64,000 nucleotides of DNA, taken from a virus. Location of the stretch: positions 62,001 to 126,000 of IMG/VR virus record IMGVR_UViG_3300044730_001822; one strand, given 5' to 3'. The position numbers were made by a program, and so were the translations under genes. The notes under the pieces are model-generated. The model worked only from the letters and a program-made list of their open reading frames with translations, was not told where the DNA came from and did not search any database. How positions within the stretch are numbered: position 1 is the first letter of the stretch; each line of letters begins with the position of its first letter. Positions 1 to 64,000 of this stretch are shown here, piece after piece.

Positions 1-1088
1 AGTCTCTTGAGCTCAATGACGTTTGATGCGTCATCAGACTTGGGTTTGACGGCAGATTTATCACCAGTGACTTCTTTGTGTACGCTTTCGGTAATGGTCT
101 GTTTTGCAACAGCCACTTTCCGAGCGGCGTTCTCAAGAACTGCTGGTAGATACTTTTCAAAAGCAGTGCGAAGACGAGGTGTTTGCACGCTTTCTAGTAA
201 GTTACGCATGATTTCTGCTTTTTCCTCGTTTAAAGGATTAAGCAATTCATCCATAGTGCGGCTACGCTCTGTGGACTCCTTGATCATACGAACTTCACGT
301 TCCTTGTTCTCAACCAATACTTTGGCAGCATTAGTTGATTCAATGGCTTCGGCCAATTTCTGTTCTTTGTCAGCAATCACAGCCCGGAGCTTGCGTACTT
401 CGGCATTCTCATTGAGATGAGTGCCTGCAAACTCTGTGACATATGCTTCAAAGATACGACGACCAAAATTGTTCTCGCGAGCAATTTTAACGTCTTCTTT
501 GAGCTGAGTAAGTTCAGAACGTAGATGTTCAGCAACACGCTGACCTAACTTGGCAGCAGATTCTTTTACAAACTGCTGTTTCAATGCTGTGAGTTGCTTC
601 TTGGCTTCAGACACAAGTTTGACTTTGGTGTTAACCACGTCACGCTTGTCCTGGGCAAATTCAGTAATCTCACGAGCCAAAGCTTCAATCACAAACTTTT
701 CCAAACGGTCCACGCTCTCGGTGTGAGTGCGACGGTCCGAACGTAGTTCTTTGATTTCCTCAGCAAGTTTACCAACCATGAAGTTGTTGAACTTCTCGGC
801 TGATTCTTTCATCTTGACTTGGAAACGCACACGGTCTTCATTGAGACCACGGCGCTCTTCTTGGAACTCTTGTAATTCGGCTTGGAGGCCTTCGGTTACC
901 ATGCGATCTAGGGCTTCGACCATAACTGACTTGTCATGCTCATAGCGTTGTGCAAATTCCTCGCGGAGTTCTGCACGCACCTGCTCACGAGCTTCATTTA
1001 GTTTGGCCTCAAATGCTTCTGTGATGGCTTCACCAGTTGACTCGTTGATCAGTTGGCTATCTAGCAATGGTTTGATTGCGTCTAGCAT
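1..1088 (-). CDS. 22: Prohead core scaffold protein, gp22-like (partial, 3' end outside window)
   Basis: Reading frame open from an ATG at 1088 to the window edge, at least 362 codons, with no stop seen. The start is supported by an AGGAG ribosome site 7 nt upstream. The product opens MLDAIKPLLDSQLINESTGE and is then almost entirely charged heptad-like helix (many E, K, R, L and A, very few aromatic residues), as expected for a coiled-coil scaffold. It is the next gene after the gp21-type protease, 9 nt downstream, which is the 21-22-23 order of T4-like phages. By family knowledge gp22 forms the inner core of the prohead and is degraded by gp21 during maturation. The assignment rests on position, composition and the N-terminal style rather than a catalytic motif. 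The major capsid gene 23 would be expected just beyond the left edge. Confidence 0.8.
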   Translation of the reverse strand, partial: MLDAIKPLLDSQLINESTGEAITEAFEAKLNEAREQVRAELREEFAQRYEHDKSVMVEALDRMVTEGLQAELQEFQEERRGLNEDRVRFQVKMKESAEKFNNFMVGKLAEEIKELRSDRRTHTESVDRLEKFVIEALAREITEFAQDKRDVVNTKVKLVSEAKKQLTALKQQFVKESAAKLGQRVAEHLRSELTQLKEDVKIARENNFGRRIFEAYVTEFAGTHLNENAEVRKLRAVIADKEQKLAEAIESTNAAKVLVENKEREVRMIKESTERSRTMDELLNPLNEEKAEIMRNLLESVQTPRLRTAFEKYLPAVLENAARKVAVAKQTITESVHKEVTGDKSAVKPKSDDASNVIELKR

Positions 1089-1097
1089 TACGATCTC

Positions 1098-1748
1098 CTA
1101 AATCTTCAGATCCTTGATGAACTTTACAATCTCGTTCTTCAAGTGTTTCTGTGCAAGTGTGTCACCGCCCACAGCATTCTTGCTCATATCAAACATTCTA
1201 TGTCCGTATCTCATGTTCATGAGGCTTTCATACACTGTTCGAGGATAAGCGTTTGGTGCTGATGGCTGTGCCACGATGTCGACAGTGACGATTTCAAAGT
1301 CACTGACACGTCCGGTCGCGTCATCAACATTACCTGATCCGCGACTCGAAACTCCTAATTTCACACCCGACTGCAGCATTGTATCAACTAACTTGCCCAT
1401 GGGTGTGGGTAACAACTTCAGTTTACCTATGCCGTTGGGGCCATCCATCCACATTTTCTGGATCATATGGCTCACACGGTCTAGATTAATTTTTAAATCT
1501 TCTGGATGATCTACTTCACCGCATACAGAGAAACCACCGTTGATCTGCTCATTGAGCTGATCCACTGCTGATCTGATCTGTTGCACTGGGTATACTCGTC
1601 CGTTGGCGTTTTTAACGTCACCCTGGATAAAGATGCCTTCCATGAAAGTGGAAGGCTCTTTACCTGGAGCTTCTTCTCGGCTCTCAACTACGATCTTAGC
1701 AGCATCGTAACTGAGAACTTCTTGTAAGTGACGGTTCCCTTTAAACAT
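1098..1748 (-). CDS. 21: Prohead core protease, gp21-like
   Basis: 216 residues, close to the usual length of T4-type prohead proteases. It carries the family signature in order: NGRVYP (49-54), GEVDHP with the probable catalytic His81, and GVSSRGSG with the probable catalytic Ser at 134-135, followed by FEIVTVDIVAQPSAPNAYP, where the acidic partner is expected. This serine protease cleaves the scaffold and trims the capsid proteins inside the prohead before DNA packaging. It starts 5 nt after the acidic core gene and ends 9 nt before gene 22, so the three genes are very likely co-transcribed. No strong ribosome site is seen and translation may be coupled to the upstream gene. Confidence 0.93.
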   Translation of the reverse strand: MFKGNRHLQEVLSYDAAKIVVESREEAPGKEPSTFMEGIFIQGDVKNANGRVYPVQQIRSAVDQLNEQINGGFSVCGEVDHPEDLKINLDRVSHMIQKMWMDGPNGIGKLKLLPTPMGKLVDTMLQSGVKLGVSSRGSGNVDDATGRVSDFEIVTVDIVAQPSAPNAYPRTVYESLMNMRYGHRMFDMSKNAVGGDTLAQKHLKNEIVKFIKDLKI

Positions 1749-1753
1749 CTAAA

Positions 1754-2614
1754 TTAACTCTTGATTGCCTTCAAAGGACTCTTGGTATTAACACCCGAAG
1801 CCTGGCTCAGCGTGGGCTTGGTAGCAGGTTTCATGGGAGCCATGTTTTTGCCAGCAGTGTTCTGCAGGCCAGACTCAATGTCAGGTGCTTTTTGTGTTGT
1901 TGGTGCCTTGGTACCATCGGGATTCTCGGCAGTAAACTTGCTGGAAGCAGGTTTGGCCACCGAACCAGTTACACTGGCGCCGGCATTGTTAGCGTTTGGG
2001 CTTTTGGAGTCAACACGCAGTTTGTCACCGCCTGTTGTGCCTTGGCCTGCCAAACGATCACCACGGTCAACAGCAACTTTTTGTAGTTGAACGTTTTCTG
2101 CTAGGCTTTCCTCAACTTCTTCTTCTTCGGCTTCTACTTCTGAACCCATGGTCATTTCATCGTCTTCTTCGCCGTCGACCATACCATCGTCGCCGCCAAT
2201 GACTTCTTCAAATTTGGCCAGTAGTTCGTCTAGTTTGCTGTCAATGCTGGCGATATCACCTTCGAGATCGCCGCCTGCGCCCATTTCGTCGGCAAAATCA
2301 TCGCCGCCAACCATTTCTTCTTCGGCACCCATGTCCATGACTTCTTCGTCATCTTCCATGGCTGTTTCGTCAGCATCAACATTGGCGCTGATGTCGTTCA
2401 ACAGTTGATCTGCTGCGTCGCCGCCCATTTCCATGGACTCATCCATTTCCTCTTCGGACTCGTCCTCATCGGACTCTTCTTTGAGTTCTTCTGCCATGAG
2501 ATCTTCATAGATACCACGGCTTTTTTCCACTACGATTTCGTGAAAAAGGTCACGGGCCTTTTGTTCTTCGTCGTTAATGACGTACTCAATGAGTTTTTCA
2601 AACTTGCTTGACAT
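1754..2614 (-). CDS. Acidic prohead core protein (gp67/gp68-like)
   Basis: 286 residues. The first 45 or so (SKFEKLIEYVINDEEQKARD, then LFHEIVVEKSRGIYEDLMAEE) form an amphipathic helix region that I recognise from small prohead core proteins of T4-like phages. The middle (about 45-170) is extremely acidic, with long runs of E, D and M. The C-terminal 110 residues are a Pro/Ala/Lys/Thr-rich, probably disordered tail. It lies between portal gene 20 and protease gene 21, exactly where T4 has genes 67 and 68, so it probably helps shape the scaffold core. It is much longer than T4 gp67 or gp68, the extra length being the acidic and linker regions. An AAAAGGA ribosome site sits 8 nt before the ATG, and a TAAATA box lies 37 nt upstream. 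Confidence 0.75.
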   Translation of the reverse strand: MSSKFEKLIEYVINDEEQKARDLFHEIVVEKSRGIYEDLMAEELKEESDEDESEEEMDESMEMGGDAADQLLNDISANVDADETAMEDDEEVMDMGAEEEMVGGDDFADEMGAGGDLEGDIASIDSKLDELLAKFEEVIGGDDGMVDGEEDDEMTMGSEVEAEEEEVEESLAENVQLQKVAVDRGDRLAGQGTTGGDKLRVDSKSPNANNAGASVTGSVAKPASSKFTAENPDGTKAPTTQKAPDIESGLQNTAGKNMAPMKPATKPTLSQASGVNTKSPLKAIKS

Positions 2615-2651
2615 TTTTGGTTCCTTTTCTAGAATAAGGGTTGTGTAGAGT

Positions 2652-2657
2652 TATTTA
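2652..2657 (-). promoter_or_regulatory. Late promoter box TAAATA before the acidic core gene
   Basis: Minus-strand GCAGTAAATAAC, matching the core of the T4 late promoter TATAAATA. It lies 37 nt before the ATG at 2614, leaving room for a leader with the AAGGA ribosome site. It sits just downstream of a hairpin terminator, so it restarts transcription of the 68-21-22 genes. Confidence 0.6.
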
Positions 2658-2670
2658 CTGCACATATTAA

Positions 2671-2696
2671 AAAACCAGCAACTTATGGCTGGTTTT
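2671..2696 (-). terminator. Hairpin terminator (9-bp stem) before the prohead core genes
   Basis: AAAACCAGC (2671-2679) pairs perfectly with GCTGGTTTT (2688-2696) around an 8-nt loop. Read on the minus strand, the stem is followed by a T-run (six T in total with the end of the stem), the form of an intrinsic terminator. It lies between the 73-residue gene, which stops at 2734, and the promoter box at 2652. Confidence 0.7.
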
Positions 2697-2733
2697 CTGG
2701 TAGAAATATTTATGTATTATGACTTGGGCTGTA

Positions 2734-2955
2734 TCATAAGCCCGGCACAGCAGGAGGAGGTGCATACTGTTTGCGAATATACTTTAATTTCTCATCGTAC
2801 TCAAATTTACGCACTTCTTGCATACGGCGTATTTTATTGATCTGTGACAGAGTTAGTTTGGTTTTACGCAGCTGGCGCAGTTTAGGACGGCTGTTGTCGT
2901 CTTCTAGATCCTGGAAGCCTTCGGGCTCTTTGTCAAATAGTTCAAGAAAATTCAT
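2734..2955 (-). CDS. Small basic protein between portal and prohead core genes
   Basis: 73 residues, beginning MNFLELFDKEPEGFQDLEDD and continuing as a basic helix (KLRQLRKTKLTLSQINKIRR) with a short Pro-rich end. I do not recognise the family with confidence. The position between 20 and the acidic core gene suggests a small head-assembly protein. The start is notable: a TAAATA late-promoter box ends only 5 nt before the ATG, so the transcript would be leaderless or nearly so. It is followed by a hairpin terminator. Confidence 0.65.
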   Translation of the reverse strand: MNFLELFDKEPEGFQDLEDDNSRPKLRQLRKTKLTLSQINKIRRMQEVRKFEYDEKLKYIRKQYAPPPAVPGL

Positions 2956-2960
2956 AATGA

Positions 2961-2966
2961 TATTTA
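2961..2966 (-). promoter_or_regulatory. Late promoter box, leaderless arrangement
   Basis: Minus-strand AAGTAAATATCATTATG: the TAAATA box is separated from the ATG at 2955 by 5 nt. With T4 late-promoter geometry (start about 6-7 nt after the box) the RNA would begin at or next to the ATG. Confidence 0.55.
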
Positions 2967-2976
2967 CTTGATTTTG

Positions 2977-4710
2977 TCAAACTGCTGGTGGTGCGCCAGG
3001 CGCAGTGGTAGTGCTGGCTGCAGGTGGTGCACCTGGAGGTGCTCCAAGATCAGCTCCACCTAGTTCTCCAGCACCTGCACCTTCGGGCGGCAGTCCTGCA
3101 AGATCTGCATCAAATCCTCCGGGACTGATGCCCACTGAACGCAGTTCTGAACCCTGGCTGCCTTGTGCTGCAGGCTCGTCGCGCTCTTCGCGCCACATTT
3201 CTTCGTTTTCCAACACTTCTTCTTCGGTCAGGCCCAGATAACGTTTCAACAAGAAACGCTTGCTCATATAAGGCAGTGGTTCCAAGGTGGTAAAAGTGCT
3301 GACCCTGCTGGTGTCCAACTCTGCTTCACGATAAGCAGCAAAGTTCTGCGGTGGGTTGAATTCCAGATCAAACAAACTGGAATCAATGTTGAATCCACGC
3401 CAGCGCATGAACATCTTGAACTCATCATCCAACTTGTGCAGGATCAACTGCTGTAATCGTTTGCAGTATTCGTTGAAACGGAATTCTTGTATCAAGGCTG
3501 TGCCCACACGCCCATCGCTGAGTGGTGTGGTGGAGTCATCGGGACCAGTGGGCAGGTAAGATGAGGGCACACGCAGTCCACGCATCATCATGTTGTTGAA
3601 ATACTTGAGATCGTCGATCTCGCCCACGGCCTGGCCACCCTGCAGCATTTCCACACGAGATCCGCGACCTTCTGCTGTCTGTGGGAAAAAGTAATCTTCG
3701 TTGATGCTGAGTGGATTGTAGGTAGCATCTAGGATGTTCATTGAGCCACCGGTCAAAGTAGGAATACGTCGCTGATGTATTTCATTTTTCACACGCTCAA
3801 CAAACTGCATGGCTAAATGGCTAGGCATATTGCCCACGTCGATGTAAAACACACGCCGCTCTGGAGCACGCTGAACACGATAGATCAGGATAGAATCTTC
3901 CAAGAGTTCTTTCTGCTTGTAGACTTTGAAAATGCTTTCTAGTATGCTTTGTCCAAATGGCCAGTAAAAGTCCAAGCCCTCTGACAGACTCAGATGCACC
4001 ACGTGCTCGGCAGCGATAGCTGATTCGTTTTGGCTGAGACTAAAACGTGATCCTTGATTGAACGGATTCGAAGGCACTGTATAGCCTGGCTGTCCGCCCC
4101 AGGAGCCCTGCTGTGGCTGATTGGCATAGGCAGCGTCAGTGGCAATGGCTGAGATAGTCAAGTTCTGGAAGTTGGGGTTGATGTCACGCACAATGTACTG
4201 CTCAGGGCGCTTGCCTTCTGATTCGTTCACGATCACGCGGCTGACTTTGGTCATGTCCACATAGTACAGTTCAAAGGTCTGTGGATCACGGATAAACACC
4301 TGATCGCCGTACTTGATCACATTGCGGAACATTTTGAACATACGCTGATCAAACTTGTTGAGTTTGACCCAGGCCTGTAACTGTTCTTTGATGATTTTTA
4401 TTTCGTGATCTGTGGCTTTTTCCTTGTACTTGACATTGAAACTGGTGCCGTTTTGCAGGTTCTTTTGCGTGCTAAATTCAGAGATAATGTCCAAACAGGC
4501 ATTGATCTGTGCATCAGTGTCCATGGCTTCATACTGATTGTAGCGCTCGATACGGTTGGGATGACCCGAATACACTTCGGGCAGTCGGCTGGCATAGTTA
4601 CGGAAACCAAAATCTGCGCCATAGTTACGGCTCTGCGCTGTGCTGCCTGATATGGGGCTCATGGAGCCATCGCCAGGATTGGCTACTTTAAAGTGTTTTT
4701 TCCAAGACAT
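2977..4710 (-). CDS. 20: Portal vertex protein, gp20-like
   Basis: 577 residues, slightly longer than T4 gp20 (524). It has features of the family: an N-terminal region with RLPEVYSGHPNRIERYNQYE, a core with PERRVFYIDVGNMPSHLAMQ, then YLPTGPDDSTTPLSDGRVGT and a conserved FDLEFNPPQNF stretch. The last 65 residues are Gly/Ala/Pro-rich and look like a disordered extension. Twelve copies form the portal ring at one capsid vertex through which DNA enters and leaves, and to which the neck and tail attach. It is preceded on the same strand by the tape-measure-like gene, not by 18/19 as in T4. Confidence 0.92.
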   Translation of the reverse strand: MSWKKHFKVANPGDGSMSPISGSTAQSRNYGADFGFRNYASRLPEVYSGHPNRIERYNQYEAMDTDAQINACLDIISEFSTQKNLQNGTSFNVKYKEKATDHEIKIIKEQLQAWVKLNKFDQRMFKMFRNVIKYGDQVFIRDPQTFELYYVDMTKVSRVIVNESEGKRPEQYIVRDINPNFQNLTISAIATDAAYANQPQQGSWGGQPGYTVPSNPFNQGSRFSLSQNESAIAAEHVVHLSLSEGLDFYWPFGQSILESIFKVYKQKELLEDSILIYRVQRAPERRVFYIDVGNMPSHLAMQFVERVKNEIHQRRIPTLTGGSMNILDATYNPLSINEDYFFPQTAEGRGSRVEMLQGGQAVGEIDDLKYFNNMMMRGLRVPSSYLPTGPDDSTTPLSDGRVGTALIQEFRFNEYCKRLQQLILHKLDDEFKMFMRWRGFNIDSSLFDLEFNPPQNFAAYREAELDTSRVSTFTTLEPLPYMSKRFLLKRYLGLTEEEVLENEEMWREERDEPAAQGSQGSELRSVGISPGGFDADLAGLPPEGAGAGELGGADLGAPPGAPPAASTTTAPGAPPAV

Positions 4711-4745
4711 TTGTGTGTGGTATCCTTGCTATTACTTAGCGGGGA

Positions 4746-7133
4746 TTACATTGATACCTGGAGTAATTTGGCGTTGATGTCATTGCCGGTGCTCATTTTA
4801 TCGTTGATGTTCTGCAGTTTGTCTATCATGACCTGCATTTGATCTCCGCTGGCAAAACGGTTCAGTGCCTGTATCATGGCTTCGGATTTTTCCAATTGCT
4901 GTTGTAATACTGCGCTTTGTCTGTTGATAGCATCGTTCAGTATGGGAAGATTTTGATCAAACGAAGCAGTGTTCAACTGCGAGGCTCCAGTGTCTTTGAA
5001 GGATACGGGTATGCTGCGATTGTTCGACAGCGGTACTATGGCTTCTAAACCGTGCAGCATGGCCATGTATCCTGATTTAGGCCCTTGGGATATACCACCA
5101 TCAGCAAAACCGCCTTTGTCGCCTGCTGAACCCTTTTGAAAAATATGCACAGGATCTCTGGGATCATGATCAAAACCAAAACGTTGTATCATGCCGCTGC
5201 GCAATAAATCTGTTACTTGACCTCCGGGCAAATCAATAGCCAGACCCTTTTCGTGGCGGCTGAATCCTGGTTTTGCAGCGGGTATGCCTGTGTAACCTCT
5301 GGCCTTGTAGGCCTCATACAGTTTTTTTTGTGTTTCTTCTGATCTTTTAGAACTTACAACTACTAATTTTTCTCCAGTTAATTTACGATATTCATCGGCC
5401 ATTCTCAAAAACTGAATCTGAACTTCGTCTGCCAAGTCAAAAAATGCTGCTTTGCCTCCAGAGTCATTTTGGAATGTAACCAGCTCGTCGATGGAAGTCA
5501 GTAAAGATTCTTCATCCATACGCTTGGTAGCTATTCTATCAGCATATGCCTGTAGACTCTTGCCTGTTTCACGTGCGCCCAAAGCCGAAAGACCTTTGCC
5601 AAGTAAACTAGTTGCTCCTTCAGCAGCTCTTCTACCTAGTGCTCCAATACCTGAACGACTGCCAACTTCACCAGCACCAATCCTTTCTAGATTATCTATA
5701 CCCCGGACCGCAGATTTATCGCTGGTCACTGATTGACCTAACCCACCGCGCGCAGGCTGTTCCAATTGTGGTATGTCAATACCTAGTTCTTTGCTGATTC
5801 TCCTGACAGCACTATTAAGAACAGTAGTAAATGCACTGACTGCTGGAACAGCAAACTCTACTAGACTAAATGAAAGTGCCGATATACTTCGACTCATATC
5901 TTCAAGTTTTGACTGTGCCAATGTCACCGATTCAGTCATCTTGTCAGTTGGTTTTTGATCTTCTTTGGCTGTTTTGCCTGCTCCTCGAATTTGTCTAGTA
6001 GCAGTCTGGACAGCTCCTGCAAGCTTTAAATATGGAGAGCCTTCGTCGCCTTTGAATCTGGCACGTTGTTCACTGACCTTGAGATTTGCATTGATAGCGT
6101 CTTGTATTCGCTCGGCTCCTTCTTGGTCAGTGATTCGTCTGGCTTTTATATCCTCAATCACTTGCCTACTGATACCACCGGTGCTTCTGTACAGTGCTTT
6201 GGATGCGTCGGTTGTCACGGCAAAGAGACTGTCTCTTATTCCTTGCGCCTGCTCTCCCGTAAATCTTGCTTGCAGAGATTTTATACTATTTCCTACATCT
6301 GTTGGCAGACTACGTATGCCAGCTAGGAATCGTCCTTCGCTCATTGCTGCGTCAAGTTGGCTCCTTACAGCTTTACGACTTTCGCCAGTGAGTTTGGCCA
6401 GTCTATCTATTTCCAGCGCATATTCATGGCTGCCTTTGATTAACTCTTGTTGAGATCGTTGTGATTGATTACCCAGCATCAGTTGCTGGTTCATAAAACT
6501 GGCAACTGCGTCTCCCATTTCGTCTGCGTTGTAGCCAATGTTACGCAAGCCGCGTCCAAATTGACTGTTGGGATCTGCTAGAGTGCCTACTATCTTAGAA
6601 AAGTCTTCGGCACCTGTACCCACTGTACCTTTAAACCGTGCCAGCACATTGGCATTTTCACTGACAGCACGTTGAAAACCTTGCAGGGTCATGCGCGAAG
6701 TTAAAAACTGTTGTCTTAATCCTGTCAGTCCTTTGGAGGTCAGCGCACCAACCTGAGACATCTCTTGAAAGCTCTTGGTTGCAGTATCCAATTGATCCAG
6801 TAAAAATTTTGCACCTTCTCCGGCCAGTTTCAGACTACCTGCAATCATATTACCCGCAAAGGGTAATGTTTTAGCCAATTCACCTAACGCGCCAGTGACG
6901 CCATCTATCAGAGGGTTTAAACTTTTGAAACTGGCTTCACCGTTGGCCATGCCTTTGGTAAATCCCGCTAGACCGTTGGCTGCACTTTGGCTGGCCATGC
7001 CAACTGCTTGAAGATTTTTGGCAAATTCTTTGGTACCTAGACCTAATTTGCGCATTTCTTCCGTAGTGAGTGCAATGCCGTTGCGCTGCTTTTCAAATAG
7101 CATTGACAGTTCTTCTGATGATATGTCGGCCAT
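4746..7133 (-). CDS. Tape-measure/tail hub protein with VanY-type peptidoglycan peptidase domain
   Basis: 795 residues. About the first 560 are Gly/Ala/Ser-rich helices with weakly hydrophobic stretches (for example residues 75-115), typical of tape-measure proteins. Residues of about 590-665 form a D-Ala-D-Ala carboxypeptidase-like (VanY/M15) domain: VVVSSKRSEETQKKLYEAY, then SRHEKGLAIDLP with the HX6D metal pair, and DPVHIF with the third ligand His. The remainder returns to helix. A tape measure sets tail length and is injected, so a fused peptidase would open the cell wall during DNA entry. The neighbouring 26-like hub genes support a gp29-type tail role. The gp5-like spike in this window lacks a lysozyme domain, so this domain may replace it (inference). 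Confidence 0.78.
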   Translation of the reverse strand: MADISSEELSMLFEKQRNGIALTTEEMRKLGLGTKEFAKNLQAVGMASQSAANGLAGFTKGMANGEASFKSLNPLIDGVTGALGELAKTLPFAGNMIAGSLKLAGEGAKFLLDQLDTATKSFQEMSQVGALTSKGLTGLRQQFLTSRMTLQGFQRAVSENANVLARFKGTVGTGAEDFSKIVGTLADPNSQFGRGLRNIGYNADEMGDAVASFMNQQLMLGNQSQRSQQELIKGSHEYALEIDRLAKLTGESRKAVRSQLDAAMSEGRFLAGIRSLPTDVGNSIKSLQARFTGEQAQGIRDSLFAVTTDASKALYRSTGGISRQVIEDIKARRITDQEGAERIQDAINANLKVSEQRARFKGDEGSPYLKLAGAVQTATRQIRGAGKTAKEDQKPTDKMTESVTLAQSKLEDMSRSISALSFSLVEFAVPAVSAFTTVLNSAVRRISKELGIDIPQLEQPARGGLGQSVTSDKSAVRGIDNLERIGAGEVGSRSGIGALGRRAAEGATSLLGKGLSALGARETGKSLQAYADRIATKRMDEESLLTSIDELVTFQNDSGGKAAFFDLADEVQIQFLRMADEYRKLTGEKLVVVSSKRSEETQKKLYEAYKARGYTGIPAAKPGFSRHEKGLAIDLPGGQVTDLLRSGMIQRFGFDHDPRDPVHIFQKGSAGDKGGFADGGISQGPKSGYMAMLHGLEAIVPLSNNRSIPVSFKDTGASQLNTASFDQNLPILNDAINRQSAVLQQQLEKSEAMIQALNRFASGDQMQVMIDKLQNINDKMSTGNDINAKLLQVSM

Positions 7134-7179
7134 GATGTTTTACTTTAGGTGGGAAATTAGCATAATAAGTAAGTTTATC

Positions 7180-7185
7180 TATTTA
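7180..7185 (-). promoter_or_regulatory. Late promoter box before the tape-measure gene
   Basis: Minus-strand GATAAATAG in the 63-nt divergent gap between the tape-measure gene (ATG 7133) and the plus-strand hub gene (ATG 7197). It leaves a 46-nt leader. No equally good box is visible for the plus-strand gene. Confidence 0.5.
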
Positions 7186-7196
7186 TCCACCAAAAA

Positions 7197-8054
7197 ATGA
7201 ACCCAGAACGCAACCCGCTTCAGCAGTTTTTTAGAAAACCTGTGCTGGATGTCACATTGCCATCCCGGGGATCCCAATGGCCCAAGGATCACGTTGAATT
7301 TACAGAATCCATGGAACTTGAAGTTTTTCCCATGACTGCTATGGATTCTTTTGCGTATCATGCGCCAGGAGGTTTACTCAATGGAGAGATACTGGTACCT
7401 GCCATTGAAAACTGCGTACCAGGAATTAAAAATGCTTGGTCGATTCCTTCCTGTGATTTTTTTACGGTATTGTTGGCCATGTACGTTGCCACCTATGGTC
7501 AGCAGGTTACCATAGAATCTTCTTGTGTTGAATGCCAAAACACCAACAATTTGGACATTGACCTTGCTCTGCTGTTGAAGGATCACCCCGATCCCGAATA
7601 TAAATCTTTGGAATTTGGAGAGTATACAGTGTATTTCAAACCCCTGTCTTATCAGCAGATCAGCCAAAACGGCACCATTGAACTGCAACAACAAAAAACT
7701 TTGTTGGCTTTTAGTGATCCCGAATTATCTGAAGAAATCAAAACTCAATATCTAAATCGATTGTTACAATCTATCATGAACTCTGTTATGAGTGTCATGA
7801 CTCAAAGTATTAGCAAGATTGTTTATCAAAATCACACAGTAGACAATCAACAACACATATCCGAATTTGTTAAAAAATGCGATAGAGAAGTTTTTATCAG
7901 CATCAAAGATCATATTTTTGAATACAAAAAAACCACAGAAAATCGATCCATTGATGCAACATGTAAACAGTGCCAGTGTCAGTATCAACATCAGTTTGAC
8001 ATAGACCAAATTAGATTTGTCAACGATGTCAACAATTTGCAAATCAACAGGTAA
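7197..8054 (+). CDS. 26: Baseplate hub subunit, gp26-like (copy A)
   Basis: 285 residues. The N-terminus (PLQQFFRKPVLDVTLPSRGS, then LEVFPMTAMD and LVPAIENCVPGIKNAWSIPS) matches the T4_baseplate (gp26) family. It has two Cys pairs, CVEC at about 110-113 and CKQC near the C-terminus, likely a zinc-binding ribbon. gp26 is part of the central hub around which wedges assemble. The next gene is a clear paralog, sharing almost the same motif order. The start is the ATG at 7197; no good ribosome site is seen. Divergent from the tape-measure gene. Confidence 0.8.
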   Translation: MNPERNPLQQFFRKPVLDVTLPSRGSQWPKDHVEFTESMELEVFPMTAMDSFAYHAPGGLLNGEILVPAIENCVPGIKNAWSIPSCDFFTVLLAMYVATYGQQVTIESSCVECQNTNNLDIDLALLLKDHPDPEYKSLEFGEYTVYFKPLSYQQISQNGTIELQQQKTLLAFSDPELSEEIKTQYLNRLLQSIMNSVMSVMTQSISKIVYQNHTVDNQQHISEFVKKCDREVFISIKDHIFEYKKTTENRSIDATCKQCQCQYQHQFDIDQIRFVNDVNNLQINR

Positions 8055-8059
8055 AAGCC

Positions 8060-8899
8060 ATGAACACAACCAATCCACTAAACAAGTATTTTAGGCAACC
8101 AACCATCTACATGAGATTGCCCAGCCAAGGACAGCACTATCCACAGGGATCATTGGAAATGCCTGAAAATTCCGAGCTACCAGTCTATCCCATGACAGTG
8201 CGCGACGAAATCATGAATCGCACACCTGATGCACTGTTCAATGGTGACAGTGTGGTAGCATTGATTGAAAGCTGCGTGCCAAATATTAAAAATGCCTGGG
8301 CAGTGCCCAGCGTTGACATGGATGCTATATTGATCGCCATCAAGATTGCCACCTATGGCAAGGATCTTGAAATCACTGGAATGTGCTCACACTGTAAAGA
8401 ATATTCAGATTATATCATAGACCTCAACAAGCAATTGGCACAGTTTGGTCGCAGTGATTATTCGATGCCGTCCAAGATCGGACAATTTACTATTGCATTC
8501 AGACCTTTAAGTTACAAAGAGATCAACGAAACCAGTCAACAACAGTTTGCTGAGCAAAAAATACTAGATGTCATGCCCGAATCTAATCTAAGCGACAAAG
8601 AAAAACTTCAAGAAATAAACAAGCTGCTGATCAAGATCACTGATGGCTCAGTGATAACATTAAGTAAAAGCATAGAGTCTATCCGAACCGATGAGGTCAT
8701 TGTCAACGACGAACAGCAGATCAAGGAGTTTTTAGACAATTGCTCTAGTACAGTGTTCAATGCGATCAAAGATGCTGCCATAGAAAAACGCAGCGCCGGT
8801 ATGTTAAAACCTTTGAATCTTACCTGTAATCATTGTAACAAAACCTATCAACAAACTTTGACACTGGATACCTCAAATTTTTTCGGGCCCAGCTCCTAA
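8060..8899 (+). CDS. 26: Baseplate hub subunit, gp26-like (copy B)
   Basis: 279 residues and clearly paralogous to the preceding gene: NKYFRQPTIYMRLPSQGQHY, LPVYPMTVRDE, ALIESCVPNIKNAWAVPSVD, and Cys pairs CSHC and CNHC at equivalent places. The gap to copy A is 5 nt, with a weak AGG-containing ribosome site inside the end of copy A. T4 has one gp26, so two diverged copies suggest a heteromeric hub or subfunctionalisation, with one copy possibly doing the job of another hub assembly protein. The gp26 family call is firm; which copy is the true counterpart is not decided. Confidence 0.8.
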   Translation: MNTTNPLNKYFRQPTIYMRLPSQGQHYPQGSLEMPENSELPVYPMTVRDEIMNRTPDALFNGDSVVALIESCVPNIKNAWAVPSVDMDAILIAIKIATYGKDLEITGMCSHCKEYSDYIIDLNKQLAQFGRSDYSMPSKIGQFTIAFRPLSYKEINETSQQQFAEQKILDVMPESNLSDKEKLQEINKLLIKITDGSVITLSKSIESIRTDEVIVNDEQQIKEFLDNCSSTVFNAIKDAAIEKRSAGMLKPLNLTCNHCNKTYQQTLTLDTSNFFGPSS

Positions 8900-8901
8900 T
8901 A

Positions 8902-9114
8902 TTGCCTGAAGATCAAGTCGACGCATTAGTCGAACAGATGGAAAAAGATGTTAATAATATTAGGAGCGAGGTATGGGAAATGTCCTGGCTTAGCCGGGGA
9001 GGAATATCCTACGAAGATGCTTTTTATCTCAGCGTAACAGATAGAAAAATATTCAATGATATGACCAAACGTCACTTGGATACCACTAAAAAATCTGGAC
9101 TACCTTACTTTTGA
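8902..9114 (+). CDS. Small conserved tail-assembly-type protein
   Basis: 70 residues if translation begins at TTG 8902, or 58 from the in-frame ATG at 8938. The conserved part is EVWEMSWLSRGGISYEDAFY, then LSVTDRKIFNDMTKRHLD and TTKKSGLPYF. Small proteins of this type (V-W, then aromatic-S-[RK]-GG-[FI]-[ST]-Y) sit next to baseplate hub genes in many T4-like phages, usually unnamed. It is the last gene of the three-gene plus-strand hub operon, followed by a terminator-like hairpin. Function is not known; a hub-assembly or chaperone role is inferred from position only. Confidence 0.7.
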   Translation: MPEDQVDALVEQMEKDVNNIRSEVWEMSWLSRGGISYEDAFYLSVTDRKIFNDMTKRHLDTTKKSGLPYF

Positions 9115-9174
9115 TTTTGGTCAATGTGAGATCAGAATCTGACATTATCTTACACACTTGATTGTCTTAATAGA

Positions 9175-9492
9175 TCACTGCGTGATCTTCAGATTTCGCT
9201 TGCGCTCATCTGAATTTTTATACATCCTAGTTTTACTGTCAAAACCTTTTGTTACTTTAAACTGATTTCCTAGAACCTTGAGTCGTAGTTCACCCTGAGC
9301 GGGCGAACTATCGCTTGCCATGATTAGAGTTTTCCCGTCACCTGGAAGAGCCGTCAGATTAAGAAGATTGTAGTCTGGTACACTACACGGAGGCGGTTGA
9401 CCGGTACCCCCTACTTCAGCGTTCATTTCAACGGTACTGACTGCAGACCCATCTGACGAATCTACTGCCAGCGCAGGTTGTTGCTTTTTCAC
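9175..9492 (-). CDS. Hypothetical protein, GTG start
   Basis: 105 residues if started at GTG 9492, which overlaps the stop of the preceding 40-codon ORF in a GTGA arrangement typical of coupled translation. The product has a low-complexity N-terminal half, one Cys, and a basic C-terminus (LKVLGNQFKVTKGFDSKTRM, then ERKRNLKITQ). I do not recognise it. It is convergent with the hub operon. Codon usage and composition are less convincing than in its neighbours, so it may be a minor or decaying gene. Confidence 0.45.
   Translation of the reverse strand: MKKQQPALAVDSSDGSAVSTVEMNAEVGGTGQPPPCSVPDYNLLNLTALPGDGKTLIMASDSSPAQGELRLKVLGNQFKVTKGFDSKTRMYKNSDERKRNLKITQ
9188..9219 (+). terminator. Terminator hairpin for the hub operon
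   Basis: TTCAGAT (9188-9194) pairs with ATCTGAA (9208-9214) over a 13-nt loop and is followed by TTTTT. It lies just inside the 3' end of the convergent minus-strand ORF. A second palindrome, AGATCACTGCGTGATCT (9172-9188), directly precedes it. Confidence 0.5.
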
Positions 9493-9611
9493 AGTGCCTG
9501 CATCTTTTGTGCTACATTTTTCGCTCTAGGAGCATGGATATGTGCTAACTCATCTATTGCGAGCGACTCTCCACACCCAGGGCCCTGAGGGTCCATCTTG
9601 GAGACTGGCAT
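9489..9611 (-). CDS. Possible small ORF (40 aa) between nuclease gene and hypothetical gene
   Basis: ATG 9611 to TGA 9489 encodes 40 residues (MPVSKMDPQGPGCGESLAID, ending APRAKNVAQKMQAL). Its frame is the same as that of the nuclease gene just upstream and stays open back to that gene's TAA at 9651-9653. It therefore fills the otherwise empty 9493-9650 gap and overlaps the next GTG start by 4 nt. No ribosome site is obvious. It could be a true small gene, or the remnant of a longer C-terminus lost when the TAA arose. Low certainty. Confidence 0.35.
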   Translation of the reverse strand: MPVSKMDPQGPGCGESLAIDELAHIHAPRAKNVAQKMQAL

Positions 9612-9650
9612 TCCAGCAGCCAGCGCAGGTCTTGTTGTAGGGTTCTGTAG

Positions 9651-10160
9651 TTAGGCAGCGCAATACTGCCGGACTAGATCAGCGTTTGTTTCCCAGAACT
9701 GATCGTAATCCATGATATACCAATGATCGTGTTTGATGGAGCCGTAGTTGAATTGTCTAGATAGGAGATGGTCTCTGTGAGCCTGAGTTGCGATGTATTT
9801 GCCTTTACGATTGAATTTCATGATCAATATGTTGTAGTCACCGGGATCGGCAACGTCCATCAGTTGATCAAGCCACGTTTCTAAAACAGCAACCTGCCCT
9901 TGGAACAGTTGATGGAATGGAAAGTCTGCATACGACTTGCATTCACAATTGAATCGCGGAAAACTCTGCCCGGGTATGATGTCGCCTTTGAAAGCGCGGA
10001 TCTGACCTTCGTGTAGTGTTTGTTTGCGATGTGTGTTCTTGCCACCAATGTATGCGCCTGAATTGGGCACACGGGTAAAAGTTTCTCCATAGAGTTCAGT
10101 TAGGTGCAGTGCTACTGCTCGTTCCCAACTGGATCCTTTGGATTTACTTTTTGATGGCAT
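9651..10160 (-). CDS. PD-(D/E)XK-like nuclease / resolvase-type protein
   Basis: 169 residues from ATG 10160. A longer frame reaches 10304 but its first 48 residues lie inside gene 46 and look non-coding, so the ATG giving MPSKSKSKGSSWERAVALHL is preferred. Visible motifs: an early Glu in SWERAVALHL, FTRVPNSGAYIGG, then GDIIPG and FNCECKSY. The E early, D in GDI and E-x-K in ECK fit the PD-(D/E)XK nuclease fold, as in Holliday-junction resolvase-like or restriction-endonuclease-like phage proteins. The 3' neighbour of gene 46 in the same transcription direction, it probably acts in recombination or DNA end processing. The exact substrate cannot be read from the sequence. Confidence 0.65.
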   Translation of the reverse strand: MPSKSKSKGSSWERAVALHLTELYGETFTRVPNSGAYIGGKNTHRKQTLHEGQIRAFKGDIIPGQSFPRFNCECKSYADFPFHQLFQGQVAVLETWLDQLMDVADPGDYNILIMKFNRKGKYIATQAHRDHLLSRQFNYGSIKHDHWYIMDYDQFWETNADLVRQYCAA

Positions 10161-10198
10161 AGGCAGATAGTTAGCTGAGTCTAGAGTCTGTTCAAAAT

Positions 10199-11962
10199 TT
10201 AATTGGTCACGTCTGTGGCATAGGAAGTAAAGCCACCTTCTTTGACCACTTTCAAGATGTTTTCCACACGTCCGGCCAGTTCGTCTTTGTGCGACACCAA
10301 CCAAACACTTTTGTTGCGCTCTCTGGTCATTTTCTTCAGCAGGGCCAGTGCATTTTCCACACCTGATGAATCCATACCAGAATCTATCAGTTCGTCAATG
10401 AACAACACATTCACCGGCGAGTATAAACTTTCCCACACATCACGAAACGCCCAGGACAGACTCAGTATCAAGCGGTTGCGCTCACCGCGCGAAAGATTGT
10501 CAAAGTCCAGGTCCCGGCCCAGTTCTGTGATCTGTACAGTTAGATCGTTTTGGAATACCACTGTGTGCGGCAAACCTATGCGATCTAGATAGTGCGTGAG
10601 CCTGCTGTTGAGATATGAAAGATTCTGATCAATGATCTTTTTGCGCACAAACGAATCTTTGCTGGTCAGCAGTTTCAACAAGAAGTCCTGATGATCCTGC
10701 AGTCGTTTCAGTTGATTGACCATATCATAGTCAATTTCAACCAAGGCCTGCTGCTGCATTTCTTCAATCTGTTCTGCATAAGGATCAGTCTCGGCCTGTT
10801 TGTTTTTCAAGTTCAGTTCAGCACTGGCCAGTCTACTGCGATGCTCGTGCGCATCTGCTTCTTGATCATAATACACCTTGGGCTGTGTGCCCAGCGGACC
10901 TACCGCTGTAACTGCCAGGGATAACTCTGCAAGATCTTGATTGATCTTTTGTAAGTTTGCTTGTGACTGTGATAGATCCTGCTGTTTGCTGGTCAGCATC
11001 TTGCCGTGATCGTCGTCGTGTAGATCCTGACCGCAGGCATGACAGCGATGATCCTGTAGGCTGGCTATTTCTTTGGTGATCTTGTCTATCAATCGAGATT
11101 CGCGACCGGCGTCGGTTTGCCCACGGGCAATGGCAGCACCAAGATCTTTGAGATCTTTGGCACGCTGATTGTAGGCCAATAGATCACGATGCGCCTGCAG
11201 TTCGGCTTCTATGTCTAGATGGCCGAGTTCATCCACTTGACGTTGCAGTGCAGTGATATCTTCGTCGCGTTTGTTGATCCAAAGAGTTTGCCTGCGTTTC
11301 AAACTTTCTATCTGTTCTTCCATGCGGCGATTGGCTTCGATCATGGCCTTGATGCGATGCTCTTCTTGGCTCATGGCGTCTTTGGTTTCACGCATTTCTT
11401 CCTTGAGCAGATCGGCTTTTTCGCTCAGCAAGGTGATGCCCAACAGCTGTTCAATGATGGCACGCTGATCATTGGCCTTGAGGCTGAGGAACGGTTCGGT
11501 GTAGGTGTTCAGTGCCAAGATGTGCTTGAACATATCGTGGGTCATGCCCAGGGTGCGTTCTATGGCCAACTGTGTTTCTCTAGAGTCACCTTGGCTGTTG
11601 TCGTCTTCGGTTTGCTGTACTTCGTCGTCAATGCTGAATTTAAGTACATTGGGCTTGCGTCCACGCTCGATACGATAGCGCTGACTGTTCACATTGAAAT
11701 CCAAACTCACGATCATGTTCTTGGCATTGGTCTTGTTTATGAGATTGTCTTTGCGTATGTTGGTCAGGGCCTGTCCATACAAGGCATAACTCAAGGCATT
11801 GATTATGGTGGTTTTGCCGGTGCCGTTGCGCGAACCATCGCCACCAAGGTCTAGATTTTCGCCCAGGACCAAGGTTAGATCTTGGCGATCAAAGTCAATG
11901 CCTTGTGTGGTATTGCCCACACTCATGAAATTTTTCACAGTGAGTTTGTTGATGCGTATCAT
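10199..11962 (-). CDS. 46: Recombination endonuclease subunit gp46 (Rad50/SbcC-like ATPase)
   Basis: 587 residues, near T4 gp46 (560). Motifs in order: Walker A NGTGKTT (46-52), a long coiled coil, the zinc-hook CHACG at about 307, a second coiled coil, the ABC signature LSRGERNRLILSLSWAF, Walker B VLFIDELIDSGMD (about 520) and the switch His in WLVSHKDE. With gp47 it forms the Mre11-Rad50-type complex that processes DNA ends for recombination-dependent replication. The start codon overlaps the stop of gene 47 by 4 nt (ATGA), so the two are translationally coupled. Confidence 0.95.
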   Translation of the reverse strand: MIRINKLTVKNFMSVGNTTQGIDFDRQDLTLVLGENLDLGGDGSRNGTGKTTIINALSYALYGQALTNIRKDNLINKTNAKNMIVSLDFNVNSQRYRIERGRKPNVLKFSIDDEVQQTEDDNSQGDSRETQLAIERTLGMTHDMFKHILALNTYTEPFLSLKANDQRAIIEQLLGITLLSEKADLLKEEMRETKDAMSQEEHRIKAMIEANRRMEEQIESLKRRQTLWINKRDEDITALQRQVDELGHLDIEAELQAHRDLLAYNQRAKDLKDLGAAIARGQTDAGRESRLIDKITKEIASLQDHRCHACGQDLHDDDHGKMLTSKQQDLSQSQANLQKINQDLAELSLAVTAVGPLGTQPKVYYDQEADAHEHRSRLASAELNLKNKQAETDPYAEQIEEMQQQALVEIDYDMVNQLKRLQDHQDFLLKLLTSKDSFVRKKIIDQNLSYLNSRLTHYLDRIGLPHTVVFQNDLTVQITELGRDLDFDNLSRGERNRLILSLSWAFRDVWESLYSPVNVLFIDELIDSGMDSSGVENALALLKKMTRERNKSVWLVSHKDELAGRVENILKVVKEGGFTSYATDVTN

Positions 11963-12975
11963 AGTCTATGCCATATTTCCAACAGCAGCTTGTTGTCGTA
12001 GTGATCGCTGCCAATGTCTGTGATCTGCTGTGTGACGATCTGATCCACGGATTCAAATTTCACATTGCCTGGTGCTAGATCAGTTTCAACACCTTGCATC
12101 TTGTTGGGTATTAAACTGACTTCTCTGAGTTTGTATTTTTCGTGGAACGTTTCTTTGATAAAGTTGGCTTCTTCGTAGGATATGTCTATGTCCAACTGCA
12201 GTCTAGCGTGCATACCTGAGCGGAAAACTCGATCCGCAGAATCTATAGCAGTGCTGAGATTCATCACACGATAAGTGGGCTGGTCGGGCCAGGCATGATA
12301 CACAGGTTCTTGTCCCCACTCCAAGATCATGAGTCCACGAGCATCATCCCCGGCATCTGCATAGTTGTGCGGGAAACAGTTGCCTATGTAGGTCACATTC
12401 CTTTTGGTCTGACGCATATGGAAGTGTCCAGAAAACACATGACCTGCACTGGCTAGATCATCTGCAGACAGTTCACCGTGGCTGGGCATTTCTACCATGG
12501 CGTTCATAAGGAATGTGGGCAGTTCAAAGTGCCCAAACACATACTGCTTGTCTAGGAAACGAAGCTTTTTATGATCCTCGCCAACGAGCCAAGGACAGAT
12601 AGCAACATCACTGCCACTAAACCAATCGTTGACAATATTAACTCGCGGTAAGTGTCTAGCCCAAGCCACGCTTTGAATATCACGACGATCGCGATAGTAC
12701 AGGTCATGATTCCCAGGAATAAAATAAACAGCATCAAAGTTGTCATTGAGATGTTCTAAGGCTCGTAAACTATAATTTAGTGTCACGATGTTGATGTTGG
12801 CACGATTGTTGTGCCAGTCTCCCAGGAACATGGCCACATCGCAACCTTGTCGTTTGGCCTCGGCAGTGGCCCAGATTACGAAATTCAAACAGTCTTCATT
12901 GTGCAGTTGGCTGTTGGACTTGAGTCCAAAGTGGATGTCCGTAAAGACAGCAGCCTTCTTGAAAAGTTTATCCAT
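11959..12975 (-). CDS. 47: Recombination endonuclease subunit gp47 (Mre11/SbcD-like)
   Basis: 338 residues, as for T4 gp47 (339). The calcineurin-like phosphoesterase motifs are all present: FTDIHFG (D13, H15), FLGDWHNN (D53), PGNHD (88-91) and SGHFH (about 197-201), which bind the two metal ions. It forms the nuclease half of the 46/47 complex. The stop overlaps the gene 46 start. It lies 18 nt downstream of gene 55, so 55-47-46 probably form one operon. Confidence 0.95.
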   Translation of the reverse strand: MDKLFKKAAVFTDIHFGLKSNSQLHNEDCLNFVIWATAEAKRQGCDVAMFLGDWHNNRANINIVTLNYSLRALEHLNDNFDAVYFIPGNHDLYYRDRRDIQSVAWARHLPRVNIVNDWFSGSDVAICPWLVGEDHKKLRFLDKQYVFGHFELPTFLMNAMVEMPSHGELSADDLASAGHVFSGHFHMRQTKRNVTYIGNCFPHNYADAGDDARGLMILEWGQEPVYHAWPDQPTYRVMNLSTAIDSADRVFRSGMHARLQLDIDISYEEANFIKETFHEKYKLREVSLIPNKMQGVETDLAPGNVKFESVDQIVTQQITDIGSDHYDNKLLLEIWHRL

Positions 12976-12993
12976 AGAGTGCTAGTGTAGCAG

Positions 12994-13863
12994 TTATTCT
13001 TCGTATTTCACAGTCTGATTGGACATTTGTCTTGTCCAACTGGGATTGAGTCCATTGATTTCCAATATGTCATCTCTGATGTTTTGATTTTTCTTTTCTT
13101 CGTTGAGCACACGAGTAAAGGAATTGGTTATGGCTGCTGTGTAGTAAGCAAAAGGATTGTCTGATTTTGATTCATCAAATTTCAATCCAATCTGGCTCAA
13201 TTGCAGCAGTGCGGTGCCGCGCATTTCTTCGTTGTAGGTATAACCACGCCAGTTTGATCGGGTGGCATAGCGCTCGCACAGTTTGATAAACATATGTGCC
13301 AGTTTGTTGGTCATCTTGCCGTGTTCTTTGCAAAACACTCCGGTGTCAAGATCTCCGGACCAGTGGCTGCGACCCACGATGTAAGGATCTTTGTCATCCG
13401 TGAGCCGGAAGTGTTCAAACGGCGGAAAGTTCAATCTGATATGTGTCTGTGCCACGGGTTCTTCTTCGGGCACGATATCAACTATTTCGGCCAAGGGATC
13501 TTCCTCGGGCAGTTCTTCCCAACCAAACAGTTCTTCCACAGATTTCTTCTTGGCCTGGGCCTTGGGCACTTTTTTAGGAGCCATGGGAATATGCTCCCAG
13601 GTCATGATGCGAAATACCAAATCCGTGTGCGGAACTTTCTTTTCGGCCAGCTCCTCACCGGTTTCTCGGCGTATGCGATCTATGCGATTACGGCGTGCCT
13701 GCGCTATGGTATTGCGATTGATCTTGGCAACACTGGCCAAGATGATGTCATACTGATGATCCAGTGTTCTGTCAGCATAGTAGCAGTAGGTGTTTTTGCT
13801 AAGGTGTATTTCTTTCAGTAAATCTCGGTTGTTTAGATAGTTTCTGGGTGCGGCCAATGCCAT
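12994..13863 (-). CDS. 55: Late-transcription sigma factor gp55
   Basis: 289 residues from the ATG at 13863, which has AAGGA 7 nt upstream; a TTG 6 nt earlier is possible but poorer. T4 gp55 is shorter (185). The extra length is an N-terminal Arg-rich region and an acidic linker (about 100-140). The C-terminal half carries the conserved part: MTNKLAHMFIKLCERYATRS, NWRGYTYNEEMRGTALLQL, FDESKSDNPFAYYTAAITNS and FTRVLNEEKK, a sigma region-2-like helix set. It redirects host RNA polymerase to late promoters of TATAAATA type, and such boxes are seen throughout this window. It has its own TAAATA box 20 nt upstream. Confidence 0.92.
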   Translation of the reverse strand: MALAAPRNYLNNRDLLKEIHLSKNTYCYYADRTLDHQYDIILASVAKINRNTIAQARRNRIDRIRRETGEELAEKKVPHTDLVFRIMTWEHIPMAPKKVPKAQAKKKSVEELFGWEELPEEDPLAEIVDIVPEEEPVAQTHIRLNFPPFEHFRLTDDKDPYIVGRSHWSGDLDTGVFCKEHGKMTNKLAHMFIKLCERYATRSNWRGYTYNEEMRGTALLQLSQIGLKFDESKSDNPFAYYTAAITNSFTRVLNEEKKNQNIRDDILEINGLNPSWTRQMSNQTVKYEE

Positions 13864-13883
13864 GGTCAATCCTTGTTAGAATG

Positions 13884-13889
13884 TATTTA
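13884..13889 (-). promoter_or_regulatory. Late promoter box before gene 55
   Basis: Minus-strand AATAAATAC in the 114-nt divergent gap, 20 nt before the gene 55 ATG. There is room for a short leader containing the AAGGA ribosome site. This suggests gp55 is itself transcribed late, at least in part. Confidence 0.5.
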
Positions 13890-13953
13890 TTTTACAACAA
13901 ATTGTCATTGTGTCAACCGTTAATAACTCCAAAATCGCCGTTTTTACGGGTGC

Positions 13954-13959
13954 TAAATA
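13954..13959 (+). promoter_or_regulatory. Late promoter box before the first baseplate gene
   Basis: Plus-strand TGCTAAATATAG in the divergent gap, 18 nt before ATG 13978. An ACAGGA ribosome site follows 7 nt before the ATG. It opens the long plus-strand baseplate operon. Confidence 0.55.
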
Positions 13960-13977
13960 TAGACACAGGATATACCA

Positions 13978-15858
13978 ATGGCCACGCCCGCAGACAATCA
14001 AAAACAAATTGACAGCCTAGAAGCGCAGATCCAGCAGATACGCAACACCAAGTATCCTAACGATCCCTTTGGGGCAAAAAACGATCCTGAGATACGAGGA
14101 CTGCGAGCACAACAATCTACCCTTAAAACTCAGAATGCAGTTACAGCTCCCAACAATACTGCCACAGATGCCTATGAAGGTGTTGATAGAAACAGCGGAC
14201 AAGGTGTGTATGTAAACTCACAAACCGGAGAAAGATACATCGGCCCTGTGAAAGAAACACCGCAAAGCCAGGTTACTACCCAGGTCAATGCCGAAAACAT
14301 AGCAGAGGCCACATCCAAAGGTCCTGTGGGATCAGTGACCAATACCACGGTGCCAGGCACAGGCCCAAATGATACCTTAAGTCAGATCAACACCCAATCT
14401 AATCAAACTGCCCAGCCTAGTGTATCTCAAGGCGCACCTGCTGGCACAGATACTCCCGTCAATGCATCAACAGATCCTACACTGTCTGCACAACAATCTC
14501 TAGGCGACACCGGTACTCCTACACAAACGCTGGAAAGCAATTTTGCAGTCAATGACACCGGAGGTGTGCCCGCACAAAGTTTGGCCAACATCGATGGTGA
14601 CACCGGCTTCGTACCTCAGTTCACCGGCCCACCGTCGCCGCCTCCGGGTGCTGATCCCCAGACCAATGACTTTGTATTTGATCCCATCTCTGGAGAACTG
14701 TTGCCAAGCGATTCAGCAGCAGCCGAACGGGTACGATCCCAGCCTCAAGAAGTTGATGATTTTGAATTTGAACAACAGCAGGCCGAACGAACAGCCAGAG
14801 AAGAAGCCGAAGCATTCCAGCGCGGACAAACACCACCGCCGGCTGACTTTCCTTATGATACCGCAGTACAAGGCAGAGAACTGACCGACGAAGAAATACA
14901 AAATGCAGATAATCCCGATGATTCAGAACAAGAAATTGTAGTAGGCCCAGATGGTAGCCTTACTACCGTGACAACGAGTCGTGCCGAGGCTCAGGCCCAA
15001 GCAGAAACTCTAAGGCAAGCTCAGGCCTTGCAAGAACTGCGAGCAAAAAATACCAACGAAGATTGGCGCTTGCGTATAGGATTGGCACCATCTGCTACCT
15101 ATCTCTATAAAGCCGATTCTCCGGGCATACTAGCTCCTCTGAGATCAACACAAGGCGTGGTGTTTCCCTATACTCCACAGATCAGTACCAGTTATCGCGC
15201 CAACTACGATGCCTATGAATTGGTACATACCAACTACAAAGGATACTTTTATAAAAATTCCACTGTGGAAGAAATACAGATTTCGGGCATCTTCACCGCC
15301 AACAGTGCCAGCGAAGCTGACTATGTGTTGGCAGTGATTCATTTTTTCCGCAGCGCCAGCAAAATGTTCTATGGTCAAGACACTGAACCAACAGCCGGTA
15401 CTCCACCTCCTGTGCTGTTTATGGATGGACTAGGCGTGTATCAATTCAATGAACATCCTTGCTTGCTTTCTAGTTTTACTTACAGTCTTCCTTCGGATGT
15501 GGACTATATCCGCGCAGGTGGCGCAAGAAACTATTCCGGCGGCGAAGTCAACTTATCAGGTATTAGAAATCAACAGGGTGCCGCCAGTAACAGCCCTCTG
15601 GGCAGTGTGCTGGGCAGACTCAGCACACTGAAAAATACCTTTGATAACGTGATCAATCGTGGTGCTAAATCAACCAACCCCCAGGCCAGGAATATAACTA
15701 ATTTTTATGGCATAGCCGGACAGCCCACTTATGTGCCAACCAAGATACAGATACAGATTAGTTTATTACCGTTGATCAGCAGGCAACAACAGGCTCAACA
15801 ATTTAGTCTGCAAAACTATGCCACTGGCCAAGGTTTAAGAGAAAAAGGATTTTATTGA
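13978..15858 (+). CDS. Baseplate/tail-tube-junction protein (gp48/gp54-type)
   Basis: 626 residues in two parts. About residues 1-355 are Gln/Thr/Pro/Asp-rich and probably disordered. Residues of about 355-600 form a folded domain with WRLRIGLAPSATYLYKADSP, GVVFPYTPQISTSYRANYDA, FFRSASKMFYGQD and LPSDVDYIRAG. This domain recurs in baseplate proteins of cyanophage-like myoviruses that cap the baseplate and start the tail tube. It ends with TGA overlapping the ATG of the gp53-like gene. The domain is clear, but whether it equals gp48 or gp54 is not settled. Confidence 0.7.
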   Translation: MATPADNQKQIDSLEAQIQQIRNTKYPNDPFGAKNDPEIRGLRAQQSTLKTQNAVTAPNNTATDAYEGVDRNSGQGVYVNSQTGERYIGPVKETPQSQVTTQVNAENIAEATSKGPVGSVTNTTVPGTGPNDTLSQINTQSNQTAQPSVSQGAPAGTDTPVNASTDPTLSAQQSLGDTGTPTQTLESNFAVNDTGGVPAQSLANIDGDTGFVPQFTGPPSPPPGADPQTNDFVFDPISGELLPSDSAAAERVRSQPQEVDDFEFEQQQAERTAREEAEAFQRGQTPPPADFPYDTAVQGRELTDEEIQNADNPDDSEQEIVVGPDGSLTTVTTSRAEAQAQAETLRQAQALQELRAKNTNEDWRLRIGLAPSATYLYKADSPGILAPLRSTQGVVFPYTPQISTSYRANYDAYELVHTNYKGYFYKNSTVEEIQISGIFTANSASEADYVLAVIHFFRSASKMFYGQDTEPTAGTPPPVLFMDGLGVYQFNEHPCLLSSFTYSLPSDVDYIRAGGARNYSGGEVNLSGIRNQQGAASNSPLGSVLGRLSTLKNTFDNVINRGAKSTNPQARNITNFYGIAGQPTYVPTKIQIQISLLPLISRQQQAQQFSLQNYATGQGLREKGFY

Positions 15859-16157
15859 TGCCAATCTATGACGCCACCAGTCCTTATTATACCACATCCA
15901 TAGTCGACAACTATCTGGATGTCATGATCAACAGACCCATACCCAAAAGCGTAGATGACGAGTATGTCACTATCTCTGCTGTGTATAATCTCAGACCCGA
16001 TCTCATGGCCTATGACCTTTACGGTGATCCTAGATTGTGGTGGGTGTTTGCTCAGCGCAATCCCAATACACTGGTAGACCCTATCAATGATTTTGTCACA
16101 GGCAAAAAAATCTATCTGCCCGGGGGCAACAATATCAAAACAGCACTGGGACTGTAA
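15858..16157 (+). CDS. 53: Baseplate wedge protein, gp53-like
   Basis: 99 residues from ATG 15858, overlapping the upstream TGA (TGATG); a TTG one codon earlier is the only alternative. The core RPDLMAYDLYGDPRLWWVFA, QRNPNTLVDPINDF and TGKKIYLP is the gp53/LysM-like signature of baseplate wedges: a short domain in which WW sits on a helix before N-P and D-P-I. It is half the length of T4 gp53 (196) and keeps just the core. gp53 links wedges to each other and to the hub. Confidence 0.82.
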   Translation: MPIYDATSPYYTTSIVDNYLDVMINRPIPKSVDDEYVTISAVYNLRPDLMAYDLYGDPRLWWVFAQRNPNTLVDPINDFVTGKKIYLPGGNNIKTALGL

Positions 16158-16160
16158 CAC

Positions 16161-19100
16161 ATGGCCCTTGACATAGAAACCGCCAGCCGTAGACTAGCGC
16201 AAGAACAATCTCAACTGGCGCAGGCCAAGGCAGCGCTGAGTCAGGCACAGGCCGAATACAATCAAGCAGTGGCCTCGGGCAAGATAAAACCAGGCACACC
16301 CGAAGCCATTGAATTTCGTAGACAATTAAATATACCCAGTCTGCAGGCCGATGTTGAAACAGTACAGGCCGGCGTCAACGAAGCACAGGTGGCATTTGAT
16401 CTAGCTCAGGCCGAAGCCACACAACAAAAAAGCAGCGCAGCTGCATCCAGTGGTACTGCTAGAACTGCAGCCACACAAGGTGGCGCATCCGCTGCTGATC
16501 CCAACAATGCCAATACTGCCAGTGGGGGTGCTCCGGTACCCACCGGTCAGCCGGTCGCTGGTTCAGTGTCCGACACCACAGTCAATGCCATACCGCCATC
16601 GTCGGTTGATCCGCAGGTAGATCCACGCACGCCTGCCCAGATAGCTGCAGATGATGAACGTATCAGAGCAGCAGGAGCTATATCCTCAGAGGGCATAGCC
16701 AATCCTGAAAAATCTGTTACAACCCCTGGATATGATCAAACAGCAGGCAGTCAGGAAGATGCCGGACCCACGGTAGCACAAAATATCAGGAGTTCTGCTG
16801 CCACACAAGCACAAAATACCGCATCTCCTGCAGGCCCTCTGCCTAATCCTTTGGACAAGTATTCGTCTTATACCTATAATCTGGCACTGTATATTTGCAA
16901 GCCCTCGGATTACAATGCCTATGCCACAGCACAGGATGGAACCAGTATTGGGCTACCGGGCAACCAATTGATAGCAAGATCCGGCGGTAGTCCGGTGGGC
17001 CAGAATCAAAGAAATCCTTTTTTCAGCGACATAGATATCAACATTGACAAATTACAAATAAAATCAACAATTGGATTCAGCGAAACAGGCCTACCCACTT
17101 CCGTCGGCGATATATCTTTTACCTTGACTGAACCTGCTGGTGCAACTCTATTATATCGACTGCAGTCTGCTGTGGCCGAATTGGCCAACAATGATCCCAG
17201 CGTTGGACCAGCATTTTACTTCAACACCACGTTTGCTATCATTGTAAGATTCTATGGTTATGACGAGCTGGGTATGCCATCCTCGGTGCGCAGTATCAAC
17301 AACGCCGGTGCAGCAGGCGCCTCAGAAAATTCAGTCATCACCAAAATATTTTTCTTTGAACTCACTGACATTGACACAATGATTGGTTCGCGCATAGTGG
17401 AATATCATGTTAAAGGAGTGTATACATCAAATTTCATAGGCAAAGGCGCCGCGCTAGGCATCAGCCCTGCTAGATTTGAACTTACCGGTACCAATCTCAA
17501 TGATATTTTCAACGGCATACCAGGCAGCAGTAATACCACCAATCAAGATTCTAACCCCCGCGAAGAGACCGGCGCACAGGACAGCGGTGCAGGCGCTAAA
17601 ACATCAGCTCAGCCCAGCCAGAATATTCCCACTAGAGGTCTTTGCCAGGCATTAAACAACGAAAATCAACGACGTGCCAGGCCCGACAAGCAAGGTCGCA
17701 AAGTTTATGAATACGCCGATGAATATGAAATTATTTTTGCCAGCGAAGCACTTAAAAATGCCAAGATAACCATAGCCGGCATTGACAACAGCCTGACCAC
17801 CGCGGCTGGTGTCAAGCCCTTGGATACCAAAGCCGAAAACACTAGGAAAAATACCAGTGTGTCTAAAAATGCCAAGAACGTTCACATAGACGTGGGCACA
17901 CCTATTATACAGTGGTTAGACATGATGATACGCAACAGTGAATATATTAAATCACAGGCATCGCTGTTGTTACAAGAAGAACCACCGGAAAACGAAGCAC
18001 AAGGCAATCAAGGCGCTGCCGCTGCTAAAATCAATCAACCTAAATCTCCTGTGAAGTGGTACAAGATAACTCCGTATGTCAAAAAACTAAATTATGACAC
18101 ACTGCGTAATGTCTATGCCTGCAAAATCATTTATGTGATTTCTGATTACTACATCACTGATCCAAGAACACCTTATTTCAAACGTGCGCCTTGGCCAGGC
18201 CCAGATAAACTTTATCGATATGTCTTTACCGGACAGAACACACAGGTCTTGCAATATGAACAACATCTAAACTTCTTGTATAGACAGACCTTTGAACTAA
18301 ATGCACCCTTAGGGCAGGATCCAGCCAAAGAACGTGCTGTGGCCAGCGGTCGTGTGGATAATTCATACGCATTTCGTGTAGTGGCCGGCACGGGCAAACA
18401 AGGCAGCCTGGGTGACAGTACCGATTTGGCAGCTCGTGCAGCTGCAGGAATTTACAGTCCAACTGATTTTGCCGATGTGAAAATAAAAGTCATTGGCGAT
18501 CCCGATTATCTATTTCAAGATTACTATAATGTCACACAGGCGCAGTTGTCTAGAGAAGCATACAAGAGATTAGCACAGGTCAATGGGCTCAGTATCAACT
18601 ACAGCGAATTGTATATGCAAATATCTTTTTTGACCGGTGATGATTGGAATCTGCTCACTGGTACGGTTGGACTTGATCCCAAAGTTGGATACGCTCGCAA
18701 AGTCAGTGCAGCTTATAGAATCAATGATGTAACCAGTTATTTCTTCGGTGGTCAATTTACCCAAGATATCGAGGGCACTGAACTTATCAATGTTAATCCT
18801 GATGTGGCGATCATCAATGGCGATTATGTGGCTGGCACGCCTGCTACTACAGGCGTGACTACCAGCACTACCAACCCCGATGCCACAGAAACACGCCAGG
18901 AAACCTCAGACAACAGATCTACAGCAAGCACATCCTCAGATCAAAATCTCCGCACACAGCAAGGCGGTCCCAGCACAGTGCCCCAGACCAGCACCGGAGC
19001 ATTGCCTGCGCCGCAGGCGCCCAAGATCAACAACAGTTCGGTGGCACAGAAAGTTCGGTCAAACACACAGCAAAGAGCACAGGCCGCGAGAAAATTAGAG

Positions 19101-19181
19101 CCCAATCTACAACAAATAGGCAACGATGACGCCATTGGAGAAGATCGCGGTTCAGACGTAGCACCTTATATCGCACCCTAG
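16161..19181 (+). CDS. Large baseplate/tail structural protein (1006 aa)
   Basis: 1006 residues. The N-terminus (5-90) is a coiled coil, followed by an Ala/Pro/Thr/Asn-rich linker to about 225. Two folded regions follow: about 230-460 (KYSSYTYNLALYICKPSDYN, FSDIDINIDKLQIKSTIGFS, YHVKGVYTSNFIGKG) and about 630-870 (WYKITPYVKKLNYDTLRNVY, YVISDYYITDPRTPYFKRAP, HLNFLYRQTFELNAPLG). The C-terminal 130 residues are again Gln/Thr/Ala-rich. It lies between the gp53-like gene and the gp5-like spike, where a hub protein doing the gp27 job would be expected, but I see no diagnostic gp27 motif. Homologs are generally called virion structural proteins. The gene follows gp53 after 3 nt. Confidence 0.65.
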   Translation: MALDIETASRRLAQEQSQLAQAKAALSQAQAEYNQAVASGKIKPGTPEAIEFRRQLNIPSLQADVETVQAGVNEAQVAFDLAQAEATQQKSSAAASSGTARTAATQGGASAADPNNANTASGGAPVPTGQPVAGSVSDTTVNAIPPSSVDPQVDPRTPAQIAADDERIRAAGAISSEGIANPEKSVTTPGYDQTAGSQEDAGPTVAQNIRSSAATQAQNTASPAGPLPNPLDKYSSYTYNLALYICKPSDYNAYATAQDGTSIGLPGNQLIARSGGSPVGQNQRNPFFSDIDINIDKLQIKSTIGFSETGLPTSVGDISFTLTEPAGATLLYRLQSAVAELANNDPSVGPAFYFNTTFAIIVRFYGYDELGMPSSVRSINNAGAAGASENSVITKIFFFELTDIDTMIGSRIVEYHVKGVYTSNFIGKGAALGISPARFELTGTNLNDIFNGIPGSSNTTNQDSNPREETGAQDSGAGAKTSAQPSQNIPTRGLCQALNNENQRRARPDKQGRKVYEYADEYEIIFASEALKNAKITIAGIDNSLTTAAGVKPLDTKAENTRKNTSVSKNAKNVHIDVGTPIIQWLDMMIRNSEYIKSQASLLLQEEPPENEAQGNQGAAAAKINQPKSPVKWYKITPYVKKLNYDTLRNVYACKIIYVISDYYITDPRTPYFKRAPWPGPDKLYRYVFTGQNTQVLQYEQHLNFLYRQTFELNAPLGQDPAKERAVASGRVDNSYAFRVVAGTGKQGSLGDSTDLAARAAAGIYSPTDFADVKIKVIGDPDYLFQDYYNVTQAQLSREAYKRLAQVNGLSINYSELYMQISFLTGDDWNLLTGTVGLDPKVGYARKVSAAYRINDVTSYFFGGQFTQDIEGTELINVNPDVAIINGDYVAGTPATTGVTTSTTNPDATETRQETSDNRSTASTSSDQNLRTQQGGPSTVPQTSTGALPAPQAPKINNSSVAQKVRSNTQQRAQAARKLEPNLQQIGNDDAIGEDRGSDVAPYIAP

Positions 19182-19189
19182 AGAACAAC

Positions 19190-20638
19190 ATGGCAGACAA
19201 TTATCAAGTCAACAAAGGACAGGTCAAAGATTTATCATTTGGACGAGGCCGCACACCGGTCAATCCCGGGCCCTATATAGGCATAGTCAAAGACAGCACC
19301 GACTCCACACTGTCGGGCAGACTGCGTGTGTACATTCCAGAAATGGCCGGAGATGTTGACAATGATCCCAGCACCTGGCACACCGTCAGTTACATGAGTC
19401 CTTTTTACGGTGTTACTCCTAATCATACCGATCTAGAAGGACCTGGCACATTCATGGGCGGCAGGCAAAGCTATGGATTTTGGGCCACACCACCAGATGA
19501 AGGTTCCAAGGTCATGGTGATATTTGTCTACGGTGATCCCAATCAAGGATACTATATAGGTTGTATTCCCGAACCGGGTTTGACACATATGTTGCCAGCC
19601 ATTGGCGCAGCAGCCAATCCTGATCAAGCAGGTGACAGCAACGACTACTATGCGTTAGAAAAAACGCCCAGCAACTTATCCAACAAGCCATTGCTGCCAA
19701 CAGTTGAAATCAACGACAACTATTCAGCCATAGAGCAAGATCCCAAGTACTATACCAAACCCAAGGCTGTGCATCTGGTGCAGGCAGCACAGATGTTGCA
19801 ACAAGGCATCATCGATGATCCTGCTCGCGGTCCCATCACTACCAACAGCCAAAGAGAATCTCCCAGCAGAGTGTTTGGCATCAGCACTCCGGGACAGCCC
19901 ATCTACAAAGGAATCAACAATGACAATGTCAGCGGCGATGTAGATTCGGGCACAGTAACACCCGACAAACTAGAAGTGCAGGGCCGCATAGGCGGGCATA
20001 CCTTGGCCATGGACGATGGTGACATCAACGGTGATAACAAACTGTTTAGACTGCGCAGCAGCCAAGGACATCAGATCCTGATGAATGATTCGGACAGCTT
20101 CTTGCACATCATCAGCAAGCGTGGCGATGTCTGGATCGAATTAAATCGCGAAGGCGCACTAGACATCTATGCTGAAAACAGCATCAATCTAAGAACTTCT
20201 GGCACACTGAATTTCCACGCAGATCAAGACATCAATTTTAATGCCGGTGGCAAAATACGTATGCGTAGTTTTGGTTCGATGAATCTCGAAACCCAGGATG
20301 TGTTAAACATCAGGGCCAACAAAAATATCAATGTCTATACTCAGGCCACATTCGAAGTCAAAGCCGACGGCACACTGTTGTTGGATGCCGGGGGCAAAGG
20401 CTCTTGGAAATGTGGCGGCGAACTGCGCATGGATGCCAGCCTGATAGCATTCAATTCCGGCGGTTCGGAAACAGTGCCAGTGGTGCCAGAACTGATCAAA
20501 AACAGCTTGCCCAATACTGAGTTCGATGGCAGCGACTGGATCATACAAAAAGATGCACTGCAGACCGTGGTCACCCGTGCGCCCACGCACGAACCCTATG
20601 CCTTGCACGATTATGGAGTACCGGTCAATGGCCAGTAA
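19190..20638 (+). CDS. 5: Baseplate central spike, gp5/VgrG-like, without lysozyme domain
   Basis: 482 residues. Residues of about 25-125 form an OB-fold like the gp5 N-terminus: GPYIGIVKDSTDSTLSGRLR, VYIPEMAGD, then GSKVMVIFVYGDPNQGYYIG. After a linker comes a long stretch (about 270-435) of alternating eight-to-ten-residue beta repeats (GDVWIELNREGALDIYAENS, INLRTSGTLNFHADQDIN and so on), the triple-stranded beta-helix of gp5 and VgrG spikes. T4 gp5 has a lysozyme domain between OB-fold and needle; here only a short linker is present. The spike would pierce the outer membrane. The wall-cutting activity may come from the VanY domain in the tape measure (inference). Confidence 0.85.
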   Translation: MADNYQVNKGQVKDLSFGRGRTPVNPGPYIGIVKDSTDSTLSGRLRVYIPEMAGDVDNDPSTWHTVSYMSPFYGVTPNHTDLEGPGTFMGGRQSYGFWATPPDEGSKVMVIFVYGDPNQGYYIGCIPEPGLTHMLPAIGAAANPDQAGDSNDYYALEKTPSNLSNKPLLPTVEINDNYSAIEQDPKYYTKPKAVHLVQAAQMLQQGIIDDPARGPITTNSQRESPSRVFGISTPGQPIYKGINNDNVSGDVDSGTVTPDKLEVQGRIGGHTLAMDDGDINGDNKLFRLRSSQGHQILMNDSDSFLHIISKRGDVWIELNREGALDIYAENSINLRTSGTLNFHADQDINFNAGGKIRMRSFGSMNLETQDVLNIRANKNINVYTQATFEVKADGTLLLDAGGKGSWKCGGELRMDASLIAFNSGGSETVPVVPELIKNSLPNTEFDGSDWIIQKDALQTVVTRAPTHEPYALHDYGVPVNGQ

Positions 20639-21224
20639 TCTCACAGAGATCGCTTATCAGTTGGGACTGGGTGTCAAGTCGGTCATTGTGCAGACTGCTG
20701 ACGTCACAGACATTCCTTTGCCCACGCAATTGTTAGGCACCTTGACTCCGGCAGTGCAGCAGATAATGATGGGACAACGCCGCCTGCAGGTTGTTCAAAA
20801 TCCCCTTGAATGGAGCATAGAAAAAGGCATTGGTGTACAGGGTTTGAATGTGTTGCAACTGTATGATCTTGGTCTGATCAAACCCCGGGTATTTGACAAT
20901 TTCTCTGCAGGCAATACCAACACTGACAGCATAGGATTGGTGCCGTCAACTTTGCCTTTCAATGAGCAGCAGGTCTATGACACCTTGGCATTGAAAACAG
21001 CCTGGACCGGCGTGTACAATGTTTACAATGTGTCGGACATTTTGACCAGGACACAACTGCAGTACACACTGATCCAAGACAGTTATATCTTGAGTTACAA
21101 CAGTTTGATTTCTGCCAACATCATCAACGGCACCGAAGACATAGAAGTGCTGAGCATGACCGTGGGGCTGACCAGTATTTTTGGTCTGGCAGCAGTGTCA
21201 GAATTCCTTGGAGGCAAATTGTAA
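20628..21224 (+). CDS. Hypothetical virion/baseplate protein (198 aa)
   Basis: 198 residues from ATG 20628 (MASNLTEIAYQLGLGVKSVI), which overlaps the end of gene 5 by 11 nt. A longer frame from 20526 exists but lies inside gene 5. It is mixed alpha/beta with segments such as LTPAVQQIMMGQRRLQVVQN, PLEWSIEKGIGVQGLNVLQL and LKTAWTGVYNVYNVSDIL. I do not recognise the family. The location within the baseplate operon and 1-nt overlap with the next gene argue for a structural or assembly role. Confidence 0.6.
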   Translation: MASNLTEIAYQLGLGVKSVIVQTADVTDIPLPTQLLGTLTPAVQQIMMGQRRLQVVQNPLEWSIEKGIGVQGLNVLQLYDLGLIKPRVFDNFSAGNTNTDSIGLVPSTLPFNEQQVYDTLALKTAWTGVYNVYNVSDILTRTQLQYTLIQDSYILSYNSLISANIINGTEDIEVLSMTVGLTSIFGLAAVSEFLGGKL

Positions 21225-22327
21225 TGGCGTCATTGATACCTACCAGCACAGGACAAGTCATTGGAGCCAGCCAGAGTTTGATCAGCACTGCCACAGCCAC
21301 AGGACTAAACACACAGGGCCTGGCAGCCATGACCAAGACAGCGACCAATCTCACAGCAGCAGGCGCTAACCTATTGAAACTAAATCAGCAGTCGGCCAGT
21401 GCTGTGCAAGGTCTGTTACCCAACGGTACTTTGACGGTGGATTCATTGCTGAACAAAGCCAAAACAGGTCTCGACAGTGTATTTTCTGCACAAGGTGCCA
21501 AGGCCACAGCCACACAATTTTTCAAATCCGCACAAGACACTGCCAATAAAATCGCAGCCGATGTCAAGTCAGTGGTTTCTAAACTGTCCAGCGGCAGTGT
21601 CAGTGCTGCTTCGTTGACTCCCACTGCCAGCCTCGGTTCTTTGTCCAATATAGCCGCGGCTGCAAAAAGTGCTGTTAACTATATTCCTGGCGCCAGCAGT
21701 GTCATACAACAGGTTGGTGCAGTGAGTGCCACCACGGCCAAGGCCGTGACCGCCACAGTGGATTCGCTGAAAGTGGCTGGATCTATATCGGGCATCAATG
21801 TGGCGCAGTTGTCCGCAGCCAATCCCCAGGTCACACAGGCCATCAGTGGACTGAGCCAAGCAGCTAAAATTTCAGCACCGGGTGTGAGCCTGCCCACATC
21901 CTTGCCGGCCATACCTGGACTGCCAGCCATACCATCCATTGATCCTGCACAACTCAAGGCAGCAACGGCTGCCATATCCGCGGCGCAGAATCCTCCCAAC
22001 CCACTGGCCAGTGTGGGCACTGCCATTGGTGCAGTAGATCGCAGTAAGATAGACGCTGCCTTTACAGCAACACTGCCGCCGGGTCTGCCCAGTTTCAATC
22101 CTGGTACCATATCCGCTGCACAGCAGGCCGGCACAGCATTGAATCAAGCCAGATTTAAAAATACCAAAGACGAGGATCTTACCTATTCAGGACCTGATCC
22201 ATTGGTCTGGGATGAAATCAACAGTGAACGACTGCGCCGTAATTTGCCGGGCCTGCCCAATCCTAGGCCAGCCGAGGACAGCGATTATGTTAAAAAATAC
22301 AGCCAACCTGCCAACAACGGCGGTTAA
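21224..22327 (+). CDS. Ala/Ser-rich hypothetical structural protein
   Basis: 367 residues, starting in a TAATG overlap with the preceding gene. It is dominated by Ala, Ser, Thr, Leu, Gln and Pro, with long helix-prone stretches (for example AKATATQFFKSAQDTANKIA) and a Pro-rich centre (SLPTSLPAIPGLPAIPSIDP). The last 50 residues are charged and end DSDYVKKYSQPANNGG. No catalytic motif or membrane segment is visible. Probably an elongated virion protein; no family assigned. Confidence 0.55.
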   Translation: MASLIPTSTGQVIGASQSLISTATATGLNTQGLAAMTKTATNLTAAGANLLKLNQQSASAVQGLLPNGTLTVDSLLNKAKTGLDSVFSAQGAKATATQFFKSAQDTANKIAADVKSVVSKLSSGSVSAASLTPTASLGSLSNIAAAAKSAVNYIPGASSVIQQVGAVSATTAKAVTATVDSLKVAGSISGINVAQLSAANPQVTQAISGLSQAAKISAPGVSLPTSLPAIPGLPAIPSIDPAQLKAATAAISAAQNPPNPLASVGTAIGAVDRSKIDAAFTATLPPGLPSFNPGTISAAQQAGTALNQARFKNTKDEDLTYSGPDPLVWDEINSERLRRNLPGLPNPRPAEDSDYVKKYSQPANNGG

Positions 22328-22330
22328 ATA
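22325..22330 (+). promoter_or_regulatory. Late promoter box overlapping the end of the upstream gene
   Basis: GGTTAAATACTAGACTATG: the box overlaps the TAA stop of the preceding gene and ends 7 nt before the ATG of gene 25. No ribosome site fits in this space. Leaderless-type arrangement. Confidence 0.55.
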
Positions 22331-22337
22331 CTAGACT

Positions 22338-22712
22338 ATGGCAACATTTGTAGGTTACAACACACAGCAGGCATATAAAAAATTCACCTTGGTTGATCAG
22401 CAGCTGGTGATCAGGGATTTGTTAAATGCTTTCAACATCAAGGCCGGTGAATTGCCTGGACGTCCTCAATATGGATCGCCTATCTGGGCCATGATTTTTG
22501 AGCAGATGACCCCAGACACACAGCAAAGCATACGCCAGAGTTGTATAGATATCATAGCACAAGATCCCAGGCTGAGCCTGCAGACCATCAACGTGTTTCC
22601 TTTTGACAATGGCATGCTCATGGAAATTGAAGTACAGTTTTTACCTAACACTGACGTGGCATTTCTGCGTGTATTTTTTGATGCCAACACCGGTGTGGCC
22701 GGGCAGGTATAA
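22338..22712 (+). CDS. 25: Baseplate wedge subunit, gp25-like
   Basis: 124 residues, close to T4 gp25 (132). It carries the conserved FNIKAGELPGRPQYGSPIWA, IFEQMTPDTQQSIRQSCID and a C-terminal beta segment with PNTDVAFLRVFFD. The fold is lysozyme-like but the protein is structural: it joins gp6 and gp53 in the wedge and is the anchor from which the sheath polymerises. It is followed by gene 6, as in T4-like phages with a 25-6 order. The TAAATA box 7 nt before the ATG leaves no room for a ribosome site. Confidence 0.92.
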   Translation: MATFVGYNTQQAYKKFTLVDQQLVIRDLLNAFNIKAGELPGRPQYGSPIWAMIFEQMTPDTQQSIRQSCIDIIAQDPRLSLQTINVFPFDNGMLMEIEVQFLPNTDVAFLRVFFDANTGVAGQV

Positions 22713-22732
22713 AACCCCAGTTTTTTACCAGA

Positions 22733-22738
22733 TAAATA
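22733..22738 (+). promoter_or_regulatory. Late promoter box before gene 6
   Basis: AGATAAATATTAAAAC in the 45-nt gap between 25 and 6, 19 nt before the gene 6 ATG. The remaining leader has no clear ribosome site. Confidence 0.5.
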
Positions 22739-22757
22739 TTAAAACAACGATATAACT

Positions 22758-25700
22758 ATGGCCACAACATCCAGACAGACTGCTATATTTGGACTAGAAG
22801 ATTGGAAACGCTTCTATCAAAACTACAGCCAAGCCGACTTTCAAAGCTATGACTTTGAGACCATCCGCAAGACATTTGTAGATTATCTGCGTTTATACTA
22901 TCCCGAAACATTCAACGACTACACAGAATCGTCGGAATTTATCGCCTTGCTGGATGTCATGGCGTTCATGGGCCAGGCCCTGGCATTCCGCAATGATTTA
23001 AATGCTAGAGAAAATTTCATTGACACAGCCGAGCGCAGGGATAGTGTGGTTAAATTGGCCAATCTGGTTGACTACACTCCCAAACGCAATATCCCAGCAC
23101 AGGGCTATTTAAAAGTGGTAGCCATCAGCACCACGGAAAATGTGTATGATTATCAAGGCAACAATCTAGCAGGCATCACGGTGAACTGGAATGATCTAAC
23201 CAACGACAATTGGTATGATCAATTTACTTCCATAATCAATGCTACCTTGGTTTCTAGCCAGCGTGTGGGCAAGCCCGGCGCTACTGCCACTATATTAAAT
23301 GTGTTGACTGAAGAATATGCAGTGAATATGCAAGCAGGATATCTGCCGGTCATACCATTTACCACCACAGTGGATGGCATATCCATGCCCTTTGAAGCAG
23401 TATCCGCCACTACCAAAGGCAAAGACTATGTGTATGAACCTGCTCCCAGACCCAATTCTGTGTTTAACACCCTGTTCCGTAATGATCGCCAGGGCTATGG
23501 GTCTATCAACACCGGCTGGTTTTTATATTTCAAGCAGGGAATATTATTGAATCAAGATTTCAATTTCCCTGAAAAAATCAACAACAACAATCAGAATATC
23601 GACATCGAAGGCATCAACGAAGAAGATTATTGGCTGTATCAATTGGATGAAATTGGTAATATAACCACACTGTGGACTCCCAAAGAAAGCATCTATACCG
23701 CTGCCACACTGGGCAGTTCAGAGCGCAGCCTGCGCACCATCTACTCGGTGACCAGCAGAGCCAATGATCAGATACAGTACAATTTTGGTGATGGTACCTT
23801 TGCCGAAGCGCCTGTGGGCACATTCCGTACATATGTGCGCCAGAGCAATGGTCTTACCTACACCATCAATCCGGAAGAAATGCAGGCAGTGGTGCTACAG
23901 CTCAGTTACATTGACCGCAACAACAAAGTACAGACCATCACTTACACACTGAGCCTGCAGCAGAATGTTACCAACAGCCAGGCCCGTGAAAGCATAGTGA
24001 ATATCAAACAGCGTGCGCCTTCGAGATTTTACACACAGAATCGCATGGTCAACGGTCAGGACTATAATCAATTTCCCTATAGCCAATACAATTCTATCAT
24101 TAAATCAAAATCCATTGTGCGTTCGGTAATAGGTGCCGCACGTAATTTAGATTTCCTAGATATCACGGGCAAATATTCTTCTACCAATGTGTTTGCCGAC
24201 GATGGCGTGCTGTACGAAGAACAGTCGCAGCCAAATTTTGCTTTTGATTTTCTAGATGTTTCCGATATCAATTCAGCCATAATCAATGGTGTGCAGCCCA
24301 TAACACGCAGCAAAGAAATGCTGCAATTTTATTATGAGAATTTCCCAAGACCTCAATTGAATTCTGTGTTGAATCCCTATGCACAACCAGGTTTGCCTGA
24401 GCCAGCTGTGCCATTTTTGTTCTGGCATCAGACTTCGGCCACTACCAATACCTGCACCGGGTGGTTTGCTTATGTGTCAGCGCCAGGCGCCACAGGCTTA
24501 CCAGTGGCCGTGGGCAACAATGCCGAGGGCAATCTGCGCTATATTGAACAAAGCGCACTGGTTAAATTTGACGCACCCGTGGGCAGCTGCTTTGATGCCA
24601 ACAATCGCCTGCAGAATCGTTTGCCCACAGAACCCGGCGATCATGTCATAATCTGGGCCACTGTGACTCGTGTGGTACGCGACGGCAGCAATCAGGGCCG
24701 CGGCGATCTCAGCGATGGCACAGGTCCGGTAAGCCTTAATAATTTTGTGCCCATGGGAGCCATACCCACACAGGTTATTCCTATTTTCGTCAATACATTC
24801 AGCACAGAATTGATAACTTTAATGGTACAGAATATCCTGCTGTACAGGAATTTTGGGCTGGGCTATGACAATGTCAATAGAGTTTGGTATTTTATCAGCA
24901 ACACAAACCTAGCTGTAGATGCTCCCTTTGACATCGCCACTGCTGGCAACGTTACCAACACCAACAGCGACGCTGCTTGGATGTTCCAATTTATCAGCGA
25001 TGGCGTCAACTACACAGTGACCTATCGCAATCTCAAGTATGTGTTTGGATCTGTCAGCCAGTGTAGATTCTTTTTTGATTCTGCAGGACGCATATTTGAC
25101 GTGAAAAAAGGCAGCATAGTCAATGACTATATCAATGTGCTGCGCAGCAATTCCGATGCCGGCGCTGTGCCGCCCTACAGCAAGAGCCTGCTGGACAATG
25201 TGATATTAGACATCATTGGGCAGACTGTAGAAAGCGATGGTTACGTCAACGACTTTGGCGTGGAAGTATCCTTTGGCGACTATGATCAAGACAACATAGC
25301 CGACGATCCTGATTTTTTCAATGTGATTGTGGCGCCCGATGTTGACCCCAATACCAAGTACGTGTTTTTACAGCGCACCTTGGATTTTGATAATCTTGAA
25401 AGATATCTCCTGATTCCCGAATATGTCATGAACAAGGTCTATCCTACCAAAAATGCCATTGAAGCAGAGTTGGCAGCTTATCCTGCAGGACAGTTATTTT
25501 TTGCCTATCAAGACAAGACTTTCTGGGAATTGAAAGTGGATATCTTTGGCGGACGCAGTCTCAGTCCGCGCACGGATTTCCAGTACCGCATAGGTCGCGC
25601 AGGATTGTATTTCCAGTATCGTCACAACAGTCCCAACACACGCAGGATCGATCCCGGTACCAGCAACATCATTGATATCTATGTAGTGACCAATAGTTAT

Positions 25701-26234
25701 TACATTGAATATCGCAACTGGATCACAGATTCTACCAACACTGTGCCCAAACCTGAAGTGCCTACCATGAGTGAATTGGCACAGAGCTATCAAGGGCTCA
25801 ATGAATACAAAATGCTCAGTGACAACATAGTGTTGAATTCTGTCACGTTCAAACCCTTGTTTGGCGCCAAGGCCGATCCCGAACTCAGAGCCTTGTTCAA
25901 AGTGGTACGCAATATCAATACCACAGCGTCGGATCAGGAAATCAAATCATCTGTGGTAGCGGCATTGAATACCTATTTTGACATCGACAACTGGAGTTTT
26001 GGTGATATATTTTATGCTTCGGAATTGTCGGCTTATCTACACGATGTCCTGGGCGAGTTGATATCCAGCGTGGTGCTGGTACCGCAGGATCCCAACAAGG
26101 CCTTTGGTAATTTGTACGAAATACGTTCAGCACCCACGGAAATATTTGTCAATGCTACCACAGTCAATGACGTGGAAATAGTGGCCGCACTGACACCCAG
26201 CGAACTTAGAATACAGACCACAGTAAGTTATTGA
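22758..26234 (+). CDS. 6: Baseplate wedge subunit, gp6-like
   Basis: 1158 residues, well above T4 gp6 (660), as in cyanophage-type relatives. The N-terminus is diagnostic: FYQNYSQADFQSYDFETIRK, YLRLYYPETFNDYTESSEFI, ALLDVMAFMGQALAFRNDLN and ARENFIDTAERRDSVVKLAN, followed by LVDYTPKRN. The C-terminal third has the gp6-type end, with YFDIDNWSFGDIFYASELSA and YLHDVLGELISSVVL. gp6 dimers join the wedges into the ring of the baseplate. The middle 400 residues look like an inserted beta-rich module. It stops 3 nt before the giant gene. Confidence 0.92.
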   Translation: MATTSRQTAIFGLEDWKRFYQNYSQADFQSYDFETIRKTFVDYLRLYYPETFNDYTESSEFIALLDVMAFMGQALAFRNDLNARENFIDTAERRDSVVKLANLVDYTPKRNIPAQGYLKVVAISTTENVYDYQGNNLAGITVNWNDLTNDNWYDQFTSIINATLVSSQRVGKPGATATILNVLTEEYAVNMQAGYLPVIPFTTTVDGISMPFEAVSATTKGKDYVYEPAPRPNSVFNTLFRNDRQGYGSINTGWFLYFKQGILLNQDFNFPEKINNNNQNIDIEGINEEDYWLYQLDEIGNITTLWTPKESIYTAATLGSSERSLRTIYSVTSRANDQIQYNFGDGTFAEAPVGTFRTYVRQSNGLTYTINPEEMQAVVLQLSYIDRNNKVQTITYTLSLQQNVTNSQARESIVNIKQRAPSRFYTQNRMVNGQDYNQFPYSQYNSIIKSKSIVRSVIGAARNLDFLDITGKYSSTNVFADDGVLYEEQSQPNFAFDFLDVSDINSAIINGVQPITRSKEMLQFYYENFPRPQLNSVLNPYAQPGLPEPAVPFLFWHQTSATTNTCTGWFAYVSAPGATGLPVAVGNNAEGNLRYIEQSALVKFDAPVGSCFDANNRLQNRLPTEPGDHVIIWATVTRVVRDGSNQGRGDLSDGTGPVSLNNFVPMGAIPTQVIPIFVNTFSTELITLMVQNILLYRNFGLGYDNVNRVWYFISNTNLAVDAPFDIATAGNVTNTNSDAAWMFQFISDGVNYTVTYRNLKYVFGSVSQCRFFFDSAGRIFDVKKGSIVNDYINVLRSNSDAGAVPPYSKSLLDNVILDIIGQTVESDGYVNDFGVEVSFGDYDQDNIADDPDFFNVIVAPDVDPNTKYVFLQRTLDFDNLERYLLIPEYVMNKVYPTKNAIEAELAAYPAGQLFFAYQDKTFWELKVDIFGGRSLSPRTDFQYRIGRAGLYFQYRHNSPNTRRIDPGTSNIIDIYVVTNSYYIEYRNWITDSTNTVPKPEVPTMSELAQSYQGLNEYKMLSDNIVLNSVTFKPLFGAKADPELRALFKVVRNINTTASDQEIKSSVVAALNTYFDIDNWSFGDIFYASELSAYLHDVLGELISSVVLVPQDPNKAFGNLYEIRSAPTEIFVNATTVNDVEIVAALTPSELRIQTTVSY

Positions 26235-26237
26235 TCG

Positions 26238-29200
26238 ATGATACGCACCGTAGATTTTTTACCTGAAATATTCCGCACACCTACCAACCGGCAGGTGTTA
26301 CACGCCACGCTGGATCAATTGGTACAGGAGCCGGCCTATCAACGATCGCAGGGATTTATTGGACGCCGTTATGGCCCAGGAGTCACTGTAGAGGATCGTT
26401 ATTTGACCGAGCCCGACAAAACACGCAGGGACTATCAGTTAGAAACAGCCACAGTATTTTTAGAAGAAGGCAATCGTCGCGCTGTTGATGCATTGACCTA
26501 TCCAGGTTATTTGGATGCCTTGAAAAGGCTCAACGGTCCAATCACACGGCCCGATGAATTATTCCAGCAAGAATATTACGCTGTAGATTTTTTTGTAGAC
26601 TATGATAAATTTGTAAATTTCAGCCAATATTATTGGTTGGCCCAGGGTCCCGAAGCAGTGACCTTGACCGCGCCAGGCGCCAATCAAGCATTTGATGTCG
26701 AACGCTATATCGTGGGTCAACAGACCTATACCACTGATCAGGTGAGATTGCTCAGTCCAGTGACCTGGAACAAGCCTGTGACATTCAGCAATGGCATGCG
26801 CATACGCTTTGTAGGCAATATCAAACCCTTGGCCTATCGTGGACAGGAATTTTACGTAGAAGGCGTGGGCACTGCCGATGGAATAAAACTACTGCCAGTC
26901 AGTAATTTTGTCATTCCCGAACTGTACAATTATCCAGTGTATATCAAGCGCGAGCCTGTGCCCTGGGACATTTATCCCTGGGACATGACGGCCTGGGATG
27001 GCAGCCAGATCATTCCTGGCACTGACATCGACTATATCACTATCAATCGCGCCAGCGAAGATCTAAATCCCTGGACACGCAGCAATCGCTGGTTCCATAT
27101 TGATGTATTGAATTATTCAGCAGAAATCAACGGGCAAACTCTGGTGCTGGATGACACTTTCCGTGGCAAGCGCCCTATCTTGGAATTCAGGCCTGGCATC
27201 AAACTCATCAACTTTGGTACCAAGGGCCTACAGCCCATCAGCCTGATTGACTATACCATAACCAATGCCTTTACCCAAGTGGCCGGCCAGACCAGCTGTA
27301 CCATCGACGGCATTGAGTTGTTTGCTGGCATGAAAGTTATTTTTGCTGGCGATCAAAATCCTCTAGTGGCACGTCAGGTCTATCTGGTAGAACAGATCAC
27401 ACCTGTGTTGGGCGAAGACAGCCTGCTGTATCTACAGCCCATAGAAGGGCAAGTGGCCGAAGAAGGGTCAGTCACTGTTTGTACTCTGGGACTGACGCAA
27501 CAGGGTTTTAGTTTTTACTACAGCAACGGCCAGTGGAGCACTGCGGCTGAATGCCAACAAAAGCACCGCATCAATCAAGCACCGTTGTACGACGTGTTTG
27601 ATACCAATGGTGTCAGTTTCAGTGACACCATGGTCTATCCTGAATCCACTTTTAGGGGCAGTCCTTTGTTCCAATATGCCGTGGGTGCAGGTGTATATGA
27701 CGCTGTGTTGAAATTTCCTTTGCAGTATGCATCAGTGGGCAACATTGGTGATATACTGTTTTGGTTTAATCTTTATCGTGATTCATTTACCTATCTCAAT
27801 GGACTGGTCACTGACACAGTGGGCCTGCGCACAGGATATGTGCATCAGTATGTGGCGAGAACAACATATAGACGTTTGATAGGTTATCAGACAGCCAGCT
27901 TTACACCCAACACTGCGGATACCGCAGTGGTCAGCCAGCAGCCGCAGATATTTGAATTTGACTATACTTCGGGTGCTGTTATCCTAGATGTGGCTGTTTG
28001 GCAGCAGGATCAGTATCCTGACATCACCAACATAGTCAAGGTCTCCGTCAACGACGAACTTCAGGATACCGATACCTATACCTATCGCATACTAGACGCT
28101 TTTAATCTTGAAGTCTATCCCGTGCCCGAATCCGGAGCTGGTGTAGGCGTGCAAACTGAAATCATCTTTGATGTAGATCCTGCACCTACCAGTTTGGTGG
28201 TAGCGGCTGTGCTCAGCGATCAGACCAGCAAAACTGCTTATTTTGCAGTGCCTACCAACCTCAGCGTCAACGCATTGAATCAGGATCTAACACAAGTTAC
28301 ACTGGGATCACTGCGCGATCATTTTGTTTCTATTTGCCAAAACATACAGGGATTTACCGGCAAGATTTTGGCTGCCAACAACAGTCGTGACCTGGGCAAT
28401 CTCATTCCCTATGGCACCAATCTAATACAAAATTCAGCAGCACTGGCTATACCTGCTGTGTTTCTAAGAGAACAAAGCTATTCAATTTCTTCAGCACTGG
28501 ATTTCAGCAGCGCCGAATATCAGAGATACAAAGATCTCATGCTGGATTTTATTTGGAAAAATGAATTCCTCGAAGAGACCACTGCCGAGATCTTGGACTC
28601 GGCCATCGACGCATTGAAATCCAATCGCAACAGCAGCAATCCGTTTTACTGGAGTGATATCATCACAGCTGGTATCTTTGAAAGCACAACATACAATTGG
28701 TTTGAAGGCGCCAGCAGGACCTTTGATCTGATCTATAACTATGATTTCAGCACAGCCAATTATCAAGGACTCAATGTTTATGTCAATGATGTGATATTGT
28801 GTAGAAACAGGGATTATGTTGTTGACACCCAAGTCAATACTGTGGTCATTGAACAAGATCTCTTGGCCGACGGTGATATTGTAGTCATACGCGAATACCA
28901 GCAGACCTATGGTAATTTTGTTCCAGCCACGCCCAGCAGTCTTAGACTGTATCCTGCTTATTTTCCTGAGATATATGTAGACAATACCTATGCCACGCCC
29001 ACCACTGTGATACGTGGACACGATGGCTCAATCACTCCGGCCTTTGGCGACTACAGGGATCAGGTTCTGCTTGAATTTGAAACACGCATCTACAGCAACA
29101 TCAGGGGCGCAGCAGAGTATCCTTTGGATTATACAGAGTTCCTGCCAGGCGCCTTCCGTGGTGTCACACAAGACAACATCAACAGCCAGACCATAATCAA

Positions 29201-32200
29201 CAATGAATTTGTGCGCTGGCTGGGTGCCAATCGCGTGGACTATAAACAACAGGATTACCAGGCCAATAATCAATATACCTGGAACTACAGCCAAAGTGGT
29301 GCTAGCCTGACCTATCCCAGTGGCCAAGATGCCGGCGGCGATATTCCCATGCCGGGCTATTGGCGCCAGGTCTATTGGTATTTTTATGACACCGACGAGC
29401 CACAGAACTATCCCTGGCAAATGCTGGGCTTTAGCAACCGGCCTGTATGGTGGGAAGAACAGTATGGTCCTGCCCCTTATACCTCGGGCAATCAATACAT
29501 GTGGGAAGACATACAGGAAGGTCGTATACGCGAGCCCGGCAATGAACGAGTAGACACAGTATATGCTAGACCGGGACTGTTACAGGTGCTGCCTGTGGAT
29601 GCCCAAGGACAACTGCTGTCACCGTTTGAATGTTTGGTAGCCGGCTTTAATCCTGCTACCTGGCAGGCCAATTGGAGCATTGGGGGAGGCTCGCCGGCCG
29701 AAACTGCTTGGCGCAAATCATCGGCCTGGCCCTTTGCCATGCAGAAATTACTGCTGTTGTTGCGTCCAGCACAGTATCTAAATTATTACATTGATCGTGA
29801 TAGATATCAATACAACGCGGAATTCAAACAATGGCTGTATCAACAGCGCAACAGATTGACAGCACAGGATCTGCAGATCTACGGCACAGGCACAGCCGTC
29901 AACAGTTATGTCAATTTCATTGTTGACTACAACAAGAGTTATGGATTGCCTGGCACAGAAAATCTCACTGCCAGACTAGATAATCTAGATGTGCGCTTGG
30001 CCTATCGCGTGGCTGGGTTCACAGACAAACGATATCTGCAGTTACTCAGTGATCGCAGCGGTCCCAACAGCAGCAATCTCAGTATATTGATACCCGATGA
30101 GAACTACAACATACTGCTGTATCGCAATGAAATCTTTGACAGCATCAACTACTCGGCAGTGACCATTGAACGCACCGATTCGGGCTGGGCTGTCTACGGC
30201 AACAGTTTAAGCAATCCATATTTCCAAATCTTGCCCAGTATCATCAACAACAACTATACCACGGTCAGGATCGGCAACACTACCATACGTATACAAAAAG
30301 ATTTTAGTGATACAGTTACCTTGATACCATATGGATATATCTTCCGCAGCGTCAACGCCGTGGTAGACTTTTTGATTTCCTATGGTCAATTTTTAAGTCT
30401 TTCGGGCTTGTCATACAATACTCTGGAAAATACCGTGCTGTTGACCTGGGAGCAGATGGCACAGGAGTATGTCTACTGGTACAATCAAGGTTGGTCAGTG
30501 GGCGCAATGATACAGCTCAATCCCAGCAGCACCCGTTTGGAATTTTACAGACAGAATGCAGTGGTCGTAAATCTCTTGGAAGCCAATCGTGAAGATATAC
30601 TGGTCAATCAAAACAAGCAGGCACTGCAGATCCGAGACTACAGCGTCTACAGAGATGGCAATCTCTTTGAGCTGACATCACTGAACGAAAATACCATTGG
30701 TTATGTTAACTTGAAACTGACCAATTACGAAAACATCATCATACTTGACAACGTAACAGATTTTGGTGACGTGATCTATGAACCCCTGACTGGACTGCGC
30801 CAGGGCCGATTGATATACCAAGGCATTAAATCTGCTGGCTGGAATGGTACCATGGATGCGCCAGGTTTTATCATCAATTTGTCATCGGTAGCAGAGTGGG
30901 ATACGGGCCTGAAATATGCCAAAGGCCAAGTGGTAAAATTCAAGAACTTTTATTATCAGGCCAATACTACAGTTGACCCGTCAGATACATTTGACTACAA
31001 CCTTTGGACCAAGATAATTTACCGTCCTGATCAGGAAGGTATGCTGCCAAATCTAGCGCTCAAGGCTGTACAAAGTACCGAGTATTACAATCAGCACAGC
31101 AACAACCTCAACGTAGATTCTGAAGTACTGGGATTTGGCATCACTGGATTTAGGCCCAGAGAGTATATGGCCAGTATCGAACTGGATGAAGTCAGCCAGA
31201 TGAATGCCTATCAAGACTTTATCGGCGTCAAAGGCACACCACGCAGTCTTTATTTCTATGATCAGGCCAAAGTAGCCGGTGATGATCTGTCCTATGATAT
31301 CTATGAAAACTGGGCTATACAGCGTGCCACCTATGGTGCCACCGCTACCAATGCCTTTGTTGACTTTACACTGGATGCCACGGCACTGACCAGCAATCCC
31401 AGCACTAGCCAATTTGTTGTAGCAGGCGAGACCACAGAAGCCGATCAGGCCACGCTCATAACAGATCTTTATGCCACCAGCTATCCTATCAAGACCACAG
31501 AGATATTGCCGCTGTTGACACAAGAAAATCCTGATGTATTCTTGCCCACTGCTGGTTATGTTGAAAGCCAAGATGTAGAAGTGCAGATATTCAGCATTGA
31601 AGATCTCAACAGTGTGACTGCGCAACTGGACAAAATTACTAATCTAGCAGAGATATGGGTAGCCAAGGTCAATCAAAGCGAGTGGGCAGTGTACAAATGC
31701 CAGAATCTACAATCCACCCTGGTACTGGCCCAAGATAACTTGGATGGTCAGACCTTACTGGTATTTGATCTTGATCACGGTTTGGTCAATGATCAGATCA
31801 TAATCATCAAAGAATTCAACGAGGCATTGCAAGGAGCATTCCGCGTGGTCAGTGTGACATCCACTACATCGGTATTGATTGCAGAATCTCTGCCCGATGA
31901 TGTTACTACACTGATAGGCTCTGGCATAGTATTTCAACTGGAAAATGTACGTGTGGCACAGCCCAGTGACATAGCAGACATGAACATATTGTATCAGTTG
32001 GTGTCTACCAACAAGGTATGGGTAGACGACAACGGCCAGGGCCGCTGGGAAACATTGGAAAAACAAAATCCCTATACCGAACAAGCCGCTTATGAATATT
32101 CGGGCACAGTTAATTTTGGATCATCGGTGATACAGACCGCAGACAGCGGCAATCTATTGATCGGAGCACCGGGCAGTTATTCGTCGGGCGCAGTGATACC

Positions 32201-35200
32201 ATATACCCATGTGGCCAACACTTACGTGGCTGGTTCTCCCCTGACCATACCTTCGCTGTGGACAGGTTACGGTGACTTTGGCCGTGTGGGAGATTCTTCT
32301 GGCAATGATTGGGCAGCTTTTTCAGTAGGCCTATATACGCTACCGGGAATTTTCACAGACTACCGTGTGGTAGCAATGAAGAAAAACAATCAAGGATTCC
32401 AGCCACGACAACTGCTGTCGGGCGGCAGCAGTGGTACCGCAGGTGCGTTTGTAGGCCAGATCAAGTTCAGCGAAGACTATAATTGGTTGTATGTCAGTAA
32501 CCCATCTGAAAGACTGGTTCGGGTATATCAAAGGAATCCCTGGCAAGAGCAGACAGCAGAATTTCTCTGTACTGGCCGCAGGGCATTGTTTGAATTCAGC
32601 GACAGTGTTCGGGTCACTGATGGTTCTCAAATCAGCGTAAGATTAAATCTCGACAATGATAATTTGCTGGCATATAATCAAGAGTACACTGCTACGACCA
32701 CTACGGTACGTCTTAGAGTCCCACCACCGCCACCATTTACAGTCACCACTGACATCACCATTGCCACATCCGAATTTACTGTACAATCTACTGCTAATCT
32801 AGGCATTGGACAGTTGGTCAGTGGCATAGGTGTGCCTGGTAACACTAAAATTATTGCTGTAGATGACGCCACCAATGTAGTCACGGTCAGCCAACTGTTT
32901 ACAGCCACAGCCCAAGATATCAATTTAACCATAACCAACATAATCTATATAGGTCGCTGGACCACTGATCCTGAACCTGGTTATTGGGGTTCGGCACGTA
33001 ATCCTTTGATACCCAATGGCGGCCTTAGAACCTTCCCCATTGATATGCTGGCCGGTGCCACATCGGATCCGGGTTCGGTAGGAGTATACTACAACGGACA
33101 ATTGTTACGTCCCAATAATTTTCCCGAGATTGATGGCGACTATACCTACGATTTCCCCAATCGGCAAGTGATATTCAATTTTACACCACCGGCTGCCGGT
33201 GCGCAGGCAGTGACTTATCAGTCAAGCGAATACTATTCTGAACTGGCCACAGTCAATGATCCTGACAGTTATAATTTTACCTTTGGATCTAGTTGTGCTA
33301 CCAATCAAGACGGATCGTTGTTAGCAGTAGGCGATGCCGATACCAATACCAGTACCGTGGTTAATGATCACGACGGTTTGGTTTATGTCTATGATCGGGG
33401 TATCGTGCGGCACATGGTATCTAATGTGGCACAGAGCTTGTATTCTACGCCAGCCAATATCATTGGACAACCGCAGGTCTGGCTCAACGGCCAGATGCTG
33501 TATGAAGACACTGACGTAACATTTGGCAGTTTTGTATATGAGCCTGCGGGCAATGTCAGCGATCCTGTGTACACAGGTCCGGCCAACATCAGCATCAACA
33601 CCGGCGTGGCTGGCAACATAGGCGACATACTGGATATTTCCTACAACAATTTTAAAATCACTCAAGCGGTAAGCAATCCGCAGGCCAATGTTGGTAACAG
33701 TGAGTTCGGCGCAGCAGTAAGTTTAAATGGTTATGGATCTGCCTTGATAGTAGGCGCTCCTAATGGCAATACCATATCAATCAATACTGGATTCGCCGCC
33801 CGCATTGAAAATCAAGCAGCTGTCTATGGATCCATCACTGGCACTACAATCAATCCCACTGTGTCTAGAAATTCCGATCTGCGTATCAATGACTATTATG
33901 TAAAATTTGCGCAGGCAGATGTATCTAATGTGTCTTTATCTACCAACTGTACTATCACCACTGCTGCTGCGCACGGGTATTACACTGGAGAAATAGTTAA
34001 ACTAGGCAACATCAATGGCGGCGTGCTATATCTCAACACAGTAGAAAGCGGCCGCGGATACTTTGCCAAAGTGACTGGTCCTACCACATTCAATATCTTT
34101 GATTACGGCAATGTATCTAATGTTTCGTTAGGCACAGTGATAACGGTGACCAGTAACGTGGCCAATTACATAGGCTATGGGCAATCTTTTGGATCAGTGT
34201 TTAGCAACGTGGAAATATCGGGCGTACAAGGTATAGCCAATCTCAACAGCACTGCTGCCAATCCTTACTGGATGGCTCGTCGGGCCAATGGAAACAGTGC
34301 CACACAGTTTGAAGTGCTTCGTGGCGTGGGCATCAGCAGTATTATCAGCGGCACCGATGACGATGGAGCCACGGCAGTGACCATAGTCAACACATTTACC
34401 AATCCACAGTTGCAGCGAGGTGCTCGCGTGGCCATACAAAGTCCTACCACTGGATTGAATAATTTAGTGTTCTATGCCGGTGAAGTAGACAACATTGGCC
34501 GTAACTTTGTTTTGTATCAAAATCCAGAGCTAACATCTCCTGTGGTGCCCACAGGCAATACAACAAATCTCAATGGTACATTGGGAGTCTACATCGACGG
34601 CACCGGCTGGGGCAACTATGCCAGCGGCGGCCAGGTCCTGCGATATTTCAACACCACAGGATCTTTACCAGCATACAATGCCAATGTCAGCCAAGGTTGG
34701 GCATTTGATGACAGCCTCAACGGCGTGGTCAATGTCATCAACAGCAAGAATATACCTAATTTACAAGCAGCCAATGCCGCAGGAAAGTTACAATTATCTA
34801 TTATAGATCTAGCAGCCGGTGTGCCTAATAATCTATTGACCTTGGCGCCAGGCACTGAAAACAACAATAGAATTGGCTATAACAGCAGTGCATTGAAGTC
34901 TCTGGGAATTTTACCTTACTATACTGGCGGCGCACAGATATTTGGCGGCAGCTACCCAACCCTGGGTGCTAGGTTTGGATATCGCATAGATCAAGACTGG
35001 ACCACTGATCAAGTAGTTATCAGCAGTGAATTTGGTACCACGGCCGCTGGCACTACCTTTGACAAAGACACCACAACATTTGACAGTCGCACCACTAGAT
35101 TTGAAGACCTCTATCTCAAGTCTGGGTCAGTTGATGTCTATGATTTGTTACCCAGCGCCAACCCAACACCGGATAACCCCAGTAAGTTGGTATGGGATCG

Positions 35201-38200
35201 ACAGTTACAAGATTATCTGGTACGGTCCGGCCAAGAGTTTGGACACAGTGTCAGCATAGCAGGAAACAATATCATCATAGGCTCGCCTATGTATACGGTC
35301 AATGATGTAGCACAGGGCCGCGCACTGATATTCTCAGGACTGCGTACCGGTTGGAAAACCATACGTCTGGAACCAAATCAGGTTGATGTACATCTATTGA
35401 ATGAAGTGACCATTTACAACAAAGAATCTAAAGTTACTATCAACTATCTAGATTTCATCGATCCCATACAAGGTCGTATCCTGGGTGCAGCTCAGCAGAA
35501 CATTGATCTTATATCACCTACAGATCCAGCAGGATACAACAATGGCGATGTCAACAACATTGGCGTCAATTGGGGAGAAGTACAACTGGGATATATCTGG
35601 TGGGATACCACTAACATTAGATTCTTGGAATATCATACGCAAGATATCAACTTATCGGCGAGAATCTGGGGAGGAGTCTTTCCAGGCAGTTCCGCTGATG
35701 TTTATCAGTGGATCGAAAGTTTAGTACCGCCGGCAGAGTATACTGGGCCCGGCGTGGCCAGAGATATCACCAGCTATTCCTCCTATGATGTAATCACAGA
35801 TACCAATAGTATTATAACCAAGTACTATTTCTGGGTATCGGATTTGACCAGCGTACTGCCCTATTCCAACAAAACGCTGAGCCTACAATCTATACAACAG
35901 TACATTCTTAACCCGCGCAGTTCTGGAATAAGTTATATTGCCGCTATCAATCCCAGCACTGTGGCCATATACAACAGCAATTCGGATTTTGTAGCCCAAG
36001 AGAATGTCCTGCATATTTCCTACGATATCGTACCACAGGACAACAACATACACGTAGAGTATGACCTCATACAGCAGGACAATCCCAGGCAGTTCATGGA
36101 TGATGCTACCTATGAAAAATTTGTAGATTCCTTTGCAGGTATTGACGCTATTGGAAATCCCGTTCCCGATCCAAATCTTCCACCGGGACTGCTGTATGGC
36201 ATCAGTTTTGATCCTCGCCAGAGTATGTTCCGCGATAGATTCTTGGCTCTAAAAAATTACATATCTCGTGTGAACGAAATATTGATGACTTTTACTTTTT
36301 CTGAAGAGTCTTCCATGGACTTTTTAAACAGCCAAGAAGAACCTCCAGCAGCCGGAGAACTAGAAAGTCCCGGCCAGTTATGGTGGAATTTCCAAGTGGC
36401 TAATCTGACAGAATTGGGATATCAAGACCTCGATTCAGTGCCGCTGGGCTATAGATACCTCGTGACACAAGACAGCAGATATAACAATTTCTGGACCATT
36501 CATCAGGTCACTGGTGCAGTAGGTTCGCGTACTACTGTAGTCATACGTGTGCAAACTTACAAGACATCTCAATATTGGAGTTATGTCAACTGGTATGCAG
36601 AAGGATTCGATCCTTTGCAACGACCTTTGTTTGTTGTAGAAACACTGGCACAGGCGCAAGAGTTGTTATTGCCCGATAATGGCGTGGTACAAGTGACCAT
36701 GGATAATCCTTTGGGATTTGAATTATATCAAAATCGTGTGATAGACAGTTATAGGGACACTACCACATTAGAGTGGGTAACCGTTACAGAATTTACCAGA
36801 GTAGGATTAGAAAACGGTACTGTGCAAATCAGCGATTTGATCTATGATTATTCTAAATTGATCAACCCTGATCAGCCGCCACAGATTGAAACACGCCAGA
36901 TCATCAACAGCATCAACTTTGAAATCTTGGTTGATTCTAGATTGATACTGCGCAATCAAGCCATGGGCCTGATGTTTAATTTTATTCTTGGCGAACAGAT
37001 TGACTGTAATTGGCTATACAAAACATCCTTGATTGACATCACTCATCCAGTGAGAAAACTGTTGCCATACAGAACCTTCAAACGAGACAATCAAGATTTT
37101 GTCTACGGATACATTGAAGAAGTAAAACCTTACCACGTGTTTATCAAAGATTTTAGTTTGGTTTATACTGCTGGACCTGATCTTTACCCTGGAGATATCA
37201 CTGATTTTGATGTGCCCGCAACCTTTAATGCCCAGTATGATCGTTATATCAGTCCCATACTTGAAAACGACGTTGACTATCCCAACTATGACAAGTACGG
37301 TATCTATGGTGTTGGTCCTTATGCACAATTCAAAGGCTACATTGGTCCAACCAGCAATTCAGGAAACACTGTACTGACAGTTACAGAATTGCTCAAAGGT
37401 CAGATATATGTGGGCGCCACAGTTACTGGCGGCATTGTACAAGCATCAGGTTCTACTATATTAGCTTACCTAGGACAGAATCAAGAAGGACAGAATCAGT
37501 ACAAGATCAGTGGTTACTATACCTATGAGTCAGATACCGGTACCATGGAAATAAATGGTATATGGTCCACTATTCCTTATCGCAATTGGTACAACAACTA
37601 TGGATTAAGAGTCATTGATATCATGGTTACCAATCCTGGCAGCGGATATGCAGTGGCTCCTACGGTTACAGTCAATGGCGTGACTTCAGATCCAGTCAAG
37701 GCTCGTGCTATATTAAACAGCAACAGCGGAATCAATAATATCCTGATAGAATACAGCGGCGGAAGATATCTAACACAGCCAACCGTGACTCTTTCCGCTC
37801 CCGATAGCGAAGACGGTGTACAGGCCACTGCTTATCCTGTGACCGATGCACAGCCTGTAAGGAATTTTGAAACCACACTGGTTTATAATCGTATGAATCT
37901 GCGTCCCACGTTTACAGAATGGATAGCAGGCTTTACCTACTTCCAAGGAGACTTGGTAAAATTTAACAATGCAGTCTACGCCAGCAATTTTGATTACAAC
38001 CAAAATTCACAGTTTGATTTTACCAATTGGACTTTGGTTCCACCTGGAGAGTTAGAAGGTGTTGATCGCACCTATGGGTACTATCAAGGCAACAGTGAAC
38101 TGCCTGGATTGGATCTAGATCAGTTGATTTCGGGTCTGACCTATCCTGGAGTGGTCACGGGCCGCAGATATCTGGGATCGTGGGATACCAGCCCTTGGAG

Positions 38201-41200
38201 CCTTGATCCTTTTGAATCAGACAACTCTAGAGTACAGACTATCATAGCCGGTGGCACTTATCCTGACAGGTCATTGCCGGGAGACTACGCAGGCATACCT
38301 CCGCTGGAGGCCTGGGATGTCAATGTCTACGGTGGTGCTTATGTAGATGCTTACAGCAGTCACGCTCCCGAAGAACTGGTACCTGGCGCAGTATTTGATA
38401 CTCTTGACTTTACTGTTCGCACAGTGCCCGGACAAGATAACATTGGACTAGGCTGGACCAGTCCTTTGCAGGGCCGCATCTATCAAGGCGATGCCCAGCA
38501 AGATACATTTAGTTTCCAATCGCTGATTAAATTCCCCGAGCAGGTCATAGTTTTCCGTAAAAATTCCAACGATACCAAAGTTAGACTAGAAGAAACAGTT
38601 GATTATACAGTCAATTGGCCAGATCTCACAGTGACTATTAACACTGTGCCTGCAGCTGATGAGAAAATAGCAGTTATTGCTGTGGGCCTCGGCGGCGGCA
38701 ATCAACTGCTGCGTTACAGTGAAATTACCGATGCCGGTATAGCAGCCGATGGCACTATTGATGTACCCGTGCAGTACGATGCTGTTTACTCTTTACCAGT
38801 ATTTGTTGATGGTAATGCTTTGATACTCAACACAGACTACAGCATCACTGAATATCAGCCAGTTGCAGAACCCGATGCCAATGATATAACCATAACCCGA
38901 ATTACTTTTGCCAATGCCGTGGCAGCAGGTTCTCGCATTGACTACACAGTGCTGGGCGAAGGCACTGGTTCCGAGACCTATGATTACAGCCTACCCACTA
39001 CTGCAGAAATAACATTATCTGGCACCACAGGCAATATTTCTTCTATAGATTTTTCGGGAACGAATCCCATCGCAGCCATAGTAGAAGTCAACGGCCTGCG
39101 GCTGCGTGGCCCTCACTGTGTAACATACACAGGCGACGGTGAGACTTTGACTTTTGCTGCCGGTTGGCAAAAAGATGTGCCCGTAGAATCTATCGTAGCC
39201 AGTGACGTAGTGGTCTATGTCAATGATCAAGAAACCGAATTCTGGGACGGACAGTTTGTTGCACAACATGATGCATATGAAATTACATTCAATACCTTTA
39301 CACCCGAGTTGGGAGCCAGGATCGTCATTGCTGTATGGACTGCATCTGAGTATGTGTTTGATTTTGATGCTGAAACTATCACAGTAGATGCCAGTTATTC
39401 AGGCAGTGATGTTTATATCACTACTTGGCAAGAAACAGCGCAGCAGAATTTCTTAAACACAGTAACAGTGGGTCAATCTATCATACCAGTGGCCATAGAT
39501 ACATCCATCAATACCAGAGCAAGTTGGTCTAATGGTAGTTCTGTCATGACAGTGGGATTCCAGACCACGGGATTTTGGAATCGTGATGGCATAGGTTTTG
39601 ATTATCCTGCCTATGGGTCGGGTGTCACGCAAGGCGATACCAACCCCAATGGCGCACCCAATCCAGCCAATACTGCGGTATTATCACAGATGCTGGGATA
39701 CGGCAATACCATAATAGTGTTGGATGTGTCGGGTATCAACGTAGGCGACATTGTGGAAGGCTCGGGCATAACCGAAGATGTTGCAGTGACACAGATATTG
39801 GGTTTCAAGAATAGATACCTCCAGGATAATTGGGCGGTATCAGTCAATGCTAATTTACTGGCCAATGGTTTGGTATGGAACAGGCAGTACTCTAATAGCA
39901 CAACCCCGTATCTACAAAGCACGCTCTACGGCATCAGTACCGGACCTTACATCACTTTGGTAGACAGCGACAACAATGTTTTGTACAGCAACAATGCCAT
40001 AGATTGGAATTATACCAATCTCATACCCGAATCGCAATTGCGCGGCGTGGCCAACGGAAACATAGGCAGCATCAATTATTACATAGCAGTAGGGCAGGAT
40101 AGTTCTGTGTTAGTCAGCACCGACGGCATAGACTGGGCACCACAAAATTCAATACTGCCTTATAGTAATATTGACTTTAGTTCTATAACATATGGCAATG
40201 GTAAGTTTGTGGCAGTGGGTGATCAAGGAAACATCTTTGTGACATCGGATGCTGTGAACTGGTCACAGGCCAATAGTGGAACCATTGAAGATTTATCGTC
40301 GGTGACCTATCACGGAAACGTATTTGCAGCCACTGGCAGTAATGCTATGATTTTAATCAGCGACGACGCAGTGACTTGGACCAGACGTTGGTTGAACTAT
40401 GTATCAAATATTGCTGTAATAGACAGCGGATGGGGATACACACAAGTACCAAATGTAACCATTGCCAATGCAGTGGCCAACTTAGGTATCACTGCCACTG
40501 CATTTGCAGCCATTGAAGGCGGTGTGGGCAATATATCAGTAATCAACGGCAGCGCAGGATTTAGTCGCGCACCTAATGTAGTGATATCTCAAAATAATGT
40601 CGCCAGCTTTACAGGCAATGTTGGCACAGGTGCTCAGGCTGTTGCGGTATTAGGCACTACTGGACCTGTGGGATATGTTGCATTGGTTGTGCCAGGTCAG
40701 GGATATAATTATCCTCCTACAATATCATTTGTAGGCGGCAACGGCATAGGCGCCACAGCCAGTTCAAATGTTGCCAATGGAAAAATCACAGATATCACTT
40801 TGATAACTGGTGGATCGGGATATACCGTTGGATCGGGCAACGTACAAGTTGTGATCACTCCCACCGGCGGAGATACTCCCACTGCCGTGGCCAATGCTAT
40901 CGCCATGGCCACCAGTTCAGTTGCATCTATCACAGTCACTGCCGCAGGCAACGGATATACATCCTATGATCTAATCACAGAATCTAATGTGGTTCCTTTG
41001 ATATCGTTTGAATCTTATATGGTACAAGGCAGAAGCAGCCTTTACACACAAGGCAACATAGGACAAAACTTTATCAATGTAGAAAGCGTGGCCAATCTTG
41101 AAATTGGCAACGAGATCGAGTTCACAGACAGCAACGCCAATATGGTATACAGTGGCGTCATTACCAGCATTTACCCTGGAAATCTTGCTATTGGTGTTAA

Positions 41201-44200
41201 CCCTGTATTGAGTAATATCATCACAGTGGCCACTACATTTGAAAGTTTTGATCAAGGATCAAACACAGTAACAGCACAGTTCAGTGCTTTTGCCAATGCA
41301 GGAGTACAGGGTCTAATATTGACAGGAGCAGGTTCGGGATACAATACAGCGCCAGCAGTGACTATAGCACCTCCAGCTGCTGGCAATACCGCACTGGCCT
41401 CTAGCAATGTAGCAGCCATAACAGAATCTAATCTCAATGACATAGCATTGATCAGCAATATTTGGATAGCAGCCGGGGATCAGGCAGCAGTTATCTACAG
41501 CCAAGATACTGTTACTTGGATTGAAAATTCTGTCAATGCCAACATACAGTTGAACACAGTGTTCGGCAGTGATCAACATTTTGCAGTGGCTGGACAATCT
41601 GGAAATCTTTATGTCACTGCCAATGTTCAACAGTCTTGGCAGAAAATCGCCAGCGGCACAAATCAAGATATCGCACAAGGGCTTTATGCGGCAGGAAATT
41701 ATGTTTATGTTGCTTCGTCCGGAGTCACTGCATACAGTAACACGGCCAATTCTAACTGGACTGTATCGGCCACTAACACTAGAACTACCAGTGATCTGTA
41801 TGGATTAACATACACAGGAGATCAATGGTGTGCTGTAGGTGATCACAGCACCATATTAAGAACTGGCAACATCGCCAATGGTTGGGTGCAGTACGCTCAA
41901 GAATATCTCAATGACAGTCAGTATGGCAATGTATCTGGCTTAGATGTCTATACCATAGTTGGAAAAGATGGTTTGGTGTATCGTAGCCAAGGCAATGTTT
42001 ATAATTTTACCTTGATAGATACAGGGTCCACAGTAGATTTAAATGCTGTGACCTATGGTCAAGGACTGTTTGTGGCCGTGGGTGAATCAGGCACAGCCGC
42101 AGTCAGTGCCAATGCCAATGTCTGGAGTTTTGGTTCAATTGCCCCGGGGATAAATTTCAATGATGTGGCCTATACCGGCGCCAGCATGGGTATCAAATAC
42201 GTGGCGGTAGGCGACAACGGACAGGCCTGGCAAAGCGCCAACGGTGTGGCCTGGACCAGAATGACTGGAATCAGCACCAATGCTAACCTACATTGTGTCA
42301 CAGTTGGCAATGCAGGCAAAGTCATTATCGGCGGTGAAAATGGAACACTGTTGACCAGCGTGAGTGTAGTAGGATTATCCGATGAATTTGTATTGACCTT
42401 GCAAGGCAGCAGCGAAACATTTACATTATCTGATCCAAGTCTAAGAACGTTTGTGACCGCGTCTTCTACCATGATAGCAACCAGTACCGAAGACGTATCA
42501 GTGTCAGTCAATGGCGATGATCTAGTCTGGGGAGTAGATTTCAGCGTGGATGGTATCAATCCCAATGTAGTGGTCACTGTTGCAGAACACGCTGCCAGTG
42601 TATATGATACTGTTGTTGTTACCACCACATTGCCCACTTGGTATGATGTAGCATACGGTGCTGATAAGTTTATCGTACAAGGCGACAATGGCATAACCTG
42701 GAACGGATCAGCCAACGGCGTACAATGGACACAGGTACCAACACTGACTGGTGTTGAACTATTAGGCATTGAGTATGCCAATACCATATCGCAATTTGTC
42801 AGCGTGGGACAGTCGGCTGGCAGCCAGCAGATAGGTACACAGTCTTATATCGCTACCAGTTATACCGGCGATTATTTGCCTGTGATATTTGCTCCAGATT
42901 TCAAGAAGATACAAGCCGGTATGTTGGTCACTGGTGATTATGTGCGCACCAACACACTGGTGACCGGCACTGATTATGCTGATCGTTTGGTATATGTCAA
43001 TACCCCACAGACTTTGGGCAGCCGTCAAAACTCCACAGTGACCTTTACTCCTTCGCAGATTGAAAACATTTATCCCACTGAAAATATCGTGACCAATGGT
43101 TGGAGACCTTGGGTCACTGTATCAGGAAATAGACAATTCTTCAATGAAGACTATGTTGCTCAGGGTGCTGCTGTGCGTTTGGTATACGATGACCTGCCTC
43201 CTGCTGCCATAGTACAGATGTTGGATTCTTCCCAAAATGCAGTGCCCAATGAATTGGATTTCAAACTTTGGAAAGACATGAATGACAACACCGCAGTCTA
43301 TCGCATGAATCAGTACAATGTCACTGAAACAGCAGCAGCGGTAGAACTGTTTGATGATATCATTTATCTCGAAGATGCAACCAAGATGTTTATGCCACGA
43401 TTGGATCTAAATCAAATGGGCTTGGCATTTGTAGGCGGAGAGCGTATCGCTTATCGCTACGTGGACTACACCACCAATACCATATCGGGACTGCTGCGCG
43501 GAGTGGGTGGTACTTCGGTACAAAGGCATGTGGCTGGTGCCGAAGTGGTCAATGCCAACAGCGACAATATTATACCTTTGGCCTACAGAGATAAGATAGT
43601 GGCACAAGAGTTTTCCGGCGACGGTATCGCTCGCACTTTCACCACCGATAACATCAAAGCAGATATTGCCAACGAAGTTAGACTGGTAGTCGCTGGACAA
43701 GAAATACCCACTAGATCCGTGACTATATCCGCTTCGGGGGCCAACGCTGTGTTTACAGCAGAAGCGGCCAATGTGTCGGGCAATGCCATTGGAAATATTG
43801 CTGTGGATAGAAACAGTCAGATACTGGTAGCCATAAACGGAGTAGCCTTGCCCTTGGCCAATGCCAACTCCTTTATAGGTGATAACAGCACGGTGTATTT
43901 CTTGGCCAACAACATTACCACGTCAAATGTACAAAATATTGTGGTCACTGTCAATAACCAACTGATCACACCTAACAACATATCTATCACTGGTGGGCAT
44001 CCTAATGTGTACATAACACCAGCCCTTGATGCTAATTCTTTGGTACACATCAGCGAAAATTATGCCGTTATCAATAGAGATCCAGTACAGGTAGCCATAG
44101 CACCCGTACCTGCTGCCAATACCTTGGTAACTATCGCTGCGGATTTTTATGCCACAGAATTGTTCCCAGTGATAGTTACCACAGCAGAGCCGCCGTTGCC

Positions 44201-44321
44201 CAACACTCGTGTGATCGTGGGCATAGATACTACCAAGAATTGGTACAATGCCCCAGGTGATGGCATACGGTTGCAAGATCAGCAGACTTTGGCTGCGCGA
44301 TTCCTGCAAGGTGATGCCTAA
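26238..44321 (+). CDS. Giant 6,027-residue baseplate/tail protein (gp7-position) with propeller-like repeats
   Basis: A single uninterrupted 18,084-nt frame, 28% of the window. Residues 1-140 (MIRTVDFLPEIFRTPTNRQV, YLTEPDKTRRDYQLE, FVDYDKFVNFSQYYWLAQGP) and the following 1,800 or so resemble the large wedge proteins that follow gp6 in cyanophage-like myoviruses, the place of T4 gp7 (1,032 aa). Repeat-rich beta regions follow: FG-GAP-like units at about 1950-3020, GSGY-type beta repeats at about 3800 and 4730-4915, and YCF48/BNR-like propeller blades at about 4570-5500. The C-terminus (about 5730 onward) has GERIAYRYVDYTTNTISGLL, seen at the ends of tail proteins. Probable role: baseplate wedge and host-contact scaffold. 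Composition and codon use are uniform, and no frameshift is seen. Confidence 0.8.
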   Translation: MIRTVDFLPEIFRTPTNRQVLHATLDQLVQEPAYQRSQGFIGRRYGPGVTVEDRYLTEPDKTRRDYQLETATVFLEEGNRRAVDALTYPGYLDALKRLNGPITRPDELFQQEYYAVDFFVDYDKFVNFSQYYWLAQGPEAVTLTAPGANQAFDVERYIVGQQTYTTDQVRLLSPVTWNKPVTFSNGMRIRFVGNIKPLAYRGQEFYVEGVGTADGIKLLPVSNFVIPELYNYPVYIKREPVPWDIYPWDMTAWDGSQIIPGTDIDYITINRASEDLNPWTRSNRWFHIDVLNYSAEINGQTLVLDDTFRGKRPILEFRPGIKLINFGTKGLQPISLIDYTITNAFTQVAGQTSCTIDGIELFAGMKVIFAGDQNPLVARQVYLVEQITPVLGEDSLLYLQPIEGQVAEEGSVTVCTLGLTQQGFSFYYSNGQWSTAAECQQKHRINQAPLYDVFDTNGVSFSDTMVYPESTFRGSPLFQYAVGAGVYDAVLKFPLQYASVGNIGDILFWFNLYRDSFTYLNGLVTDTVGLRTGYVHQYVARTTYRRLIGYQTASFTPNTADTAVVSQQPQIFEFDYTSGAVILDVAVWQQDQYPDITNIVKVSVNDELQDTDTYTYRILDAFNLEVYPVPESGAGVGVQTEIIFDVDPAPTSLVVAAVLSDQTSKTAYFAVPTNLSVNALNQDLTQVTLGSLRDHFVSICQNIQGFTGKILAANNSRDLGNLIPYGTNLIQNSAALAIPAVFLREQSYSISSALDFSSAEYQRYKDLMLDFIWKNEFLEETTAEILDSAIDALKSNRNSSNPFYWSDIITAGIFESTTYNWFEGASRTFDLIYNYDFSTANYQGLNVYVNDVILCRNRDYVVDTQVNTVVIEQDLLADGDIVVIREYQQTYGNFVPATPSSLRLYPAYFPEIYVDNTYATPTTVIRGHDGSITPAFGDYRDQVLLEFETRIYSNIRGAAEYPLDYTEFLPGAFRGVTQDNINSQTIINNEFVRWLGANRVDYKQQDYQANNQYTWNYSQSGASLTYPSGQDAGGDIPMPGYWRQVYWYFYDTDEPQNYPWQMLGFSNRPVWWEEQYGPAPYTSGNQYMWEDIQEGRIREPGNERVDTVYARPGLLQVLPVDAQGQLLSPFECLVAGFNPATWQANWSIGGGSPAETAWRKSSAWPFAMQKLLLLLRPAQYLNYYIDRDRYQYNAEFKQWLYQQRNRLTAQDLQIYGTGTAVNSYVNFIVDYNKSYGLPGTENLTARLDNLDVRLAYRVAGFTDKRYLQLLSDRSGPNSSNLSILIPDENYNILLYRNEIFDSINYSAVTIERTDSGWAVYGNSLSNPYFQILPSIINNNYTTVRIGNTTIRIQKDFSDTVTLIPYGYIFRSVNAVVDFLISYGQFLSLSGLSYNTLENTVLLTWEQMAQEYVYWYNQGWSVGAMIQLNPSSTRLEFYRQNAVVVNLLEANREDILVNQNKQALQIRDYSVYRDGNLFELTSLNENTIGYVNLKLTNYENIIILDNVTDFGDVIYEPLTGLRQGRLIYQGIKSAGWNGTMDAPGFIINLSSVAEWDTGLKYAKGQVVKFKNFYYQANTTVDPSDTFDYNLWTKIIYRPDQEGMLPNLALKAVQSTEYYNQHSNNLNVDSEVLGFGITGFRPREYMASIELDEVSQMNAYQDFIGVKGTPRSLYFYDQAKVAGDDLSYDIYENWAIQRATYGATATNAFVDFTLDATALTSNPSTSQFVVAGETTEADQATLITDLYATSYPIKTTEILPLLTQENPDVFLPTAGYVESQDVEVQIFSIEDLNSVTAQLDKITNLAEIWVAKVNQSEWAVYKCQNLQSTLVLAQDNLDGQTLLVFDLDHGLVNDQIIIIKEFNEALQGAFRVVSVTSTTSVLIAESLPDDVTTLIGSGIVFQLENVRVAQPSDIADMNILYQLVSTNKVWVDDNGQGRWETLEKQNPYTEQAAYEYSGTVNFGSSVIQTADSGNLLIGAPGSYSSGAVIPYTHVANTYVAGSPLTIPSLWTGYGDFGRVGDSSGNDWAAFSVGLYTLPGIFTDYRVVAMKKNNQGFQPRQLLSGGSSGTAGAFVGQIKFSEDYNWLYVSNPSERLVRVYQRNPWQEQTAEFLCTGRRALFEFSDSVRVTDGSQISVRLNLDNDNLLAYNQEYTATTTTVRLRVPPPPPFTVTTDITIATSEFTVQSTANLGIGQLVSGIGVPGNTKIIAVDDATNVVTVSQLFTATAQDINLTITNIIYIGRWTTDPEPGYWGSARNPLIPNGGLRTFPIDMLAGATSDPGSVGVYYNGQLLRPNNFPEIDGDYTYDFPNRQVIFNFTPPAAGAQAVTYQSSEYYSELATVNDPDSYNFTFGSSCATNQDGSLLAVGDADTNTSTVVNDHDGLVYVYDRGIVRHMVSNVAQSLYSTPANIIGQPQVWLNGQMLYEDTDVTFGSFVYEPAGNVSDPVYTGPANISINTGVAGNIGDILDISYNNFKITQAVSNPQANVGNSEFGAAVSLNGYGSALIVGAPNGNTISINTGFAARIENQAAVYGSITGTTINPTVSRNSDLRINDYYVKFAQADVSNVSLSTNCTITTAAAHGYYTGEIVKLGNINGGVLYLNTVESGRGYFAKVTGPTTFNIFDYGNVSNVSLGTVITVTSNVANYIGYGQSFGSVFSNVEISGVQGIANLNSTAANPYWMARRANGNSATQFEVLRGVGISSIISGTDDDGATAVTIVNTFTNPQLQRGARVAIQSPTTGLNNLVFYAGEVDNIGRNFVLYQNPELTSPVVPTGNTTNLNGTLGVYIDGTGWGNYASGGQVLRYFNTTGSLPAYNANVSQGWAFDDSLNGVVNVINSKNIPNLQAANAAGKLQLSIIDLAAGVPNNLLTLAPGTENNNRIGYNSSALKSLGILPYYTGGAQIFGGSYPTLGARFGYRIDQDWTTDQVVISSEFGTTAAGTTFDKDTTTFDSRTTRFEDLYLKSGSVDVYDLLPSANPTPDNPSKLVWDRQLQDYLVRSGQEFGHSVSIAGNNIIIGSPMYTVNDVAQGRALIFSGLRTGWKTIRLEPNQVDVHLLNEVTIYNKESKVTINYLDFIDPIQGRILGAAQQNIDLISPTDPAGYNNGDVNNIGVNWGEVQLGYIWWDTTNIRFLEYHTQDINLSARIWGGVFPGSSADVYQWIESLVPPAEYTGPGVARDITSYSSYDVITDTNSIITKYYFWVSDLTSVLPYSNKTLSLQSIQQYILNPRSSGISYIAAINPSTVAIYNSNSDFVAQENVLHISYDIVPQDNNIHVEYDLIQQDNPRQFMDDATYEKFVDSFAGIDAIGNPVPDPNLPPGLLYGISFDPRQSMFRDRFLALKNYISRVNEILMTFTFSEESSMDFLNSQEEPPAAGELESPGQLWWNFQVANLTELGYQDLDSVPLGYRYLVTQDSRYNNFWTIHQVTGAVGSRTTVVIRVQTYKTSQYWSYVNWYAEGFDPLQRPLFVVETLAQAQELLLPDNGVVQVTMDNPLGFELYQNRVIDSYRDTTTLEWVTVTEFTRVGLENGTVQISDLIYDYSKLINPDQPPQIETRQIINSINFEILVDSRLILRNQAMGLMFNFILGEQIDCNWLYKTSLIDITHPVRKLLPYRTFKRDNQDFVYGYIEEVKPYHVFIKDFSLVYTAGPDLYPGDITDFDVPATFNAQYDRYISPILENDVDYPNYDKYGIYGVGPYAQFKGYIGPTSNSGNTVLTVTELLKGQIYVGATVTGGIVQASGSTILAYLGQNQEGQNQYKISGYYTYESDTGTMEINGIWSTIPYRNWYNNYGLRVIDIMVTNPGSGYAVAPTVTVNGVTSDPVKARAILNSNSGINNILIEYSGGRYLTQPTVTLSAPDSEDGVQATAYPVTDAQPVRNFETTLVYNRMNLRPTFTEWIAGFTYFQGDLVKFNNAVYASNFDYNQNSQFDFTNWTLVPPGELEGVDRTYGYYQGNSELPGLDLDQLISGLTYPGVVTGRRYLGSWDTSPWSLDPFESDNSRVQTIIAGGTYPDRSLPGDYAGIPPLEAWDVNVYGGAYVDAYSSHAPEELVPGAVFDTLDFTVRTVPGQDNIGLGWTSPLQGRIYQGDAQQDTFSFQSLIKFPEQVIVFRKNSNDTKVRLEETVDYTVNWPDLTVTINTVPAADEKIAVIAVGLGGGNQLLRYSEITDAGIAADGTIDVPVQYDAVYSLPVFVDGNALILNTDYSITEYQPVAEPDANDITITRITFANAVAAGSRIDYTVLGEGTGSETYDYSLPTTAEITLSGTTGNISSIDFSGTNPIAAIVEVNGLRLRGPHCVTYTGDGETLTFAAGWQKDVPVESIVASDVVVYVNDQETEFWDGQFVAQHDAYEITFNTFTPELGARIVIAVWTASEYVFDFDAETITVDASYSGSDVYITTWQETAQQNFLNTVTVGQSIIPVAIDTSINTRASWSNGSSVMTVGFQTTGFWNRDGIGFDYPAYGSGVTQGDTNPNGAPNPANTAVLSQMLGYGNTIIVLDVSGINVGDIVEGSGITEDVAVTQILGFKNRYLQDNWAVSVNANLLANGLVWNRQYSNSTTPYLQSTLYGISTGPYITLVDSDNNVLYSNNAIDWNYTNLIPESQLRGVANGNIGSINYYIAVGQDSSVLVSTDGIDWAPQNSILPYSNIDFSSITYGNGKFVAVGDQGNIFVTSDAVNWSQANSGTIEDLSSVTYHGNVFAATGSNAMILISDDAVTWTRRWLNYVSNIAVIDSGWGYTQVPNVTIANAVANLGITATAFAAIEGGVGNISVINGSAGFSRAPNVVISQNNVASFTGNVGTGAQAVAVLGTTGPVGYVALVVPGQGYNYPPTISFVGGNGIGATASSNVANGKITDITLITGGSGYTVGSGNVQVVITPTGGDTPTAVANAIAMATSSVASITVTAAGNGYTSYDLITESNVVPLISFESYMVQGRSSLYTQGNIGQNFINVESVANLEIGNEIEFTDSNANMVYSGVITSIYPGNLAIGVNPVLSNIITVATTFESFDQGSNTVTAQFSAFANAGVQGLILTGAGSGYNTAPAVTIAPPAAGNTALASSNVAAITESNLNDIALISNIWIAAGDQAAVIYSQDTVTWIENSVNANIQLNTVFGSDQHFAVAGQSGNLYVTANVQQSWQKIASGTNQDIAQGLYAAGNYVYVASSGVTAYSNTANSNWTVSATNTRTTSDLYGLTYTGDQWCAVGDHSTILRTGNIANGWVQYAQEYLNDSQYGNVSGLDVYTIVGKDGLVYRSQGNVYNFTLIDTGSTVDLNAVTYGQGLFVAVGESGTAAVSANANVWSFGSIAPGINFNDVAYTGASMGIKYVAVGDNGQAWQSANGVAWTRMTGISTNANLHCVTVGNAGKVIIGGENGTLLTSVSVVGLSDEFVLTLQGSSETFTLSDPSLRTFVTASSTMIATSTEDVSVSVNGDDLVWGVDFSVDGINPNVVVTVAEHAASVYDTVVVTTTLPTWYDVAYGADKFIVQGDNGITWNGSANGVQWTQVPTLTGVELLGIEYANTISQFVSVGQSAGSQQIGTQSYIATSYTGDYLPVIFAPDFKKIQAGMLVTGDYVRTNTLVTGTDYADRLVYVNTPQTLGSRQNSTVTFTPSQIENIYPTENIVTNGWRPWVTVSGNRQFFNEDYVAQGAAVRLVYDDLPPAAIVQMLDSSQNAVPNELDFKLWKDMNDNTAVYRMNQYNVTETAAAVELFDDIIYLEDATKMFMPRLDLNQMGLAFVGGERIAYRYVDYTTNTISGLLRGVGGTSVQRHVAGAEVVNANSDNIIPLAYRDKIVAQEFSGDGIARTFTTDNIKADIANEVRLVVAGQEIPTRSVTISASGANAVFTAEAANVSGNAIGNIAVDRNSQILVAINGVALPLANANSFIGDNSTVYFLANNITTSNVQNIVVTVNNQLITPNNISITGGHPNVYITPALDANSLVHISENYAVINRDPVQVAIAPVPAANTLVTIAADFYATELFPVIVTTAEPPLPNTRVIVGIDTTKNWYNAPGDGIRLQDQQTLAARFLQGDA
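32085..35300 (+). repeat. FG-GAP-like repeat units inside the giant protein
   Basis: Four recurring units with the pattern FG-x-S/A-V...G..L.IGAP: NFGSSVIQTADSGNLLIGAP (about residue 1955), FGSSCATNQDGSLLAVGDAD (about 2345), EFGAAVSLNGYGSALIVGAP (about 2485) and EFGHSVSIAGNNIIIGSPMY (about 2997). The pattern is that of FG-GAP/integrin-alpha-like propeller blades. They are spaced by other beta domains, so this is either one interrupted propeller or several partial ones. Confidence 0.6.
39950..42820 (+). repeat. YCF48/BNR-like propeller blades inside the giant protein
   Basis: About ten blades of 35-45 residues with the pattern ...Y.G..FVAVG..G.I..S.....W......: for example ITYGNGKFVAVGDQGNIFVT (about residue 4650), then SDDAVTWTRRW, VTYGQGLFVAVGESGTAAVS (about 5270) and IKYVAVGDNGQAWQSANGVA (about 5315). 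The repeats are interrupted near 4730-4915 by GSGY-type beta repeats. Such blades form beta-propellers that bind proteins or glycans. Confidence 0.65.
40420..40980 (+). repeat. GSGY-type beta repeats inside the giant protein
   Basis: Four or five units of about 40 residues ending in a G-x-G/A-[YF]-x(2-3)-P-x-[VI] pattern: DSGWGYTQVPNVTIANA, GSAGFSRAPNVVISQNN, VPGQGYNYPPTISFVGGNG, GGSGYTVGSGNVQVVIT and AAGNGYTSYDLIT. The same motif occurs singly at about 37635 (NPGSGYAVAPTVTVNG) and 41335 (GAGSGYNTAPAVTIAP). They look like small all-beta modules used as spacers in fibre-like proteins. Confidence 0.6.
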
Positions 44322-44329
44322 AATAGCGA

Positions 44330-44335
44330 TAAATA
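44330..44335 (+). promoter_or_regulatory. Late promoter box before the 47-residue gene
   Basis: CGATAAATAAAAAAATGC: the box ends 5 nt before the ATG at 44341, with no ribosome site between. It supports that ATG over the upstream in-frame ATG at 44314. Confidence 0.5.
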
Positions 44336-44340
44336 AAAAA

Positions 44341-44484
44341 ATGCAAAATCAAGAGCCACAGAACAAACAACAGGTCCAGACACCCACAAAACCAGCAGAT
44401 GAAAATTTGGGGATTTTGGTACAGGATCATATCCGTATATTTGATCCCAATAATCAACAGTTGTACTATCGGGGGAGAGGATGA
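44341..44484 (+). CDS. Small protein (47 aa) upstream of, and resembling part of, the next gene
   Basis: From ATG 44341 the product is 47 residues; an in-frame ATG at 44314 would add nine. The TAAATA box 5 nt before 44341 favours the shorter form. The first half is Gln/Lys/Pro-rich and disordered. The second half, GILVQDHIRIFDPNNQQLYY, resembles the start of the next protein (MIQGFVKIFDPNSGEIFVDK), so this may be a partial paralog or a partner sharing the same hook. The stop overlaps the first ATG of the next gene. No known function. Confidence 0.55.
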   Translation: MQNQEPQNKQQVQTPTKPADENLGILVQDHIRIFDPNNQQLYYRGRG

Positions 44485-45089
44485 TGCTGACCCACGTTCC
44501 TGCAATGATACAGGGTTTTGTAAAAATATTTGACCCAAATTCGGGAGAAATTTTTGTTGATAAAAAGAACGCTATCCACTATGAAAATATGAGCCGTAGC
44601 CTGGCTGAGACTTTGGCCAATCGTAACACGGGATATATCTACGAAATGGCATTTGGCAACGGTGGTAGCACAGTGGATTCTACGGGTGTGATAACTTATC
44701 TTCCGCCCAACACAGTGAATCAAAATGCTGCTTTGTATAATCAAACTTACGCTAAAATAGTTGATGATAATTCTGCAGCCAATCCTGACCCGGCGCGTAA
44801 CTATCTCACTGTCACGCACATTCCAGGCAAGGTCTACAGCGATATTATTGTTACCTGCTTGTTAGACTACGGCGAGCCCAGCGACCAGCAGGCCTTTGAT
44901 AACAGCACTAATTATAACGGAGAATATGTATTTGACGAGCTAGGGTTAAAAACCTGGCAAGGACAGGACAATCCCTTGAGACTAGTCACTCACGTGATTT
45001 TCCACCCAGTACAAAAAAGTTTAAATCGTCAAATACAGATAGAATACACAGTTAGGATACAGACGCTGACTAACTTGAGCGCGGCCTAA
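44481..45089 (+). CDS. Conserved virion structural protein (gp8-position)
   Basis: 202 residues, started at ATG 44481 or 44484, both behind a strong GGGGGAGAGG ribosome site. Recognisable segments are FVKIFDPNSGEIFVDKKNAI, HYENMSRSLAETLANRNTGY, IYEMAFGNGGSTVDSTGVIT and YSDIIVTCLLDYGEPSDQQA. These belong to a conserved but unnamed structural family of cyanophage-type myoviruses, normally found between the large wedge protein and the tail fibre. T4 has gp8/gp9/gp10 there, but I see no firm match to any of them. Confidence 0.7.
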   Translation: MMLTHVPAMIQGFVKIFDPNSGEIFVDKKNAIHYENMSRSLAETLANRNTGYIYEMAFGNGGSTVDSTGVITYLPPNTVNQNAALYNQTYAKIVDDNSAANPDPARNYLTVTHIPGKVYSDIIVTCLLDYGEPSDQQAFDNSTNYNGEYVFDELGLKTWQGQDNPLRLVTHVIFHPVQKSLNRQIQIEYTVRIQTLTNLSAA

Positions 45090-45097
45090 ATAAATAT
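45088..45097 (+). promoter_or_regulatory. Double late promoter box before the tail fibre gene
   Basis: CCTAAATAAATATC contains two overlapping TAAATA boxes (45088-45093 and 45092-45097). It lies across the stop of the upstream gene and 23 nt before ATG 45121. The leader carries a GGAG-type ribosome site. Confidence 0.6.
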
Positions 45098-45120
45098 CAA
45101 TAACGGAGCACCTAAAGAAA

Positions 45121-47505
45121 ATGCCATATACCGTAACCCTAACGCGAGGAGCAGTATTTGCTAATATAGCAGACGGAACCATCAATCAAACGTCAACCAT
45201 GACCTTGATTGGTCGAGATTTTGCCAACTACGGTCAGTTCGTAGATCAAGATTTAGTTCGTTTGCTAGAATCGGGCGCTGCCACACAAAACAGAAGCGCA
45301 ACCAGCGCACTCACCGGACAACTTTGGTTTGATCTAACCAATACCCAACTTAAAGTAGCCACTCTGGGTAACATACCCAATGGTGCGGCCTATACCACCA
45401 GCGGTCCTATCAAATGGCAAGGCGCCAGCCCTGCATATTCTGTAACAGCACCAGTGAACCCAGTGGTAGGCGATACTTGGATGTATACCAATACCAATGC
45501 CAACATACCGCAGATGGTAGTTTGGACTGGTGATACAGCCAACACAAACTTCCTAGGTAATCTGCCAGGATGGAAAGTAATTGGACCTACCACACGTTCG
45601 GATATCGTTGAATTCGGTACCATCAATGCAGATTATGCCAATTTTGATGAAACAGTAAACATAGATGTATTGTATGCCAATGTAGCTACTGTGGCCGAGT
45701 CGGTATTGATTGGACAGTATGCCAATGGTGCCAACGTCAACACAGCATTTTTACAGGTATTGGGCGATGGCATCTATGGAAATCTCAACGGAGATCAACC
45801 CTATGTGACCAGTCTGGGTAATGCTTCCAACGGTTTTGGGTATCTCAGTAACATACAGGTTGGCAGCATATCCGGTGGAGCATTGACCACTATCAATTCC
45901 AATGTTGGTATTACCACCACCGGTTCTATCACCGGAGTACAAATTACCGGCAGTACTATCCAGGCCACAGGCGGTGGATTCTACGGTCTTATCAACGCAG
46001 CTACTTCGGATCAAAAATTCATCTATGGCTTGGGTGTACAAGCACAGGCCTACTCTACCGCCAACAGCAACGCTATCGTTCGAGGTGGCACCAGTGCTGG
46101 TCTTGCAGTCAGTCGTAAAATCGTAGTAGACTACGGCAATGGATTTGCTGGAGTCAGCGATGTTGACATTGGCGAACCCTCGCCCACCGGTCCAAGATTC
46201 CGCGGAGTCTATGCCAACACATTCTTTGGTAATCTTTCGGGACAGATCCTTGGCGATGTGCCCAGCATCAGTTCCAATGATATTGTTGTGCCCAGTGCAG
46301 ATGGCTTGATATTAATCGGCAGTGGAAACTTACAACAAGGCACCGGCAATGTCAGAATCGACGGCGGCAATGGCACAGGCAGTTTTAACAACGCTATCTA
46401 TATTGGTCGCCCCGGCGGTAACTATGGCAACGGCAATGTTGGCATCATACATAGCTATGGTACCAGCACAGTATTTGGCGGGGTGGGAAATATCTTAACA
46501 TTTACCGATCTTACTGGCAATTGTCTCTATGATTTCTACAAAGATGTTCGTGTACGCGGTAATTTATATGTTTTAGGAAATACTGTTACAACATCTGTCA
46601 CAGAAGTTACTACCAACGACTTAGATATTGTTGTGGCCAATAATGTACAAACAGGCAACATCGTCAATGCCAGCGGCGCTGGCATAGTAGTAGGTGCTAA
46701 CGCTACTATAAAAATGGTAACAGTTGTTGCAGGATCTAGCTCAGCTGGATATGATGCTCAACGTTGGCAAATGAATCGTAGTTTAGAGATCACAAGCGAC
46801 AGTCCGGCCACGGGTGGCAGTATCGGAGATCTACGTGTAGCAGGCAATGTCTATGCCTGCACATCAGCCAGTATCGCTTCACTTAACATAACCGGCACCG
46901 GTGGTATAGTATCAACTGGCGCCAATGTGTTGCCAGCCGCTAGCCTTACTTCTGCCAATCGTCCTATTATCGACGGCTCTACGGGTACAGTGGGTTATGC
47001 CGCAGGTTTGTATGATGCTGCCACAGGTAGATACTATTGGACTGAAGAAGGATCTGCACTGTCGGGCACTCCCTATACGGCGGTGGTTCGAGATGTCAAC
47101 GGCAGTATCAATGCTACAGAATTTTCCGGTATTGCTACCAAGGCTAGATACGCTGACTTGGCCGAGATGTATTTGGCAGATCGCGAGTATGCACCAGGAA
47201 CATTGGTCACAGTAGGCGGCGATGCAGAAATCACCCAATGCACCATTAATGATCATCCTTTGGGCGTAGTATCTACCAATCCAGCATACCTTATGAACAC
47301 AGCTTTGGAAAATGGAACACCAGTGGCACTACGTGGCCGCGTGCCAGTTCGCATCACTGGCGCAGTACACAAAGGTGACAAATTGGGTCCCAGCGAAGTG
47401 CCCGGACTATGCACCAAAAATAATCAAGCACCAATAGCCATCGCGCTACATAATGCTTATGCAGAACCCGGTACCGAAACCACAGTCGAAGCAGTCATAT
47501 TGTAA
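45121..47505 (+). CDS. Tail fibre protein with C-terminal chaperone-like domain
   Basis: 794 residues. The N-terminus (VTLTRGAVFANIADGTINQT, then STMTLIGRDFANYGQFVDQD and ATSALTGQLWFDLTNTQLKV) is the attachment domain of cyanophage-type fibre proteins. The middle is a long Gly/Asn/Thr/Ser-rich repetitive beta shaft with many GN..G and VxGN units. From about residue 675, KARYADLAEMYLADREYAPG, TLVTVGGDAEITQCT, GVVSTNPAYLMNT and GRVPVRITGAVHKGDKLGPS form a C-terminal domain common on fibres, probably a trimerisation or intramolecular chaperone unit. It binds the host surface. The stop overlaps the start of the cupin-like gene (TAATG), tying the modification island to the tail operon. Confidence 0.85.
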   Translation: MPYTVTLTRGAVFANIADGTINQTSTMTLIGRDFANYGQFVDQDLVRLLESGAATQNRSATSALTGQLWFDLTNTQLKVATLGNIPNGAAYTTSGPIKWQGASPAYSVTAPVNPVVGDTWMYTNTNANIPQMVVWTGDTANTNFLGNLPGWKVIGPTTRSDIVEFGTINADYANFDETVNIDVLYANVATVAESVLIGQYANGANVNTAFLQVLGDGIYGNLNGDQPYVTSLGNASNGFGYLSNIQVGSISGGALTTINSNVGITTTGSITGVQITGSTIQATGGGFYGLINAATSDQKFIYGLGVQAQAYSTANSNAIVRGGTSAGLAVSRKIVVDYGNGFAGVSDVDIGEPSPTGPRFRGVYANTFFGNLSGQILGDVPSISSNDIVVPSADGLILIGSGNLQQGTGNVRIDGGNGTGSFNNAIYIGRPGGNYGNGNVGIIHSYGTSTVFGGVGNILTFTDLTGNCLYDFYKDVRVRGNLYVLGNTVTTSVTEVTTNDLDIVVANNVQTGNIVNASGAGIVVGANATIKMVTVVAGSSSAGYDAQRWQMNRSLEITSDSPATGGSIGDLRVAGNVYACTSASIASLNITGTGGIVSTGANVLPAASLTSANRPIIDGSTGTVGYAAGLYDAATGRYYWTEEGSALSGTPYTAVVRDVNGSINATEFSGIATKARYADLAEMYLADREYAPGTLVTVGGDAEITQCTINDHPLGVVSTNPAYLMNTALENGTPVALRGRVPVRITGAVHKGDKLGPSEVPGLCTKNNQAPIAIALHNAYAEPGTETTVEAVIL

Positions 47506-47975
47506 TGAATAGTATAGACGAATTCGAAGCCTTTATAGGCCGAGAGTTTGTCTATCAGCATAACCTAATAAGCATAATAAAAAACAGTCAACATCATTTG
47601 GTTTACTCCTATGATCAGTTGAAGAAAACATACAATGGTTGCTCGATCAAACTCGAAGGCCTAGAACGCTATTCTAGAGAACTAGCGATCAAATGTGCTG
47701 GATTGAAAATTTATCATGATCACACGGGTCCGGTCACTTGCCATGCCTACAGAGCCTATCCTGGATCAGAAAGTTTTGGTCGGCACACAGATCCCATGCC
47801 AGTGTTTTTAGAAGTAATAGAAGGCACCAAAAATCTCATAGTAGATGGAGAATGGCACACTCTTGAATCGGGCCAAACGCTGTTTATACCAGCCAATACA
47901 TCACACGAGGCTATAAATCAAGACGACAGCCTAATGTTGAGTTTTGGATTAGAATCATATCTAATTGATCGATGA
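47505..47975 (+). CDS. JmjC/cupin-type Fe(II) hydroxylase-like protein
   Basis: 156 residues with a cupin core: YRAYPGSESFGRHTDPMPVF, then LEVIEGTKNLIVDGEWHTLE, SGQTLFIPANTSHEA. The HxD at His94/Asp96 and distal His134 are placed as in JmjC/cupin-4 Fe(II)/2-oxoglutarate hydroxylases, which act on protein side chains. It is shorter than bacterial ribosomal oxygenases, so only the catalytic barrel is present. The start overlaps the tail fibre stop and its stop overlaps the radical SAM start (ATGA), so all three genes are coupled. It probably modifies a phage protein (inference). A metal-binding cupin of another activity is possible. Confidence 0.68.
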   Translation: MNSIDEFEAFIGREFVYQHNLISIIKNSQHHLVYSYDQLKKTYNGCSIKLEGLERYSRELAIKCAGLKIYHDHTGPVTCHAYRAYPGSESFGRHTDPMPVFLEVIEGTKNLIVDGEWHTLESGQTLFIPANTSHEAINQDDSLMLSFGLESYLIDR

Positions 47976-49045
47976 CCAACTATTTCAGTTACCTCAAGAC
48001 CACAGAAACCTGTAATCTAAACTGCCAACACTGCTTTACTTCAGGCACACAAGGGCGGAAGATTTTTTGGAATCCCGATCAGGTGGCAGATTTTTTCTTG
48101 AGATTTCGCGATTATGTTGGTCAGGCCAACGGAATGCACTATGAATTCCACGGCGGTGAACCTTTTTTAGCTCCAGTGTCAGACATGATCGATGTCTACG
48201 AGAAATTAAAAAATAGTTTTGATCAAACTTCTTTTGGATGTACCAGCAATCTCACTTTTAAACTAACGCCAGACATAGAACAGTTCATACACGGACCATT
48301 GGGAAAACGAATAGGTACCAGTTGGGATCCTGCCATAAGATTTGCTAATCAACGACAGGAGAGTCTCTGGAGACACAATGTAGAGCGCCTGCTGAACAGT
48401 GGAGTAACAATAAAATTGTTTGTGAGCGTAACACAAGATACCATCAGCATAGAACCAATCAAACTAATGGAATGGGTCCGGGATCTAGGAGTCCAGGAGT
48501 TGGATCTTGAACGTTTAACCAACAACGGAAATGCAAGGCTGCATCCAGGAATATTTCCCGACAATCGTGATCAGGATGCTTGGTTTTTACGCCTGCATCA
48601 TCAGATACAAGAACATGGAGCAAGATCTTGGTTTACCAACGAATTCATGGAAAATATCTATGCCAAGTTTGAACAAAATTTGATAGGAGCAGGCACATTC
48701 TGCAGAGATTGCGAACAAAAACTGTTTACTATCAATGCCGACGGCACCATTGGTGGTTGCCCAAATGCTGCGCCCGAAGAAGGGTTTGGGCATATTTCTA
48801 TGGGCATAGCGGAAATTATGACGCATCCACAGCGCATACACAACATAGCCTGCGAATCGCATAGAAACCCATTGTGCTATGATTGCGATGTGTTTGATAA
48901 ATGCGGATCAGACTGCCATCAATTGGGCTGGCAACACGACGTCTGTGGTGCCCCAAAAAGTCTCATGCGAGAGTTGAAATTTGGTCAGAAAATAGCGGCA
49001 AAAAACCCACGCATCTTTCGGATTCAGCCCGCTTCTACAATATAA
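47972..49045 (+). CDS. Radical SAM/SPASM peptide-modifying enzyme (rSAM-1)
   Basis: 357 residues. The radical SAM cluster motif CNLNCQHC (Cys14, 18, 21) opens the barrel, and FHGGEP (59-64) binds SAM. The C-terminus has a SPASM/twitch-like Cys set: Cys244, 247 and 263 (FCRDCEQKLFTINADGTIGG, then C), and 302, 305, 311, 315 and 325 (CYDCDVFDKCGSDC...C), enough for two auxiliary clusters. This architecture is typical of RiPP maturases that form thioether or C-C crosslinks. The gene lies 8 nt before the first CHSSC-tail protein, making it the leading candidate for tail modification (inference). Confidence 0.88.
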   Translation: MTNYFSYLKTTETCNLNCQHCFTSGTQGRKIFWNPDQVADFFLRFRDYVGQANGMHYEFHGGEPFLAPVSDMIDVYEKLKNSFDQTSFGCTSNLTFKLTPDIEQFIHGPLGKRIGTSWDPAIRFANQRQESLWRHNVERLLNSGVTIKLFVSVTQDTISIEPIKLMEWVRDLGVQELDLERLTNNGNARLHPGIFPDNRDQDAWFLRLHHQIQEHGARSWFTNEFMENIYAKFEQNLIGAGTFCRDCEQKLFTINADGTIGGCPNAAPEEGFGHISMGIAEIMTHPQRIHNIACESHRNPLCYDCDVFDKCGSDCHQLGWQHDVCGAPKSLMRELKFGQKIAAKNPRIFRIQPASTI

Positions 49046-49048
49046 ATA
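49041..49048 (+). promoter_or_regulatory. Late promoter TATAAATA before the first CHSSC-tail gene
   Basis: A full TATAAATA match (CAATATAAATATAAGCATGG), overlapping the end of the radical SAM gene and ending 5 nt before ATG 49054. It is the best match in the window to the T4 late consensus. Strong late expression fits a virion protein, and the gap is again leaderless in type. Confidence 0.7.
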
Positions 49049-49053
49049 TAAGC

Positions 49054-49830
49054 ATGGCACAAATTCAATCTAATTCACTGATAAATGCTTCTAATGTAGT
49101 CAGCTCTTTTTTCACAGAAGTAGTTAGCGTTAATTCTTCGGGCACAGGAGCAACCGTGGCCAAGAACAACAATACAAATTTAGCCGATGCCGTGGTATGG
49201 GGTCCAACCGGAGGTGGACTAGGACAACAATGGCCCACAATGACTGCCGCAGAAATTCCCCTATGGCAATCACAGTTTTCTGGTGGTACTGGGAGTTTTG
49301 CGTTAAATAGAACCGGGGCAGTGGCAGCAGGATCAAATGCCTGGGCCACCGGCAGCGTGACTCCAACTAATTTTAATTCTGCAGCACCCGGTACACCGCA
49401 AGATCCTGTTTACGCCAGCAAGTATTCAGGTTCGGGAGTACCCAGTTCCACAGCATTGTTATATACGGCTGCCAGACAATATCTTTCAATCAATTGGACC
49501 ACAGCCACTAGATATCTACTGGGCGGTAGTCCCACTGTATATGGGCCTTTTAAAGGTACCTTTAATACTGCTCAGTTCTCTAATAATTTTAACAATTCTA
49601 TTGGACCATTGGGATACGATGGCGGCGAGGATTTAGGCAGTGTAGCCGACTCTACCTATGGTGCCGGTAACACTGTGGCCAATCCGTCGGATCAAACTGA
49701 GTGGGGCATCAATAATTATTTCCAAGCACTAAAGACTGCTTTCAATTCAAGGCCAGTATCTACGGTCAGTATCACAGTTTGTCATTCTAGTTGTCACAGT
49801 AGCTGCCACGGAAGCCGTGGCAGGAGATAA
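49054..49830 (+). CDS. Putative modified virion protein A with CHSSC C-terminal tail
   Basis: 258 residues from ATG 49054; a longer frame upstream lies inside the radical SAM gene. The body is Gly/Ser/Thr/Asn/Ala-rich with no Cys and no His, and contains helical and beta patches such as LLYTAARQYLSINWTTATRY. The last 16 residues are CHSSCHSSCHGSRGRR, three CHxS units with Cys spaced by three residues, then a basic end. The next gene ends identically. Flanked by radical SAM genes and driven by a perfect late promoter, it is best read as a virion (perhaps fibre-associated) protein whose C-terminus is a RiPP-like core peptide (inference). No homology to a named structural family is recognised. 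Confidence 0.7.
   Translation: MAQIQSNSLINASNVVSSFFTEVVSVNSSGTGATVAKNNNTNLADAVVWGPTGGGLGQQWPTMTAAEIPLWQSQFSGGTGSFALNRTGAVAAGSNAWATGSVTPTNFNSAAPGTPQDPVYASKYSGSGVPSSTALLYTAARQYLSINWTTATRYLLGGSPTVYGPFKGTFNTAQFSNNFNNSIGPLGYDGGEDLGSVADSTYGAGNTVANPSDQTEWGINNYFQALKTAFNSRPVSTVSITVCHSSCHSSCHGSRGRR
49780..49827 (+). other. CHSSC core-peptide-like tail of protein A
   Basis: Sixteen codons for CHSSCHSSCHGSRGRR. All Cys (3) and His (3) of the protein are here. Compared with the tail of protein B, 12 of 16 codons differ and all differences are synonymous, which shows selection on the peptide rather than recent copying. Confidence 0.75.
49803..49823 (+). promoter_or_regulatory. Perfect 9-bp hairpin at the end of protein A, touching the next ribosome site
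   Basis: CTGCCACGG pairs with CCGTGGCAG around an AAG loop. The 3' arm runs into AGGAGA, the ribosome site for the next gene (ATG 49833). Ribosomes finishing gene A would melt it, so it could couple translation of protein B to A. The equivalent codons in gene B do not form this hairpin. Confidence 0.55.
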
Positions 49831-49832
49831 CC

Positions 49833-50615
49833 ATGACTATCTCCACCGGTGATCTAATAAGATCTCAAAATCCCGGCAACGCTCAAAGCATAATACAAAG
49901 TTTTATCAATGGATATCTGGCATCTACCAATGCCAACAGTCCTAACAACAGTCTTGTGTTTTATACCGGGAGTTATCCAACTAGAACTGTTCCCACAGCA
50001 TATCGTGCATCAGCCGACGCAGTTTATGCTGGTCTGGGCTTATTCACTGGCATCGGTAATCGTGTGTCTAATGTTATATCAGACAGTAATATAGCCAACG
50101 TCAGTAACAATACTATATTTGCCAATACGGGCGTGACGTTGACTTATGGTAACAATGCAGCCCAGGCCATAACCACCGGCAATACATACACAGGATTCAG
50201 CCAAATATTTTTTAGAGAATTACAAAGATATTTGATTTATAGAAACATCTATGCCAGCACTTCTATCACAGGTAATATGTATCCTGCCAACGTTCCATTT
50301 ATTGATCAAGGCAAAGGCTTGATCGATCCTAGTTTTTCAGGAGCAGGAGTAACCAATTGGAATGGTGGAGCCATTGATCCAAATGCTATAACAAATCCCG
50401 CTGGTAATGCTAATTTAGCCACAGACAGTGCGGTCAGTGCCGACACCAATGGTATCATTGGTGGAGAAGATGCCACAGCTTTTAATACCTATTGGTCACA
50501 GTTGATGACCAATTGGGTGGCAGCTTATTCGGGCACTGGTACTATTTCAATCACTACAACATTATGCCACAGCAGTTGCCACAGCAGTTGCCATGGTTCA
50601 CGAGGACGGAGATAA
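49833..50615 (+). CDS. Putative modified virion protein B with CHSSC C-terminal tail
   Basis: 260 residues from ATG 49833, behind AGGAGA and 2 nt after gene A. The body is Asn/Gly/Thr/Ser/Ala-rich with no Cys and no His, and differs from protein A apart from similar size and a shared T-[VI]-S-I-T stretch before the tail. Segments such as FSQIFFRELQRYLIYRNIYA look helical. The end is the same CHSSCHSSCHGSRGRR. Two unlike carriers with one conserved tail is the pattern expected when a shared enzyme reads the tail. Role as a virion protein is inferred from late expression and composition. Confidence 0.7.
   Translation: MTISTGDLIRSQNPGNAQSIIQSFINGYLASTNANSPNNSLVFYTGSYPTRTVPTAYRASADAVYAGLGLFTGIGNRVSNVISDSNIANVSNNTIFANTGVTLTYGNNAAQAITTGNTYTGFSQIFFRELQRYLIYRNIYASTSITGNMYPANVPFIDQGKGLIDPSFSGAGVTNWNGGAIDPNAITNPAGNANLATDSAVSADTNGIIGGEDATAFNTYWSQLMTNWVAAYSGTGTISITTTLCHSSCHSSCHGSRGRR
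50565..50612 (+). other. CHSSC core-peptide-like tail of protein B
   Basis: Sixteen codons for the same CHSSCHSSCHGSRGRR as protein A, written with mostly different codons (for example R-G-R as cga gga cgg here and cgt ggc agg in A). Confidence 0.75.
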
Positions 50616-50618
50616 CAA

Positions 50619-51350
50619 ATGTCAAACACAATTCATACTATCGCACCCATCAGTTTAGATAATCTAAAATTATATTTTGCAGATAAAACTATAAACTATC
50701 TTGTGGATTATAAAAACAGCAAATTGCAAGGTCAAAAGTTACTTACATATCTTGGAAACTTAGATCTCAAAGCAGATATCCAAATCGACGATGCCCGCGA
50801 TCCAGAATTCCTTGAACTACTTAAGGTATACTTCGAAAGCACCACCTTGGTCAATGTGCCTTCTTTGGAAAGAGCTGCTATACAGGTGTTGTTTGAATAT
50901 CGCGGACTAGTACCCAGTGATTTTTTCTCGGAATTTATACAAAATAATCAAGAGGTATTAAGTTCCTGGACTAGTAAGTTAGATAGTCTGGTGCTGTACA
51001 ATACTTGGATTATCAATGATCAAGCAGCCAAAGACGAAGTGTCGTCTTTCCCCTTAGATGAAACTGACAGCATAGATGGCATAAACTGGGTTAGTTTGCT
51101 TAAACACGAAGATTTTTACTTTTACTTTCAAACCGTTGATTTTTCAAATTTAAAGAACTATACTCGCTATTTTAACGAAAATCTGTTTAAAGGCAAGAAT
51201 CTCTATACTTTTTGGGCCAACGAAAAAAATCCTATGTTTCTTATCACTTGGGGCATATTAGAGCAACAAATAAATAGTACTGAGTGGGCCACACTGCTGA
51301 ACAAAGCCACACAAGAGATTAAGGATCAAGAAAATGCTACATCTGTTTAA
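50619..51350 (+). CDS. Unknown protein of the modification island (243 aa)
   Basis: 243 residues, starting 3 nt after gene B with GGAG 9 nt upstream. It is acidic, aromatic-rich and mostly helical (LDNLKLYFADKTINYLVDYK, DFYFYFQTVDFSNLKNYTRY, NLYTFWANEKNPMFLITWGI). No Cys, no signal peptide, no membrane segment. I recognise no family. It is coupled to the tail genes before it and to the next unknown gene by a 17-nt overlap, so a role as recognition partner, chaperone or assembly factor for the tail proteins is plausible but unproven. Confidence 0.7.
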   Translation: MSNTIHTIAPISLDNLKLYFADKTINYLVDYKNSKLQGQKLLTYLGNLDLKADIQIDDARDPEFLELLKVYFESTTLVNVPSLERAAIQVLFEYRGLVPSDFFSEFIQNNQEVLSSWTSKLDSLVLYNTWIINDQAAKDEVSSFPLDETDSIDGINWVSLLKHEDFYFYFQTVDFSNLKNYTRYFNENLFKGKNLYTFWANEKNPMFLITWGILEQQINSTEWATLLNKATQEIKDQENATSV

Positions 51351-52461
51351 AAGGGTATATTTGTCCATAGATGAAACCCTAGATACATCTAATCATAGAA
51401 TTGTGATAAGCCAAGATTATGGTTATCCAATGGTCACAGATCAAACTAACCTTGGTACTCTACTAAATTACGCCACAAGTTTAGATGCTGTTATTGGTCC
51501 CGACGCAGCGTTTGCTAACTATCTTGGGTTTTTTAATTACCTAGATGGCCAGTGCGATAGTCTTGATGCACAGTTGGTTGTATATGCCGATAAAGATGCA
51601 TTTGTAAAACTATCAACTAACTTTTTACGAGCAGCACTGCCATTGGCCAACGCACAAGATATATATAGGATCCTATCTTACTATCTTGCTAGACAAAATT
51701 TACTTTGCTCCAGTGCAAATTATTACAGCCCTGTACAGAATGTTGAAAGGCTCAAAAGCAAGACAGGTATCACGCAAGAAGAAGTTTCTGCAGAGTTTTT
51801 TGCCAATCGAGTCAATCCACCGGATTTCTATGCTTTTTTTGCTTCTAAGTACAAGGATCTCAGTATCGAGTACGTGGCAGCAACTTATAGTTACAACGGA
51901 CGTCTGGCAACCGAGATGGCCGAACAGCTGAGATCATTTGCCATCAAACACGCTTATATGTGTGCTATCGAATCTAGACAAGCAATCTGTGACACTTTGT
52001 TATCTGCACATACACAGTCAGTATTAAATCTCGCCAATCTTCCAGTGCAAGAAATGATCAATGTAGTTAAAAACGCTGATAGTACTGCAATCTTTTTTGA
52101 TGAAAGAGTATTCCCCAGAGAGGAATCTACAGTCAGTCTTGATGCCAATTGGCGCAAATTATCAACAGCAGATATTGTAAAACTGTCAAGGATGTCTATC
52201 AAGGTACTACACGAAATTGAAAAATGGCCCATCATGCAAGATCTAGGTTATAACTCCATGCAGGTTTTACAGGCTATAGTTGATATCAATAATCCCCAGG
52301 CCTGGCAACGACATGCAGATAAAATGTTAGACAATCTTTGTCTTGTGGCCAATGAAGCAGAGCCACATAAAGTCAATGCATTGCTAGTAAATTATATCAC
52401 AGAAAATCGTGGTGCCAATAAAGATTTATTGCGACCTTTTGTTGTCAACGGTTGTTACTAA
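51334..52461 (+). CDS. Unknown protein of the modification island (375 aa)
   Basis: 375 residues. The first 45 or so have a beta-rich start (LFKRVYLSIDETLDTSNHRI, then VISQDYGYP), and the remainder is helical, with LVVYADKDAFVKLSTNFLRA and an alpha-solenoid-like C-terminus. No catalytic motif is recognised. It overlaps the preceding unknown gene by 17 nt and is followed by rSAM-2 after 11 nt. Such an N-terminal beta unit could bind a substrate peptide in the manner of a RiPP recognition element, but I cannot show the winged-helix fold from sequence alone. Confidence 0.7.
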   Translation: MLHLFKRVYLSIDETLDTSNHRIVISQDYGYPMVTDQTNLGTLLNYATSLDAVIGPDAAFANYLGFFNYLDGQCDSLDAQLVVYADKDAFVKLSTNFLRAALPLANAQDIYRILSYYLARQNLLCSSANYYSPVQNVERLKSKTGITQEEVSAEFFANRVNPPDFYAFFASKYKDLSIEYVAATYSYNGRLATEMAEQLRSFAIKHAYMCAIESRQAICDTLLSAHTQSVLNLANLPVQEMINVVKNADSTAIFFDERVFPREESTVSLDANWRKLSTADIVKLSRMSIKVLHEIEKWPIMQDLGYNSMQVLQAIVDINNPQAWQRHADKMLDNLCLVANEAEPHKVNALLVNYITENRGANKDLLRPFVVNGCY

Positions 52462-52472
52462 AAGAGGATACC

Positions 52473-53525
52473 ATGAATGTTGGCATTCGGGATTTTATCT
52501 TAGAACGTAAACGAGACACCGAACAAGAATATACCATACACTTATTTGAGTTTTGTAATCTCAGTTGCCAATTTTGTTGGCAAGACCACAATGACATACG
52601 CGGTATAGACACCGTTAGAAGTCTAATGCCCAAACTAAAGCAGATGCTGGCCCGAGAAAGTCGTGATCGGGTCATACTGAACTTCATGGGCGGCGAGATC
52701 TTTGCTCCAAAGATCTTTACACATCAACTGCTGGAAGATTACTACTACATCATTGATTCGGTCAAGATGTGGCAATCCGAACTAGATAAAAAGATCATAG
52801 TCAATTGGGTGACCAATTTGGTATTCGATGCAGAGCAGAGAGATTTTGTCAAATCCTTGTTACAGTACGCAGACAACCTAGCAGTCAAGTCACGACTGAC
52901 TACCAGTTACGATGCCCTGGGCCGTTTCAATCGCGGCGATCTAGAAAAGTGGAAATCAAACGTAGAATACTTTAGGAGTGACATAGAAGGTGTCAGTATG
53001 TTGCTCAGTGGTCCAAACATCAGGAATCTTTTAAAGAATAGAGATACTGTGTTCCAGTGGATCTACAACAGCGGATTGTATATCTACTTTGATTACTATA
53101 TGCCCGACAAAACCGCCGACTATCAAGCACCGTCGGACCAAGAACTGTATGATGCATTTGTGTTCTTGATCGATAACTACCCTCAGGTGCATCCTGTGGC
53201 CGAGTGGATCAACTACAGCCGAAACTTTGCCAGTTGCCGCAGCAGCAAACTTTTGTTGTGGGATGGTACTGAATGTATGTGTGGCAATCTTGTGCAAGAA
53301 GAAAAAAGTATCAAGTTCTATCGCAGTAAAATCCAAACCAACGACAACAGTGACATAGAAGAAAACTTTCTAAAGAAACACGACTGTATCAGTTGCCAAT
53401 GGTTAGATCGCTGTACCTTCAGTTGCTTTATGCAACACGACAACAAATACCGAGACGAGTTTCCTGACTGCGTCTATGCTAGAATCTTTGATTACGCACA
53501 CGCCAATGATAAGTTGTTGGCATAA
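52473..53525 (+). CDS. Radical SAM/SPASM-like enzyme (rSAM-2)
   Basis: 350 residues from ATG 52473, which has GAGG 6 nt upstream; an earlier in-frame start at 52452 overlaps the previous gene and lacks one. Radical SAM motif CNLSCQFC (Cys28, 32, 35) and FMGGEIF (71-77) are clear. The C-terminus carries Cys255, 268, 270, 305, 308, 314, 318 and 333, arranged like SPASM auxiliary-cluster ligands (CISCQWLDRCTFSC). It shares this plan with rSAM-1 but is otherwise quite different, so the two probably perform different reactions or act on different residues. Confidence 0.87.
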   Translation: MNVGIRDFILERKRDTEQEYTIHLFEFCNLSCQFCWQDHNDIRGIDTVRSLMPKLKQMLARESRDRVILNFMGGEIFAPKIFTHQLLEDYYYIIDSVKMWQSELDKKIIVNWVTNLVFDAEQRDFVKSLLQYADNLAVKSRLTTSYDALGRFNRGDLEKWKSNVEYFRSDIEGVSMLLSGPNIRNLLKNRDTVFQWIYNSGLYIYFDYYMPDKTADYQAPSDQELYDAFVFLIDNYPQVHPVAEWINYSRNFASCRSSKLLLWDGTECMCGNLVQEEKSIKFYRSKIQTNDNSDIEENFLKKHDCISCQWLDRCTFSCFMQHDNKYRDEFPDCVYARIFDYAHANDKLLA

Positions 53526-54162
53526 TCATAACGGACTGCCTTTTTGCCAAACTGATCTCAACTGTGGCATAGATGTTCCGGCAGTATCTAAAACAGTTGA
53601 TATCAAAGTTCCTGAATGGTTGCAGGCCTGCGAACTTACAGATACCGTATTTGACTACACATCTGACGCAAGTATATTTCCACCCTGCGTGAATTTCTTT
53701 GGACGACCGCTCGAGGATCGCGTGACAGTGCTAGGCATAAGATTAGAATCAGCATCGGGTGTTTTTGCCCACAGCGGCTTCATTGAAAAATCTCTACGGA
53801 ATATCAGCCAACCGCTGAGCGGTACGCCCAGGGGAGTTGATAATATGCTGCCGGTAGCTTGGATTGGTTCGGAACAGTATCAAGGCAGCACCTATGTCAA
53901 CAACAATCAAGTATCAGGACATCTAAGAAATTTGCTATCTAGAAAACAACTAAAAGAAATACATATTCTTCTAATGGATTTTGTTGAACAACGTCAATCA
54001 GTAAAAGTAGCGCATCATACCACCATAGCACATTGGATCAAACAGCATGGACGTCAAGGTCAGAGATATATGCAATTTCCCTATACCAGTAGAGTCATGC
54101 GTGGGTGGATAAAAATTGAAGAATACGGTTGGCTATGGTGGACTAGGCCATTAATTCGTTGA
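53506..54162 (+). CDS. Unknown protein after rSAM-2 (218 aa)
   Basis: 218 residues from ATG 53506 (MISCWHNHNGLPFCQTDLNC), overlapping rSAM-2 by 20 nt; an earlier ATG at 53476 would add ten residues. The N-terminus is Cys/His-rich (CWHNHN, C, C within 20 residues), possibly metal-binding. The rest has ASGVFAHSGFIEKSLRNISQ, LPVAWIGSEQYQGSTYVNNN and an aromatic C-terminus (WIKIEEYGWLWWTRPLIR). No family recognised. Its end overlaps the convergent B12-type radical SAM gene by 20 nt. Confidence 0.65.
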   Translation: MISCWHNHNGLPFCQTDLNCGIDVPAVSKTVDIKVPEWLQACELTDTVFDYTSDASIFPPCVNFFGRPLEDRVTVLGIRLESASGVFAHSGFIEKSLRNISQPLSGTPRGVDNMLPVAWIGSEQYQGSTYVNNNQVSGHLRNLLSRKQLKEIHILLMDFVEQRQSVKVAHHTTIAHWIKQHGRQGQRYMQFPYTSRVMRGWIKIEEYGWLWWTRPLIR

Positions 54163-55789
54163 CTAGAAGCAGCCGTATCATTGAATCATTGCTGGCAATA
54201 AAATCTGCTATGACATCTTGCTTGTATCGTTGTTGTCCCGAATCATCCGCGAGATAAAACAAATCTCTGGCTTCGGTTGTGCAATCGTATAAATCAACTA
54301 TCTGTTGATGTATGTGATCAAATCCCGGGCAGCTTTGCAGTATAGGGTACATACGTCTCATAAAGTCACTGATACTGATTGAATCTCGATACTGATCATA
54401 GTAGTTCATTCTTAAAGATTGTGCTGCTTGATTCATGAAATACATTTCATATAAATCTTGCCGAGAAAAACTATAGCAGCTGGCAATGGTATGAAAGTAA
54501 TTTTTAGTGCCAAACATACTGGTGCTGTAGATAGCAGTCAGCTCCACTGAATGCTTTTCTAAATCGCCGGTGCTACTGGCCTCGGTAGCAGGTAGATAAC
54601 TATATTCAAATCTAGGATCTGACCAAGAATGCAGTATCTCCATCATTGCAAATTCACTGTAGAAGTCGTCGATGGTGCTGCCCGGCATGCCCATTATAAA
54701 TTCCACTGAAGCAATCTCTTTGATCTCTGCATAGGGTCTGCGGAAAAACTCTTCTCCGTATCGGTCTTTTAATCTATCGCGTATGTGATAGCACAGTTCA
54801 AACTGTTGCTCTAGTGTTAGATCGGGTCGTAGGGCATTGGTCAATGCTTCCTGGCTAAAGGTCTGAACCGATAAATTGGCACGCAGGCCTAGATTCACCA
54901 GTTGATCAATAATTCTTTTTTTACGCTCTAGCTTTTCTGTTTTTAGCAAACTCAACACATGAACACGCATACCTTTGCGTTTGATGATTTCTAGCATTTC
55001 AAAGTCGCGCTTTTCCAGCATTCCTATGTTGGAATCAATCAAATCTATGGTCTTGAAACCCAGTTCTTCGATGCAATCCAAATCCTCGCGTATCTGCTCG
55101 ATTGTTTTCTTTTCTAGTTTGACACCAGTTCCGCCACCCCACTCGCAGAAGGTACAGCGGAAAGGACAACCTCTGGTGCTTTCGTAGGTCATGCTCACAG
55201 GCATACCGCGGCTTTCAAAGTAGGCCTTGGCACGAGCTATATAGTCATAGTGTTCGCGATACACGCTAACATATGGATAGTAAAAACTCTTTTTAAGTCC
55301 ACGACTTTTGATATCGAACGCTATCTCCAATGGATCGGGACGTCCGTTATTTTTAAACCAACTGTCAATCCAATCCTGCATATACAACTCTGCTGGCATG
55401 GTAGGTTCGCAGATGTAATCATACATGGAATAACGATGTTCAAAATCTTTACGGTGTATGTCTACCTGCGGCCCGCCTATCTGTGTCAATATATGTGGAT
55501 GATGCTGCTTGATCCAGCAGGCGGCCTGATCGTTGATTGAATAGTTCCAGATATAACTGCTGAACATGATGACATCGGCATCAACATATCGCTCAATGGC
55601 CTCTTCTACGGTCTTGATATCATACCAATCGTATATGGGTTCAATCCATTCTACTGAATCTCTATGCCTGCCATGTAAATCGTAATGCGTCTTGGCAAAC
55701 ATCCAAGTGAGATTCCAAGCATAAAAATCTCTCTCTGCACTGGGATTGAAAAAGGCTATCCTCAAAGGACTCGTATTTGATCTTGCCAT
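54143..55789 (-). CDS. Cobalamin-binding-type radical SAM enzyme (rSAM-3)
   Basis: 548 residues. The N-terminal 145 resemble a B12-binding Rossmann-like domain (LRIAFFNPSAERDFYAWNLT, then ADVIMFSSYIWNYSINDQAA and HILTQIGGPQVD). The radical SAM motif is RGCPFRCTFCEWGGG (Cys208, 212, 215), with IDLIDSNIGMLEKRDFEML and VEFIMGMPGSTIDDF later in the barrel. Enzymes of this plan often methylate unactivated carbons in peptides and natural products. Its operon mates, two 2OG oxygenases, lie upstream with a 28-nt overlap. Methylation of the phage tail proteins is one possible role (inference); other peptide or cofactor substrates cannot be excluded. Confidence 0.83.
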   Translation of the reverse strand: MARSNTSPLRIAFFNPSAERDFYAWNLTWMFAKTHYDLHGRHRDSVEWIEPIYDWYDIKTVEEAIERYVDADVIMFSSYIWNYSINDQAACWIKQHHPHILTQIGGPQVDIHRKDFEHRYSMYDYICEPTMPAELYMQDWIDSWFKNNGRPDPLEIAFDIKSRGLKKSFYYPYVSVYREHYDYIARAKAYFESRGMPVSMTYESTRGCPFRCTFCEWGGGTGVKLEKKTIEQIREDLDCIEELGFKTIDLIDSNIGMLEKRDFEMLEIIKRKGMRVHVLSLLKTEKLERKKRIIDQLVNLGLRANLSVQTFSQEALTNALRPDLTLEQQFELCYHIRDRLKDRYGEEFFRRPYAEIKEIASVEFIMGMPGSTIDDFYSEFAMMEILHSWSDPRFEYSYLPATEASSTGDLEKHSVELTAIYSTSMFGTKNYFHTIASCYSFSRQDLYEMYFMNQAAQSLRMNYYDQYRDSISISDFMRRMYPILQSCPGFDHIHQQIVDLYDCTTEARDLFYLADDSGQQRYKQDVIADFIASNDSMIRLLLVNELMA

Positions 55790-56349
55790 TGCTCTTGTAT
55801 TCTGTATCCAAACACCATGCTTTGTCTATCGGTATCGCCAAAGTAAGGCCGTATTTTATGTATGAGATATCCAGGAAACATGACCAAGCGATTACTGAAT
55901 GGTCTGATATGCACTGCATTGTCGGGCCAATTGAGTGCTGTAAAGTTTTTGTAGATGCTTAGTTCTCCGCCTGCCCAGTTTTGTTCAGTGTATTCGCTGC
56001 GGATATACAGTATGCAGGCCAAGAAGTAATTCTCTGCTATGTCTTCGTGCGGTTCCCAAAAAGGATTCTGCCAATTTGATTTATTATAAGCACGAAAGTT
56101 GGCTATCTGGAAGTTTGTGAGTTGTAATCTCTCTGCGTCTATGTTGAGATCTTGGCAGTAGTTATAAACGCAGGCATCGATACGAAACTTGACATTGTCA
56201 AAATATGCACATTCGCTGGGATCAAGACTGATATAGAATTCTTGTTTATTTAGAAATTTCTCTGTGATGAATTCACTGATGTTATCCCTTAATCTATCAT
56301 CTAACAGGCCATCCTCGACGATGATGTTATCTCGAAATTGATGTATCAT
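55762..56349 (-). CDS. 2OG-Fe(II) oxygenase (copy 1 of a paralog pair)
   Basis: 195 residues with the prolyl-4-hydroxylase-like core: WEPHEDIAENYFLACILYI (Fe ligands His101 and Asp103), GGELSIYKN, NRLVMFPGYLIHKIRPYF (distal His164) and DRQSMVFGYR (Arg175 for 2-oxoglutarate). Such enzymes hydroxylate protein side chains. The upstream gene is a clear paralog, and the starts and stops overlap (ATGA; 28 nt with rSAM-3). It may hydroxylate a residue in the same target as the radical SAM enzymes (inference). Confidence 0.85.
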   Translation of the reverse strand: MIHQFRDNIIVEDGLLDDRLRDNISEFITEKFLNKQEFYISLDPSECAYFDNVKFRIDACVYNYCQDLNIDAERLQLTNFQIANFRAYNKSNWQNPFWEPHEDIAENYFLACILYIRSEYTEQNWAGGELSIYKNFTALNWPDNAVHIRPFSNRLVMFPGYLIHKIRPYFGDTDRQSMVFGYRIQEQWQDQIRVL

Positions 56350-56960
56350 AGTATGCGATTAGGATAGCACTTGAGGTCTCGTAGTCCCCAACAGTTGATT
56401 ATGGCTGTGCGTGGTGTATGGCCAAAATAAGGGTTCACACGATGTACATTGAAAGCACTGAACACTATCAGTCTATTCAGCAAAGGTTTAATCCTCACAG
56501 TGTTTTTGGGAAATTGGCCACAACTTAGATCCTTGTACAATATCAATTCGCCACCTACCCATTGATCCGATTGTTCATATTCGCTATTGACATACAGTAT
56601 GGTATTGATAAACACATTTTCGGCCATGTCATGATGTGGTTCGTGGAAAGCGTCACGGCTCATGTGTTCATTGAATCGATTTAGCCAAGCAACCTGGCAA
56701 TTGGTATACTCAAGGTTATCCCAATCAACATCTACCTGCATACAGTGTTCCAAGGCCGCTGCTTCGACCATGGGAAAAAGCCGGCGCATGATCAAACTAT
56801 GGTTGTCATTGATATCTTGATTGATTAAACTATAGGTATTGCCTGCAGGAGCGATGGTGGCTATCTGATGGTCGCACTCTTTCTGCAGTTCTTGTAAAAG
56901 ATCTGCATCAACAAAATTTTCATGTATGGAAAGGTGTTCAGACCACAGCGTATGTAGCAT
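56346..56960 (-). CDS. 2OG-Fe(II) oxygenase (copy 2 of a paralog pair)
   Basis: 204 residues, with the same order of motifs as its downstream neighbour: FHEPHHDMAENVFINTILYV (His109, Asp111), GGELILYKD, NRLIVFSAFNVHRVNPYF (distal His173) and TPRTAIINCWGLRD (Arg184). Divergence between the two copies is substantial, so the duplication is old or they have split roles. A TAAATA box ends 5 nt before the ATG, so this operon of three genes has its own late promoter. Confidence 0.85.
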   Translation of the reverse strand: MLHTLWSEHLSIHENFVDADLLQELQKECDHQIATIAPAGNTYSLINQDINDNHSLIMRRLFPMVEAAALEHCMQVDVDWDNLEYTNCQVAWLNRFNEHMSRDAFHEPHHDMAENVFINTILYVNSEYEQSDQWVGGELILYKDLSCGQFPKNTVRIKPLLNRLIVFSAFNVHRVNPYFGHTPRTAIINCWGLRDLKCYPNRIL

Positions 56961-56965
56961 ACCAG

Positions 56966-56971
56966 TATTTA
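56966..56971 (-). promoter_or_regulatory. Late promoter box, leftward arm of the island
   Basis: Minus-strand CGCTAAATACTGGTATG: the box is separated from ATG 56960 by 5 nt. It drives the 2OG-2OG-rSAM-3 operon. It mirrors the rightward box, with the same C-T(T)-GGT-ATG spacer. Confidence 0.6.
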
Positions 56972-56993
56972 GCGACCCAGTATTTTAGCACAG

Positions 56994-56999
56994 TAAATA
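56994..56999 (+). promoter_or_regulatory. Late promoter box, rightward arm of the island
   Basis: Plus-strand CAGTAAATACTTGGTATG: the box is separated from ATG 57006 by 6 nt. It drives rSAM-4, rSAM-5 and the three following genes. Only 45 nt separate the two divergent ATGs. Confidence 0.6.
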
Positions 57000-57005
57000 C
57001 TTGGT

Positions 57006-58088
57006 ATGGATCTGATCATCAAACCCACAGAACTTTGTAACTTCAAATGCACCTTTTGTTCCAGTACGAATATCACTGACAACAAAAATGCCACGCTGTC
57101 TGTTGATCAAATATTCCAATTCCTTGAACGATTTCCTGACACCAAAACAATCATAGTCAACGGCGGCGATCCACTCATGATGTCGCCTGCATACTATTGG
57201 AAGATCATTGACTGGTTGGACTTACATGAGTATGATACCAGCGTCAGCTTTACCACTAATCTTTGGCCTTTTTATAAGAATCCAGAGAAGTGGGCGGACT
57301 TGTTCAATCACGAACGCATGGGTATAACTACCAGTTTTCAATATGGTGGAGGTAGACTTAAGGGAGATCTCACCGAGTTTTCGGAATCCGACTTTTGGAA
57401 ATGCAGTGACGCCATGCTACGCTATTGTGGATATAGGCCAGACTTTATCACAGTAATAACTGAAGAAAATGCAGATCGTGCTCTCGACAATGTGAGACTG
57501 GCCAAGAAGATGGATGTAGAATGTAAACTGAATTATGCTTTCAGTTCAGGACCTCCTGTGAAGTTTCGCAACATCATCATGGGCCAGCAAGGTCGTCCTT
57601 TCGTACTGGCAGACATCTATGAAATCTATCTTGAAATTTGGCGTGAAGGTTTGTATCCCTGGGAACACAGTACCAAGACCATGATGAAACGACTGCGCGG
57701 TGAATCCACCATCTGCCCTCAGAATCGAGACTGTGATGTAGGCATACGCACACTACAACCTTCGGGCGACTACTACAGTTGCGGAGCCTTTGGTGATGAC
57801 AAAGAATACGCTATAGATTTTGAACAGGAGATGAACAGTAAAACAATCATCAGGATACTGAACGATAAACCAGAACTGCAAAGCCTCAAGCAGAGCTGTT
57901 ACAGTTGTCCTATGTTTGATATCTGCAATGGCTGTCGCAAAACCATAACCGATCTCAAGAGGCATAATCTGGTTGAACGCCACTGTAGTAAAATGAAAAC
58001 ACTAGCAGCTGATATCATTGAAGCTAATGGTCTTGCTGGAAAATTAGAACCTACTGAATATGTGAAAGAATATGAATATATCACTTAA
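57006..58088 (+). CDS. Radical SAM/SPASM-like enzyme (rSAM-4)
   Basis: 360 residues. Radical SAM motif CNFKCTFC (Cys11, 15, 18) very close to the N-terminus, then VNGGDPL (51-57). The C-terminal region carries Cys236, 242, 258, 297, 300, 306, 309 and 326 (CPQNRDCDVGI, SCGAFGDD, CYSCPMFDICNGC), consistent with SPASM-type auxiliary clusters. It begins the rightward operon behind a leaderless-type late promoter and overlaps rSAM-5 by 17 nt, so the two enzymes may act as a pair. Confidence 0.87.
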   Translation: MDLIIKPTELCNFKCTFCSSTNITDNKNATLSVDQIFQFLERFPDTKTIIVNGGDPLMMSPAYYWKIIDWLDLHEYDTSVSFTTNLWPFYKNPEKWADLFNHERMGITTSFQYGGGRLKGDLTEFSESDFWKCSDAMLRYCGYRPDFITVITEENADRALDNVRLAKKMDVECKLNYAFSSGPPVKFRNIIMGQQGRPFVLADIYEIYLEIWREGLYPWEHSTKTMMKRLRGESTICPQNRDCDVGIRTLQPSGDYYSCGAFGDDKEYAIDFEQEMNSKTIIRILNDKPELQSLKQSCYSCPMFDICNGCRKTITDLKRHNLVERHCSKMKTLAADIIEANGLAGKLEPTEYVKEYEYIT

Positions 58089-58989
58089 CCCTTGGTATTA
58101 CTGTAACTTCCGTTGTAAGTTTTGTTATCTGACAGAAGGACAATTGTCTAGTCAGAAACTTATAAAGTTAGATACATTAGAAGAAAGATTACAGCAAGTG
58201 TTAGCACACTATGGCGTAGTTGATCAGATTGACGTTTATGGCGGCGAAGTGGCACTCTTGCCTCAGCAGTATTTTGATGACATGACTACAGTGCTCAAAC
58301 GGTATTGTAAAAATCTAAATATGATTACCAATCTCAGTGCTGTAAATCAAATTACAGAACATCCAGATTACAGTCTCAGTGTCAGTTACGATTTCAGTGC
58401 TAGGGAAAAACATGATTTGGTTTATAAGAATATGAGTATGCTTAAATCTGACTTTAGTGTGCTGATGTTGGCAAGTTCGCATTTGGTTTCTCTTGATCCC
58501 AACTATATGATTAATATGTTTAATCTTATACCAAGTCTTAGATCCGTAGAGATCAAACCCTACAGCCGTAACCAGGCCAATGATTTGGGAGTCACAGACA
58601 AAGATTTTGAAAACTATGTGATACGTTGGCTAACAGCTGCAGTTCCTAAAAAATTTGAGTTCGTCAATGATTTTTTGATAAAAAATGTATTGCAAGGACA
58701 GTCAAACAGCTACAGTGATGATCACATATACATCACACCAAATGGTAGATTTGCGGTGTTAGAATTTGATATCAATGATCGAGAGTACTTCTTAGAAATG
58801 GATACCATTGAAGAATATCAACAATGGTGTGAACAAGAAAAACGACGTGTAAATCTCAATGAATACTGCAGAGACTGCGAGTTCAAAGGACGTTGTTTAA
58901 GTGAACATCTGCGTGAAGTCAAAGATATCAAAATGAGTTGCAACGGTTATAAACATTTGATACAATGGTATGGTCGTCAATACGCTTAA
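58072..58989 (+). CDS. Radical SAM enzyme with short Cys-rich C-terminus (rSAM-5)
   Basis: 305 residues. CNFRCKFC (Cys11, 15, 18) and DVYGGEVA (54-61) are the radical SAM signatures. The C-terminus has CRDCEFKGRC and a further Cys (near 267-291), fewer than in rSAM-1, -2 and -4, so probably a single auxiliary cluster. The N-terminus MNISLNPWYYCNFRCKFCYL is compact, with no extra domain. It overlaps rSAM-4 and the next gene (20 nt), showing tight coupling. Confidence 0.85.
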   Translation: MNISLNPWYYCNFRCKFCYLTEGQLSSQKLIKLDTLEERLQQVLAHYGVVDQIDVYGGEVALLPQQYFDDMTTVLKRYCKNLNMITNLSAVNQITEHPDYSLSVSYDFSAREKHDLVYKNMSMLKSDFSVLMLASSHLVSLDPNYMINMFNLIPSLRSVEIKPYSRNQANDLGVTDKDFENYVIRWLTAAVPKKFEFVNDFLIKNVLQGQSNSYSDDHIYITPNGRFAVLEFDINDREYFLEMDTIEEYQQWCEQEKRRVNLNEYCRDCEFKGRCLSEHLREVKDIKMSCNGYKHLIQWYGRQYA

Positions 58990-59662
58990 CCCTGCCGCAT
59001 ATGTTCAGCGGATTAAAATTATCACAGAGTCTAATCAACAACAGATAACGCCATCCCTGTTAGAACAAGCGGCATTGGAACGATCGCCAAACTATCGTCA
59101 TCGGGACGGAAGGATCTATGCCAGCAATCCAAGCGAACCTTATTTTGCTGTCAGCGTTAGTCCATTGAATCCAGAGTTTGAAAATCAAATAGAATCTGGT
59201 ATATTGCCCGTGGTTATGGCATTGTTACAGCGCAACTATCTTCCCATCAGCAGTTGTGAAGGGCACGGCGACAGTAGAAGTTTTGTTAGGATCGTGTTTG
59301 GATCTGATCAATCTGCAGATGAATTTATCAACGAGTTTGGTACCATGGAATATGTAACCCTGGAGAAATTACAAACCAGTGCAAACATTGTACAATGGTG
59401 GGAAAATGGTCAACCTCATTGGCGGCCAAAATACAACGACGAAATCACAAATTCCAACTTAGAGACTCAGGAAATTAATCTTTTGTTCAAACGAAACTAT
59501 GTCCAGGTTTGCTACGTGGATATCAATCTTTATGATGTCAACCAAAAATTTTGGGATTTTTTCAAACGACAAAAAATGATAAAAGATATCATGTCTAACA
59601 AAAAGCAGCGTTTGGACTGCATCAGAGATCGGATATTGTCAATGAAAGTCTACGAACTATGA
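58970..59662 (+). CDS. Unknown protein with SSCEGHG motif (230 aa)
   Basis: 230 residues. A central LLQRNYLPISSCEGHGDSRS, then FVRIVFGS, resembles the S-C-x-G-H motif of several poorly characterised proteins and could bind metal. The C-terminal 60 residues are helical and basic. It overlaps rSAM-5 by 20 nt and the next gene by 4 nt (ATGA). No enzymatic family can be assigned. Its conserved place in the operon suggests it serves the radical SAM pair. Confidence 0.65.
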   Translation: MVVNTLNPAAYVQRIKIITESNQQQITPSLLEQAALERSPNYRHRDGRIYASNPSEPYFAVSVSPLNPEFENQIESGILPVVMALLQRNYLPISSCEGHGDSRSFVRIVFGSDQSADEFINEFGTMEYVTLEKLQTSANIVQWWENGQPHWRPKYNDEITNSNLETQEINLLFKRNYVQVCYVDINLYDVNQKFWDFFKRQKMIKDIMSNKKQRLDCIRDRILSMKVYEL

Positions 59663-60060
59663 AAGAGTGGAAAGTACGCCAGGAAGTATATCACAGGCTT
59701 ACACAAGAACATGGCGACGACTTGAATCAGTGCAGTATTGAAATAGTCCACGATGTTGTGGCATCGGCTGTGAGATATTTCCATGAGCATGATATTGGAT
59801 GGTTGTATCCCAGTAAAAGTTATGTTGTAGCTATTTTGTATGCCAAGTGGCTGAATGAAGAATTTGGCGAAGACTTTTTGATTGCTCTGGACGATCCAGA
59901 ACTTTTATACAACAATGATCCTTACTTTGTACCTTACAGCCAAGATCCTGAAACTTATGTCAAGATCATTGCCGCGTTACCTCAGGACATGACACAAGGT
60001 AGGATACCAGATATACGAGATTATTTTGAAAGAGAGTTTATGATATGCAGCCAGGAATGA
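59659..60060 (+). CDS. Unknown small acidic protein (133 aa)
   Basis: 133 residues, mostly helical, with an aromatic-rich middle (HDIGWLYPSKSYVVAILYAK, WLNEEFGEDFLIALDDPELL) and a Tyr/Pro-rich stretch after it. No motif recognised. The start overlaps the preceding stop as ATGA, and its end overlaps the oxygenase gene by 16 nt. Possibly a helper protein for the neighbouring enzymes. Confidence 0.62.
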   Translation: MKEWKVRQEVYHRLTQEHGDDLNQCSIEIVHDVVASAVRYFHEHDIGWLYPSKSYVVAILYAKWLNEEFGEDFLIALDDPELLYNNDPYFVPYSQDPETYVKIIAALPQDMTQGRIPDIRDYFEREFMICSQE

Positions 60061-60626
60061 ATCTACTGTATCCTACGCCGGTACAATACACGACTATGCA
60101 GAATGAAAACATCTGTCAACAGTTGATAGATGCGCTAATGATCAATGTTAACCTGGCCGAGCCAACCAAAGAAAAACTAGGTGAGAATCTGTTAGATTTG
60201 GATTTGCCTGAGATTGCGCAGTGGGTGGAGCACGAAGTATATCCGGCCTTTGATCAATATTTGTATGCTACCACCGGGCGGCGTATAAATGATTTTTGTA
60301 GATACAAGTTTAAGTCTTGGCTTACTGGTACCCAAGGTAATTATCATCTGATTCTACATAATCACAGCGGCAGTCATTACAGTGGTGTTTTTTATCTTTT
60401 GGCCGAGGAATCAACGCAAGGAGGGCAGTTAGTATTCAGTGATCCCAGATCTAATGCCAATCGAGGATATGATTTTGGCAGAGAACAATTTGGTTACACT
60501 CATATACAGCCCAAGACCGGAGATGTTTACATTTTCCCCAGTTTCTTGTATCACTTTGTGATGCCTTATGCAGGAACGCTAAGGCTATGTGTGCCGGTGG
60601 ATCTATATCTTTTTGACGAATCGTAA
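60045..60626 (+). CDS. 2OG-Fe(II) oxygenase (TIGR02466-like phage type)
   Basis: 193 residues from ATG 60045; an ATG at 60057 is also possible. Motifs: LHNHSGSHYSGVFYLLAEE (His105, 107, 111), GGQLVFSDPR, THIQPKTGDVYIFPSFLYHF (distal His170), and PYAGTLRLCVPVDL (Arg180 for 2-oxoglutarate). This form, with F/Y..SGV.YL and FP..L.H.V.PY.G..R, is common in T4-like marine phages and differs from the paralog pair at 55.8-57.0 kb. Substrate unknown. It is the last gene of the rightward operon and its end overlaps the convergent hypothetical gene by 24 nt. Confidence 0.83.
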   Translation: MQPGMNLLYPTPVQYTTMQNENICQQLIDALMINVNLAEPTKEKLGENLLDLDLPEIAQWVEHEVYPAFDQYLYATTGRRINDFCRYKFKSWLTGTQGNYHLILHNHSGSHYSGVFYLLAEESTQGGQLVFSDPRSNANRGYDFGREQFGYTHIQPKTGDVYIFPSFLYHFVMPYAGTLRLCVPVDLYLFDES

Positions 60627-60869
60627 GCAGTATTCTACTGCTTCGCGCTCGGCGAAACTGGCACGGATGCTACACCGATAACCATAGGTGTTGTAATCGG
60701 CGCCGATGTGATAACTGGGAGTTTCCGCAGCATTCTCCATGACCCACTTGCCTGCGTCGGTCTGTTGCCATTCGTACATGGGTTGTGCCGCATAGATATC
60801 AGGATCTTCTACATCACCTATTGAGCATTCGAATACAGTATAGGTATGAAGGTCAGTTGACAAACTCAT
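60603..60869 (-). CDS. Conserved phage hypothetical (88 aa)
   Basis: 88 residues with ECSIGDVEDPDIYAAQPMYE, WQQTDAGKWVMENA and NTYGYRCSIRASFAEREAVE, a pattern I associate with short conserved proteins of cyanophage-type myoviruses. Its role is unknown. The start overlaps the end of thyX by 17 nt, so it is the last gene of the thyX operon. Converges with the oxygenase gene. Confidence 0.7.
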   Translation of the reverse strand: MSLSTDLHTYTVFECSIGDVEDPDIYAAQPMYEWQQTDAGKWVMENAAETPSYHIGADYNTYGYRCSIRASFAEREAVEYCLRFVKKI

Positions 60870-61518
60870 GTGTCAAGGGAAATACTGTTGCGATGACTTC
60901 TGCGCAGGCTCGGGCCACCTGCTGATGTTCTAACTGTGTGCCATGTCCTGAGCGCAGTTCAATGAAATGTATCCATGAACGCAGTGTTCCATTCATGTAG
61001 AGTCTACTTTCGATCAGTCCTTCAGGTAGTACTGCACGGGCCTGTTCTTTGGCTATGCCATTAGCGATAGCCCACTCGTACTCTCGCTTGGCAGCATAGA
61101 TAACTCGTTGTTGAGCTCGCTCCCATTCGATCTGTAACATTCTATCATCCGTGGCAATGCTGTTTTGACGATTGGTTGTGTCTTGCAATCGTGCCTCTCT
61201 ACATACGAACGAGAGGTCTCGAGTAGGGTCAGCATATCGCTGGCTGAACTCCTGGAATGAGAATGATCTATGTCTAAGGATTTGTCTTGCGATATCTCTT
61301 GTGGTGGTGATTTCGCAACAGGCTGACACCATTTCCAGTGGCGACCAGTGTTGGTGCTTGACCAAGTATCTGATAAGTTTCTCTGATGTGTCGCTGTTGA
61401 GTTGATTGGAAGGATTGCTGACACGGGCGCAATACGCAATGAGTTCCTGCGCATCTGCGATACCCAGATCTCGATATTCACCTGTGGGTTGGCTGTAGGA
61501 TAGCAAACGAACATTCAT
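60853..61518 (-). CDS. thyX: Flavin-dependent thymidylate synthase ThyX
   Basis: 221 residues, normal length. The ThyX signature RHRSFSFQEFSQRY (82-95) is complete, and EQARAVLPEGLIESRLYMNG (with the folate/FAD contact region), WIHFIELRSGHGTQLEHQQ (the catalytic segment with RxxxxAQxEhQ-like end) follow. It makes dTMP from dUMP using methylenetetrahydrofolate and FAD, feeding phage DNA synthesis. The start overlaps the preceding gene as ATGA. Confidence 0.95.
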   Translation of the reverse strand: MNVRLLSYSQPTGEYRDLGIADAQELIAYCARVSNPSNQLNSDTSEKLIRYLVKHQHWSPLEMVSACCEITTTRDIARQILRHRSFSFQEFSQRYADPTRDLSFVCREARLQDTTNRQNSIATDDRMLQIEWERAQQRVIYAAKREYEWAIANGIAKEQARAVLPEGLIESRLYMNGTLRSWIHFIELRSGHGTQLEHQQVARACAEVIATVFPLTHEFVN

Positions 61519-61847
61519 GCACGACCTTTGATTGATATCTTATCCAGCAGTTCTTTGCTGTAAGGTTTTACCATCTTGGCCACAGATTCGACATCTACTA
61601 TAAAGTCAATGCTTTTGATTTCGGCTGCCATCATTTCCAAGGTATGATTGATTATGACCTGGATCTGTTCTTCCGGCATGCCTTGTTTTCTCAGTTTAGT
61701 GATACTGATCTGCCGGCGTCGTCCGTTTTCTAATTTTATTGTCAGTCTCTTGAGACATTGCACAGGCACGTCGGTCTTGTCAACGGCCTCTACAATTTCT
61801 TCCCAATGATCGCAATCTAAATTTATATCAACAGTTTTACCCAGCAT
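61515..61847 (-). CDS. Conserved phage hypothetical (110 aa)
   Basis: 110 residues from ATG 61847 (MLGKTVDINLDCDHWEEIVE). A longer frame begins at 61874, but the ATG at 61847 overlaps the previous stop by 11 nt and fits a compact operon. It has a small alpha/beta start, a basic middle (KRLTIKLENGRRRQISITKL) and a helical end. No enzymatic motif. The family is found beside thyX in related phages as far as I recall; function unknown. Confidence 0.65.
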   Translation of the reverse strand: MLGKTVDINLDCDHWEEIVEAVDKTDVPVQCLKRLTIKLENGRRRQISITKLRKQGMPEEQIQVIINHTLEMMAAEIKSIDFIVDVESVAKMVKPYSKELLDKISIKGRA

Positions 61848-62517
61848 TCGCGGCACTCTTGGCAGGACGACCACGGCCTCGTTTTTCAGCCGCAGGTGCT
61901 ACACCTGCGCCCATAGCAGCCGCTTCTTTGAGAAGACGATCGCTTTCAGCCAATAGTTGTTTTGCCTCCAGAGCCATTTTAGCAGCTTGGTCACGCAGTC
62001 CTTTACTGATACTGCCGTCATCTAATGCATCTTGACCCGATGCCTGTAGTGCTTTGGCACGATCCGATCCTGCTGGAACATCGGTGGGACGATATTGTTT
62101 TGCAGTGGGCACTTGCAGACCTTGTTGCTTGTCCAATTCAGCCAAACGCTTGACCGCATCTTCACCTTGCGCCATCTCGGTTAGGATTTTGTTTAGTTCA
62201 TCCAAGCGAACACTGCTGGTAGGTGTAGGTGTTACTATAACCTGATTGGTATTGATCTTTTTTAAGAAACCTTCCTGATGTATGGCCTGCAACATTCCTC
62301 GGCCATCGGGCATAAGATTACGATGAAGCGCATCGCTGAAATCTGTGGCCTGCTGTCCTACTTCGCTTTCCAGCAGTTTCATTATGCTGTCATGGAAACT
62401 GACAGGCAATACGTCCGGGTAGATAACCAAGCACATATGATCTTCGTTGGGTACGGTTTTAAAAACAATGACGACTCGCTTGTCGCCGTGTTTACCGATG
62501 TGTTTTAAAAATGCCAT
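61837..62517 (-). CDS. Conserved phage hypothetical with AT-hook-like tail (226 aa)
   Basis: 226 residues. The N-terminus MAFLKHIGKHGDKRVVIVFK, then TVPNEDHMCLVIYPDVLP and FHDSIMKLLESEVGQQATDF, is a conserved domain of cyanophage-type myoviruses, unnamed. The middle is helical, and the C-terminus EKRGRGRPAKSAANAG has the GRP core of an AT-hook, which binds the DNA minor groove. A DNA-binding accessory role is inferred from that tail only. The ATG follows the upstream TAA directly, behind AGGAGA. Confidence 0.68.
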   Translation of the reverse strand: MAFLKHIGKHGDKRVVIVFKTVPNEDHMCLVIYPDVLPVSFHDSIMKLLESEVGQQATDFSDALHRNLMPDGRGMLQAIHQEGFLKKINTNQVIVTPTPTSSVRLDELNKILTEMAQGEDAVKRLAELDKQQGLQVPTAKQYRPTDVPAGSDRAKALQASGQDALDDGSISKGLRDQAAKMALEAKQLLAESDRLLKEAAAMGAGVAPAAEKRGRGRPAKSAANAG

Positions 62518-62748
62518 TTATTTCTCCTTTGGCTTTGGGCCAGTAGTTTTTTCTGGGACAGATTGATCTGGCACAGATTGCGGCTGTTGCATCTGTTGGA
62601 CGCTGTAATCATAGAACGCAGAAACACGATTATAAAATTCGCCCACAGCAACCATTTCGGCTGGTTGGAACCCGCCGCGACGGTTTATGACCTCAATGAG
62701 GTTTTTCATGAATAGTAAGTCATTGACAGAGAACGTAGGATTTTCCAT
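62518..62748 (-). CDS. Conserved small phage protein, leaderless-type start
   Basis: 76 residues: MENPTFSVNDLLFMKNLIEV, then INRRGGFQPAEMVAVGEFYN, and a Gln/Pro/Lys-rich tail. Conserved in T4-like marine phages as a short hypothetical. A TAAATA box ends 5 nt before the ATG, so it opens the minus-strand operon of the hypotheticals and thyX. Function unknown. Confidence 0.7.
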   Translation of the reverse strand: MENPTFSVNDLLFMKNLIEVINRRGGFQPAEMVAVGEFYNRVSAFYDYSVQQMQQPQSVPDQSVPEKTTGPKPKEK

Positions 62749-62753
62749 ACAGA

Positions 62754-62759
62754 TATTTA
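62754..62759 (-). promoter_or_regulatory. Late promoter box before the thyX operon
   Basis: Minus-strand CAGTAAATATCTGTATG, 5 nt before ATG 62748. Nearly the same sequence as the box at 2961-2966. No ribosome site fits between box and ATG. Confidence 0.55.
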
Positions 62760-62791
62760 CTGCAGGGAAATTTTATGCTTAGATTTTTTGG

Positions 62792-63064
62792 TTAAAACAG
62801 ATCTGGCTCTTGCTGATGCCAAAGGGAGAATAACAGGGCTTCTTGCGGATCTTCAAAACTCACGCCTTCGCGAGACACTACCTTGGGCGATTGTTCTACC
62901 CAGACGTGGAAAGCATAGCGTCCCTGGGTGTTTTCCACGATCCAGCGTTGGATCCGGGCACTCTTGGATACTGTCTGCGGACAGCGGGTAAAATGACCGG
63001 GAGCCCATGACAGCTCCCGGGTGTCAAACCAATCCTGGGGTTTAATGTTTATCCTGTTTGTCAT
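62792..63064 (-). CDS. Hypothetical protein downstream of the VWA gene (90 aa)
   Basis: 90 residues from ATG 63064 (MTNRINIKPQDWFDTRELSW), overlapping the end of the VWA gene by 23 nt; a longer frame to 63157 lies inside that gene. It contains RIQRWIVENTQGRYAFHVWV and EDPQEALLFSLW, a small alpha/beta protein. No family recognised. It is co-transcribed with the VWA gene. Confidence 0.6.
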   Translation of the reverse strand: MTNRINIKPQDWFDTRELSWAPGHFTRCPQTVSKSARIQRWIVENTQGRYAFHVWVEQSPKVVSREGVSFEDPQEALLFSLWHQQEPDLF

Positions 63065-64000
63065 ACTCTGCAGAGAGACCAAAGGGCGCCTGGCATCCTG
63101 GATTGCTATGGATGATCCAGACTGTGTCGCAGTAGTTGGGATCACCCCAGGAACCAAAAGGCAATCCGTCTGTGAACACTACGAGTTTCTTAGGCTCCAC
63201 AGCCGAATCCTTGAGATAATCAAAGATGCAGGTAAAGTCTGTGCCACCACCACCTTTAACATCGTAGTCACAGATGTCATCCAAGTTATCGGAATTGTAG
63301 GTAACGGGATTGTAGCAGTGGGTATCAAAAGTAACCACATGGATTTTATAACTCTCAAAGGATTCCATGATGCCTTGGATCTCGCCCAAGAAGTCTTTGA
63401 GCATTTTGTCGCCAATGGATCCCGACGCATCAATGAACACAGCAATATCGATAGCGTCTTCGTTGCGCATACCTGGCATCACAGCGTCCATATCCCAACC
63501 ACGCCGGCTGGGACGCATCCAGGTAAAGTCGGTCTTGATAGTGCTCTGTAATTGCATACGAAGCAGTTCGCGCCAGTTCATCTTGGGCTCAGTGATGTCC
63601 TTGATCATACGAGCAACACCAGCAGGAATGTTACCAGCGCCAGCCTGATTGGCCGCATTGATCATGGCTTCTTTCATCTCGTCACGGATTTTCTGGCGTT
63701 CTTCTTCGCTGAGTCGGGGACGGCCTTTGTTGCCTTTGCCATCTTTGTCGCCTTCACTGTCACCGTCGCCGTCGTCGCCATCCAAATGCTCGTCGATGAG
63801 TTTGTCCAAGAGATCATCCATACTGATCTTTTCAGCATTCTCGTACAGATAGTCATAGATCTGCTCAGAAGACCAACCTTCGAACTTGGAGTCGTACAAG
63901 GCCGGCACCGTGGTAATCATCTCGCCCACGCGGTGTTTCTTCAAGTCAGCATTGACAGCATAATCATTGGCGATGTTGAACAGTTGGGCATCACGTTCGC
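63042..64000 (-). CDS. VWA-domain protein (DUF2201/VWA-like metallopeptidase type), 5' end outside window
   Basis: At least 318 residues; the frame stays open past the right edge, with upstream codons reading RDAQLFNIANDYAVNADLKK, so the ATG at 63944 is not the true start. The N-terminal part lacks a complete peptidase site in view. A Gly/Asp-rich acidic linker (about 56-76 from the 63944 Met) is followed by MNWRELLRMQLQ and a von Willebrand A domain with an intact MIDAS: DASGS (172-176), GGGGTDF and FTDGLPFG. Such proteins normally pair with a MoxR-type AAA ATPase, which would be expected just outside the window. The phage role is unknown; chaperone-like remodelling is inferred. Confidence 0.78.
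   Translation of the reverse strand, partial: ERDAQLFNIANDYAVNADLKKHRVGEMITTVPALYDSKFEGWSSEQIYDYLYENAEKISMDDLLDKLIDEHLDGDDGDGDSEGDKDGKGNKGRPRLSEEERQKIRDEMKEAMINAANQAGAGNIPAGVARMIKDITEPKMNWRELLRMQLQSTIKTDFTWMRPSRRGWDMDAVMPGMRNEDAIDIAVFIDASGSIGDKMLKDFLGEIQGIMESFESYKIHVVTFDTHCYNPVTYNSDNLDDICDYDVKGGGGTDFTCIFDYLKDSAVEPKKLVVFTDGLPFGSWGDPNYCDTVWIIHSNPGCQAPFGLSAEYDKQDKH

What the first reader, a model, noticed from the sequence alone, without database searches (positions are those of the whole stretch)
47505..60626. Phage-encoded radical-SAM protein-modification island with two CHSSC-tailed substrates
Two adjacent proteins with otherwise different sequences end in exactly CHSSCHSSCHGSRGRR, in which three CHxS units hold every Cys and His of both proteins. 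They lie among five radical SAM enzymes, three 2OG-Fe(II) oxygenases, a JmjC/cupin-like protein and five unknown proteins, most coupled by 4-28 nt overlaps. The gene logic is that of a RiPP pathway, but the carriers are about 260-residue proteins expressed from late promoters beside a tail fibre, so the product may be a modified virion protein rather than a free peptide. Each unit is His-Xaa-Ser (HSS, HSS, HGS), which recalls the Hxs radical-SAM systems; homology to them is not demonstrated.
Basis: partly seen in the sequence, partly recalled or inferred. Interest (0 to 1): 0.96.

Follow-up and report, generated by a model that had tools for sequence, protein, structure and literature searches.

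The report
Phage radical-SAM cassette with CHxS-tailed protein
Many large tailed phages carry a conserved set of radical-chemistry enzymes next to a tail-fibre gene and a protein with an unchanging Cys-His-x-Ser tail, which suggests that these viruses chemically remodel the tip of one of their own particle proteins; no virus has been reported to do this, as far as I could find.

Summary
The two window proteins end in the same 16 residues although 12 of the 16 codons differ and the bodies are only about 25% identical. Over 100 further proteins in viral contigs end the same way, always exactly at the C-terminus (consensus [C-H-x-S/N]x3-R-x-R-R). The link to radical SAM (rSAM) genes is reciprocal: 57 of 65 tail genes with enough upstream sequence have rSAM1 directly upstream, and 58 of 64 well-flanked rSAM3 loci have a tail gene. 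In 13 other loci the tail genes lie 3-8 nt behind a tail-fibre gene. A core of tail protein, four rSAM families and two unknown families recurs in cultured jumbo phages (Atu_ph07, FLC6, DT01, Phosso) and on Bdellovibrionota chromosomes. The tail bodies form one new fold, with the tail disordered. In Atu_ph07 a virion-proteome gene cluster starts exactly at the tail protein. Tail genes carry T4-type late promoters about 20 times above background. No enzyme reaches a curated maturase cut-off, and membership in Hxs is not met. Most likely the tail of a fibre-associated virion protein is cross-linked by the rSAM enzymes. The chemistry is inferred, not shown.

The parts
45121..47505 (+). tail fibre (794 aa) with C-terminal Peptidase_G2/IMC-like domain; the fibre domain lies upstream of the tail gene on the same strand in 102 of 103 loci that hold both
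47505..47975 (+). cupin/JmjC-like protein with HxD...H, candidate Fe(II) oxygenase
   Evidence: Pfam Cupin_2 4e-11, JmjC_2 2e-8; in 34 of 38 full-flank loci
47972..49045 (+). rSAM1: CX3CX2C plus about 8 further conserved Cys (SPASM-like); directly upstream of the tail gene
49054..49830 (+). tail protein 1 (258 aa)
49780..49827 (+). CHSSCHSSCHGSRGRR tail of protein 1
49833..50615 (+). tail protein 2 (260 aa)
50565..50612 (+). CHSSCHSSCHGSRGRR tail of protein 2
49041..49048 (+). TATAAATA, T4-type late promoter -10 motif, the only one in the window
50619..51350 (+). core unknown protein (phrog_20767), new fold, pLDDT 93
   Evidence: in 36 of 38 full-flank loci
51334..52461 (+). frequent unknown protein, in 34 of 38 full-flank loci
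52473..53525 (+). rSAM2
53476..54162 (+). unknown protein, not core
   Evidence: no match
54143..55789 (-). B12-binding rSAM (KedN5/PhpK-like), in 13 of 38 full-flank loci
55762..56349 (-). 2OG-Fe(II) oxygenase
56346..56960 (-). 2OG-Fe(II) oxygenase
57006..58088 (+). rSAM3, most conserved core enzyme (52-75% identity among cultured phages and window), SPASM-like Cys set
58072..58989 (+). rSAM4
58970..59662 (+). unknown protein, in 15 of 38 full-flank loci
59659..60060 (+). core unknown protein (phrog_20737)
60045..60626 (+). 2OG-Fe(II) oxygenase (2OG-FeII_Oxy_5)
   Evidence: relatives in 27 of 38 full-flank loci

Best explanation
The two tailed proteins are fibre-associated virion proteins. 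Each has a folded body that is probably docked to the neighbouring tail fibre, and a disordered 16-residue C-terminal tail, (C-H-x-S)x3-R-x-R-R. The dedicated enzymes rSAM1-4 (SPASM-like where examined), helped by the cupin/2OG oxygenases and the two core unknown proteins as possible carriers or scaffolds, modify the tail before or during particle assembly. No protease or separate leader was seen, so the modified tail most likely stays on the protein and forms a rigid tip. The likeliest chemistry is a cross-link inside each CHxS unit: either His-to-Cbeta(i+2), a three-residue cyclophane, or a Cys thioether, with optional hydroxylation or methylation. Shown here: the anatomy, the conservation, reciprocal linkage to rSAM and fibre genes, the predicted fold, and late-promoter enrichment. 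Inferred: that the tail is the substrate, the exact bond, and a role in attachment or cell-surface penetration.
For: Reciprocal co-occurrence: 57 of 65 tail genes with at least 1.5 kb upstream have rSAM1 immediately before them; 58 of 64 rSAM3 loci with full upstream flank have the tail; 13 further tail loci sit 3-8 nt behind the fibre gene. Full-flank loci (n=38): rSAM1 38, rSAM3 38, rSAM2 37, rSAM4 37, p20767 36, tail 34, p59659 34. Over 135 tails, body Cys is only 0.2% and 101 bodies have none, while the search-defined C, H and R positions recur at fixed spacing. H+2 is Ser/Asn/Ala/Gln in 405 of 405 units and never Gly, although H+1 is Gly in 109, as expected if a Cbeta at i+2 is needed. 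HaaB, ScaB and YhhB are reported to join C2(His) to Cbeta(i+2) (PMC11002830). The repeat number can expand to 4 or 5 units (L179, L023). rSAM1 and rSAM3 conserve SPASM-like auxiliary Cys and their best profile hits are peptide maturases (PapB, CXXX-repeat maturase, DynA). The model has pLDDT 88.7 with the tail disordered. Virion evidence: the Atu_ph07 virion-MS cluster 'CDS 170-215' (PMC6102473) starts at gp170, the tail protein; the numbering was checked against portal gp198 and prohead core gp204. TATAAATA lies before 32 of 132 tail genes, against about 1.2% expected and 13 of 877 for other island genes.
Against: No modification has been observed. gp170 detection is inferred from the cluster boundary; the supplementary table could not be read here. 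SPASM-like is judged from the Cys pattern, not from a solved homologue. The invariant tail could be a recognition tag or metal ligand rather than the modified site. The invariance of the C/H/R positions is partly imposed by the search pattern; only the rSAM3-found loci and the two variants test it independently. Loci are related, so the counts are not independent events. Six rSAM3 loci with full upstream flank lack the exact tail pattern, though one has a 4-unit variant (L179) and three are of the type whose tail genes lie elsewhere. The presence of a chromosomal version in Bdellovibrionota shows that the function is not strictly virion-bound.
Confidence: 0.6

Rival explanations
1. Metal-tip model: the tail is not cross-linked. 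In a fibre-bound oligomer the Cys/His pairs bind metal ions (as in phage spike or fibre needles that hold iron by His), and the rSAM/2OG enzymes act on other residues or on the fibre.
For: Every CHxS unit offers a Cys and a His; the tail is terminal and close to a fibre gene in all groups. Metal-bearing phage fibre and spike tips are established (general knowledge).
Against: Does not explain why four rSAM families track the tail or why H+2 is never Gly.
Confidence: 0.15
2. Tag model: the tail is a docking tag (a C-terminal counterpart of a RiPP leader) that recruits the enzymes, and the modified residues are in the body.
For: The tail is invariant while bodies diverge, and it ends in a basic RxRR.
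Against: No modifiable body residue is conserved beyond a near-invariant Arg89 and a few P/G/A. The repeat expands in variants that lack RxRR, which fits a modified repeat better than a fixed tag.
Confidence: 0.12
3. Secreted RiPP model: the tail is cut off and released as a free modified peptide (toxin, signal or metallophore), with the body as a long leader.
For: The gene logic resembles a RiPP cluster with several tailoring enzymes.
Against: No protease or exporter recognised in the window island; bodies have a confident predicted fold; late promoters and fibre linkage; the Atu_ph07 virion cluster starts at the tail protein.
Confidence: 0.08

Closest known systems
Hxs system (HxsA with HxsB/HxsC rSAM, TIGR03976-03979)
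   Same: His-Xaa-Ser units near a C-terminus beside two or more rSAM genes
   Different: No HxsA match; rSAM1 and rSAM3 score far below the HxsB/HxsC cut-offs; here each unit starts with Cys and the count is nearly always three
Triceptide maturases (three-residue cyclophanes; HaaB, ScaB, YhhB)
   Same: rSAM enzymes that join His C2 to Cbeta of residue i+2; H-x-S/N/A fits that geometry (PMC11002830)
   Different: Known substrates are short peptides; here a folded protein of about 120-320 aa tied to a phage fibre, with four rSAM families
PapB ranthipeptide and CXXX-repeat maturases (NF047865, TIGR04115)
   Same: Best profile hits of rSAM1; Cys every fourth residue
   Different: 42 and 33 bits against cut-offs of 340 and 350; no matching precursor family
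phrog_1802 / phrog_35144 / phrog_20767 / phrog_20737
   Same: The rSAMs, the tail proteins (last 42-67 residues) and two core unknowns fall in these phage families
   Different: They are listed only as rSAM or unknown function; no system is described

Membership tests
Hxs (HxsABCD) | rSAM partners match HxsB (TIGR03978) and HxsC (TIGR03977) | tested here: not met
   16.7 of 370 bits and 29.1 of 267.9 bits
Hxs (HxsABCD) | substrate matches the HxsA profile | tested here: not met
   48 tail proteins scanned, no HxsA hit up to E=10
Hxs (HxsABCD) | His-Xaa-Ser repeats | tested here: met
   H-x-S in 368 of 405 units, otherwise N/A/Q
Triceptide (3-CyFE) systems | SPASM rSAM maturase | tested here: inconclusive
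   Cys pattern of two auxiliary clusters conserved in rSAM1 and rSAM3; no curated maturase cut-off reached, and the generic SPASM model is missed for rSAM1 (23.2 of 27 bits) and just reached for rSAM3 (27.2 of 27)
Triceptide (3-CyFE) systems | aromatic (i) to Cbeta (i+2) cross-link in the product | not testable with these tools
   needs MS/NMR; sequence is compatible
PapB ranthipeptide systems | maturase above the PapB cut-off with a CX3D/E substrate | tested here: not met
   42.3 of 340 bits; the residue at Cys+4 is Cys or Arg, not Asp/Glu
RiPP (general) | leader removed, free peptide released by protease/exporter | tested here: not met
   none recognised in the window island by Pfam/NCBIfam/PHROGs
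Virion structural protein | present in purified particles | tested here: inconclusive
   Atu_ph07 MS cluster CDS 170-215 begins at gp170; the supplementary table was not readable
Virion structural protein | late-promoter control | tested here: met
   TATAAATA motif before 32 of 132 tail genes against 13 of 877 other island genes; motif enrichment, not measured transcription

The most novel reading that the evidence does not exclude
A virus-encoded protein-modification pathway for its own particle: phages, and in parallel predatory Bdellovibrionota with a pilin-endosialidase-chaperone fibre, use a conserved radical-SAM cassette to build a cross-linked Cys-His tip on a fibre-associated protein. 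This would be a new class of C-terminal protein modification and the first radical-SAM chemistry on a virus particle.
Probability: 0.45. Interest if true: 0.95.

Novelty: categorically new. Interest (0 to 1): 0.9.

Why it matters
If true, viruses carry their own radical-enzyme pathway to alter a particle protein chemically, which as far as I could find has not been described. The cassette sits in cultured phages (FLC6, DT01, Atu_ph07, Phosso), so it can be tested by mass spectrometry now. It offers four new rSAM families, two protein families with predicted folds not found in the PDB, and a link between phage fibres and fibre-like proteins of predatory bacteria.

Tried and rejected
Near-identity DNA search of the island against 50,697 phage records: no match. 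tblastn with tail protein 1 gave nothing useful, probably because the low-complexity filter masks the tail. Literature search for the tail string: none. Literature searches for phage-encoded rSAM RiPPs or rSAM-modified virion proteins: nothing relevant. Fold searches in the PDB for the tail body and p20767: no significant match; the viral library returned as significant only members of the tail family or unnamed/uncharacterised phage proteins. A resemblance by eye between a Bdellovibrionota neighbour protein and the phage fibre C-terminus was not confirmed (hhalign probability 12%). The FLC6, SURPRISE13 and phiRP31 papers were checked for the tail protein in virion MS: no virion MS was found in the first two, and phiRP31's table and record are not held. 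Considered and dropped: haem binding (CX3CH spacing) and Hxs membership.
Full report
OBSERVATION. The two ORFs at 49054-49830 and 49833-50615 end in CHSSCHSSCHGSRGRR and a stop codon. All three Cys and all three His of each protein are in that tail. The 48 tail nucleotides differ at 16 positions and 12 of 16 codons differ, yet the residues are identical, while the bodies are 25% identical. That is selection on the protein sequence, not a recent copy. The B12-binding rSAM and two oxygenases run on the minus strand.

DISTRIBUTION. A degenerate scan of 2.9 million viral contigs found 93 stretches. In 92 of them 103 ORFs read the motif, and every one stops right after RGRR although the pattern did not ask for a stop. 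The C, H and R positions are fixed by the search itself, but loci found through rSAM3 alone show the same spacing in 65 of 80. A scan of 84,980 species genomes gave 19 stretches, about three of which look like chance. Two variants carry four or five units and lack RxRR (L179, L023), so CHxS is a true repeat unit. Cultured jumbo phages carry it too: Atu_ph07 gp170, FLC6 gp72 (and close kin FLC8 and SURPRISE13), DT01 gene 65 and Sinorhizobium phage Phosso.

LINKAGE. Of 65 motif-found viral loci with at least 1.5 kb upstream, 57 have rSAM1 directly before the tail gene on the same strand. From the other side, of 64 rSAM3 loci with full upstream flank 58 have an exact C-terminal tail. Two groups explain most exceptions. 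In 13 loci of a two-copy type the tail genes lie 3-8 nt behind a fibre gene while the rSAM set, where the fetched stretch shows it, lies apart (L022, L029). Others are truncated or carry the 4-unit variant. In 38 loci with full flanks the counts are rSAM1 38, rSAM3 38, rSAM2 37, rSAM4 37, p20767 36, tail 34, cupin 34, p51334 34 and p59659 34. Related loci make the counts non-independent, but the cultured phages differ widely (rSAM1 36-50% identical between phage groups) and keep much of the order.

WHAT THE TAIL PROTEIN IS. With the tails removed, 129 of 135 bodies join one family by iterated profile search (E-values are for a small set). AlphaFold2 on a 48-member alignment gives pLDDT 88.7, with the tail disordered after the last strand. 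No PDB structure resembles it (best E 1.7, TM below 0.2). The confident viral matches are family members, including Atu_ph07 gp170, and three uncharacterised proteins of Myoviridae sp. ctijX18. The Atu_ph07 paper states that most MS-identified virion proteins come from CDS 31-76, 170-215 and 284-329 (PMC6102473). The numbering matches GenBank (portal gp198, prohead core gp204), so the second cluster begins exactly at the tail protein. This makes virion presence likely but not proven. A T4-type late promoter motif, TATAAATA, lies within 100 nt upstream of 32 of 132 tail genes, against about 1.2% expected from locus density and 13 of 877 for eight other island genes. Of 103 loci that hold both tail and fibre C-terminal domain, 102 have the fibre upstream on the same strand within 2.7 kb. 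The window phage has a Gp23-type capsid.

THE ENZYMES. rSAM1 conserves CX3CX2C and about eight further Cys; rSAM3 likewise. These patterns fit SPASM-type auxiliary clusters. Best curated profiles are PapB (42 bits, cut-off 340), CXXX-repeat maturase (33 of 350) and DynA (54 of 450); HxsB and HxsC score 17 of 370 and 29 of 268. None reaches membership. rSAM3 is 58-62% identical between the window and the cultured phages, far more conserved than the tail bodies. p20767 has a confident predicted fold without a PDB counterpart (pLDDT 93).

BEYOND PHAGES. The core (tail, p20767, rSAM1-4, p59659) also lies on Bdellovibrionota MAG contigs, beside pyruvate kinase and ABC transporter genes in one and DapF- and DksA-like genes (judged by eye) in another. 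No Gp23 was found in those genomes, and no phage sheath above its cut-off. Three of the four sampled loci have a neighbour with a Peptidase_S74 (endosialidase chaperone) domain behind a pilin-like N-terminus (the N-terminal motif reaches its Pfam cut-off in one), which parallels the phage fibre with its Peptidase_G2 domain. In an rSAM3 tree the five Bdellovibrionota rows form one group (support 100/98). The direction of transfer is open.

MECHANISM. Most likely the rSAM enzymes cross-link the CHxS units of a fibre-associated protein. At H+2 all 405 residues have a Cbeta (S 368, N 28, A 7, Q 2; no Gly), while H+1 is Gly 109 times. Known rSAM enzymes form C2(His)-Cbeta(i+2) bonds to Ala or Arg (PMC11002830). 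Cys thioethers are the alternative. Shown: anatomy, conservation, linkage, predicted fold, promoter enrichment. Inferred: substrate identity, bond type, and a stiff or adhesive fibre tip as the purpose. I put 0.6 on tail modification of a virion or fibre protein and about 0.3 on the His cyclophane in particular.

NOVELTY. The enzyme superfamily is known, but no described system was found that matches: curated families fail, two component folds have no PDB counterpart, and the literature searches found no viral rSAM-modified particle protein. The rating 'categorically new' is for the system (dedicated radical enzymes plus a fibre-linked virion substrate); if the chemistry proves to be an ordinary triceptide or ranthipeptide bond, 'new variant of a known kind' would be the fairer label. 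The paper library holds only open-licence papers, so a subscription report could have been missed.

Noticed in passing
L204, L205, L206, L207 (Bdellovibrionota MAGs): Chromosomal versions of the cassette; three have a pilin-like Peptidase_S74 fibre-like neighbour and a small exported-looking protein.
   Followed up: partly
L002:4646-5581(-), also L032, L077: Tail-less paralogue of the tail protein with a Gly-rich, adhesin-like C-terminal half, just upstream of the tail gene.
   Followed up: no
L023:545-1138, L179:7614-8186: Five- and four-unit CHxS tails without the RxRR end; L023 is on a 504-kb viral contig.
   Followed up: partly
L096:16931-18962 and L204:13722-15898: Extra divergent rSAM genes (CxxxCxGC type) present in both phage DT01 and a Bacteriovorax locus.
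   Followed up: no
window 26238-44321: A single 6027-aa protein in the structural region; Atu_ph07 has a 4449-aa structural protein in the corresponding place before the island.
   Followed up: no
L095:12790-14157: In FLC6 (gp74) the p20767 family protein carries an extra N-terminal region of about 180 residues.
   Followed up: no
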